NCBI GenBank assembly: GCA_009786195.1
Contig: WQTP01000041.1
Span: forward strand, 1 to 37,904
Origin: Candidatus Saccharimonadota bacterium
GTDB taxonomy: Bacteria; Patescibacteriota; Saccharimonadia; Saccharimonadales; Saccharimonadaceae
Length of the DNA stretch: 37,904 nt
Reading direction: 5' to 3'
Shown: in pieces, positions 1 to 37,904 of the stretch
Layout: every line of letters starts with the position of its first letter
Position numbering within the stretch: the stretch's first letter is position 1
Translations under genes and position numbers: made by a program
The notes under the pieces: model-generated
The model's input: only the letters and a program-made list of their open reading frames with translations
What the model was told of the DNA's origin: nothing
Database searches by the model: none

Positions 1-93
1 AGGGCCGACCTGAAGAACTGTGACTGGAATCATCACGCCTTCAGAGTCAAGGATTTGGGTCATACCAAGTTTGGTACCGAGTAAAGTTTTCAT
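1..93 (-). CDS. rplC: 50S ribosomal protein L3, N-terminal part (cut by window edge)
   Basis: The 31 visible residues begin MKTLLGTKLGMTQIL and contain IPVTVLQVGP, the conserved start of bacterial L3, an early-assembling large-subunit protein near the peptidyl transferase centre. The ATG is at 93..91 and is preceded by a GGGAA-type ribosome binding site. The gene has its own promoter (196-224) and a structured leader (117-168), so it is a separate transcription unit from rpsJ although these genes normally adjoin in the S10 operon. The rest of the gene lies outside the window. Confidence 0.95.
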   Translation of the reverse strand, partial: MKTLLGTKLGMTQILDSEGVMIPVTVLQVGP

Positions 94-116
94 ACTTCCC
101 TTTTCCACTTAAAACG

Positions 117-168
117 CCTGAGATTTCGCAGTATCGCCCTTTAACAGGGGACTTACGGACGTCTCAGG
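117..168 (-). promoter_or_regulatory. Structured 5' leader of rplC
   Basis: A 7-bp closing stem (162-168 with 117-123, CCTGAGA/TCTCAGG in the transcript) encloses an inner hairpin at 136-150 with CCCT paired to AGGG around GTTAA. The inner hairpin almost repeats one in the rpsJ leader (CCCCTGTTAAAGGG here, CCCCTGTAAAAGGG there). The position between promoter and ribosome binding site suggests autogenous control by a ribosomal protein. The structure is read by eye. Confidence 0.55.
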
Positions 169-195
169 GACGTTGATTTGATATTTACATAAGGT

Positions 196-224
196 ATTGT
201 AGCAAATTTTTTCATTCGACGCAA
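196..224 (-). promoter_or_regulatory. rplC promoter
   Basis: On the minus strand TTGCGT (224..219) and TACAAT (201..196) are separated by exactly 17 bp. Transcription would start near 189, giving a leader of roughly 95 nt. It lies back to back with the + strand promoter at 234-262. Confidence 0.7.
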
Positions 225-233
225 GGGGTTTTG

Positions 234-262
234 TTGACTTTTGTCGATAAGTTTGCTATCAT
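234..262 (+). promoter_or_regulatory. Sigma-70-type promoter of a small + strand transcript
   Basis: TTGACT (234-239), a 17-bp spacer and TATCAT (257-262) make a near-consensus promoter. It drives no protein gene on the + strand; a terminator-like hairpin follows about 45 bp later. It diverges from the rplC promoter. Confidence 0.65.
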
Positions 263-268
263 CCATAT

Positions 269-319
269 CAAGGTTCCTCGCGAAGTCATAGAGCTTCACC
301 TGCGGGGATCTTTTTATTT
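269..319 (+). ncRNA. Candidate small RNA 1 ending in a terminator
   Basis: Starting about 7 nt after the -10 box, the predicted transcript is only about 50 nt. It folds as an outer 7-bp stem (TCCTCGC 275-281 with GCGGGGA 302-308) around an inner GAAG/CTTC hairpin (282-285 with 294-297), and ends in a T run (311-315). The T run is on the + side only, so this is not the terminator of the facing minus strand gene. Its architecture resembles the unit at 30718-30800: promoter with 17-bp spacing, a TTCCT segment near the 5' end, hairpin, T run. No known RNA family was recognised. Confidence 0.45.
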
Positions 320-523
320 GCTATGACGCGCAGGAAAAACCGACATGAATGATTTTTCTCCATTTCGTTTGTCCTCGCGAACATGTACAAAAAATTCACG
401 ACCGCTCATGGTTTTACCGTAAAATTCATGCCGAATTATATTTGGGTCATTTGGATCTTGGCTAGTGCACGGAACGAACTTAGTATTTCTCAGCAAGTCC
501 ACGGCGCAGTTGTAATACACCAA
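314..523 (-). CDS. Short hypothetical protein, possibly frameshifted at its start
   Basis: An open frame of about 69 residues whose only upstream start is TTG (523) or GTG (520), without a ribosome binding site. The C-terminal part (HEFYGKT...GREFFVHVRED...SFMSVFP) loosely recalls the PBECR/RelE-like nuclease fold, but that is a weak guess. A TAAAAT -10 box (543..538) sits exactly 6 nt before an ATG at 531..529, the leaderless arrangement used by neighbouring genes. That ATG is out of frame with this ORF and stops after 13 codons. Either the gene starts at TTG/GTG or a 1-nt deletion has broken it. It lies 21 bp downstream of the C39-like gene. Confidence 0.4.
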   Translation of the reverse strand: MVYYNCAVDLLRNTKFVPCTSQDPNDPNIIRHEFYGKTMSGREFFVHVREDKRNGEKSFMSVFPARHSK

Positions 524-544
524 GCTGACATGGATATATTTTAA

Positions 545-1507
545 TTAGTAAATCGCCACACCTTGACCGATGCCCTGTGACACATTAGCGGTTAGTTGAG
601 CGATCGTCCAGTAGATTTCCGTGCCAGCAGGATCATTCAAATAAAAACCAGTTGGTTGTGACGGATCGCCTTTGACACCAATAACCAAGCGAGTATGTGT
701 GCGCATTGGTACAATAATTTCCAATCCATCAAAAGTTCGCCAGTGCGCATCGCCGATTTTGATCGAAATTCCCCACAGAATCACCGGATTGCCGGCATAA
801 ATTTGCTGGGCTAGCCACTTGGGTGTAACATCATTTTGGACAACCGCTGGTCGACCAAGTTGTTCGCTGACCGCGGCGATCGGTTCACCAAATACACCGT
901 ATCCGGTCATTTTGGTTTGATCGCCGTTCTTGCTACCAACATACGTTTTGTGCGGATCGTCCCATTGCCATACACCGCTGATCATTTTTGCAGGTTGGTC
1001 ATTGTACTTTAATAGTTCCAGGATTTCGAGATCGGTAGTTTTGATACCGCGATAAGCCAACGCCATACGGAGAGCGGCCGCTTCGCAACTTTGTTTGTAA
1101 ACCTGCTGGTAAATTGGTACTTTAAGTTTAACAATACTGTCGGTGCTAAACGACGAATCGTTCAGGATGTTATCAATAGTATTCAAATTCTGTTCAGTTT
1201 TTTCCCTTTTCAATTCAACACTCGATTTCGGTGCAGTTTCGATCCTTTTGGCCTGATTCACTTTATTCATTTCAGTTTTTTCGATTGGAGTATCGTCAAT
1301 TAAAAGTTTGACCACGGTTGCACCACCAACAATCATCAGTAGGCAAATTGTGGCAATGATTGCAATTCGCCTAGGAAGTTTTTTGGACACTTGTTCGTGA
1401 TTTGATCTAAAGCGGCGTCGACCAATCGTCAAATCGGTCGATCTTGTCGGTTTTTTGGTTGTCCGACGACGTGATGTGCTGGTTTTAGTTGTGCGTTTTT
1501 TGACCAT
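545..1507 (-). CDS. Membrane-anchored C39-like cysteine peptidase
   Basis: 320 residues. A very basic N-terminus (1-47) precedes one TM segment (about 48-70), a linker, and a C-terminal domain (about 125-320) of the peptidase C39-like family. The catalytic set appears as Cys141 in QSCEAAALRMAL, His271 in RTHTRLVIGV and Asp292 in YLNDPAGT. The domain should face outside, where it could cleave peptides or peptidoglycan-linked proteins; the substrate is unknown. The family is also used for processing double-glycine leader peptides, but no transporter is fused or adjacent. A TAAAAT box with an extended TG (1519..1514) ends 6 nt before the ATG, so the mRNA is probably leaderless. It is one of four genes lying between rpsJ and rplC. 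Confidence 0.75.
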   Translation of the reverse strand: MVKKRTTKTSTSRRRTTKKPTRSTDLTIGRRRFRSNHEQVSKKLPRRIAIIATICLLMIVGGATVVKLLIDDTPIEKTEMNKVNQAKRIETAPKSSVELKREKTEQNLNTIDNILNDSSFSTDSIVKLKVPIYQQVYKQSCEAAALRMALAYRGIKTTDLEILELLKYNDQPAKMISGVWQWDDPHKTYVGSKNGDQTKMTGYGVFGEPIAAVSEQLGRPAVVQNDVTPKWLAQQIYAGNPVILWGISIKIGDAHWRTFDGLEIIVPMRTHTRLVIGVKGDPSQPTGFYLNDPAGTEIYWTIAQLTANVSQGIGQGVAIY

Positions 1508-1531
1508 ATATCGATTTTAACATGAAAGTTT

Positions 1532-1888
1532 TTATAGAACCACGCCAATAGGGGAAAAGTAACTTAGTATGGCCGCTAGAATTAGAATACCGATTTCGAT
1601 ACCGCGACCAATGCGGAATTTTTCAAAACAAGCGACGATTAGGCCGATGGCCAGGCCGACTGGCAACGCGTTAATATACCAGAGCGGCACACCTAGTCGA
1701 ATCCAAATCAACCCTAACACAAAAAACAATGTGAATTTCAGGAAAAAATGACTATAGACGCGTTGATTTTTGTAAATTTCACGCACCGCGTTTTTGCGCG
1801 TTAGTTTGGTTTTACCTTTTACTTCGCGACGACGTCCGCGAGTGGTACGTTTCTTGAACCAGAGTTTTTGCCTGGATATACGTTTCAT
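1532..1888 (-). CDS. Small basic membrane protein, unknown function
   Basis: 118 residues. The first ~45 are strongly basic (Arg/Lys-rich, likely cytoplasmic) and are followed by two or three hydrophobic segments (about 47-66, 67-88 and 95-116). No family was recognised. The perfect extended -10 TGCTATAAT (1903..1895) ends 6 nt before the ATG, indicating a leaderless transcript independent of rpsJ. It lies 24 bp upstream of the C39-like gene, which has its own leaderless promoter. Confidence 0.65.
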   Translation of the reverse strand: MKRISRQKLWFKKRTTRGRRREVKGKTKLTRKNAVREIYKNQRVYSHFFLKFTLFFVLGLIWIRLGVPLWYINALPVGLAIGLIVACFEKFRIGRGIEIGILILAAILSYFSPIGVVL

Positions 1889-1927
1889 GGTTTAATTATA
1901 GCATGAACGTTATACCACAGTATCAGA

Positions 1928-2443
1928 TTATGACAACGAAAACACAGTGTTGCTATTTCGATCGGCCCTTGGTTCTTGCGCATCGTAAAGATTCTTAAGA
2001 ATTTCTTGATATGGCAGCCAGCTATTATATATTGCGTATCTGACCTCGCCATCTATATCGCAACCCTCATCGCCATCGCCAGGCTTAAACTCTCGACAGA
2101 GCGCTGGACGGTTTTCATAAATTTTGCAACCGATTTCTGGATCGTAATGCACACAGGGCCTCCAGTCGAAATCGTGTTCGTAATTCGCTCCTATGGTATA
2201 CACAGTTGAAGAGCCGTCTCCGGTAGTGATAATGTGCACCTCCACAACATATTCACCGGTTGCTAATAGCTCTCGGATCTTATTCTCGGCCTCCGACAAA
2301 GACCCCCCCCCTGCATTTAGTTCCGAGAGATCTTCTGAATTATAAGTAAGCCCGCCACCACTAATAACACAACAACATTGGAGATAACCACACTTACCGC
2401 AACGTTTTTCGTCCACCCAGCTATTGCCGATTCGTTCTGCCAT
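1928..2443 (-). CDS. Cysteine-cluster protein of YkgJ (CxxCxxCC) type
   Basis: 171 residues with two Cys-rich zones. N-terminal Cys15, 18, 23, 24 and 25 (RCGKCGYLQCCC) are followed by a stretch around 97-128 reading C-x7-C-KIYENRPALC-RxF, the pattern of the YkgJ/UPF0153 family of putative Fe/Zn-binding proteins. Metal binding is inferred from that pattern; no reaction can be assigned. It begins 29 bp after the rpsJ stop, probably in the same transcript, with only a weak GGGA-like ribosome binding site. A run of nine G in the coding strand (2303-2311) encodes part of Ala-Gly-Gly-Gly-Ser between the two Cys zones. Confidence 0.65.
   Translation of the reverse strand: MAERIGNSWVDEKRCGKCGYLQCCCVISGGGLTYNSEDLSELNAGGGSLSEAENKIRELLATGEYVVEVHIITTGDGSSTVYTIGANYEHDFDWRPCVHYDPEIGCKIYENRPALCREFKPGDGDEGCDIDGEVRYAIYNSWLPYQEILKNLYDAQEPRADRNSNTVFSLS
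2303..2311. repeat. Nine-base C/G homopolymer inside the CxxC-cluster gene
   Basis: Nine consecutive C on + (G9 in the coding strand) lie near codon 46 of the gene at 1928-2443. A tract this long can slip during replication. It may be a phase-variable site, or a spot where assembly length is uncertain. Confidence 0.8.
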
Positions 2444-2472
2444 TTCCCGTCTTATTCTCTCGCTACAGTCAT

Positions 2473-2790
2473 CTACATCCGAATTTCAGCGTCGACGCCG
2501 GCTGGTAACGATAAATTTTGCAACATATCGATGGTTTTTGGCGTAGCATTAACGATATCAATCAGGCGTTTATGAGTGCGCATTTCGAACGCTTCACCGC
2601 CCTTTTTATATACGTGGGGCGATTTAACCACTGTAAATGTGTTGCGCTTGACCGGCAAGGGTACTGGACCGATGACTGTCGAACCCGAACGAACCGCCGT
2701 ATCAACGATGGTTTTGGCCGCAGCGTCGATGATTTTGTGATCGTACGCTTTTAATTTGATTCTGATTTTTGGTAAGGCTTGATCTGCCAT
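2473..2790 (-). CDS. rpsJ: 30S ribosomal protein S10
   Basis: 105 residues, the normal length. Family hallmarks include [15 protein letters not shown] at the N-terminus, GPVPLP in the loop that reaches into the 30S head, and [29 protein letters not shown]10 also works as NusE in transcription antitermination. The ATG at 2790 is preceded by AAGGAG. The promoter is at 2866-2894 and a structured leader is at 2803-2845. tuf lies upstream in the same direction but is separated by a small membrane-protein gene, and rplC does not follow directly. Confidence 0.97.
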
Positions 2791-2802
2791 TTCTCTCCTT
2801 CT

Positions 2803-2845
2803 CCCTTTTACAGGGGTGCCGCAATCTCTCCCGAGTTACCGGCAC
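2803..2845 (-). promoter_or_regulatory. Structured 5' leader of rpsJ
   Basis: In the transcript a GTGCCG/CGGCAC stem (2840-2845 with 2816-2821) is followed by a CCCCTGTAAAAGGG hairpin (2803-2816) directly upstream of the AAGGAG ribosome binding site. The second hairpin nearly repeats the one in the rplC leader, suggesting a shared ligand or shared translational control. Confidence 0.5.
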
Positions 2846-2865
2846 AATTAAAGTTATTCGAGTGT

Positions 2866-2894
2866 ATAGTAGCAAATCAGACATTTCTAGTCAA
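2866..2894 (-). promoter_or_regulatory. rpsJ promoter
   Basis: Minus strand TTGACT (2894..2889), a 17-bp spacer and TACTAT (2871..2866). The promoter starts right after the stop of the preceding gene (2906) and gives a leader of about 70 nt. Confidence 0.65.
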
Positions 2895-2905
2895 GAGAGG
2901 ATATC

Positions 2906-3289
2906 TTATTTCCCATAGCGATCAATTATGTCCGTGAGAACTGCATTAAAGAAACTCTGTGTAGCGAATTCAAGTTTAGCTCTTTGATGTTTTTGTATTG
3001 CTGCATTGCACTCCGGATTCTGAGGATCTGGACCGAGATTATGTTCTATAGCACAGTCTCTCCAGTTATTCGGATCAAAACCTTTGCAGTATGTGCAAGT
3101 GCTAATCACATCGGGATCTTGTGGTGGTTTCCAATCACCATTTTTATCAAGAAACCAACCAGCGCCGCTAGGATAAACACTGTCAGACTCTGCATTACAT
3201 TTCATAATATACAGACTATATATATCTCGTAACAAAAATGCAAGCACAAGCGAAACCGCGCTCATAGTGAGCGCGGTTAAGGTTACCAT
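2906..3289 (-). CDS. Single-pass membrane protein with Cys-rich outer part, unknown
   Basis: 127 residues. An N-terminal hydrophobic segment (about 5-28) could be a signal anchor. It is followed by a polar region with Cys31, Cys65 and Cys68 (CTYC), a Cys in the DCAIEH segment and one in PECNAA, so an extracytoplasmic disulfide-bonded or metal-binding part is plausible. No family was recognised. It begins 17 bp after the tuf stop without a clear ribosome binding site or -10 box, so it is probably read through from tuf. Confidence 0.6.
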   Translation of the reverse strand: MVTLTALTMSAVSLVLAFLLRDIYSLYIMKCNAESDSVYPSGAGWFLDKNGDWKPPQDPDVISTCTYCKGFDPNNWRDCAIEHNLGPDPQNPECNAAIQKHQRAKLEFATQSFFNAVLTDIIDRYGK

Positions 3290-3306
3290 TCTGCTACAAA
3301 TGGAAT

Positions 3307-4488
3307 TTATTTTACGATTTTGGTTACAACACCAGCACCAACAGTGCGGCCGCCTTCGCGGATAGCGAGGTTTAGACCCTGCTCCATGGCAATTGGCGCG
3401 TGCAACTTGACCTTGAACGTCACAGTATCACCTGGCATAACCATTTCTTTGTCGGCTGGTAATTCAACTTCGCCAGTAACATCCGTGGTGCGGAAATAGA
3501 ATTGAGGTTTGTAACCCTTGGTGAATGGTGTGTGACGACCACCTTCTTCTTTGCTCAGGATGTAAACTTCAGCTTCGAATTCAGTGTGCGGGGTGATTGA
3601 ACCTGGTTTGGCCACTACTTGACCACGCTCAATGTCAGTGCGCTCAATACCGCGAAGTAGGATACCAGCGTTGTCGCCAGCTTGACCCTGATCGAGGGTT
3701 TTCTTGAACGCTTCGATACCAGTTACGACCGATTTTTGAGTTGGGCGGATACCGACGATTTCAACTTCGTCGTTAATCTTGACAATACCGAGCTCAATAC
3801 GACCGGTGGCAACTGTACCGCGACCCTTGATCGAAAAAACGTCTTCGATTGGCATCAGGAACGGTTTGTCGAGATCGCGCGTCGGTTCGGGAAAATATTC
3901 ATCCATCGCTTCGACGAGTTTCATGACTGCTTCTTCGTTCTCAGCATCACCTTCGAGAGCTTTGAGCGCAGAACCCTTGACAATCGGGGCATCTTTGTCG
4001 AAACCATTCTTAGCGAGTAGGTCGCGAATATCTTCTTCGACCAATTCAACCAAATCAGCGTCAGCCTGATCCATCTTGTTAAGAAAAACCAAGATTTTCG
4101 GCACACCAACCTGTTTCGCCAGCAACACGTGTTCGCGAGTTTGCGGCATCGGACCGTCGGCGGCGGAGACCACCAAAATTGCACCGTCAACCTGAGCGGC
4201 ACCAGTGATCATGTTCTTGACATAGTCAGCGTGACCCGGCATGTCGACGTGCGCATAGTGACGCTTGGGCGATTCGTACTCTTGGTGCGAAGTCGCGATG
4301 GTGATACCGCGCTGTTTTTCTTCGGGCGCGTTATCGATTTGGTCATAGGCGACCGGTTTGTTGACATCGCTTGGCAATTTCTTTGCCAGCACAGCCGTGA
4401 TGGCTGCTGTCAAGGTGGTTTTACCGTGGTCAACGTGGCCCATTGTACCAACATTGACGTGCGGTTTGCTGCGTGAAAATGTTGCCAT
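3307..4488 (-). CDS. tuf: Elongation factor Tu
   Basis: 393 residues from the ATG at 4488, chosen because [15 protein letters not shown] is the conserved EF-Tu start and AAGGAG lies 6 nt upstream; an upstream in-frame extension has no support. The GTPase motifs are GHVDHGKT (17-24), [14 protein letters not shown] and NKMD; domains 2 and 3 follow to the C-terminal TKIVK. It delivers aminoacyl-tRNA to the ribosome. It has its own promoter and a leader of about 240 nt with several hairpins. No fusA or rpsL/rpsG is seen upstream; that side is occupied by the surface-protein locus. Confidence 0.98.
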
Positions 4489-4726
4489 TTTTACTCCTTC
4501 TGCGCTTCGCTTATGAGACAAAACCGCAATGGTTTTTTCTCATCGCGCCGGGACGAAAAGTGTGATTTTCGTCTCGGGCTGCTCTTTTTCCCTTGCAAGA
4601 GTTTTTGCCTTACTAAGCTAAGAACGCATTACATTAAATTAACATTACTGCGCGCGATGCGGTTTTTAAACCAGAGAGATCTAGCGGCAACTCTTTGTTG
4701 CTCAAGACTCCCGCCGCGCGGCGCTT
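4489..4726 (-). promoter_or_regulatory. Long hairpin-rich 5' leader of tuf
   Basis: Three strong hairpins precede the ribosome binding site: a GC-rich one at about 4711-4723, a GACGAAAA/TTTTCGTC stem at about 4551-4578, and an ATGAGA+AAAACC/GGTTTT+TCTCAT stem at about 4512-4542. No convincing leader peptide or classic terminator is visible. Control by processing, attenuation or protein binding is possible. Confidence 0.5.
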
Positions 4727-4732
4727 GATTCT

Positions 4733-4761
4733 ATTGTAGCGAACTTTTATTTTGAGCGCAA
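4733..4761 (-). promoter_or_regulatory. tuf promoter
   Basis: Minus strand TTGCGC (4761..4756), a 17-bp spacer and TACAAT (4738..4733), with a start near 4726. The arrangement matches the rplC and rpsJ promoters. Confidence 0.7.
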
Positions 4762-4784
4762 GAGCGGAAAATTGGAATTTGAAA

Positions 4785-5372
4785 TTATAAACTGGAATTA
4801 GAACACTCGCCATCGCGAGCTCGCCGATGTGCGCGGTGTCTGATGTAGATAATAGCAGCGACAACCACCACTGGCGCCCAGAACACGTTGATCACTGGCA
4901 CGGCATAACCACCGATATAGACCAAGAAACCAGTGCCCGGCACACCAATTGTGTCATAATCAACAACGAGCGTAGCTCTGGCGACATCGTCAATTTCGGT
5001 CCCGGTGTGAATAGCGGTCAAGATATATCTGCCCACACCACCAACCAGAGTAACTTCTGGATATAAATCTTCGACGGCCGCGTGGGTTTTATGATATTCG
5101 TACAGAATATTACCATTATGGTCGATGATTTTTATATCGCCAATACCAACCACCCGCAGATATAGTTTAACGCGACTGGATCTGGTGAGGTGTGATCCTA
5201 AATCCTCAGATCCAACCCCGCTAAACTTGACTATGTCGATAACTCCCGGGGAAGTAACTTGGATTAAATCAGTTCCCGAAATCGCGTTCGCGGTTGTGTT
5301 GATACCAGGCGTCGCAAAGATTGGTAATAATACGATCGCAATAATAGTCAGTAATCGACAGGCGGATTTCAT
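4785..5372 (-). CDS. Small secreted surface protein with P-G-T-G sorting-like tail
   Basis: 195 residues. A signal peptide (about 1-30, cleavage near TANA-IS) is followed by a beta-rich outer domain (about 31-142) and a C-terminal tail of VPGTG (144-148), a hydrophobic stretch to about 178 and a basic RHRAHRRAR end. The tail has the tripartite layout of LPxTG sorting signals, but with V-P-G-T-G. It is the locus 1 counterpart of the 372-residue protein at 19465. The ATG overlaps the stop of the DUF916-like gene (ATGA), so translation is coupled. By analogy with WxL clusters it would be the small anchored partner. No sortase gene is in the window. Confidence 0.6.
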   Translation of the reverse strand: MKSACRLLTIIAIVLLPIFATPGINTTANAISGTDLIQVTSPGVIDIVKFSGVGSEDLGSHLTRSSRVKLYLRVVGIGDIKIIDHNGNILYEYHKTHAAVEDLYPEVTLVGGVGRYILTAIHTGTEIDDVARATLVVDYDTIGVPGTGFLVYIGGYAVPVINVFWAPVVVVAAIIYIRHRAHRRARDGECSNSSL

Positions 5373-6307
5373 TGTTTTGCTCGCTTTTTCTTTAATTTAA
5401 CAAGAACAACGAGAAGTAAAATAATCGCGATAATAACAAAAACACTTAAAACAATTAACCAAATTGGACAGATTAACACTAATCTTTTATACTCAACAAC
5501 TCTGCCCAATAGTTCGGTACGGTGCGTGAAATGAAACAAACCCACAAGTGGTGGATCTTTCCATTTAAGAGTGCTAGTGTACTCAGTTTCTGGTAACAAA
5601 AAAGCTTTGATGGGTTTTTCGGAGTGATAGATTTCTGCCCCACCAAAGAAATTACTAACGATTAACTCAGTTTCTCCCGTCCAGTCAGTGTTACCTGAAT
5701 TCTTATACGTCAACAAAGTTTCAATGGGACCACCCGTATAGTATCCATTAATCTTGTTTTTTACAATTTCCCCCTCGTTGCGAGTATCACCAGCAATCGT
5801 AGCAAGAAACAACGAAGCGACCGATTGCACAGAACCAACTCCACTAGTAGCCTCTGGCGCAGTACTAGCAATGATAGCCATATATTGCCCACCAGCAGGT
5901 ACGTCAGTTGGCACCGTAATGTGGTAATGCACTTCTTTGGTTTCAGCGGATTTAAGCACGAACTCGGTCTCGTCAATAACCGTCCAACGATTTATTTGTG
6001 TGTAAATAGTTTCCTTTTGGAAGTTATTTTCATAATTAGTATCGACCGAAAATGGCACGGCTGACATCCGAACAGCATAATTGACTGAACCATCGTTGAT
6101 AACTTCGAGCGTACCGTCATAGGTCTTGCCGGGTTCCAACTCTACACTACCGCTCGCCGGATAGCGCGCAGGTATAAGTGTGAGACTGGAACCCGCCGAC
6201 AGCTCGCCCAACGCTGTGACGCTATGGGTAGAAACCAAATTTCCACCCAGCACTAATCCAACCACCAAGATTAATGCGACAAGACTAAACTTCTTTTGTG
6301 ATATCAT
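5369..6307 (-). CDS. DUF916-like (WxL-interacting type) membrane protein, locus 1
   Basis: 312 residues: signal peptide (about 1-32), two extracytoplasmic beta-sandwich-like parts, a C-terminal TM (about 282-304) and a basic tail KLKKKRAKQ. The N-terminal part (IPARYPASGSVELEPGK..., later VPTDVPAGGQYMAII) follows the DUF916 pattern of proteins that bind WxL proteins at Gram-positive cell surfaces. It is the paralogue of the 327-residue protein at 20660. A strong GGAGG ribosome binding site precedes the ATG. It lies 20 bp after the WxL-like gene and overlaps the anchor gene by 4 nt, so the three form an operon. Family assignment is by pattern only. Confidence 0.65.
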   Translation of the reverse strand: MISQKKFSLVALILVVGLVLGGNLVSTHSVTALGELSAGSSLTLIPARYPASGSVELEPGKTYDGTLEVINDGSVNYAVRMSAVPFSVDTNYENNFQKETIYTQINRWTVIDETEFVLKSAETKEVHYHITVPTDVPAGGQYMAIIASTAPEATSGVGSVQSVASLFLATIAGDTRNEGEIVKNKINGYYTGGPIETLLTYKNSGNTDWTGETELIVSNFFGGAEIYHSEKPIKAFLLPETEYTSTLKWKDPPLVGLFHFTHRTELLGRVVEYKRLVLICPIWLIVLSVFVIIAIILLLVVLVKLKKKRAKQ

Positions 6308-6327
6308 TTATCCTCCAAAACTGCCCG

Positions 6328-7050
6328 TTAAGGGTTAAGGGTAACACTAGCAGTGTAAAGAACATAATTAGCATAATCCAACCCACCATCCAGAGCATAA
6401 GTCGTACGAGCACCATACGATACATTCACGCCCGTAAAACCAGCCACGCCAGTTGGGCTAATCAAAGCAATGGCACTGCCAAATGCCGGAACTGCGGAAT
6501 ATGAACCAACAGCTGATCCGCCAACAGCGTATTTTTCGTAACCCCACTCACCACCAGTCGCCGTACCTGCACCAGTCAAAGTAGCATTACTAGCTGGTGC
6601 TAGAAACGTAAGAGACGCAGCATTAACCAGATTTTGACTATTGTTACAACCAGGAACAGCCAAATAGGCACCGCTAGTCGTAGCATTACACATTTGCACA
6701 GTCAAAGTATATCCATCCGGATTATTACTTTTAACTATCAGCCCAGTACCAGCGGTCACAACAGTGTTAGTTGTCGCCGTCATCCCACTGGCCAGAGTTT
6801 TGGCCGTAGTAATATCCGCCAGACCATTAATGTCCAGTGTATCAATTTGCGTACCACCCAGAATATCCAGCGTAATAGCGCTAGTAGTACTAATCTTGAC
6901 AAGCTCCGTACCGCCCACAATGCCGCTGGCGGTGTTAGTGTCACCCACCCCACCATCAGTAATAGCAGAAATTGGAGTAGTTACTGCGCCAAATAACACT
7001 AGCAGCAACAAACCCGCTGCGACGCCTATTGTTATATTTCGTATTTTCAT
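6328..7050 (-). CDS. Secreted WxL-like surface protein, locus 1
   Basis: 240 residues. A signal peptide (about 1-29) is followed by a Thr/Ser/Gly-rich beta domain with the pattern NNPDGYTLTVQM, GEWGYEKY and a final strand YTASVTLNP. The same NNPxGY...WGY...Y(T/S) pattern closes both giant IPT proteins of the window, so it is probably a shared surface-attachment module. A Cys pair (QMCNA, PGCNN) suggests a disulfide. GGAGGG precedes the ATG. The gene is 106 bp downstream of the giant IPT gene. The WxL comparison rests on the aromatic W-G-Y motif and the gene neighbourhood; the canonical W-x-L tripeptide is not seen. Confidence 0.6.
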   Translation of the reverse strand: MKIRNITIGVAAGLLLLVLFGAVTTPISAITDGGVGDTNTASGIVGGTELVKISTTSAITLDILGGTQIDTLDINGLADITTAKTLASGMTATTNTVVTAGTGLIVKSNNPDGYTLTVQMCNATTSGAYLAVPGCNNSQNLVNAASLTFLAPASNATLTGAGTATGGEWGYEKYAVGGSAVGSYSAVPAFGSAIALISPTGVAGFTGVNVSYGARTTYALDGGLDYANYVLYTASVTLNP

Positions 7051-7156
7051 AATTTTCCCTCCGATTAAGATTTATAATTTAAAGTGTTTTTTCAGGATTC
7101 TTTCGTTCTTATTGCATCATGGCGGCCCCTCTCTAGCTTTCAATAGATAATTCATT

Positions 7157-10100
7157 TTAGCCCCCTCCCGAATTAAGATTGATACTCAAAGTGTAAGTGA
7201 TGCTGCCCTGGTAAAGACAAACTGGTAAATTCCAACTGCCACGCGCGCCAAACCAAATTTTGTGATAATCAAAATTAGCCCCACTGTTAGCCGAAGGATT
7301 ATTAGTCGTAAAAATAGAAGTATCAGTGGTCGGTATCCCAAGCCAAGCGTTAGTGGCGGCCGAGGTGCCAATTTGATAACCCCAACTACCATTGTCCAAC
7401 GTATTACTAGTGGTGGCCGAATAGTATGATGCGTTATCTGTGGAACAATAAACCTTGTTGTCGCCACCCGTAGCAGCAAAATCCAGCGAATATCCGTCTC
7501 CCCAAGTGGTACGAGCACCCAACGTCAAATCAACCTGACCAGTGCTGTTGGGCGCGAGATTGATAGTGGGAGAGGAAACGGACAGAGTCAACTCGATACC
7601 GTAATAACTAAAAGCGTCAATCAGAGTATCATTCTCGAGACCATTATCAACCACCAAATCAACCAAATCAACCACATGAGCACCAGTAGTACAAGTGATA
7701 ATCGTATCAGTTAGATCACTCGCGCTCGCCACCAAGCACGGCGCGCCGCCCAAAGTAACCCCCAAACTAATAAACGCAGTTGCCGCGGTCGCATTGGCTG
7801 GTATAAAACTCTCACCAGAAATAGTTACGATCGTACCGCCATCTGTTGTTCCGCGATTTGGGCTGATTGACGAAATGGACATATGATTAATAAACGTAAA
7901 ACCATTAGTGATAGTGTTAGTAATACCAAACTGTTCTACATCAACATCAACCACGCCAACTGCATGCGCGGGGGTCGTAACTCGAATCTGCGTAGGACTC
8001 AACACTACGACGTTAGTAGCGGAAATTCCATCAAAAGTCACCGTAGCGGGTGCGTAAACATCAAAACCAGCACCATTAATAACAACCGAATCACCACCCG
8101 AAATATACCCACGATCCGGACTGAGACCACTGGTAGCTCCTTGGAAAGTATAAGTAAATGCGCCCGGCGCGTTGCGACTCAGCGTGGCCGCGTAATTATC
8201 TTGCAACACTAATATATCCACCGCACCAGGCGCATGCGCTGGCGTTGTTGCTGTAATCGTCGTGCTGTTTACAACCACAATATTCGTGGCCGCTATCCCA
8301 CCGAAAAAGATTTTCGTGTTACCACTTAAGAGGAAATTATTCCCCTTAATAGTAACACTAACTCCACCCACACTTAGCCCACTACTGGGTGATATCGAAA
8401 GTAATACATCCTCGTATAGATACCCACTAGTGATAGCACCAGTGATTGGGTCGATTGAACCACGATAAGTATAATCCGATTCACCATTATCGACAAAAAT
8501 ATCCGAAATCCCACCAGTGTGACTGGCGGTGGTACAAACAATAGTTGTGTTCGTAATATCACTAGCGCTGGCGATATTACAAATCGATCCGCCAATCGTG
8601 ACCACATAACTTTGCCAATAACCCGTCGCATCAACAGTACTAGCTTGGAAAAAGTTACTACCAGTGATAGTAACAACTTGCCCACCAGCGATTGGACCGC
8701 GAATCGGTGAAATTGTATCAACCACCATTGGATTACCATAGTAATAATCGCTCGCGTCCAGTGTTCCCGGTGTAGCTTGAACCCCATTCGCAAAAACTTC
8801 AACATCCACTCGACCCTCACCATTCCCACCCAGATTACTCGGTGGGACAACACAACTAATTTTCGTTTCACTAACTAATGTGGGATTCGAACATACTTGT
8901 CCACCCACCGTCACATTCAACGTTACTGGTACTTCCAATTCATTCGTTAATGTCGTTCCTGATGGCGAAAAAGTACCAAAACCCGCGTTTTCGATAAATT
9001 CACCCGTTACCATATCATAAAAACCATAAACTCCGTCAGTTTCTCTTTGAGCTGGTCGATAATCACGAACCAACACTCGACTACTACCACAAAGAGCATT
9101 ATTGATCTGATAAACAGTTCCGGGAGGTACAGCCCAGTTATTCGAAGAATCTTTATAATTCGGATCTTTACAAATCTGAGCACCATAAACCACACCCTTG
9201 AAACTACTGTATTTGGTTGCTCCGTTCGTCCCATACGCCCCACCGTGACTGAGTGAACCGATCAACATTTCCACTGGATTATTCATACTCACAAATGCCA
9301 CGTTGGCCAAATTAGCTTTAAGTGTTCCGTTCGAATTATAAAGAATAGTTGAACCATTATCCTTAACCACTGAAAAACGATCCACCGTGCCAAAATTAGA
9401 TATCGCATAAGTAGTTCCACTAGCACTGTTATAATCAGAACGCATATTACCACTAGTACAAGCCCAAATATTGAACGCATTACCACTACTAGTGTCACGA
9501 GCACCAAGCATACCCATATTATGGGTGGTTGGAGTACTACAAGCCGTTATATTGTATTTGAAATCCATCACGAACTTCGTACTACCAATTTGACTAAAAC
9601 CAGTTTCCAACCAAGAATCACCATCAAAAACAATTCCTTCGACGGACATGTATTGTTCGGGTGGTGTCGAATAAACACCACCATCGATTTCAATCGTATT
9701 TCCACCCGTGACGGGTCCGAATTTTGGATAAATACTATTCAGACGTAACGCATATTCAAAACCATTATTAACCGTGAATTGATTAATATTATCGATATAA
9801 ACAGTAACATTCTTTTTACCCAAAGAAAGTCCCGACGGAGTATGACAAGTTAATTCTGTATCACTAACCACGTCAACACCAGTACAGGGTCGTCCATCGA
9901 TTAGAACTTGAGTTTGAGTATCCGGCGAAACCCCACCGGGGATAGTCGCATCGATCGTGAATGTGCCACTAACAGTTGTACCACCAGTAATCGTACCACT
10001 ACCGACGTTCCCGTGGAATTGACGAGTAGCCAGGTCGACCACACCATACTCGCCAGTTGAGGTTTTTCTAACTGGAACGAAATTATGGTCAATTAGTGTT

Positions 10101-10774
10101 CCCGAATAAGTTCGCATTTGATAAAATGTCCCCCGATAATATCCAGCCGGACTAGCTGAACGACCAATCCAGATATTAGCGGATACAGTGGGCGCAGTGC
10201 CAAAAGCCGCCCCCATTGATCCGTTAACGTGGAAACTTCTAGCCCAGTCGAGCGTCATATCATTCTTGACCCCAACATTAACCAGTGCCGTCAGTGCTGT
10301 AGAAGCGGTAGCGCCAGCATAAGCAGTATAAGCGCCACTTGCACCCGCCACTCTAGCAAAACCAAATCTTTGACTTCCCGAACTATCAGAATTACCAAAA
10401 ACAACATTATCCGTCGAAGTATTAGAAGTATCCATCAAAAAACGCGCATTAATCGAATGATTTAGTTGACTAACTCCTGTATCAATATACGATGCTCCAT
10501 CAAATATCAGCGCTTCCACACGTTCATAATCACCCTTGAACCCACTACCAGTTACTGTAATAACCGTACCCCCCGCAATCGAACCGTTGTTGGGACTAAT
10601 ATTCGTTACCGTCAGTGCGACAGCCTGAACACTAAGCGGCGCCCTAAGACCCAAAAAAATCAACGAAAATACCACGATGGCGAACACAAAAAATACTCGA
10701 CGCAAAAAATTGTCTTTGCCAATTTGAAAACGTCTAGACCTTGCAGCAGTCTTCCTGAAACACTTGTTGGCCAT
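7157..10774 (-). CDS. Giant secreted IPT/TIG adhesin with nested lectin-like domains
   Basis: 1205 residues. The signal segment is at about 26-52. Six IPT/TIG modules follow, recognisable by I-S-P-x-x-G-x2-G-G-x2-V-x-I-x-G and (C/A)TTPAHxxGxVDV patterns (starts near 55, 345, 685, 790, 881 and 963). The first two are interrupted by concanavalin A/LamG-like domains (about 85-270 and 378-610; IFDGASYIDTG and VFDGDSWLETG). The C-terminus (about 1061-1205) is a WxL-like domain (GYSLDF, SWGYQIG, ITYTLSINL) with no TM. A surface adhesin or glycan-binding role is inferred. An extended -10 TGCTAAAAT (10791..10783) ends 8 nt before the ATG, so the mRNA is nearly leaderless. It is the first gene of surface operon 1. 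Confidence 0.75.
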   Translation of the reverse strand: MANKCFRKTAARSRRFQIGKDNFLRRVFFVFAIVVFSLIFLGLRAPLSVQAVALTVTNISPNNGSIAGGTVITVTGSGFKGDYERVEALIFDGASYIDTGVSQLNHSINARFLMDTSNTSTDNVVFGNSDSSGSQRFGFARVAGASGAYTAYAGATASTALTALVNVGVKNDMTLDWARSFHVNGSMGAAFGTAPTVSANIWIGRSASPAGYYRGTFYQMRTYSGTLIDHNFVPVRKTSTGEYGVVDLATRQFHGNVGSGTITGGTTVSGTFTIDATIPGGVSPDTQTQVLIDGRPCTGVDVVSDTELTCHTPSGLSLGKKNVTVYIDNINQFTVNNGFEYALRLNSIYPKFGPVTGGNTIEIDGGVYSTPPEQYMSVEGIVFDGDSWLETGFSQIGSTKFVMDFKYNITACSTPTTHNMGMLGARDTSSGNAFNIWACTSGNMRSDYNSASGTTYAISNFGTVDRFSVVKDNGSTILYNSNGTLKANLANVAFVSMNNPVEMLIGSLSHGGAYGTNGATKYSSFKGVVYGAQICKDPNYKDSSNNWAVPPGTVYQINNALCGSSRVLVRDYRPAQRETDGVYGFYDMVTGEFIENAGFGTFSPSGTTLTNELEVPVTLNVTVGGQVCSNPTLVSETKISCVVPPSNLGGNGEGRVDVEVFANGVQATPGTLDASDYYYGNPMVVDTISPIRGPIAGGQVVTITGSNFFQASTVDATGYWQSYVVTIGGSICNIASASDITNTTIVCTTASHTGGISDIFVDNGESDYTYRGSIDPITGAITSGYLYEDVLLSISPSSGLSVGGVSVTIKGNNFLLSGNTKIFFGGIAATNIVVVNSTTITATTPAHAPGAVDILVLQDNYAATLSRNAPGAFTYTFQGATSGLSPDRGYISGGDSVVINGAGFDVYAPATVTFDGISATNVVVLSPTQIRVTTPAHAVGVVDVDVEQFGITNTITNGFTFINHMSISSISPNRGTTDGGTIVTISGESFIPANATAATAFISLGVTLGGAPCLVASASDLTDTIITCTTGAHVVDLVDLVVDNGLENDTLIDAFSYYGIELTLSVSSPTINLAPNSTGQVDLTLGARTTWGDGYSLDFAATGGDNKVYCSTDNASYYSATTSNTLDNGSWGYQIGTSAATNAWLGIPTTDTSIFTTNNPSANSGANFDYHKIWFGARGSWNLPVCLYQGSITYTLSINLNSGGG

Positions 10775-10841
10775 CGTTAATTATTTTAGCATTAACGTAG
10801 TAAACCCACAAATCACGAACAAACAATAAGATACGGAAAAT

Positions 10842-11906
10842 CTACTTCTCAAACAACCCATCATGTCGGCGGTTGTTGTAGATCATCGTTGGGATTTTTT
10901 TAGTTCTGATTTTGTTATCAACGATATCGCGATTTTTATTAACGATTTTTTTCACCTGATTCGAATCGACCAATTTAATAATTTCCACTACTTCTTGGTC
11001 AGTATAACCAAAATCAGTTAACCAATCATTCAAAACCTTGCGCGCCGTCGCATCCGTATAAGTATAATTAAAAGCGTTTTGGAAATTATCACCGTCGGTC
11101 GTGTTGCCGGTAAATATGCGATCAATAATCAACCAATCAACTGGTCGTATTGCACTATCCAACGGATTCAGCAATCGCGCCGCTTCAATGTAACGACTGA
11201 TCAAATGAGAATTAGCAAAACGATCGCGAATCGGATAAACTAACATCGCTACGTTATATTTATCCATAAAACCGCTTTCTTTCTGAGCAATATAAGAGCG
11301 TCGACAAATGATGCATCCTGGGTCCATAACATCGAGCGCTATGGGTTTACTAGCGTCGTATTTGTTGAAATATGAGGGATTTTCAGGAAGAAAATCGCGT
11401 GCATCCCAAGTTCTCATGCGCGTTGGAATAGCCGCGATAGCTCCACCAAATTCAATGAACCAATTACCTGTCCATTGAAACGGATTTTCGAAGAAACTAA
11501 TTGGCTGACTATCGATGCTACAGGATTCGCTGGTACTTAGGGCGCAGGCGCTCGGTTGCGACGGATTGCAAGTATCATAAACATACAGCGATATCAACGA
11601 TTTTACGCCAACTAGTAGCGACCAAATCGTGATAAAGATTATCAACACCGAGACGATTTCAATAATGGCCGACAGGGGTTTAACCCAAGTTGGATGTTTG
11701 ATAACAACTTTGCGGAGAATTGAATTTTTAACATCATCCTTGAACGTTGAATCGCATTTTCGAAACGTCGCTCGACGCGACACACAGTACGTAGATTTCT
11801 TGAACAATTTCCAAATACTGTCCGCAGCTTTTTTGTTAAAAATACGAATAATCGGCAGCGACAAAACACAGATTGCTAGGACTATAAAAGCAGCAATACA
11901 AACCAT
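10842..11906 (-). CDS. Membrane-anchored DsbA-like thiol-disulfide oxidoreductase
   Basis: 354 residues. TM segments lie at about 3-21 and 79-103. A Cys-containing linker (113, 121, 129) leads to a thioredoxin-fold domain (about 185-350) with the CxxC centre C198-I-I-C201 (MDPGCIICRRSY) and a likely cis-proline loop in KIPTMIYNN. It probably oxidises cysteines in exported proteins. Its place between the two giant surface genes, which contain paired Cys in their IPT modules, fits a folding role for them. A TATACT box with extended TG (11921..11916) ends 9 nt before the ATG, near-leaderless. A thiol isomerase or reductase role is possible. Confidence 0.65.
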   Translation of the reverse strand: MVCIAAFIVLAICVLSLPIIRIFNKKAADSIWKLFKKSTYCVSRRATFRKCDSTFKDDVKNSILRKVVIKHPTWVKPLSAIIEIVSVLIIFITIWSLLVGVKSLISLYVYDTCNPSQPSACALSTSESCSIDSQPISFFENPFQWTGNWFIEFGGAIAAIPTRMRTWDARDFLPENPSYFNKYDASKPIALDVMDPGCIICRRSYIAQKESGFMDKYNVAMLVYPIRDRFANSHLISRYIEAARLLNPLDSAIRPVDWLIIDRIFTGNTTDGDNFQNAFNYTYTDATARKVLNDWLTDFGYTDQEVVEIIKLVDSNQVKKIVNKNRDIVDNKIRTKKIPTMIYNNRRHDGLFEK

Positions 11907-11940
11907 AACTTTAAAAGTATATCACATTACTCAACTAGAA

Positions 11941-12017
11941 TGGTACGCCCGACAGGATTCAAACCTGCGACCTTTGGTACCGGAAACCAACGCTCTATTC
12001 AGCTGAGCTACGGGCGC
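11941..12017 (-). tRNA. tRNA-Arg (anticodon CCG), CCA encoded
   Basis: A cloverleaf is readable: acceptor GCGCCCG/CGGGCGT, D arm GCTC...GAGC, anticodon stem TTGGT/ACCAA with loop TTCCGGT (anticodon CCG, codon CGG), T arm GCAGG-TTTGAAT-CCTGT, discriminator A and genomic CCA. A TATAAT box at 12032..12027 lies 9 nt upstream. Confidence 0.93.
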
Positions 12018-12026
12018 GCATTAGTC

Positions 12027-12032
12027 ATTATA
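12027..12032 (-). promoter_or_regulatory. -10 box of tRNA-Arg
   Basis: A perfect TATAAT on the minus strand, 9 nt from the tRNA 5' end. The expected -35 position is occupied by the TTTTCCACAGAAT motif (12045-12058) rather than by a TTGACA-like hexamer. Confidence 0.55.
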
Positions 12033-12044
12033 CAACGTCATTAA

Positions 12045-12080
12045 ATTCTGTGGAAAAATTTAACATAATTTCTGTGGAAA
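12045..12080 (+). promoter_or_regulatory. Two direct copies of a TTCTGTGGAAA motif (DnaA-box-like)
   Basis: ATTCTGTGGAAAAA (12045-12058) and TTTCTGTGGAAA (12069-12080) are repeated 25 bp apart. The complement TTTTCCACA resembles a DnaA box. A third copy lies at 22540-22552 upstream of the locus 2 WxL-like promoter at an almost equal distance from the -35 box. Confidence 0.5.
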
Positions 12081-12105
12081 GGTTGATTTTGACTCGTTTT
12101 CGTCC

Positions 12106-12134
12106 TTGCAAATTAAAAGCGTTATTGATAAAAT
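12106..12134 (+). promoter_or_regulatory. Promoter of the locus 2 giant gene
   Basis: TTGCAA (12106-12111), a 17-bp spacer and TAAAAT (12129-12134). The start near 12141 leaves a leader of about 38 nt containing GAGAGGG, which supports the ATG at 12179 as the gene start. Confidence 0.6.
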
Positions 12135-12178
12135 TAGTGAACGGGATAAGTGTAAGGCGAGAGGGTAAGAATATATTA

Positions 12179-15100
12179 ATGAAATTACGCCACGTGTGTT
12201 TTGGTATCATGAAAGGTCCAGGACACATCCGGCGAAAATATCTCGGTGTTTTTGTTGTTGCCAATCGGGGTCGTGCTCGATGGAGACGACGTCCTGATAT
12301 TGCGGGATGGCTAAAGCGCAAATGGCGAGAGTGTTCTGCTCGTTTTGCTGCTGCTGGTCCTTTAGTTGTTGTTGCGGTTGTAGGTATTTTTGTTTTTGTC
12401 GCTAATGCTGCTGTGGGTGATATATCGTTATCCCCACCGACTGGTCCGGCGACTGGTGGTACTATCGTCACTATGACTTCGGGAGCTGGTGGTTCGGCTG
12501 TTTGGTCCAATCAGGTTATTAATTTTCCATTTGGCGGTTCGGCTGGGACGACTGGTATGGAACAGACTTTTACAGCACCAGTAGCGGGACTTTATAAATT
12601 AGAAGTTTGGGGTGCTCAGGGGGGTAATGCTCCAACTGGTGGTCAGGGGGGTAAGGGTGGTTATAGTACTGTAACAGTTCAACTAAATGCTGGACAAATC
12701 ATTTATATTTCTTCGGGGGGTCAGGGTGGAGCTGCGAACGCGAGTACTGGAATTGGTGGGTGGAATGGTGGTGGTGGGACGAACAATAACACTGGTGGTG
12801 GGGGTGGTGGTGCTAGTCACATTTCACTCTCGAGCGGATTACTTAGTAACGCAACTGTACGTACGAATTTATTAGTCGCAGCTGGTGGTGGGGGTGGTAC
12901 GCAAAACAATGGTAACGCGGGTTGTCATGGTGGTTGGGGTGGTGGTACTACTGGTGGATCATCACAATCCAATGTTGGTGGTGCTGGTGCGTGTACGGGA
13001 AATGGTGCTAGTGGTGGTACTCAAACTGCTGGGGGTACTACTTTGGCTAGTCAAGGTGCAAGTGGTTCAGCTGGTCAGGGTGCTACTAGTACACAACAGG
13101 GAGGATCTATTTATGCGGGTGGTGGAGGAGGTGGTTATTTCGGTGGTGGTGCTGCTAATGGAACTGGTGGTGGAGGAGGTGGTGGATCGGGTTGGTTACG
13201 CACAGCGGCGCTCAATAGTGTTGCGATCACAAATAGTAGTACGATAGCTGGTAACTCAACTATTACTGAACCGAACGGTACAACAGCGACCGGTCATACT
13301 GGTGCTGGTTACGCTCGGGTGACGATTCTGTCAGCGGGTCTCTTCGTTAAACCAACTGTTCAGTTTGGCTCAGTGACAATTGCTGATGCTAACGTGACTT
13401 GGTGTAATTATAACGGGTCGACTTGTACGAATGGTGGTGCACCGAATACTGTAACATTTATCACGCCGGCACGCGGTTCGTTGCCGGCCACTAATAATGT
13501 TTGGTTGACTTTTGATCCTAGTAAAACTGGTGAGTTTACTTATTATACGCCAGCAACTTCTTATACTCATTTATGTTTAGCCGCTAACGGCGTTGATTGG
13601 GTTAGTCAGCGTAGTATCGCGGCTAATACAGCGACCATCTGTCGTATCGTTCTTAATAATGCGTTTAGTGGCACGATTAGTTTAGCTGATAGTTATGCTA
13701 GTAACATTAATCCTAGTTTGTCGGGTAGTTTTGCGAGTGCGGATTCACGTTTTAACGCGGGTACAGCGACATTTACGGTTGATTATACGGATACTTATAA
13801 TTCGACTGGTCAAACATTAACGTATACTTATACTTCGCCAGCGTGGAATACGTTAATCAGTAATTGGAATCCTGATGGTAGTAATCAGGTTAATTTGATG
13901 AGACCGACCCTAACGGCCACTGCGGTATCCAATAGTGGTGTGCCGGATATTGTGCTGGCGGGTGATAATTTAGTTTTGAGTATTTTAGCGGAATCATACA
14001 AAATTATTCCACCGGATCGTTTTTCCGAATTATCTGAATCGATGTTATCAATTACAACTTATGGGGCGATTTATAATGGAACTATTACTATTTCAGAAGA
14101 TTTATCAAATAGTGATTGTGCGGGGGGTAGTTCAGTTCCGTGTTTGTCGGGTGTGTTTAATTCGACCACGATTAATTTTGGTAGTTTGGGGTTGAATGGT
14201 GCTGATTATACGGGTTTACGTTATACTCCAAAAACGACCGCGGTGTCGCCAAATTACATTATTATCAAAGGTAGTAGTGCTGGTCCGAATATTACGAATG
14301 ATTCAATAAATATTCACGTTATTCCAAAAGTTATGTTGATCACTGGTCCGTTAGAGATTTCGCGTGGTGAGACACATGAATACACAGTAACTGTGTATTC
14401 TCCTGATTTTAATATTTTAACGTTGGATGATTTTTTGAACGGGACGGGAATTTTGGCCGGTGGTGTGTTTTCTGATACTTCAGCGACTAATGGTTATCCG
14501 GGCGGAACTTTTTCGGGTGGTAAATATTATGATGTAAGTAGTTGTACGATTGGGACGCTAAGTACGAGTGCTTGTGTGCGTACTTTTACCTATACAGCGC
14601 CGAGTAATCTGGTAAATACTTCATCGTATATTCGTTTGGATATTAATGCCGAAACTGGTGATTTTGCATTTTTGAATGTTGATGTGGTTGCGGATGCGTT
14701 GACGTTTGCTTGTAGCGCAAGTAATCCAACTTGTACGATTGCATATGTTGGTGAATCGCAGATTTATGATGTGCGTCCAAACGGTGTATTTACTGGGTCG
14801 ACCGTATTATCATCACCAGATGCAAGTTCGAGTTTTGGTTCTAGTAGTACAATCTCGTGGTCAAATAGTTCTGGTGCTTCTGGAGTTAGTTATACCCCGG
14901 GTGCTCCTGGGCGGTATGTGTTGAGTGCAAATGTAACTAGTAGTCCAGATCCAAATATGAATGGAAAAACTTTTTATAGTAATTCAACTGATTCATTGAA
15001 TGATTATATTTGGGTAATCGCGAATAAAACAACATTCTTTACGGGGGATGATACTATTCCAAATGGTGGTAGTGGTACTTATACTTTAGCGCTCAATGGT

Positions 15101-18100
15101 CCTTTTGTTGGAACAGTTATTCTATCCGATAATGATACAGTAAATGGTATACCTCAGGGTGGAACATTTGATAATGGTGGTATTTGTGATTTTACATTTT
15201 CAAATTATAGTCCTTCGACTAATACTTCGACTTGTACATTTACCTATACACCAACTATCGCAGCAGAAGAACGTACGATTACACTAGCACCGGGATTTCC
15301 GCCCGAATTTGCGCGTCCGATGGATATTGATCCGATTGATATTACGGTTTATGGTTTTCCGGATATTCGATTTATTAATCCGATCGAAGGTCCATCGATC
15401 GGTGATAACACAGTTTGGATCACTGGGGCGGGGTTAAAGGGTGTTTCGTTTATCACTTTTGGTGGAGAAATTGATGGAATAACAAATGAAGTGATGGGTG
15501 GATCACCGTGCACAAATCTACACATTATCAGTGATACGATCGTAACGTGTAACGCACCAGCACACGTGGCGGGTCAGGTGAATGTGTTTGCGAATAATAT
15601 TATCCCACCGGATGATATTGATAATACTGATCCGAATAATCCGATCATAACACCCCGCGATCCGGTGCAGTACACATATTTTGAAGTAGCGGAAGATTTT
15701 GTTAATGAATGTTACGTGGGGGGTGTTTGGACGACTGAACCACGAGTTGCACCGGGTACGACGGTTAATTGTCGAGTAGTTTTGGATGGTCGTTGGAATG
15801 GTCCTGTACAATTATCTGATGATTGGCACGATACGATTGATCCAGGATTAAAGGGTACTTTTACATCGAGTGATTCGCGATTTAATTCTAGTACAAGTAC
15901 GTTTTCTGTAACATACACAGATACGGTTGATAGTACGGGTCAAACTTTGAATTATACTTGGACATCACCCAGTTGGAATACACTAAAAAGTTATTGGATA
16001 TCCGATGGAAGTAACGAGGATGATTTGTGGTGGCCACTGATTAATGTGGAAATTCCGATTGATGAATATGAATCGATTTATCTAACTTCGTCTGGTGACG
16101 ATGTGGTTTTTGGTATGTTAGCCCAAGAATACTTTATGGAACTAAATGGGGTTTTTCCGTTCTTTTGCACGGGTTGTGAAATCGCATTTAACCTATCAAC
16201 CTATGGCGCACCATACGAAGGGACCATTGCTTTATCGGAAAATCTGAGTAGTAGTGATAATTCATCAGGTACACCCGGTGTGTTTGGTGCTGAGGGGGTT
16301 TTTGGAAATAACGTAATTCACTTTTCGGGTAGTGATGGTGCAGTTTCAGGTTTTGGTTTTGTTCCAAATACAACAGCCACGGGTAGTAACTTTATTCGAA
16401 TTTGTGGTACAAGTAGCACTCCATCTATTTCTGATAGTTGTTTTGATATTTCGCCGATTATTGATGCGGGGATAAAAATCACCCCAGCGCCGAATTCAAC
16501 ATCGTTAGCGCGTGGGGGCACAGGAACTTACACACTTGAAATTACGATTGGTCCAACTTGGGGTGGTACGATTCAATTATCTGATGTGTTCAATATTGGA
16601 GGATCAGGTAACGGAGTGTTCGCTGATGTAACGACGGGTCCAAATCCAGTAGGAACTTTTAATCCTAGTACAAATACTTATACGTTTTCGTCGGGTGAAA
16701 CATACATTCGTACTTTTACTTATACTTTGCGTGATGATAGTGTGAGCGGACCACTTTTCCCATCATATATTATGCAATTAACCGCTGAATCAAATAGTCC
16801 AAATAATCATGCGTATACGAATGTTTATGTTGATGCAAATCGGATTATGACAAAGTGTAGTTTGAGTTATCCAAATTGTACGATTGCTTATGTTGGAGTT
16901 TTGCAGGATTATGCGCTCCAACCCAACGGTATGTTGGTTGGTACGGGTAGTGTGAGTGCTAGTGACGCTGGGCTACTTGGCACTGCTACTTGGTCAGCGG
17001 CAGCACCCTTCACTATGTCATATACCCCAACCGCGCCAGGTCGACAAATAATTACTACCACAATCACGAATAGTGTTAATTCTGGTTTAATTGGAAAAAG
17101 TTTTCAATCTACTGCGAGCGATTCATTAAATGATCATATTTGGGTGATGGCGAATCAAATGACGATTACTGGACCAAGTTATCTACGTTATGGAGTAACT
17201 GGAACTTTTACACTAACAATGAATGGTCCATTTATCGGAACTATTGATTTATCTGATTTATTAGGTGGGAGTCCAGCGGGTGGTGTTTTCTCGCCGGATG
17301 ATCTTTGTACTTTTGACCTACTCGATTACGATTTTGCGACTAATACAACTTCTTGTAACTTTGATTATACCCCGGATCTATTCGAGTATATGACTAACGT
17401 AGTATTATCACCATCAACTAATAGTTACATCGGTCCGATGAGCGGCACATCACTATCAGTCACGATCTATGGACGACCAATTATCGACACAGTTTCACCG
17501 GATTCTGGACCAACTATCGGGGGGATTGGTTTTGATATTAGTCACGATCCAAACGGTATCATCATAGTTTCGGGCACAAATCTAGCAACTGGTAGCGCAC
17601 TCAACTTTGATAGTTTGTTTATGGGAAATATCCCAGTTAATCTAAGTAGTATCAATATCATCGATGATGATAATATCTCATTTGTCCCACCCCCCAATGC
17701 GGCTGGGGGTGTCGATGTGACTGTGGGTGTTGGACCTAGGATCTATCATCATCCCGATTATTATACTTATATTCCAGAACTCATCAGTATCAACCCGACC
17801 CTGGGTCCAACGACGGGGGGTCAGGGTTTTGGAGTTAGCTATGATCCGAACGGTGTAGTAACAATTACCGGAAATGATATAACGGGTGCATCCAGATATT
17901 CGGATGGTACAAATCAGTATTATGGTTTAGGTTGGTTGGATTTTAACGGATCACAGTATATTGATACTAACGTTAATCAACTAGGTAACACTACTATGAC
18001 ACTCGATGCAACGCGCAACAGTGGTCAATACGTCGCAGGAGTATTAGTCGCCGGTGATTATTATGTAATTACACTACCAACCAGCGGATTTATGTTACCA

Positions 18101-19468
18101 ACCGCGAATTATGGAAACGCTAACGCCACCGCTGGCGGTGCTATGAACTCTGGAGATCGAATATCAGCAACACTCAGCGCTGATGGTACCAAAGCTATGT
18201 TTACGGTTAGTCTAAACGGTGGATCAAACAACTTTAACCAGATTGTTCCTGGAACTCTACCTCATACCCCGTACAATATCTATTTGGGTAGTGCGAATAA
18301 TGGTGCCGGTATAGCCGGAGGGATGATCGGCAAAGTTTATAGTTTTAGCATCGACAAAGATAGTGATGCTGATGATCGTAATCTAGTACCAGTTTGCACA
18401 ATGGATGGATTAACGGGTGGTATGTTTGATACTTTGCACAATGTTTTTTACCCATCCAATGGTGCACCGTTTAGTTGTGATAATTCTAGTATCACCCCGC
18501 CCACAGTTCATTTTGACAATACCAAAGTGTCAGCTAGTAACATTGTTGTTGTGGATCTCAACACTATTAAAGTTATTCCGCCAGCGCATGACGAAGGACT
18601 GGTCGATGTTGTTGTAACGGTTAATGATCTTGTACTAACTTTAACAGACGCTTACACTTATCGTATGCCACTAACAATCTACACTGTTTATCCGCCAACT
18701 GGTTCAATCGATGGTGGTGATGTTATCACAATTACTGGTCATAATTTTATTTCATTTGAAGGACCACCTTCGCTAGCTTTACCAATTTCTGTTACATTAG
18801 ACATTGAGGGCGTTTCGGCTGTTTGTGTGATCGCGAACGTAGCAACTGATGTGACAAACGATAGTATAATTTGTACTACCGCCGCTCATGATCCTGGTCT
18901 AGTATCCGTTACGGTGAATAATAGTGTCGAGATTGATACGATGGCGGCTACAATCGATCCTGGCGGCAGCAATATGCCTGTTCTGAATAAACAGGGTCGC
19001 TCTATTGGTGGATTTCTTTATATGGACGATATTTTCCTGCAAATTGATGCTTCCGCTAGTTCAGTAGTTCTCAATATAGCTCCAACTTCGCCGTTTGATC
19101 AAGATTATGTATCTGTTGGGGTCACCACCAATAATCCTAGTGGTTATAGTTTATATATCGAGAGTTCAGGCGCTAATTTGATTTGTGCAACAAACTCTTC
19201 GTTAGTTATTCCGCCAACTATTGGTAATGCCATCGATGCTAAAACGTGGGGTTTTCAAGTTGGTGCATCCACCACTTCAACTGGTTGGGCTTCCACCCCA
19301 ACTACTCCAACATTGATCGCTGCGAATTCAGGTCCTACATTCGCTCCATCAACGTCACCTACAGCTGAGAATACTCAAGTAAATTTCGCTGTTCGAGACG
19401 GTCAGCCCCCACTTACCCCTTGTTCAGTGTATAAGCAAGTTGTTACATATTCTGCAATAACTAATTAG
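12179..19468 (+). CDS. Giant secreted adhesin: Gly-rich, IPT, lectin-like and WxL-like domains
   Basis: 2429 residues from the ATG at 12179, chosen over a GTG at 12050 because promoter and GAGAGGG lie between them. A basic N-terminus precedes the export TM (about 57-78). IPT module 1 (from about 81) is interrupted by a glycine-rich domain (about 108-384; YKLEVWGAQGG, GGKGGYS, GGGGGGASHI, as in the ALK-type Gly_rich family). Two long copies of a repeat superdomain follow (about 464-1055 and 1171-1766, both with STGQTL-Y-(Y/T)(T/W)TSP-WNTL), separated by an IPT module. Then come IPT (1770-1866), IPT with nested LamG-like insert (1869-2160; FNGSQYIDTNVNQLG), IPT (2164-2261) and a WxL-like end (2284-2429; NNPSGYSLYI, TWGFQVG). 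Its stop overlaps that of the convergent anchor gene. Confidence 0.75.
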   Translation: MKLRHVCFGIMKGPGHIRRKYLGVFVVANRGRARWRRRPDIAGWLKRKWRECSARFAAAGPLVVVAVVGIFVFVANAAVGDISLSPPTGPATGGTIVTMTSGAGGSAVWSNQVINFPFGGSAGTTGMEQTFTAPVAGLYKLEVWGAQGGNAPTGGQGGKGGYSTVTVQLNAGQIIYISSGGQGGAANASTGIGGWNGGGGTNNNTGGGGGGASHISLSSGLLSNATVRTNLLVAAGGGGGTQNNGNAGCHGGWGGGTTGGSSQSNVGGAGACTGNGASGGTQTAGGTTLASQGASGSAGQGATSTQQGGSIYAGGGGGGYFGGGAANGTGGGGGGGSGWLRTAALNSVAITNSSTIAGNSTITEPNGTTATGHTGAGYARVTILSAGLFVKPTVQFGSVTIADANVTWCNYNGSTCTNGGAPNTVTFITPARGSLPATNNVWLTFDPSKTGEFTYYTPATSYTHLCLAANGVDWVSQRSIAANTATICRIVLNNAFSGTISLADSYASNINPSLSGSFASADSRFNAGTATFTVDYTDTYNSTGQTLTYTYTSPAWNTLISNWNPDGSNQVNLMRPTLTATAVSNSGVPDIVLAGDNLVLSILAESYKIIPPDRFSELSESMLSITTYGAIYNGTITISEDLSNSDCAGGSSVPCLSGVFNSTTINFGSLGLNGADYTGLRYTPKTTAVSPNYIIIKGSSAGPNITNDSINIHVIPKVMLITGPLEISRGETHEYTVTVYSPDFNILTLDDFLNGTGILAGGVFSDTSATNGYPGGTFSGGKYYDVSSCTIGTLSTSACVRTFTYTAPSNLVNTSSYIRLDINAETGDFAFLNVDVVADALTFACSASNPTCTIAYVGESQIYDVRPNGVFTGSTVLSSPDASSSFGSSSTISWSNSSGASGVSYTPGAPGRYVLSANVTSSPDPNMNGKTFYSNSTDSLNDYIWVIANKTTFFTGDDTIPNGGSGTYTLALNGPFVGTVILSDNDTVNGIPQGGTFDNGGICDFTFSNYSPSTNTSTCTFTYTPTIAAEERTITLAPGFPPEFARPMDIDPIDITVYGFPDIRFINPIEGPSIGDNTVWITGAGLKGVSFITFGGEIDGITNEVMGGSPCTNLHIISDTIVTCNAPAHVAGQVNVFANNIIPPDDIDNTDPNNPIITPRDPVQYTYFEVAEDFVNECYVGGVWTTEPRVAPGTTVNCRVVLDGRWNGPVQLSDDWHDTIDPGLKGTFTSSDSRFNSSTSTFSVTYTDTVDSTGQTLNYTWTSPSWNTLKSYWISDGSNEDDLWWPLINVEIPIDEYESIYLTSSGDDVVFGMLAQEYFMELNGVFPFFCTGCEIAFNLSTYGAPYEGTIALSENLSSSDNSSGTPGVFGAEGVFGNNVIHFSGSDGAVSGFGFVPNTTATGSNFIRICGTSSTPSISDSCFDISPIIDAGIKITPAPNSTSLARGGTGTYTLEITIGPTWGGTIQLSDVFNIGGSGNGVFADVTTGPNPVGTFNPSTNTYTFSSGETYIRTFTYTLRDDSVSGPLFPSYIMQLTAESNSPNNHAYTNVYVDANRIMTKCSLSYPNCTIAYVGVLQDYALQPNGMLVGTGSVSASDAGLLGTATWSAAAPFTMSYTPTAPGRQIITTTITNSVNSGLIGKSFQSTASDSLNDHIWVMANQMTITGPSYLRYGVTGTFTLTMNGPFIGTIDLSDLLGGSPAGGVFSPDDLCTFDLLDYDFATNTTSCNFDYTPDLFEYMTNVVLSPSTNSYIGPMSGTSLSVTIYGRPIIDTVSPDSGPTIGGIGFDISHDPNGIIIVSGTNLATGSALNFDSLFMGNIPVNLSSINIIDDDNISFVPPPNAAGGVDVTVGVGPRIYHHPDYYTYIPELISINPTLGPTTGGQGFGVSYDPNGVVTITGNDITGASRYSDGTNQYYGLGWLDFNGSQYIDTNVNQLGNTTMTLDATRNSGQYVAGVLVAGDYYVITLPTSGFMLPTANYGNANATAGGAMNSGDRISATLSADGTKAMFTVSLNGGSNNFNQIVPGTLPHTPYNIYLGSANNGAGIAGGMIGKVYSFSIDKDSDADDRNLVPVCTMDGLTGGMFDTLHNVFYPSNGAPFSCDNSSITPPTVHFDNTKVSASNIVVVDLNTIKVIPPAHDEGLVDVVVTVNDLVLTLTDAYTYRMPLTIYTVYPPTGSIDGGDVITITGHNFISFEGPPSLALPISVTLDIEGVSAVCVIANVATDVTNDSIICTTAAHDPGLVSVTVNNSVEIDTMAATIDPGGSNMPVLNKQGRSIGGFLYMDDIFLQIDASASSVVLNIAPTSPFDQDYVSVGVTTNNPSGYSLYIESSGANLICATNSSLVIPPTIGNAIDAKTWGFQVGASTTSTGWASTPTTPTLIAANSGPTFAPSTSPTAENTQVNFAVRDGQPPLTPCSVYKQVVTYSAITN
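12500..13330 (+). repeat. Low-complexity GGT-rich tract encoding the glycine-rich domain
   Basis: Long runs of GGT/GGG codons produce stretches of up to six or seven Gly. It is coding sequence, part of the giant adhesin, but its repetitive nature makes slippage or assembly collapse possible. Confidence 0.7.
13570..17475 (+). repeat. Internal tandem duplication of about 1.8-2.1 kb in the giant gene
   Basis: Unit A (about 13570-15340) and unit B (about 15690-17475) encode the same succession of segments. Shared landmarks in order: an SLSGSFAS/GLKGTFTS stretch followed by DSRFN, STGQTL...WNTL, a C-T-I-A-Y-V-G segment, TDSLNDYIWV / SDSLNDHIWV, then L-N-G-P-F-(V/I)-G-T and a final VYG or IYG before an IPT module. 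Similarity is clear in protein and partly eroded in DNA, so the duplication is not recent. Confidence 0.75.
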
Positions 19469-20583
19469 ATAAAAGTTATTTTTATTCTTCCAGTTTTTTT
19501 CTTTGATTCTGTTTTTTTCTGTCCATTTTTTTGATCGTTGCGTTTTTTGAGAATAATTACAGTTACGATGGTTACAAACAATAGTAAAACTCCGGTGCTT
19601 AGTAGTAGGTCAGTGATCGCAAACGTTAACCCGCCGATTCTCAGCACACCAGTATTTGGTGGTTCAACACCTTCTGGCCAATAATGAACAATCCATTCAA
19701 CACTAATAGTTCGCCCATTCAGACCCGTAACTATCAGTTTAATAATGTTACGACCAACATGTAAACCTGGTACACCATTATTTGCGGCGTCAACTAGGTA
19801 TGTCGCGTAACCTGTTCCTGAATCAATTGGTAGGGGTACACCATCATAGATAATACTAACGTTACCGTTGTTATCAGTTACTAATAGTTGTATCCTATTC
19901 GCATTATCAGCGTTCAGTTTAACGTGTAATGGTAAATCACTATCTTTCGCTACTTGGTCTGTCACGCCATTCACATATGGCAGACTGTTACCACTGTTAT
20001 TAGTTAATTTATAGTCAATAATTCTCGGATCTGGTCGATCGGGTAGAACATAATTAATAATAATTTGTCGATGAATGTCTTGCGCTGGACTATGAATCGC
20101 ACTCTTGACATAAATATCCAAAATATTTTGTCCGAGTTGAAGATAACTGGATAATCCACTACTCGGTAATATTTCAAACATCTGACCAATCGCGTCATAA
20201 GCCGCATCACCACTAGAGAATAGTTGATTAAATAATTCGAAACCAAGTGGTGCGGGATAGGCGCTATTAGTCAACGTTACTACTAATTGCGCAGTGCCCT
20301 TGACGGTAGTGTTAATTGTGACGTTCGTGTCATTGATATCAAACTCACCACTACTATTTGGTAGAATCGGTTGACCGCTCTGATCGTTGATAAGTTCATC
20401 AATCAAATCAGTGCAGACGGTATCGCAGGTTACTGTTACACTAACTGTAGTTGTACCTAACACATCCGGATCGCGCATTATCATCACTATTTTGAAAATA
20501 ATCGCTCCCACCACCACCAACCCAGCCGCTATACCGGCTACCCAGAGTTTGATTTTCGCTTGTTTGGTTTTCGATTTCTTCAT
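19465..20583 (-). CDS. Surface protein with P-N-T-G sorting-like tail, locus 2
   Basis: 372 residues. An N-terminal signal/TM (about 13-36) leads to an outer region with CDTVCTDLI (a close Cys pair) and beta-rich segments, then the tail PPNTG (308-312), a TM to about 345 and a Lys-rich end. This is the LPxTG-type tripartite layout with P-N-T-G, matching VPGTG in the locus 1 counterpart. It lies 77 bp after the DUF916-like gene. No strong ribosome binding site is seen; a TTGACA-type box inside the 77-bp gap might give an extra promoter. No sortase is in the window, so the anchoring enzyme is unknown. Confidence 0.6.
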   Translation of the reverse strand: MKKSKTKQAKIKLWVAGIAAGLVVVGAIIFKIVMIMRDPDVLGTTTVSVTVTCDTVCTDLIDELINDQSGQPILPNSSGEFDINDTNVTINTTVKGTAQLVVTLTNSAYPAPLGFELFNQLFSSGDAAYDAIGQMFEILPSSGLSSYLQLGQNILDIYVKSAIHSPAQDIHRQIIINYVLPDRPDPRIIDYKLTNNSGNSLPYVNGVTDQVAKDSDLPLHVKLNADNANRIQLLVTDNNGNVSIIYDGVPLPIDSGTGYATYLVDAANNGVPGLHVGRNIIKLIVTGLNGRTISVEWIVHYWPEGVEPPNTGVLRIGGLTFAITDLLLSTGVLLLFVTIVTVIILKKRNDQKNGQKKTESKKKTGRIKITFI

Positions 20584-20659
20584 CAGGTCGTCTTTACTTA
20601 AAAATATCTATAATCGTTTTATCATCTTGTTGTATGATTTGTCAACTTTCTCTCAGTTC

Positions 20660-21643
20660 TCAGACTTTCTTACTTTTACCACTTTTGTTTTTACGAATCT
20701 TGACATAAATCCACAGTGTTAGTGATAGAATTATCACAATAATTGCTACTATTAGCGCCAATGGTATAACTAAAACTGTTTTAGTCAGCATGATAGTTTC
20801 ATCCAAAATCGTTACTTCAACTGTTACTTTGAAAAGTCCTAGATTTGGAGTTTTATCCCATTTGTCTGTTAAGAGTCGTTCTGTTTCTGCCATAACGAGC
20901 GACTTTTTGGCCTCAGAATAGACTTCCTTTTGACCAAAGAATGTCTGGATCGTCATTTTGTATTTAGCTTCAAAATCCAGAGAACCAGTGTTTTTCACTA
21001 AAATTGATGTTTTAATTGGTGGAACAAACAGTAGTTTGGGAATTTTTATCTCAACAACTTGTCCCTCTGATTTTGCGCCAGGAGCATCAACATCGTTCCT
21101 GATAATGTAACCTATCCGATAAGTGTTGACAATTGTGCTATTACCTTTACCACTTTCTGGCGGCACTGTTTGCACAAAAATCGCTGCGTGCTGACTGCCG
21201 CCATAAGCATCTGCCGGTACGGTAATTTTGTATGTTACATAACATTCTTCTTGAGGACGCATGGTAAAGTAAATCCGACCTTTTTCCTCTTTATTGATTG
21301 TGCAATCTTGCAGCCCCAGAGTCGTCCACTCAGTAATTTTAGTATAGGCTGAAGTCTGGTTAAAGATTCCCGTTTCGTATCTTTCGTCTTCACCGGCAGC
21401 ATATGGACTTACCTCCGCAAACACTTCTGTAGTTTCGATGCCCGGAGAACGTACACGAAATCTACCTTCTGTCACACTACCGGGATCCATAGTTAAACGC
21501 GCATTCAACATTGGTGAAACAGCAATACCAATATTATTGTCCTGTACGATATCTTTATTAATTTTGGCTGAGGCAACTGAACTAATAAATACTGCACCAA
21601 TCACTGACAAGCCAGCTAACAGTACTAATTTTCTGTATTTCAT
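20660..21643 (-). CDS. DUF916-like (WxL-interacting type) membrane protein, locus 2
   Basis: 327 residues: signal peptide (about 1-26, ending SVASA-K), an outer region starting GIAVSPMLNARLTMDPGSVTEG and containing ITVPADAYGGSQHAAIFV (the DUF916-like core), a second beta domain, a C-terminal TM (about 292-315) and a basic tail KIRKNKSGKSKKV. It is the paralogue of the locus 1 protein at 5369 and shares the P-x-G-G-(Q/S)(Q/Y) segment. A very strong GGAGGGG ribosome binding site precedes the ATG. It sits 123 bp downstream of the WxL-like gene with a large hairpin between. It probably holds the WxL-like proteins at the membrane. Confidence 0.65.
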   Translation of the reverse strand: MKYRKLVLLAGLSVIGAVFISSVASAKINKDIVQDNNIGIAVSPMLNARLTMDPGSVTEGRFRVRSPGIETTEVFAEVSPYAAGEDERYETGIFNQTSAYTKITEWTTLGLQDCTINKEEKGRIYFTMRPQEECYVTYKITVPADAYGGSQHAAIFVQTVPPESGKGNSTIVNTYRIGYIIRNDVDAPGAKSEGQVVEIKIPKLLFVPPIKTSILVKNTGSLDFEAKYKMTIQTFFGQKEVYSEAKKSLVMAETERLLTDKWDKTPNLGLFKVTVEVTILDETIMLTKTVLVIPLALIVAIIVIILSLTLWIYVKIRKNKSGKSKKV

Positions 21644-21718
21644 TTCCCCTCCAATTAAGTTAAATCACTCTTATCTTATCGTAACTGGAAAACTTTTAAG
21701 GTTCATCCATTCGCGACC

Positions 21719-21756
21719 CAATTCCGATGGCTTGCTCATGTGAAGCCATCGAATTG
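21719..21756 (-). promoter_or_regulatory. Long intergenic hairpin between WxL-like and DUF916-like genes
   Basis: CAATTC+GATGGCTT pairs with AAGCCATC+GAATTG (14 bp, one bulged G) around a 9-nt loop. No T run follows on either strand, so it is not a classic terminator. It starts 10 nt after the WxL-like stop, where it could stabilise that mRNA or reduce read-through and so set the ratio of secreted to membrane component. Confidence 0.6.
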
Positions 21757-21766
21757 AAACACGATC

Positions 21767-22390
21767 TTAAACACCAGTCAAAGTATAAAGAATAGTTGAC
21801 TCGTAAGTATCCTCAGCTAAAGATCCATCGGTTTTAGCACCAAAGGTTTGTTCTATGTTGTAACCTGATACAGCAACGCCGTTAGCTACAACTTTCGGGG
21901 TCGTTGTCACACTATGAAAAGCTTGTGCACCTGTTGCAACTGAGTTACTTCCCTTAGCGGCAACTTCAGCATATTTCATACCCCAAGTATTAACGGTAAA
22001 ATCACTAGCGTTGCTTGCTGTACCAGCTGTCCAAGATGTGAACCCAATAGCACTACTTACATTACCAACCAAGTTAACCGTCGCACCACTAGTGGTGTCG
22101 ATTTCCTCAGTTAATGTCCATGTGTCGTTGTTACAAACAATACCCAAGTATTCGCCTGAGGCTGACGAAACTGCCTTATTCGGCGTTGTGGTCGTCAGAT
22201 TTAACGATAGCGTATCGGCGCCACCGTTTCCACTACCACTCGTACTACCAATAACACACTCTGTCTCAATAACGACCTCTACATCCGTTGAGGTAGTGTC
22301 TGTCGCCGCATAGGACGCCAACGGCATGACAACCGCCGCGAACATTACTACAGCACCAGCTGCAGCAATTACTCTGACAATCTTCTTCAC
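21767..22390 (-). CDS. Secreted WxL-like surface protein, locus 2
   Basis: 207 residues from a GTG at 22390, chosen because it yields a clean signal peptide (MKKIVRVIAAAGAVVMFAAVVMPLASYA) and has AGAAGGG upstream; an in-frame ATG at 22426 would add a poorly fitting extension. The mature part is Ser/Thr/Gly-rich with a Cys pair (ETECVIG, GIVCNND), NTWGMKY and a C-terminal strand ESTILYTLTGV, the same pattern as the other WxL-like ends in the window. A full promoter lies at 22484-22512 with a TTTCTGTGGAAAA motif 27 bp above it. It is the first gene of the minus strand half of locus 2 and is probably abundant. Confidence 0.6.
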   Translation of the reverse strand: MKKIVRVIAAAGAVVMFAAVVMPLASYAATDTTSTDVEVVIETECVIGSTSGSGNGGADTLSLNLTTTTPNKAVSSASGEYLGIVCNNDTWTLTEEIDTTSGATVNLVGNVSSAIGFTSWTAGTASNASDFTVNTWGMKYAEVAAKGSNSVATGAQAFHSVTTTPKVVANGVAVSGYNIEQTFGAKTDGSLAEDTYESTILYTLTGV

Positions 22391-22483
22391 TGTTGATATT
22401 TCCCTTCTGCGGCTTGTTTTACACACCGCAACTTAGATTTTTCTTTCCTGTCCCATCGCTAGCTACACGGGAAGGTTATCTGT

Positions 22484-22512
22484 ATTGTAACAAAGACATA
22501 AACGCATTGCAA
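22484..22512 (-). promoter_or_regulatory. Promoter of the locus 2 WxL-like gene
   Basis: Minus strand TTGCAA (22512..22507), a 17-bp spacer and TACAAT (22489..22484). The predicted leader of about 85 nt contains a possible GCGG/CCGC stem just before the ribosome binding site. Confidence 0.65.
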
Positions 22513-22539
22513 GCTTTCTTCATACTATTGTTTTGAAAG

Positions 22540-22552
22540 TTTTCCACAGAAA
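22540..22552 (-). promoter_or_regulatory. TTTCTGTGGAAAA motif, third copy
   Basis: An exact 12-base match to the copy at 12069-12080, lying 27 bp upstream of the -35 box; the 12069-12080 copy lies 25 bp upstream of the giant gene -35. Equal orientation and spacing at two surface genes suggest a regulator site. The core TTTTCCACA could also bind DnaA. Confidence 0.45.
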
Positions 22553-22624
22553 CTGCTCGGTTAATCACCTGACGCGTTACTACCAAGCCCGGGTAGTGCA
22601 GACAAGTAATATCAGGAAGCGGGG

Positions 22625-22653
22625 TTGAAAAAAAGAAGAAAACAGAGTAAAAT
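22625..22653 (+). promoter_or_regulatory. tRNA-Lys promoter
   Basis: TTGAAA (22625-22630), a 17-bp spacer and TAAAAT (22648-22653), 18 nt before the tRNA. The 22391-22624 stretch otherwise holds only the WxL-like leader, promoter and upstream motif. Confidence 0.7.
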
Positions 22654-22671
22654 GTCCTGGTCCTATTTTCA

Positions 22672-22748
22672 GGGTCGGTAGCTCAGTTGGTTAGAGCACG
22701 GGCCTCTTAAGCCTGGTGTCGAGGGTTCGAATCCCTCCCGACTCACCA
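22672..22748 (+). tRNA. tRNA-Lys (anticodon CTT), CCA encoded
   Basis: Acceptor GGGTCGG/CCGACTC, D arm GCTCAGTTGGTTAGAGC, anticodon stem CGGGC/GCCTG with loop CTCTTAA (anticodon CTT, codon AAG), T arm GAGGG-TTCGAAT-CCCTC, discriminator A and genomic CCA. Confidence 0.95.
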
Positions 22749-22759
22749 TGAATTTTTCC

Positions 22760-22786
22760 GCCGACCACTCGTGGGCGGATTTTTTG
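22760..22786 (+). terminator. Rho-independent terminator of tRNA-Lys
   Basis: The CCGCC...GGCGG stem with inner CCAC/GTGG pairing is followed by ATTTTTTG, 10 nt after the tRNA 3' end. Confidence 0.75.
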
Positions 22787-22821
22787 TTTATTTTTTACTT
22801 GCTTCATAGTAAAATTGAATC

Positions 22822-23232
22822 ATGCGAAAAAAACGTCGCTTGTTGTTTTTCATCGTGAATTTGATCGCCATTTCAGCGGTAGCTGTTGGTGCTTTTCTGC
22901 CATGGTGGCAGGGACTTAGGCCGTCCAATGTAGCATTGATCGATATTTTACCACTTGATTTCTTGGATAATCTTGGTTTTAGTCTCAACGTCATCGCAGC
23001 GATTTTCGTTGGTGCGATAGTGGTACTACTCGGCGCGTTCTTAGCTCTCAAACCAATCGTGTTGATTGGTGTAATTGTTAATTTGACAACTGTTACTTTA
23101 TGGTTTCTAAAATTCAACATCGGTTGGCGACCTAATGAATTTGGTTATGGGATCTACTGCCTGGCTGTTGGTATTTTACTATCTGTTATTTCCATATTTA
23201 TACCAAAACGAAGAAAGGATCAGAAGAAATGA
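22822..23232 (+). CDS. Four-TM membrane protein, unknown
   Basis: 136 residues: a basic start MRKKRR, about four TM segments (8-28, 50-70, 75-97, 108-128) and a basic tail PKRRKDQKK. The topology (GAFLPWW in the first loop) resembles small uncharacterised membrane proteins; no function can be given. TAAAAT (22810-22815) ends exactly 6 nt before the ATG, so the mRNA is probably leaderless. The stop overlaps the murB start (ATGA), so it is co-translated with murB. Confidence 0.7.
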   Translation: MRKKRRLLFFIVNLIAISAVAVGAFLPWWQGLRPSNVALIDILPLDFLDNLGFSLNVIAAIFVGAIVVLLGAFLALKPIVLIGVIVNLTTVTLWFLKFNIGWRPNEFGYGIYCLAVGILLSVISIFIPKRRKDQKK

Positions 23233-24245
23233 AATACCAAGAAAATGTTTCGTTAGCAACTTTGACCACCATGCAACTTGGCGGTTTTGCTAAATATGTT
23301 GTAGAAATTACAACAGAAAAAGATCTAGTAGCTGCTATAGAATTTGCGCGCGAGCGCGACCTACCGTGGTTCGTGTTGGGTGGTGGTTCAAATGTTATTG
23401 GTCGTGACGATGGATTTGATGGTGTGATTTTTCTAAATAAAATCAAGGGGATTGAGGTTGTGTCGCGTAATAATAATGAATTTCTGATCAAGTGCGGTTC
23501 GGGCGAAATCCTCGACGATTTGGTCGCGTACAGTGTGTCGCGCGGTCTTACCGGCATCGAAGCGATGAGTGCTATACCCGGCACAGTCGGTGGTGCGGTT
23601 TTTCAAAATTCTGGGGCTTATGGTCAAGATTTGTCACAGGTTTTAGTCAACGTGACAGCGTATGATAGCGAAAAACAAACTTTCGTTGTATTCGACTACG
23701 ATCAATTGAATCTGTCTTATCGTCAAAGTATTTTCAATTCTTCCGCTAAGAGTCGCTATTTTATCACGACTATCACGATCAAGTTGCGTCCGGGTCAAAT
23801 CACTGGCGAACTGTACAAATCTTTGCAAATTTACCTTAATGAGCGTGGTATCACTGACCGCGACCCCGCGACGATTCGTCGGGCTGTTACGGACATTCGC
23901 GCTGGTAAATTACCCGATCCAGCCGTCGAGCCCAGCGCGGGATCTTTTTTCCATAACGTTACATTAACAAATGACGAAGCGACCAAATTGCGCGCTGAAT
24001 ACCCCAACGCGCCGATTTTCACTATGAATTCTCAGGAAGTTTTGGCCGCTGGTTGGTTGATCGAACAATGCGGATTAAAAGGAAAAGTTCTCCACGGTAT
24101 GCGCGTCAGCGATAAAGCCGCTCTCATTCTGATCAATGATCATGCGCGAAATTATGCCGACCTGGCCGCAGCCCGCGAGGAAATCCTCGCCACCGTTAAA
24201 ACCAAATTTAACGTTACGCTCGAACAAGAACCAGAGAATTTGTAG
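23229..24245 (+). CDS. murB: UDP-N-acetylenolpyruvoylglucosamine reductase
   Basis: 338 residues, type I MurB. The FAD domain shows LGGGSNVIGRDDGFDGVI (50-67 region) and IPGTVGGAVFQNSGAYG. The substrate domain has YRQSIF, GKLPDP and PSAGSFFHNV, whose Ser is the proton donor of the family, and the C-terminal LEQEP supplies the acidic residue. It reduces enolpyruvyl-UDP-GlcNAc to UDP-MurNAc with NADPH, the second committed peptidoglycan step. It is coupled to the preceding membrane-protein gene by an ATGA overlap and is followed without gap by the 24246 gene. The partner MurA is 5 kb downstream. Confidence 0.95.
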   Translation: MKYQENVSLATLTTMQLGGFAKYVVEITTEKDLVAAIEFARERDLPWFVLGGGSNVIGRDDGFDGVIFLNKIKGIEVVSRNNNEFLIKCGSGEILDDLVAYSVSRGLTGIEAMSAIPGTVGGAVFQNSGAYGQDLSQVLVNVTAYDSEKQTFVVFDYDQLNLSYRQSIFNSSAKSRYFITTITIKLRPGQITGELYKSLQIYLNERGITDRDPATIRRAVTDIRAGKLPDPAVEPSAGSFFHNVTLTNDEATKLRAEYPNAPIFTMNSQEVLAAGWLIEQCGLKGKVLHGMRVSDKAALILINDHARNYADLAAAREEILATVKTKFNVTLEQEPENL

Positions 24246-25343
24246 ATGTACGGCAAAACCCCTAATAAAAAGACAACATCATCACAGGATCCTAATCAAA
24301 ATTTCAGTCACAATAATCACGTTTTGACACCGCCCAGTGCATCAGAAATGTTATCTCACCCTAAACTCGAACCTGAAAAACCCACTAACGAATCACCTAA
24401 ATATGATTATATTGATCCGCTCGACGTACCACAACCTAAACCAACAACCGTCATTTCGACTGAAAATACACCCTTGCCAAAAGACACTAACAAGGGGATC
24501 AGTGATCCAATTCCGATACAAATCCTCGGCATAGAAATCAAGCATGATTTACCAACTTCGGTTTATACTATGATTACGATTGGAGCTGTGCTCATAGTGT
24601 TACTAATTACGTCTGTTGGTTATGGTATCAGCGTACTAAACATAATCTTTTCATTATTGTTCGCGATAACTATAACAACGGCCCTAAAGATGTTCATGAA
24701 AACAAAGTTTAGAAATGGTTCTCTAGGTTATTATGTAATGATTCTAGTAATAGCAGTAGTGGCATTTAGTGTAACGGGTTATTTCAGTGGCCAACAACGT
24801 TATATCAGTAGTCTTCAGCATCAATTTGGTTGTTCTATCGATAAATATGCAAACGGTTTTAATGCTAATGAAAACCTTAGACAGGATGTGAAGTATGTTG
24901 AGTGCATGGCTGAGCAAATTATTCGCGAAGCCGTCGGTAATGATGATATTTCGGCTGCATGTAACTTGGATGATGGTACTGGTACTATTCAGAGTGCTAT
25001 CTTTAGTCAGCCGCATGGTTACGTCTATATTGGCAAAAGGAAATCGTCGCTATCGCACATTGTGTGCGATAGTCTTTACAGCTGGCTCAAGACTGATCGC
25101 CGAAAACTCTCTGACGCGCAAGGTTGGGCATTCGAAGTAATTCTTTACGAGGCGATGTATTTAAAGGGCGCGAGGAACGAAGCGGAGGCGACTTACAAAT
25201 CCATGCTTACTTATAAAAACGTGGTTACCGGTTTTGGTGTTAAGAGTAGTGAAGCTGATCGTTTTATAGAATATTTCAAGAATGATATAAATCCACGTCA
25301 ACCAGCTCAGTATCGCGTTGATTGGAAAGCACGCGGCTTGTAA
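24246..25343 (+). CDS. Membrane protein paralogous to the HExxH proteins, active site lost
   Basis: 365 residues. A Pro-rich cytoplasmic N-terminus (1-103) is followed by two or three TM segments (about 105-128, 132-148, 161-180) and an outer C-terminal domain. That domain aligns with the two HExxH proteins at 26110 and 26937 through QQ(R/Q)YI, GNDDISAAC, the conserved second Cys (274), TDRR and INPRQPAQY-VDW. Where those have HEA(I/V)H, this one has Y301-E-A-M-Y305, and the downstream acidic residues are also changed (GARNEAEAT). It is most likely a non-catalytic relative, perhaps regulatory. The N-terminal EMLSHPKLEPE recurs as EMLSESKVEQPE in the next gene. The ATG follows the murB stop directly. 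Confidence 0.65.
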   Translation: MYGKTPNKKTTSSQDPNQNFSHNNHVLTPPSASEMLSHPKLEPEKPTNESPKYDYIDPLDVPQPKPTTVISTENTPLPKDTNKGISDPIPIQILGIEIKHDLPTSVYTMITIGAVLIVLLITSVGYGISVLNIIFSLLFAITITTALKMFMKTKFRNGSLGYYVMILVIAVVAFSVTGYFSGQQRYISSLQHQFGCSIDKYANGFNANENLRQDVKYVECMAEQIIREAVGNDDISAACNLDDGTGTIQSAIFSQPHGYVYIGKRKSSLSHIVCDSLYSWLKTDRRKLSDAQGWAFEVILYEAMYLKGARNEAEATYKSMLTYKNVVTGFGVKSSEADRFIEYFKNDINPRQPAQYRVDWKARGL

Positions 25344-25377
25344 TCTTCTTGATCATTATGCTATAATCATAAGCGTT

Positions 25378-26106
25378 ATGAATAACAGTCCTTTTAGTGA
25401 TGAGAATACGCCACCACCAAATCCGACACCCGAATTAGCGCAAAATCAAATATCTGGTAAACTAGTGCTACAACCGCCGACGCAGCCGGAAATGTTATCT
25501 GAGTCAAAGGTTGAACAGCCGGAGCCGAGCCTCGTCCCTACCGCCACACCTGTCGAACCCACCACACCAGTTCCGACTGAACCGACGAAAGATTACCGCC
25601 CAGTGTGGGCCCAGGATATTCCCGCGCAAGATCCAGTAGCTAACATCACACCACAATATAAAACCGGTTTGCCAGATGGAATTTATTTTTTGGCTATGTT
25701 GATGTTCGTACCATTGTTAATAATATTACAATCTCTGTATGTCGGTCTGGATTACCAATCTATATCGTCGTCGTCCGTAACTACGACCCAGCTCAGTTCG
25801 CTTTTCAAAGATTTTACTGCTTCTCTGTCTTCGATAGCTACGTTAACAATGGGCATCAGTGCTATTTTGCTAATATTCACTCGTTTGAAAATCGTTCGAT
25901 TCGTTGCTATGATTGGTTTAGGGTTGTATTTCCTCGCTAAACTAATTTCCTTTATCGAGTCCGCCGACACGTTTTTTTCGTTGTTTAGCAACTCAAAAGC
26001 AGGTCAAGTGCTGCTCATTGATATGATTGTTCTTGGTCTCGTGCTACCGCTTTTAGGTATAATATATTTGTGTCGCTCGAGTGTACGAGCATCTTACGAT
26101 AACTAG
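25378..26106 (+). CDS. Pro-rich membrane protein, unknown
   Basis: 242 residues from the ATG at 25378, preceded by the perfect extended -10 TGCTATAAT (25362-25367) 10 nt away; a longer frame upstream would run through this promoter. The cytoplasmic N-terminus (1-95) is rich in Pro, Thr and Glu and shares PP-x3-EMLS-x2-K-x-E with the previous protein. About four TM segments follow (102-125, 150-170, 175-195, 215-235). No family was recognised. It is convergent with the 26110 gene, 3 bp away. Confidence 0.65.
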   Translation: MNNSPFSDENTPPPNPTPELAQNQISGKLVLQPPTQPEMLSESKVEQPEPSLVPTATPVEPTTPVPTEPTKDYRPVWAQDIPAQDPVANITPQYKTGLPDGIYFLAMLMFVPLLIILQSLYVGLDYQSISSSSVTTTQLSSLFKDFTASLSSIATLTMGISAILLIFTRLKIVRFVAMIGLGLYFLAKLISFIESADTFFSLFSNSKAGQVLLIDMIVLGLVLPLLGIIYLCRSSVRASYDN

Positions 26107-26109
26107 GTT

Positions 26110-26847
26110 TTACTCCGTCGATGTTTCTTCTTCTTGCTCTTGCTCGGTGTTTTCAGCTGTTTCACATTCCCGCCAATCAACTGTGTAGCCTAGCGCCAAG
26201 TGTAGTGCCCAATTTGTCGGATCATTATAGTCCAAGGCTTTATAGTATTCGACAAAGCGTCGTGAAACTTCTCTGTCGATACCGAGAGTTTCAAATGCAA
26301 CATCTTCATGCATCATAATCGATTTACATTCGGTTTTAGGTTCGTTTTCTTCGCCCGTCAAGTGAACCGCTTCGTGAATAATTGTGTGTAGGGCCCATCC
26401 TACTTCATTAGTAACTTCTTCGCGATCCGACATTAACCATTGAGCTAGAATGCGACAAAGATTATAATTAATTTCAGAATGTGTTTTCTTAGCTACACCT
26501 CCCACAGTGCTAATGGGTAAATTCATTAAGTTAAAATCTAGTCGGCGCACGCATCTGGCTGTTATATCATCCCTGCCCGTTACATATCGCGTAATGGTTG
26601 TAGCCACATATTGCGTATATTGCCAACGAATTTCGTGATAGCCGGCGTCAATAATCAGCGCTAGCGGAACAATCAGTGCTATCACTCGACAAACTAAGAC
26701 GATGATTTTATACGCCAAAACATCGTTTGATTTTTTCTTAATATTTTTGATGTAAACGATTAATTTTTTGGTTTGAATTATCACTACTACGATCAACAAA
26801 ACGCAAATAACAGTTAGCATTCCAACACTAAACCAGGAAATAGCCAT
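26110..26847 (-). CDS. Membrane-anchored zincin-like protein (HEAVH), paralogue 1
   Basis: 245 residues: two TM segments (about 8-26 and 46-66), then an outer domain with GRDDITARC (Cys99), Cys131, a metalloprotease-like motif H158-E-A-V-H162 and acidic residues just after (GEENEPKTE) that could give the third zinc ligand. The tail is Glu-rich (EQEQEEETSTE). It may be a surface or cell-wall zinc peptidase; substrate unknown. A TGCTACAAT box (26860..26855) ends 7 nt before the ATG, near-leaderless. The gene and its promoter look like a tandem copy of the 26937 unit. Confidence 0.65.
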   Translation of the reverse strand: MAISWFSVGMLTVICVLLIVVVIIQTKKLIVYIKNIKKKSNDVLAYKIIVLVCRVIALIVPLALIIDAGYHEIRWQYTQYVATTITRYVTGRDDITARCVRRLDFNLMNLPISTVGGVAKKTHSEINYNLCRILAQWLMSDREEVTNEVGWALHTIIHEAVHLTGEENEPKTECKSIMMHEDVAFETLGIDREVSRRFVEYYKALDYNDPTNWALHLALGYTVDWRECETAENTEQEQEEETSTE

Positions 26848-26865
26848 AAACTATATTGTAGCACA

Positions 26866-26929
26866 GTCGCTTGGCAGCGGAAATTCTTAAGTATCGCTGG
26901 ATTATCGCGATTATCAGTAGCTAGTTTCG
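26866..26929 (-). pseudogene. Remnant of the glyA 3' end
   Basis: On the minus strand this stretch encodes KLATDNRDNPAILK, matching KLAIDNRDNPTMIK of the intact GlyA C-terminus (27607 gene), then after a deletion a DNA match to the last glyA codons (TTCC-GCTGCCAAGCGAC against TTCCCGCTACCAAGTGAC). It shows that a zincin gene was duplicated together with the tail of glyA. Confidence 0.75.
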
Positions 26930-26936
26930 ACGCTAC

Positions 26937-27587
26937 TTACTCTTGTTTAGCGTTTTCTTTGGCGGCCCAATCAACGTGATATTGTTCGGGCAAACGCGGA
27001 GTGATGTTTTTCTTAAAATGTTCAACGTAATTTCTCGCAAATTCGCGATCCATACCGAATTTCACCATTATATCCTCGTAAAGTATGATCGATTTGTATT
27101 CTGTTTCTGATTCATTGAATTCGCCCGCCACGTGGATCGCTTCGTGCATAATTGTGTGCAAAGCATAAGCCTGATCATTAGTTGCAGTTTTTCGGTCAGT
27201 GGCCAGCCATTCTTGAAAACGCTTGCAGGTTGTACGATCGAGTTTTGAGTAATTATCGCCGGGTTTTACCCAACCAACATACGGGCCGTATTGATTAACG
27301 TCAAGTGAATCACCAAGAGCACGCACACATTTGGCCGAAACATCATCGCGACCAACCACCGCGCGCGTAATTTCCGACGCCCAATAATTGATATATTGTT
27401 GTTTGCCCTCGAAATATCCCGCAACGCCGAACAGCACGAGTAGCAACACTAGGACAATGGCGTGGTATTGCCAATCGCGTTTTTTTACAATTCTTCTGAT
27501 TAATTTAACTATCGACCAAACTATCGCGATGAAAAGCAACGCGCAAATCGCGGTCAATATTCCAACGTCAACGCCAGCGATTATCAT
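26937..27587 (-). CDS. Membrane-anchored zincin-like protein (HEAIH), paralogue 2
   Basis: 216 residues: two TM segments (about 7-30 and 41-58), then an outer domain with GRDDVSAKC (Cys87), Cys121, H148-E-A-I-H152 and following acidic residues (GEFNESETE; candidates 156, 159, 161, 163). The end NITPRLPEQYHVDW is shared with both paralogues. A zinc-dependent surface peptidase is inferred from HExxH plus downstream Glu; the family is not recognised more precisely. A TGATACAAT box (27599..27594) ends exactly 6 nt before the ATG. It is 19 bp downstream of glyA. Confidence 0.68.
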   Translation of the reverse strand: MIIAGVDVGILTAICALLFIAIVWSIVKLIRRIVKKRDWQYHAIVLVLLLVLFGVAGYFEGKQQYINYWASEITRAVVGRDDVSAKCVRALGDSLDVNQYGPYVGWVKPGDNYSKLDRTTCKRFQEWLATDRKTATNDQAYALHTIMHEAIHVAGEFNESETEYKSIILYEDIMVKFGMDREFARNYVEHFKKNITPRLPEQYHVDWAAKENAKQE

Positions 27588-27606
27588 AAGCCCATTGTAT
27601 CATGGA

Positions 27607-28935
27607 TTATTTGTCACTTGGTAGCGGGAACTGGCGGGCGAATTGTTGGACTTCGGCGCGGAGTTTTTTGATCATCGTCGGATTATCGCGATTATCAATA
27701 GCTAGTTTCATCCATTCGGCGATTTTTTCCATGTCCTTTTCCATCAACCCGCGCGTAGTGATAGCTGGTGTGCCCAAGCGAATTCCCGATGGACGAAACG
27801 GTGGTTCGGGATCGTTTGGAATAGCGTTTTTGTTGAGTGTCAAACCGATATCATCGAGAACTTTTTCAACAATACCACCATGAACACCAAAACTACTCAT
27901 GACGTCGGTTAGGATCAAGTGGTTTTCAGTACCACCGAACACTAATTTGAAACCGCGTTTTTTTAGCTGCTCGGCCAGTTCGGCTGTATTGGCGACGATC
28001 CTGGCTGCGTACTTTTTAAAGTCGGGTTGCAGCGCTTCGTGAAAAGCCACAGCCTTGGCCGCAATGACATGCATCAGCGGTCCACCCTGCGTTCCCGGAA
28101 AAACCGAACGATCGATCAAAATCGGAATATTTTCCAAAGTTTTCTCTGGTTTCTTTAGAGGACTACCAACAATACCTCGTGACAAAATCAGACCACCCCG
28201 CGGTCCGCGCAGAGTTTTGTGCGTCGTTGTTGTAACCACATGAAAACCAAAATCGAACGGGTTCGGATGCACACCGCCCGCGATCAATCCCGCGACATGT
28301 GCCATGTCGGCCATCAACAAACATCCCGGAATTTTCTTGCCAATTTCGGCAAACCGCGCAAAATCCGGAATTCGCGCATAGGCCGAATAACCGACTAACA
28401 AAATTTTCGGTTTTTCTTTTAATGCGATTTTTTCAATTTCGTCATAGTCGAACCGACCATCTTTGGGATCGATGTGATAACGAACAAAGTTATAAATCTG
28501 CGCACTCTGCGTCACCGGCGATCCATGCGTCAAATGCCCACCATGACCAAGATCCATACCAAGAACCGTGTCGCCTGGTTCGAGCCACGCGTTATAAACT
28601 GCATTGTTAGCCTGCGCGCCAGAGTGCGGTTGAACGTTAGCGTGATCGGCATTGAACAATTTCATCGCTCGCCAAATCGCCAACCGTTCAACGCGATCAG
28701 TGTTAATTTGGCCGCCATAATAACGATAATTCGGTAAAATTTTCGTCGAAATCACTGATTCATCATCCAATTCGTCGAAATTCGGATATCCTTCGGAATA
28801 TTTATTGGTAAATTCCGACCCCATAGCAAGAAGCACTTGTTGTGATACATAATTCTCGCTGGGTATCAATTCCAACCCATCGCGTTGCCGTTCGATTTCC
28901 GCATGGATGAGTTCAAAAATTTTTTCATCATTCAT
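27607..28935 (-). CDS. glyA: Serine hydroxymethyltransferase
   Basis: 442 residues. It interconverts serine and glycine with tetrahydrofolate, using PLP. Family landmarks: LIPSENYVS, EGYP...RYYGG, NVQPHSGAQAN, DLGHGGHLTHG, ADMAHVAGLIA, the PLP-lysine segment TTTTHKTLRGPRGG and FPGTQGGPLMHVIAAKA. An extra stretch of about 18 residues (52-70, NFDELDDESVISTKILPN) splits the usually contiguous EGYP-x-x-RYYGG region near the active site. A perfect AGGAGG ribosome binding site precedes the ATG; a second copy upstream starts a two-codon ORF. An extended -10 TGCTAAACT lies near 29028-29037. Confidence 0.95.
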   Translation of the reverse strand: MNDEKIFELIHAEIERQRDGLELIPSENYVSQQVLLAMGSEFTNKYSEGYPNFDELDDESVISTKILPNYRYYGGQINTDRVERLAIWRAMKLFNADHANVQPHSGAQANNAVYNAWLEPGDTVLGMDLGHGGHLTHGSPVTQSAQIYNFVRYHIDPKDGRFDYDEIEKIALKEKPKILLVGYSAYARIPDFARFAEIGKKIPGCLLMADMAHVAGLIAGGVHPNPFDFGFHVVTTTTHKTLRGPRGGLILSRGIVGSPLKKPEKTLENIPILIDRSVFPGTQGGPLMHVIAAKAVAFHEALQPDFKKYAARIVANTAELAEQLKKRGFKLVFGGTENHLILTDVMSSFGVHGGIVEKVLDDIGLTLNKNAIPNDPEPPFRPSGIRLGTPAITTRGLMEKDMEKIAEWMKLAIDNRDNPTMIKKLRAEVQQFARQFPLPSDK

Positions 28936-28957
28936 AATTTTCCTCCTATTATTACAG

Positions 28958-28976
28958 AATCAAAAGAGATTTTAAC
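28958..28976 (-). promoter_or_regulatory. Hairpin in the glyA leader
   Basis: GAGATTT pairs with AAATCTC around a 5-nt loop, between the two-codon leader ORF and the glyA ribosome binding site. A T-rich stretch follows (TTTTGATTC), so weak attenuation is conceivable. Confidence 0.45.
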
Positions 28977-28993
28977 TAAATCTCATCTCAATT

Positions 28994-29002
28994 CTATGTC
29001 AT
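28994..29002 (-). CDS. Two-codon leader ORF (Met-Thr-stop) before glyA
   Basis: ATG ACA TAG is preceded by AGGAGGAAATT, nearly identical to the AGGAGGAAAATT in front of glyA. A minimal start-stop ORF with a perfect ribosome binding site could capture ribosomes and regulate glyA, or it may be a duplicated initiation region that has decayed. No translation evidence can be read from sequence alone. Confidence 0.4.
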   Translation of the reverse strand: MT

Positions 29003-29121
29003 AATTTCCTCCTGTTACTTCTTTTCCAGTTTAGCACGAAGCGCGCATTTTTAGAATACATTCATGTGTAGTATTTTTTACTTGTTTTTAATATATCATG
29101 TGTGATATAATTTTTGACATT

Positions 29122-30651
29122 ATGCAACAAGAACTTTATCGTGAAAAAATCGGTCGATTAATCGCTGAGTTGCGCACTAGTCACCACATGACGCAGGTTG
29201 ATTTAGCGAAAAAACTAAGTACTAGCCAGTCAGCCATTAATCGTATTGAGAAGGGTGCTCAGAATATCAGTCTTGAGATAATTGCGCGGATTTCCGATGC
29301 ACTGAATACAGAAATTTTGTCGGTTAATGACGAGAACAAACTTAATTTACGTATCAACGGTGGTTGTAAACTCGGTGGTGAAATTGAAACTAAAACCAGC
29401 AAGAATTCGTCGCTCGGATTACTCTGCGCGTCACTAATGAACAAAGGGAAAACCGTTTTACGTCACGTTGCTCGCATCGAAGAAGTTAATCGTATTTTGG
29501 AAGTTTTCGAATCGATTGGCGTACGAACACGCTGGCTGAATGTTGAAAATGATCTGGAAATTATTCCACCGAAACGACTCCAGTTAGACAAAATCAACGT
29601 TGATGCTGCCAAAAAAACTCGCACAATTTTGATGTTTCTGGGGCCGCTACTTCACCAATACAAAGATTTTCAGTTGCCTTTTTCGGGTGGATGTAATCTT
29701 GGAAAACGTACTATCGAACCGCACTTGGTTGGTCTGAGCAAGTTCGGCCTGTGCGTTGACGCTAACACGGATTATTACCAAATACACGTTAAATCACAAT
29801 CACCCGACGGTCCGATTGTTTTGACCGAACGCGGTGACACAACAACCGAAAACATCGTGATGGCCGCAGCGTTGAATGATGGCGAAACGATTGTTCGTAA
29901 TGCTTCGCCGAATTACATGGTTCAGGATGTTTGTTTTTTCTTGCAAAAATTGGGTGTCAAAATCGAAGGAATTGGTACGACTATTCTGAAAATTCATGGG
30001 GTAAAAGAAATCAATTGCGACGTCGAATATTTCGTTAGCGAAGACCCGATCGAAGCTATGAGTTTCATCGCTGCCGGTATTATGACTAATTCGGAAATTA
30101 TCGTGCGACGCGCGCCGATTGAATTCTTGGAATTAGAAATGGCGACTTTGCGTGGTCTGGGACTTGATTTTGCACTCAGTTTGGAATATAAATCGTACAA
30201 TAACAAAACACGTTTAGTGGATATTACGATCAAGAAGTCTGAGATGCATGCCGCTAACGATAAAATTCATGCGCTACCGTTTCCGGGTATTAATATGGAT
30301 AATTTGCCGTTTTTGGGATTGATCGCCACTATGGCCAAGGGGCGAACTTTGATTCATGATTGGTCGTACGAAAATCGAGCGATTTACTTTACCGAATTGT
30401 CCAAACTAAACGCCAACATCGAATTGGTCGATCCGCACCGTGTGTATATCACCGGTCCAACTCATTGGCGACCAGCTGACATAATAGCTCCGCCAGCACT
30501 TAGGCCGAGCGTGGTCGTTCTCCTAGCGATGTTGGCCACACCCGGTATGTCGATTTTGCGTGATGTTTATAATATCAACCGCGGTTACGAAGATTTTTAC
30601 AAACGTTTGAACAGTTTGGGCGCACATATTGAAACATTTCGCGAAATCTAA
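29122..30651 (+). CDS. murA: HTH-fused UDP-N-acetylglucosamine 1-carboxyvinyltransferase
   Basis: 509 residues from the ATG at 29122; an upstream in-frame ATG at 29098 would include the promoter. Residues 1-65 form an Xre-type helix-turn-helix (MTQVDLAKKLSTSQSAINRIEKG). The rest is an EPSP-synthase-type MurA with K94-N95 (usual LysAsn), the reactive-loop Cys191 in SGGCNLGKRTIEPH (the fosfomycin-target Cys position) and GDTTTENIVMAAA. It transfers enolpyruvate from PEP to UDP-GlcNAc, the first peptidoglycan step. The HTH suggests DNA binding, perhaps self-regulation; the fusion recurs in Saccharibacteria-type genomes to my knowledge. A TGATATAAT box (29106-29111) ends 10 nt before the ATG, near-leaderless. 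Confidence 0.92.
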   Translation: MQQELYREKIGRLIAELRTSHHMTQVDLAKKLSTSQSAINRIEKGAQNISLEIIARISDALNTEILSVNDENKLNLRINGGCKLGGEIETKTSKNSSLGLLCASLMNKGKTVLRHVARIEEVNRILEVFESIGVRTRWLNVENDLEIIPPKRLQLDKINVDAAKKTRTILMFLGPLLHQYKDFQLPFSGGCNLGKRTIEPHLVGLSKFGLCVDANTDYYQIHVKSQSPDGPIVLTERGDTTTENIVMAAALNDGETIVRNASPNYMVQDVCFFLQKLGVKIEGIGTTILKIHGVKEINCDVEYFVSEDPIEAMSFIAAGIMTNSEIIVRRAPIEFLELEMATLRGLGLDFALSLEYKSYNNKTRLVDITIKKSEMHAANDKIHALPFPGINMDNLPFLGLIATMAKGRTLIHDWSYENRAIYFTELSKLNANIELVDPHRVYITGPTHWRPADIIAPPALRPSVVVLLAMLATPGMSILRDVYNINRGYEDFYKRLNSLGAHIETFREI

Positions 30652-30717
30652 GCCTGTGCACCGTTTGCTGGCTAGACCCACAGACAACCCTTCCCTATTT
30701 ATCGCCCAAATAGTATA

Positions 30718-30746
30718 TTGACATGCGAGAGATTTTTTGCTAAACT
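30718..30746 (+). promoter_or_regulatory. Promoter of candidate small RNA 2
   Basis: TTGACA (30718-30723, consensus), a 17-bp spacer ending TTTTTTGC and TAAACT (30741-30746). The spacer end and -10 start (TTTGCTA) repeat those of small RNA 1. No + strand gene follows. Confidence 0.7.
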
Positions 30747-30752
30747 GTGGAT

Positions 30753-30800
30753 ACAAATTCCTTCGGGATCGCCTCTGTCGTTGACGGAGGCATATTTTTA
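30753..30800 (+). ncRNA. Candidate small RNA 2 with strong terminator
   Basis: A predicted transcript of about 48 nt: a 5-bp hairpin (ATTCC-TTC-GGGAT), then a 9-bp terminator stem (GCCTCTGTC 30771-30779, loop GTT, GACGGAGGC 30783-30791) and ATATTTTTATA. It ends just before the 3' end of the facing mazF-like gene. The T run lies on the + side only, so it belongs to this transcript. It might be an sRNA, an antisense regulator of the toxin mRNA 3' end, or an orphan attenuator. Confidence 0.5.
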
Positions 30801-30805
30801 TAAAT

Positions 30806-31231
30806 TTATTTCAAGAATTCACGAAGCTTCTTTTTTATTGAGTCAAAATCATGTATACCCACCATCCCATATTTACTTATCAGCCTTCGCGAATCGAAAA
30901 CACGAAGTTGACTTAACAAAACATTGCTAGTTTTTCCACTAACAACAATTTTGTAATAGTATTTTCCCTCTTTGATTGTCGTCGACAACGGCACACCCCA
31001 AAACATGTATCTATTAAATCCGCGAACAATTAAAACAGGCCTGTTAAACATGTTGCCTTTGCCGTCCTCCTCGACACCTACATTATGTCCAAGCGAAACC
31101 CACCAAACATCCCGTGCTTTGTACCCAGCCGGAATATTTTGGCTGAGGTTAATTTTGACTTTTAACTTCGTCCAAGCACGAAATCGTTTAACAAAAACTT
31201 CCTTCTTCGGCGGCCCGGCGAGTTTATTCAT
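30806..31231 (-). CDS. MazF/PemK-like toxin endoribonuclease, no antitoxin gene seen
   Basis: 141 residues. After a basic N-terminus (1-38) comes the PemK/MazF beta-barrel pattern: ARDVWWVSLGHNVGVEEDGK, NRPVLIVRGFN, WGVPLSTTIKEGKYY, SNVLLSQLRVFDSRRL. These families cleave mRNA at short motifs. No antitoxin ORF adjoins on either side: upstream is intergenic sequence and tRNA-His, downstream is small RNA 2. A TAGAAT box (31243..31238) ends exactly 6 nt before the ATG, so the mRNA is probably leaderless. A housekeeping or defence role rather than a classic TA pair is possible. Confidence 0.8.
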   Translation of the reverse strand: MNKLAGPPKKEVFVKRFRAWTKLKVKINLSQNIPAGYKARDVWWVSLGHNVGVEEDGKGNMFNRPVLIVRGFNRYMFWGVPLSTTIKEGKYYYKIVVSGKTSNVLLSQLRVFDSRRLISKYGMVGIHDFDSIKKKLREFLK

Positions 31232-31319
31232 ATCGATATTCTACCAGGTTCGACATTAATTTGCCAGCTTCGTTCGTCACTCATCAATATCTATCTAGTA
31301 CTATGCGTAAAGCTTCTCT

Positions 31320-31348
31320 TTGCACTTTTTGCGTTTTTTTGATAAGAT
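31320..31348 (+). promoter_or_regulatory. tRNA-His promoter
   Basis: TTGCAC (31320-31325), a 17-bp spacer and TAAGAT (31343-31348), 10 nt before the tRNA. Confidence 0.65.
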
Positions 31349-31358
31349 GTCCCGGCGT

Positions 31359-31436
31359 GGCGATCGTAGCTCAGTTGGTTAGAGCGACGGGTTGTGGTCC
31401 CGTAGGTCGTGGGTTCGAGCCCCATCGTTCGCCCCA
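31359..31436 (+). tRNA. tRNA-His (anticodon GTG), G-1 and CCA encoded
   Basis: The anticodon stem ACGGG/CCCGT with loop TTGTGGT gives GTG. The extra G at position -1 pairs with discriminator C73, the His identity element. Acceptor GCGATCG/CGTTCGC has one T-T mismatch at pair 5:68. The T arm GTGGG-TTCGAGC-CCCAT and genomic CCA are present. The palindromic repeat copy at 31446 starts 10 bp after the tRNA. Confidence 0.93.
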
Positions 31437-31445
31437 TACATGAGA

Positions 31446-31604
31446 GAAATTCCGAAGGCGCGCCACGCACGCTACGCGTGCATAAAATCCCAAAAATCAA
31501 ATTCAATAATTTATTAAAAAAATCGGCGGGGAAAACGCCGGCGAAGCCGGCAAATATTAAATCGAATTTGGTTTTTAAGGGTTTTTTCTTTTGCTTCGCA
31601 AAAA
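31446..31604 (+). repeat. Palindromic dispersed repeat, copy 1
   Basis: About 159 bp, nearly identical to the reverse complement of 37310-37464. It runs from CCGAAGGCGCGCCACGCACG through ATAAAATCCC, a CGGCGGGG core and CGAATTTGG to CTTTTGCTTCGCAAAA. Its left half (AAAATCCC...CAAATTC) is roughly complementary to its right half (GAATTTGG...), so each copy can fold into a long imperfect hairpin like a MITE or REP-type element. It has no coding capacity of its own. Confidence 0.8.
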
Positions 31605-31682
31605 GATAGGTTTCCTTCAAATAAGCATAGGCATTAACATTGAATCGTATGCTTGTCAAATAATCTGTGTTATAATGATGTT

Positions 31683-32768
31683 ATGAAAAAGCAAATCTTC
31701 GCCGATCCTTTTACCCTGGACTTCAACCCCGACTCAAACGAAGATTATCTAAATTTGGCTATTAGTAACTTTCTGAATTTGGAAGATAAACCTCAAGTTT
31801 TCTATGACACTATCAATAAATTATTCCGCGTACAGCAACGTTTAAAAATCGTTGCTAATGTTGCTAAACTACCTGAACTGCAAAATGGCTTTAACCACTT
31901 CAAGCAAGCTATTGATTGGCTAAGAATGAGTGTAGCTATTGCGGCTAGTCATAGTATCCCAGTTATAAACTCTTACGACGAGATTGACGAAACAAATTCA
32001 CAAGCTTTTGGGCAATTTGTATCTTGGTTCGAATCGGCATATCTTGCAAACCAGCAAACTTATCTTTACGCCGTCTTCTCATTAAGCGCAACACAAATTG
32101 ACTCAACTGAGATAATTCGAAATCAGACGAGCAACCTTAAGGGTGAGATCACAAAGACTGGAAATAAGAAGATTGAAGAAATTATTAACACAAGTAAGGT
32201 GGAAAAGGGCAAACTTAGCGAATTTGTTGCGCTCGATGAGTGGGCAAAGCATTACGATAAATTAGTCAACGCCGCAGGTGAAACTCTCTACGGCGAAAAT
32301 CATATCGAGAGTAAGCCAAAGAGATTCCTCCATTTCTTTAACCCAAAACCGCTTTCCAAACGATTATTCTACTGCTGGGTTTTATTCGCTATAGTTATAT
32401 TAATTGCGTTGGCACAGGATTGGCCGTCGGTTTGGGGTTCATTTTCTACTCAAAATCTGCGAGTGATTGGAGATGAGATTTTTAGTCACATTTGGTTATT
32501 CATTTTTCCGTCAATCTTTTACTCATTCACAATTAAAAACTATCGCGTAACCAGAAACCAAATGGCGCAAAACCAGCAACGTGCCACGAATGCTAGGGTT
32601 TTGCAGAATATGCTTGAGGCCAAAGAATCGATATCGCCAGAAAGTATGACTCAAATTGTAGCATATGCGTCTGAGTCGCTATTCGCTATTAAAAATACAG
32701 GCGAGTTGTCAAAGAAAGAAATCGAATCAAGTGGCGCAATTAGCGCAATCAAATCGTTTATCAAATAA
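31683..32768 (+). CDS. Membrane protein of unknown function
   Basis: 361 residues from the ATG at 31683, chosen because the perfect extended TGTTATAAT box (31671-31676) ends exactly 6 nt before it; an in-frame ATG at 31653 would precede the promoter. A largely helical cytoplasmic part (1-225) is followed by two TM segments (about 229-250 and 270-292) and a helical C-terminal tail (NQMAQNQQRATNARVLQNM, likely coiled coil). No family was recognised. It lies just inside repeat copy 1, convergent with the RhuM-like gene 4 bp away. Confidence 0.65.
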   Translation: MKKQIFADPFTLDFNPDSNEDYLNLAISNFLNLEDKPQVFYDTINKLFRVQQRLKIVANVAKLPELQNGFNHFKQAIDWLRMSVAIAASHSIPVINSYDEIDETNSQAFGQFVSWFESAYLANQQTYLYAVFSLSATQIDSTEIIRNQTSNLKGEITKTGNKKIEEIINTSKVEKGKLSEFVALDEWAKHYDKLVNAAGETLYGENHIESKPKRFLHFFNPKPLSKRLFYCWVLFAIVILIALAQDWPSVWGSFSTQNLRVIGDEIFSHIWLFIFPSIFYSFTIKNYRVTRNQMAQNQQRATNARVLQNMLEAKESISPESMTQIVAYASESLFAIKNTGELSKKEIESSGAISAIKSFIK

Positions 32769-32772
32769 CTAC

Positions 32773-33120
32773 TTATCTGGCAACAAGCCACTCTTGAAAC
32801 TTTTTCGCTTCGTCTGATCGCAAGCGCAAACCCAGTTCAACAACAACGCTTTCGTCATAATACCGAGTTTCATACAACTTACCGTCGTCCGCACGATGGG
32901 CAATAATTTCACTAACTGACTTTTTATTCAACACTTTACTATCAAAAATATCTCTCGACTGTTTGCGTATAGTACTGATATCCACCCCATATAATTTGGC
33001 TAACATTTTGGCGGTTAGCAGAATATCTTTGTCGCGAATAACAAGCGTGATATTTTCACCAACTGAGTTTTTATACTCGTCAAAAGTTAGGTCGTCGCTA
33101 AATCTGATTTCGTCGTTCAT
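32773..33120 (-). CDS. Small RhuM-like protein
   Basis: 115 residues. ITLVIRDKDILLTAKMLAKLYGVDISTIRKQSRDIFDSKVL, then DDGKLYETRYYDESVVVELGLRLRSDEAKKFQEWL, follows the N-terminal domain of the RhuM virulence-associated family, including the HTH-like AKLYGVDISTI and the A-DGK-YE-(R/K)-(Y/F)-Y segment. It is much shorter than full RhuM proteins, so it may be the minimal DNA-binding part. Function is unknown in the family. The perfect TATAAT (33132..33127) ends exactly 6 nt before the ATG. It stands just downstream of the histidine kinase gene. Confidence 0.7.
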   Translation of the reverse strand: MNDEIRFSDDLTFDEYKNSVGENITLVIRDKDILLTAKMLAKLYGVDISTIRKQSRDIFDSKVLNKKSVSEIIAHRADDGKLYETRYYDESVVVELGLRLRSDEAKKFQEWLVAR

Positions 33121-33127
33121 ATTACCA

Positions 33128-34096
33128 TTATACCTTTCTAGCCCAAAAAGTTACACCTGTGTCGTCGTTACTCTCAACAGTAATCTTAAACCCGATTTGC
33201 TCGGCTAAACGCTTGGCGAGTGGTAGGCCAAGCCCGAATCCGTCGCCAACTCGTGATTTTTCGACGCGGTAGAATCGATCAAAAATAAACGGCATGTCAT
33301 CGTCGCTAATGCCACAGCCGGAATCTTGCACGAACACATCGCCGTTTTCGCTACCAACAATCACGGTTGATCCGCGTGGGCTATATTTGATGGCATTATC
33401 GATTAGTATGGCCAGGATTTCTAAGAATAATTCAGTGTTACTTTGTATCTTGTGCGATTTGGTGGTATTTTTGATAACGATTTTTTGCTGGTCGGCAATC
33501 TTTTGCCACCGTGTTTGGGTTTTGTTCACTAGCTCGCGGACATCGATTTCGGTAATTTCGGGTTTTTCATCTAGACTCAACTTTAACAATCGGTCGGTTA
33601 GCTCTCGCAGTTTGCCAACCTCTTCTAAATTGCTTTTTACTAATTCTTGCAGCTGTTTTTTATCGAGTGATTTATCACGTAGTGCAACCTCGTTTTCCAT
33701 TTGCATGGCAGTCAGTGGCGTGCGTAATTCGTGGCTGGCGTCGCTGACAAATTGAGCTTGGGTCTCCATGTTTCGACGGATTGGTTTTAAGGTTAGGCGC
33801 GCCAAAAAATAACTAGCCATCGCCCCAAATATCAATACGCCCAGATTAATAAATATTAGAAAAATCAACATGTTGTCGCGTATTTCGTTATCGCGTTGCT
33901 GCATTAAAATACGAAAACTTTCGTTTTCATCTATGGACAATCGACCTTGCGCAAATCCGGCGCGCTGCACGATAGGGCGGTTTAGCTCGTTGTTGGTTGC
34001 ACCAAAAAAGGCTACGCTAAAACCAATACTAACTACGAGTAAAATTAGAGTATAAATCCCCGCTAGTTTCAAAACTGCTTTATCAATCACTTTCAT
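33128..34096 (-). CDS. Sensor histidine kinase
   Basis: 322 residues from the ATG at 34096 (a TTG one codon earlier is possible). Two TM segments (about 10-32 and 77-98) enclose a short outer loop of about 45 residues. The H box is FVSDASHELRTPLTAM (phosphorylated His122), the N box DNAIKYSP, and the G boxes DSGCGISDDDMP and GFGLGLPLAK. The small sensor loop resembles kinases that sense membrane stress or antimicrobial agents through a partner. Its start overlaps the response regulator end by 14 nt, so the pair is co-translated. Confidence 0.92.
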   Translation of the reverse strand: MKVIDKAVLKLAGIYTLILLVVSIGFSVAFFGATNNELNRPIVQRAGFAQGRLSIDENESFRILMQQRDNEIRDNMLIFLIFINLGVLIFGAMASYFLARLTLKPIRRNMETQAQFVSDASHELRTPLTAMQMENEVALRDKSLDKKQLQELVKSNLEEVGKLRELTDRLLKLSLDEKPEITEIDVRELVNKTQTRWQKIADQQKIVIKNTTKSHKIQSNTELFLEILAILIDNAIKYSPRGSTVIVGSENGDVFVQDSGCGISDDDMPFIFDRFYRVEKSRVGDGFGLGLPLAKRLAEQIGFKITVESNDDTGVTFWARKV

Positions 34097-34760
34097 CAAT
34101 TAAATATCCAAAACCGCGCAGGGTTTTTATTAATGGTTTGCCAGGGAACGGTTTATCAACTTTGCGGCGTAGTGACCCGATATAGACTTCGACGGTGTTG
34201 GGTAAAATGTCGGTGTCAAAATCCCAAACGTGACCGATAATTTTGTCCTTACTCATGGCGCGACCGGAATTTCGCATTAAGTATTCCAACAACCTGAACT
34301 CGGTCGTGGTCAGTTTCAGGCGTGTTTTACCGCGTCGCGCTTCGTGTTTCACAGTGTCAAGCGATAAATTACCGATCCGCAGGACGTTACCCGAAATATC
34401 ACTTGGCCGACGAAGTAGTGCCCGCACCCGTGCCATTAGTTCCTCGAAACTAAACGGCTTTATCAAGTAATCGTCCGCCCCAGCGTCCAGGCCTGTTACA
34501 CGGTCGCGGATTTGCGATTTGGCAGTCAAAAACAAAATGGGTGTTTTGATTTGGGCCTTTCTGATTTCTTGGCAAATATCAACACCGCTTGTTCCGGGCA
34601 ACATCCAATCCAGGATAACAAGATCGTATTCATCACCCAGCGCTGCGCCCAATCCGCTATCACCGTCATTTTGGATCTCAACAACGAATTTTTCTTGGCG
34701 TAGCCCGCGAGCAATAGCGCCTGCAATCTTGACTTCGTCCTCGACAACTAATATCTTCAT
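34083..34760 (-). CDS. OmpR-family response regulator
   Basis: 225 residues. The receiver domain (1-118) has acidic ED at 7-8, phospho-acceptor Asp51 in VILDWMLPG, FLTAK and LIKPF. The winged-helix DNA-binding domain (about 128-222) has TTTEFRLLEYLMRNSGRAMSKDKI and NTVEVYIGSLRRKVD. The partner kinase follows at once. A perfect TATAAT (34772..34767) ends exactly 6 nt before the ATG, so the operon mRNA starts at or beside the start codon. The likely target is the adjacent ABC exporter, whose promoter has CTGAAAACT direct repeats with 11-bp period (37089-37108). Confidence 0.93.
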   Translation of the reverse strand: MKILVVEDEVKIAGAIARGLRQEKFVVEIQNDGDSGLGAALGDEYDLVILDWMLPGTSGVDICQEIRKAQIKTPILFLTAKSQIRDRVTGLDAGADDYLIKPFSFEELMARVRALLRRPSDISGNVLRIGNLSLDTVKHEARRGKTRLKLTTTEFRLLEYLMRNSGRAMSKDKIIGHVWDFDTDILPNTVEVYIGSLRRKVDKPFPGKPLIKTLRGFGYLIDESD

Positions 34761-34777
34761 GACTCTATTATACCTTT

Positions 34778-35446
34778 TTATCTACCTAATTTGCCGCCTT
34801 GCATCTGCATGACAATCGCGTCGGCGTGGCGAGCGACTTTTTGGCTGTGTGTTACGATTATCACAATTTTGCCACTATCAGCCAAGGATTTGAACAGTGC
34901 TAAAATCTTTTCTTCGGTGTGTTCGTCGATGTTGCCAGTTGGTTCGTCTGCCACCACAATCGGCACATCGCCAGCCATAGCGCGGGCGATGGCTACGCGT
35001 TGTTGTTGCCCGCCGGACAATTTTTGGACTAATCGATCAGCCTCGGATTTTTTAATACCAACCCTGGCTAGTAATTCATAGGCGCGTTCTTTTTCATTTT
35101 CGCGGTGTCCCGCAAAATCTAGCGCAACCTCGATATTTTCGCGTGCTGTCATATAACGAATCAGATTAAAACTCTGAAACACGATGTTGACATATTTCAG
35201 GCGAAATTCGTTTTCGCCAATCTGCCGCAAACTTTGACCGTTAAATTTGATATCGCCGTCCTGGATTTTATCAAGCGCCGCGATTAGTGAAATCAACGTT
35301 GTTTTACCGCAACCACTCTCGCCGACAATGGCGTACATTTTACCGCTTTCAAAGGTGGCGTCCACGCCACGCAAGACTTCCACCGCATTTTGCCCGTCGT
35401 CATAGGTGTGACGCAGATTCTTAATTTCCAATTTATTTTTAGTCAT
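34778..35446 (-). CDS. ABC transporter ATPase of MacB/LolD type
   Basis: 222 residues. Walker A GESGCGKTT (about 43-51), Q-loop VFQSFNLI, signature LSGGQQQRVAIARAM, Walker B VVADEPTGNID and switch His in VTHS are all present. The sequence class is that of ATPases serving FtsX/MacB-fold permeases, which expel peptides or move lipoproteins by mechanotransmission. AAGGAG lies 7 nt before the ATG. It starts 3 bp after the stop of its permease gene and is followed by the two-component system. Confidence 0.93.
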   Translation of the reverse strand: MTKNKLEIKNLRHTYDDGQNAVEVLRGVDATFESGKMYAIVGESGCGKTTLISLIAALDKIQDGDIKFNGQSLRQIGENEFRLKYVNIVFQSFNLIRYMTARENIEVALDFAGHRENEKERAYELLARVGIKKSEADRLVQKLSGGQQQRVAIARAMAGDVPIVVADEPTGNIDEHTEEKILALFKSLADSGKIVIIVTHSQKVARHADAIVMQMQGGKLGR

Positions 35447-35449
35447 TTT

Positions 35450-37039
35450 CTACTCCTTTCCCGTCAAAATTGTTTTAGGTTGATAGCGCAAGATATTCGC
35501 GCTCGGTAGAATCATCGCCACAATCAGGATTAGATAACCCGCACCGAACAGGGTTAAGTATTCCTGGATTCCAGCGCTGACGTCAATTTCGTCGATGGCT
35601 TTGACGTTTGCACCACTCAGGTTCTGCTGGCCAAAACGTCGAATCGCACCGCCACCACCTGGGCCCATCGTTGTTTCGTCCGCCGATTCGGCTTCCGACG
35701 ACGCAACTTGCTGCGCCAGTAAACTCTCGCCCATATAGCTCGCAATTAATTGACCCGTGCCCAGCGACAACACAAAACCGACCGTGCCAACAATCACTAG
35801 TTCCAGGAAAATCTGACCCAAGATACTGCCGCGTTTTGCGCCCAAGGACAGTAACACACCCATTTCATATCGACGATCCTTGACGTTGATAATCACGATC
35901 AGGGTAATTATTGTTACCGCCGCAATAATCACAATCCACATTACGGCTCCTGCAAAACTACCGACGTTTTCAATTGGGCCGACCATGGTTTGATAAGACG
36001 TGTCATCAATGTCGAGCTTCAGACCGTCCAATTTTTCCGCAAAACCATCATCTGCCCAGGCCAAAAAAGCGTCTTTCTCCTCGGCCTGCGCCAGATAATA
36101 TTTCACGCTACTAACGGTCAGATTTTCAAGTTGCTCGCTGGTCATGAACTTTTTAGCGGTCGCTAAACTCATATAAATTGTATTGTTGTTAAACGAATCT
36201 TCGCCGTTTTCGTCAAGCGCAGTCGATTTATACGTCCCAACAATAGTCAGCGTAATTTCGGTTTCGTCGCTGACGGTTTTTAACTTAATACTATCGCCCG
36301 TGCTCAGTGAATTGTCGTCCAAGAGTTGCTGCGAAACAATCACCGCGTTTTCGGACTGGGGGTCATAGACTTTACCGTCCACTAAACTAACTGTGCCTGC
36401 TTCGACTTCACTGACGAAACTGAAATTGTCAATACCCTGGATGGTGGTGTCGCCACCGGATAATGTCGGGTCGCTAATATTGAGATTCATACTAAAAGTG
36501 AAGTTTGGTCTTGCCATACCACCGCCGGGCATTCCAGCGCCACCGGTGCTTTGTGAATTATATTGGTCGCGCGCGGCATTGTATTCGCTTTCGGCGCTTT
36601 CGACCTGATCGCGCATATTTTGGAATTGTTCTTGCATTTCGCGTTCGCGCTGGTTTTGCACCGTTTCAACGGCTGTATAGTTGCTGGCATTGGCGGTAAT
36701 CGAGATGCTATAAGTCGCAGCAGTTAAGTATTCAGATTCGCCGATACTTTTGGCTAACCCTTCGCTAATAGTCGGCATTGTGATATTTGACATCCCAGAA
36801 CTGCCGGATGAGCGCATAGATTGCATTTGCTCTTGCAGTTTCTCGGTATCGGTCGTTAAGTAAACAACGCTCCCCATTTTTTCTTTGGCGGCTTGTACAC
36901 TGACATCTACCGAATTTCTGATGGCGATAGTCGCTAACATCATGTTTGCCATCACAAACAAAATCGCAACCAGTATTATGCCGCGACTGGGCTTTCTGAT
37001 GGTTGACAGCCACGAACGTTTAATCATGTTTTTGAACAT
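35450..37039 (-). CDS. MacB/FtsX-type ABC transporter permease
   Basis: 529 residues. TM1 (about 20-42) is followed by a large outer domain (about 45-365), then three TM segments (about 368-393, 410-435, 495-518) in the FtsX pattern (DRRYEMGVLLSLGAKRGSILGQIFLE). The outer domain has a probable coiled coil (about 125-165, QNQREREMQEQFQNMRDQVE) and a Gly/Met-rich loop. An exporter of peptides or other envelope-active compounds is inferred. AAGGAG precedes the ATG. The promoter at about 37073-37108 has a TACAAT -10, a poor -35 and overlapping direct repeats, as expected for activation by an OmpR-type regulator. Confidence 0.88.
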   Translation of the reverse strand: MFKNMIKRSWLSTIRKPSRGIILVAILFVMANMMLATIAIRNSVDVSVQAAKEKMGSVVYLTTDTEKLQEQMQSMRSSGSSGMSNITMPTISEGLAKSIGESEYLTAATYSISITANASNYTAVETVQNQREREMQEQFQNMRDQVESAESEYNAARDQYNSQSTGGAGMPGGGMARPNFTFSMNLNISDPTLSGGDTTIQGIDNFSFVSEVEAGTVSLVDGKVYDPQSENAVIVSQQLLDDNSLSTGDSIKLKTVSDETEITLTIVGTYKSTALDENGEDSFNNNTIYMSLATAKKFMTSEQLENLTVSSVKYYLAQAEEKDAFLAWADDGFAEKLDGLKLDIDDTSYQTMVGPIENVGSFAGAVMWIVIIAAVTIITLIVIINVKDRRYEMGVLLSLGAKRGSILGQIFLELVIVGTVGFVLSLGTGQLIASYMGESLLAQQVASSEAESADETTMGPGGGGAIRRFGQQNLSGANVKAIDEIDVSAGIQEYLTLFGAGYLILIVAMILPSANILRYQPKTILTGKE

Positions 37040-37072
37040 CTACTCTCCTTAATTTAATTGATTATGTTAAGC

Positions 37073-37108
37073 ATTGTATAGCTTGAAACTGAAAACTAGC
37101 TGAAAACT
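37073..37108 (-). promoter_or_regulatory. Exporter promoter with 11-bp-period direct repeats
   Basis: The -10 TACAAT is at 37078..37073. The -35 position (37101..37096, AGCTAG) is poor but lies inside two CTGAAAACT repeats (37089-37097 and 37100-37108) spaced 11 bp apart, the layout of PhoB/OmpR-type sites. Control by the neighbouring response regulator is inferred. Confidence 0.55.
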
Positions 37109-37109
37109 C

Positions 37110-37309
37110 ATTTTGGGGCAGTTAGTGAATTATTTTTGGGGCATTTTATCACTGTTATTTGACGACTGGATTAGACCAGTTAGTGAAAACGCCGTAGGCG
37201 TGGGCGTTGCCCACTGCGTGAAACGTAAAATCTTTGATTTTCGTACGTTCGTCACCAATGCGAAGCATTGAGCCGACAGGCAACGGCTATTGCCGTTCGG
37301 CGCGCCACC
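37110..37309. repeat. Cluster of short direct repeats and palindromes, no gene
   Basis: The 37040-37616 stretch has no supported gene. Outside the exporter promoter and repeat copy 2 it holds two TTTTGGGGCA copies (37111, 37134), two CAGTTAGTGAA copies (37119, 37177), and a run of small palindromes (GTGGGC-type near 37190-37210, an ACGTAAAATC/GATTTTCGT stem near 37223-37250, CAATGCGAAGCATTG near 37256-37270, and CAACGG/CCGTT near 37281-37297). Confidence 0.6.
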
Positions 37310-37464
37310 TTTTGCGAAGCAAAAGAAAATCCCAAAATCCAAATTCGATTTAATATCTGGCGGCTTCGTCGCCTTTTTCCCCGCCGATTTTTTTTAATAA
37401 ATTATTGAATTTGGTTTTTGGGATTTTATGCACGCGTAGCGTGCGTGGCGCGCCTTCGGGGTTT
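37310..37464 (-). repeat. Palindromic dispersed repeat, copy 2 (inverted)
   Basis: About 155 bp, the reverse complement of copy 1 (31446-31604) with few changes, including the same ends (CTTTTGCTTCGCAAAA and CCGAAGGCGCGCC). The two copies face each other across 5.7 kb. The halves AAAATCCCAAAATCCAAATTC and GAATTTGGTTTTTGGGATTTT make this copy an imperfect hairpin. Confidence 0.8.
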
Positions 37465-37567
37465 CAATTTTTCGTGCTAAAATAGGTTCGAGCAGATGTG
37501 AAAATCTGCCCCAAGCCTAGGATTTTTACCACTTATCACCTTTTTTAAACCACTTGGCGATTTTTGC

Positions 37568-37596
37568 TAGACAACGTTTTTAGTCGCAGTTATAAT
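37568..37596 (+). promoter_or_regulatory. Promoter of the LytTR gene
   Basis: TAGACA (37568-37573), a 17-bp spacer and a perfect TATAAT (37591-37596). The start near 37603 gives a short leader containing AGGA, 9 nt before the ATG. Confidence 0.65.
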
Positions 37597-37616
37597 TGAA
37601 TCAGGATTAAATTGCA

Positions 37617-37904
37617 ATGAAAATCCGTGTAGAAATCGACGAACAAATGAACGAGCCGGAAATTGTGCTGCATTGTCCCGCTATCGACGGTGAAGTAGCT
37701 CGGATTCAGACGGCCATTTTGGACGCGCTGAGCAAGGAACGTAAATTAACTCTAGTGCGCGACGGTCGTGATTACTACCTGCCCGCCGAGAATATTCTGT
37801 TTTTTGAAGCGGTCGACGGTAAAACTTGGGCGCATACGGCGAAAAATATTTACGAAATCAAACTGCGGCTCTATGAACTCGAAAATATTTTACCCGCCAG
37901 TTTC
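37617..37904 (+). CDS. LytTR-domain DNA-binding protein, N-terminal part (cut by window edge)
   Basis: 96 visible residues, open to the window end: MKIRVEIDEQMNEPEIVLHC, then RDGRDYYLPAENILFFEAVDGKTWAHTAKNIYEIKLRLYELENILP. This is the stand-alone LytTR family pattern (short N-terminal strand, then the LytTR fold with ILFFE and a YE-K-L-LE-LP segment). These proteins bind paired direct repeats as regulators, often of their own operon with a membrane partner. The remainder (about 50 residues expected) is outside the window. Confidence 0.85.
   Translation, partial: MKIRVEIDEQMNEPEIVLHCPAIDGEVARIQTAILDALSKERKLTLVRDGRDYYLPAENILFFEAVDGKTWAHTAKNIYEIKLRLYELENILPASF

Follow-up and report, generated by a model that had tools for sequence, protein, structure and literature searches.

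Two gene clusters of a Saccharibacteria genome may encode a divergent WxL/WxLIP-type surface-display system

The window analysed here is a stretch of 37,904 nucleotides from a Candidatus Saccharimonadota bacterium (assembly GCA_009786195.1, contig WQTP01000041.1). It contains two gene clusters with the four-component make-up that the sequence-only reading had described: a giant protein with TIG repeats, a small secreted protein, a two-domain protein with a single transmembrane segment (TM), and a protein with P-[GN]-T-G, a TM and a basic tail (P-x-TG protein). That reading spoke of two copies of the system, and both are in the window, but the genome total is three sets; the third, on another contig (C42; L039:8668-11986), comprises a small protein, two WxLIP-like proteins and a VPNTG protein.

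All four genes of cluster I are on the minus strand. Giant surface protein I (7157-10774, 1205 aa) has a signal/TM at residues 21-55 followed by eight TIG stretches (Pfam scan, TIG E=7e-69) and a C-terminal attachment domain (about 7157-7591) that scores E=1e-31 with model A10, which itself contains the giant I sequence. Small secreted protein I (6328-7050, 240 aa) consists of a signal peptide and the attachment domain only, with the motifs NNPDGYTL, WGY and Y..YVLYTAS in that order, and has no significant match in either Pfam or NCBIfam. WxLIP homologue I (5369-6307, 312 aa) has a signal, two Ig-like domains, a C-terminal TM and a basic tail, and P-x-TG protein I (4785-5372, 195 aa) has a signal, VPGTG, a TM and a basic tail.

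In cluster II, giant surface protein II is encoded on the plus strand by an orf of 2472 aa (12050-19468), for which the ATG at 12179, preceded by GAGGG, is the more likely start than the orf start at 12050. It combines a glycine-rich domain (PF12810 E=2e-26) with four TIG repeats (E=9e-18, Pfam scan), and its C-terminus is an attachment domain (about 19046-19468; E=5e-25 with model A10, which also contains the giant II sequence). The other three genes are on the minus strand: P-x-TG protein II (19465-20583, 372 aa; N-terminal TM, PPNTG, TM, long basic tail), WxLIP homologue II (20660-21643, 327 aa; signal, two beta-sandwich domains, TM helix 295-326, basic tail) and small secreted protein II (21767-22426, 219 aa; attachment domain alone), the first motif of which is a literal W-T-L (CNNDTWTLTE). 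The same domain is found in each small protein and at the C-terminus of each giant. All significant Pfam and NCBIfam matches of the window proteins are to the glycine-rich domain or to models of TIG and TIG-like repeats. The gene between the clusters (10842-11906, minus strand) encodes a membrane protein in which a C-x-x-C motif occurs (CIICRRS) and which matches no Pfam family significantly; it is a possible thiol oxidoreductase and may be associated with the surface system.

WxL surface systems are found in gut Gram-positive bacteria; the WxL-interacting protein (WxLIP) of Bacilli is a DUF916-DUF3324-TM protein, and PDB entries 9i1y and 9i25 represent the WxL cluster. The single-TM proteins of both loci, previously called DUF916-like, are homologues of WxLIP, an identification on which the structure search agrees with the profile comparisons, made both against the PDB and against Bacilli WxLIP. 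The AlphaFold model of 20660-21643 (pLDDT 90.7) retrieved the E. faecium WxLIP at ranks 1-3 of 350,542 PDB chains (Foldseek, E 9e-12 to 1e-10), with modest TM-scores (0.36-0.38 by query, rmsd about 8.4). In the PDB profile search with relatives from other families, WxLIP scored E=4.8e-7 and the next unrelated match 0.41. Comparison with Bacilli WxLIP by hhalign gave 97.9-99.3%, against 9.3 and 0.6% for control comparisons, and profile A1, which contains WxLIP homologue I, reached probability 97.9 over 272 columns. The window homologues themselves are below the Pfam cut-off and relatives exceed it: PF06030 is the commonest family (among Saccharibacteria proteins 11 of 28 match it, among those of other families 19 of 20), and there is one match to PF11797 among the relatives scanned with Pfam. 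The anchor proteins have the DUF916, DUF3324 and C-terminal TM arrangement.

Published WxL clusters consist of a small WxL protein, a large WxL protein, WxLIP and often an LPxTG protein (PMC9772566, PMC10599100). The match to this component list that had been proposed from sequence is borne out: counterparts of the small, large, WxLIP and LPxTG proteins are all present, genes for the first three are clustered, the anchor protein is homologous, one beta domain occurs both standalone and at the C-terminus of other proteins, and the small-protein gene directly precedes the anchor gene. Unlike the Bacilli clusters, the CPR clusters have a domain outside PF13731 in which Y mostly replaces W, a consensus without the PGBD signature NQIDKxxxYFDLK, and a P-x-TG gene that comes after the anchor gene and encodes a motif without Leu.

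The absence of the Leu of LPxTG, as first read, is evident in the VPGTG and PPNTG of the window proteins, and the consensus of P-x-TG proteins downstream of WxLIP-like genes is VPDTG/VPNTG; the motif is followed by a TM, at a distance of some 12-15 residues in many relatives, and a basic tail. The lack of Leu and this spacing count against a WxL-type reading of the loci. Where the gene downstream of a WxLIP-like gene is on the same strand and is not itself a WxLIP gene (85 cases), a strict pattern finds a P-x-TG + TM protein there in 62, compared with 9 of 730 other orfs. No sortase is present in the window, as had been observed; across the whole genome, however, there are five PF04203 matches, and at least one sortase above the cut-off was found in each of the 101 genomes of the family. 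The P-x-TG profile was also 73-87% similar to Bacilli WxLIP, a similarity that may come from the TM and basic tail that they have in common.

The small proteins might instead be pilins of the type of the CPR 'Pam pilus' that polymerise into a fibre by strand exchange, in which case the WxLIP homologue would serve as their chaperone or base, tethered to the membrane, and the giants would be tip or stalk adhesins with the same subunit domain. This is unlikely, but there are connections. Of 24 relatives from across the phylum, 14 match NF058581 (Pam pilus pilin subunit, NCBIfam; best E=6e-34) and five match NF058579 (PamT). The phylum-wide attachment domain takes in NF058581 members; the genes of the window system and those of the Pam type both adjoin WxLIP-like genes, which Pam-type clusters contain, and a WxLIP-like protein is also encoded in 69 of the 72 genomes with NF058581 matches. 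Yet the window proteins have no score at all against NF058581 or NF058579, NF058581 has no match elsewhere in their genome, and the window clusters have giant TIG proteins and only one small protein each, whereas each Pam-type cluster has several pilin-like genes. The AlphaFold model of small protein II (21767-22426; pLDDT 74, about 80-95 in the C-terminal half) retrieved chaperone-usher pilins first (CsuA/B, FimA, CfaB), but weakly (E about 2e-3, none <1e-3), and pilus chaperones come next after WxLIP and RbmA in the Foldseek list of the anchor protein. Chaperone-usher pili (CsuC/CsuA/B, FimC/FimA) resemble the window system in this weak fold similarity and in the idea of a two-Ig partner with an incomplete-sandwich subunit, but they belong to the Gram-negative envelope, unlike the Saccharibacteria system, in which there is no usher and the partner protein is membrane-anchored; no usher is known for a monoderm. 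A pilus name has already been given in NCBIfam to one Patescibacterial branch of the partnership.

It is less probable still that the attachment domain is unrelated to WxL, a beta-sandwich of separate origin taken on by a WxLIP-like Ig scaffold, with the anchor alone shared with Bacilli. Against the main reading, Pfam WxL (PF13731) has no match in the genome, the C-terminal domains included, or among the 19 + 24 relatives, and neither the PDB profile search nor Foldseek brought up the solved WxL chain 9i25_A among the matches listed for the attachment domain. An unrelated domain would be consistent with the hhalign probability of the attachment domain with WxL, which is 3-44%, varying with alignment and direction and below the usual thresholds, and with a match of PF06030 in Thermotoga maritima, by which DUF916-like domains are not confined to WxL systems. 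However, the profile score of the attachment domain with WxL exceeds all 60 column shuffles, which do not model general beta-sandwich composition, and also all of the unrelated decoy profiles added (Fim pilins, TIG, P-x-TG and WxLIP; a small set, with a TIG decoy of three sequences). Compared with Fim subunits, the profile scored no higher than background. L147 and L176, whose ends as taken were another domain type, were dropped from the domain alignment.

Forced global alignment also argues against an unrelated domain, as it sets GYxL against GWxL and Y..tvtYTxT, at the end of the domain, against Y.TTLTWxL. Two W-x-L motifs are not found, the candidate positions being Y in most CPR sequences. 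Also against an unrelated domain, 13 of 70 CPR sequences have W instead of Y at motif 1 (including the WTL of 21767-22426) and three have it at motif 2, and in Bacilli motif 1 carries Y in 2 of 15 proteins. The pattern first noted, W-G-(Y/F/M) with NNPxGY, holds in its former part for all four domain copies and in its latter part for only two (NNPDGY, NNPSGY), the others reading TTWGDGY and CNNDTWTL. The proposal that WGY takes the place of W-x-L is not supported, and WGY is probably not its counterpart; G(Y/W)xL and the C-terminal Y..TVxYTxT look like the counterparts. What stands of the suggested divergent WxL domain is the architecture, the partner gene and the profile similarity; Pfam, PDB and hhalign give it no match at the usual thresholds.

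Recurrence in other Patescibacteria, the test set beforehand, was established by searches of genomes, on which the genome-wide statements rest. Of the 287 genomes sampled across the phylum, 124 have a WxLIP-like protein. Among the 101 genomes of the family, 55 have it, 59 have the attachment domain and 52 have both (co-occurrence counts that ignore shared ancestry). The attachment domain adjoins WxLIP-like genes across many families; outside the family, 17 of 19 loci have its gene directly before the WxLIP-like one. The four-protein set recurs and is therefore not due to chance. That the secreted proteins and the motif + TM proteins simply happen to be encoded side by side, with no joint function, is very improbable and was dropped on grounds of recurrence, because gene order is conserved over many genera and families and co-occurrence is strong, even if some WxLIP-like genes, notably in ruminant-gut Saccharibacteria, have no recognised adjacent small protein.

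The loci are best explained as a divergent Patescibacterial WxL/WxLIP-type surface-display system (probability about 60%), which on the best reading is related to the 'Pam pilus'. The beta-sandwich domain, which stands by itself in the small secreted proteins and forms the C-terminus of the giant adhesin-like ones, would be a cargo tag held at the cell surface by the membrane-anchored two-Ig-domain WxLIP homologue, most likely by way of a beta-strand that the latter would insert into the tag; strand insertion has been predicted between WxLIP and WxL (PMC10599100). The adjacent P-x-TG protein may provide a second envelope attachment, possibly through processing by one of the sortases of the genome, and the giant TIG-repeat arms may reach out toward host cells or surfaces. 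The complex may bind the wall, peptidoglycan binding by WxL and DUF916 being a trait of the Bacilli system, and may adhere to the host.

Over 91% of known WxL sequences have been reported from Firmicutes (PMC9772566), and no open paper was found that treats WxL or DUF916 in Patescibacteria in any substantive way; the range of WxLIP now extends past Firmicutes, into Patescibacteria. With the common C-terminal tag, the giant surface proteins of Patescibacterial genomes could be catalogued, and the anchor protein, with a homologue solved in complex with its partner (9i25) and a distribution over the sampled phylum genomes as given above, is a concrete target. Cultivated Patescibacteria are attached to other cells, and, type IV pili apart, the means by which they stay attached are still mostly to be explained (PMC12206443, PMC10633639). 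Tentatively, and at somewhat less than even odds, the CPR 'Pam pilus', the WxL/WxLIP system known from Bacilli and the Saccharibacteria giant adhesins may be branches of one cross-phylum surface-display machinery, whose two-Ig protein, anchored in the membrane, would complete the beta-sandwich tag of secreted fibres and adhesins by a donated strand; if so, the system would present the adhesins by which episymbionts grip their host bacterium.

The finding is real and wider in scope than the sequence-only reading reported. The genome that contains the window (772 kb in 43 contigs, the window being contig C41) encodes in this stretch two four-protein sets, present as described apart from the corrections below: a giant TIG protein (7157-10774 on the reverse strand in cluster I; 12050-19468 on the forward strand in cluster II) and, on the reverse strand in both clusters, a small protein (6328-7050; 21767-22426), a DUF916-like membrane protein here called the anchor (5369-6307; 20660-21643), and a P-x-TG protein (4785-5372; 19465-20583). 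The count of two holds for the window, but a third set in the same genome (L039:8668-11986, contig C42) consists of a small protein, two WxLIP homologues and a VPNTG protein, the giant not being adjacent. Conventional sortase substrates are also present in this genome, as a canonical LPKTG protein with a transmembrane (TM) segment is encoded directly 5′ of one of its sortase genes (L225:5418-7245, contig C43).

Both anchors have a signal peptide, about 270 residues, a C-terminal TM segment and a basic tail; scanned singly against Pfam, neither had a significant match. Among their relatives, PF06030 (WxLIP_PGBD) is the commonest Pfam family, both in Saccharibacteria (11 matches among 28 members, best 7e-6) and in other families (19 matches among 20 members, best 4e-10; PF11797, WxLIP_HBD, matches one of these 20). 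In profile-profile comparison with the WxLIP of Bacilli (11 proteins from plasmid records), the Saccharibacteria anchor profile reached 97.9% probability over 272 columns that span both Ig domains and the TM segment, and the other-family profile 99.3%, against 9.3 and 0.6% in control cross-comparisons. A PDB search with the other-family profile retrieved the two solved Enterococcus faecium WxLIP sequences at E=5e-7 (next match 0.41); with the Saccharibacteria profile, E. faecium WxLIP came first, but only at E=0.03. The best three Foldseek PDB matches of the anchor AlphaFold model (pLDDT 90.7) are all WxLIP, with RbmA and pilus chaperones ranking behind; TM-scores to WxLIP reach a modest 0.36-0.38 by query, probably reflecting a different orientation of the two domains relative to each other. 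The DUF916-like identity proposed for the membrane proteins is thus borne out by three methods, and homology of the anchor to WxLIP is established. DUF916 alone is no proof of a WxL system, because in six-frame searches PF06030 also matches Thermotoga maritima, and part of its above-cut-off matches in 27 of 101 Saccharimonadaceae genomes belong to a second branch, seen in G019, G046, G032, G050 and other genomes in which no WxLIP of the window's type was detected. Its copies are often paired, at a distance of about 3.4 kb.

A single domain, the attachment domain, can be aligned across the two small proteins and the last ~140 residues of each giant. The profile built from it contains these four sequences as rows, so their own scores are high by construction; elsewhere in the genome its best match is the third small protein (contig C42; E=1e-22), followed by three weaker ones. 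A small-protein profile matches 59 of 101 genomes of the family, and the open frames that carry the match are very often 500 to 2,000 codons long. Iterative enlargement gave 70 non-redundant sequences with the consensus V.TNa..GYtLt ... L ... gT..gWG ... Y.avp ... v.Yga ... aGtY..tvtYTaT. The domain is not always C-terminal: in a protein of 619 aa (L232:241-2100, contig C13) it lies close to the N-terminus, and the C-terminal half is of another kind.

None of the standard tests identified the attachment domain as a WxL domain. PF13731 had no match in the genome or among the domain's relatives, and the 9i25 WxL chain was neither retrieved by a PDB sequence search nor among the 50 Foldseek matches listed for the small-protein model (mean pLDDT 74), of which the best are chaperone-usher pilins (E ~2e-3). 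The W-G-(Y/F/M) pattern, taken previously as the divergent W-x-L, is conserved as an element of its own, with its W present in 40 of the 70 sequences. The counterparts of the W-x-L motifs may instead be G(Y/W)xL, close to the start of the domain, and Y..TVxYTxT at its end, since a forced global profile alignment places these opposite GWxL and Y.TTLTWxL, and residues are exchanged in both directions: W occurs at the first site in 13 of 70 CPR sequences (including W-T-L in 21767-22426) and at the second in 3 of 70, and Y occurs at the first site in 2 of 15 Bacilli WxL proteins. Profile-profile probability varied from 3 to 44% with alignment and direction, but the scores are higher than those of 60 column shuffles (22.3, compared with at most 14.0 local and 6.7 global) and of unrelated decoys compared with WxL (at most 13.4 local, 2.4 global). 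The proposal of a divergent WxL domain therefore survives as likely but unproven homology, and the system is not classed with the WxL systems of Bacilli, because the tests for PF13731 and for the W-x-L motifs were negative.

By contig title, the 80 loci with anchor relatives comprise 73 Saccharibacteria, one TM7, five Nomurabacteria MAGs and one Coriobacteriales MAG; the last (L153) may reflect a binning error or transfer to Actinomycetota. In Saccharibacteria the small protein, where present, comes first, followed by one WxLIP homologue or two and then by the P-x-TG protein. For 85 WxLIP homologues followed by a same-strand non-WxLIP gene, a strict search pattern finds XPxTG and then a TM segment in 62 of the downstream products, VPDTG and VPNTG being the usual forms; among background ORFs it matches only 9 of 730. 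Several of the other downstream products have P-x-TG in a form that escapes the pattern. In other families, an attachment-domain gene lies directly 5′ of the WxLIP homologue at 17 of 19 loci, mostly with no P-x-TG protein observed there, so this pair is the more widespread core and the P-x-TG gene appears to be particular to Saccharibacteria. The profile of the P-x-TG proteins (19465-20583 is one of them) matches Bacilli WxLIP at 73-87% hhalign probability; the P-x-TG protein and the anchor may be paralogues that have diverged, or the similarity may be an effect of the TM segment and basic tail. At four loci of other Patescibacteria (L209, L215, L218, L220), dockerin-like proteins (VDLVDFSIMMFYW) are encoded next to WxLIP homologues; a dockerin-domain protein was reported as essential in a Saccharibacteria strain (PMC10633639).

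The attachment domain overlaps a named pilin family. Counting sub-cut-off matches, the NCBIfam models NF058581 (Pam pilus system pilin subunit) and PamT (CPR-type pilus protein) match 14 and 5, respectively, of 24 phylum-wide relatives, so that part of the family already has a name; the Pam pilus models had no match in the window proteins or their genome, and no mention of the Pam pilus was found in the literature searched. Of 287 sampled phylum genomes, 124 encode a WxLIP-like protein, including 69 of the 72 with NF058581 matches (15 of them above the model's cut-off), counted as genomes rather than evolutionary events; WxLIP-like genes lie within the NF058581-type clusters. The attachment domain is a distinct, phylum-wide domain, and its relation to WxL is probable.

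Between the clusters, 10842-11906 encodes a membrane protein with C-x-x-C (CIICRRS). As the C-terminal domain of each giant has two cysteines, it could possibly act in disulfide formation. Genes for tRNA-Arg (11941-12017) and tRNA-Lys (22672-22748) flank cluster II, and the end of cluster I adjoins the same tRNA-Arg; the region, with an unremarkable GC content of 0.42-0.44, is a possible exchange hot spot.

In WxLIP, a long hairpin is predicted to become ordered and to occupy a gap left in the beta-sandwich of WxL (PMC10599100). Its equivalent in the window anchor may be the loop at about residues 160-175, because in the profile alignment the same strand precedes the E. faecium segment; in the AlphaFold model this is a lower-confidence stretch inside the fold (block mean 78). 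The anchor would then hold the attachment domain, in small proteins and giants alike, by inserting a strand into it. This idea is consistent with the fold searches, in which the anchor resembles pilus chaperones and the small protein resembles pilins. The TIG repeats of the giants, together with the episymbiotic way of life in this group, suggest that the complex may serve in adhesion to host cells.
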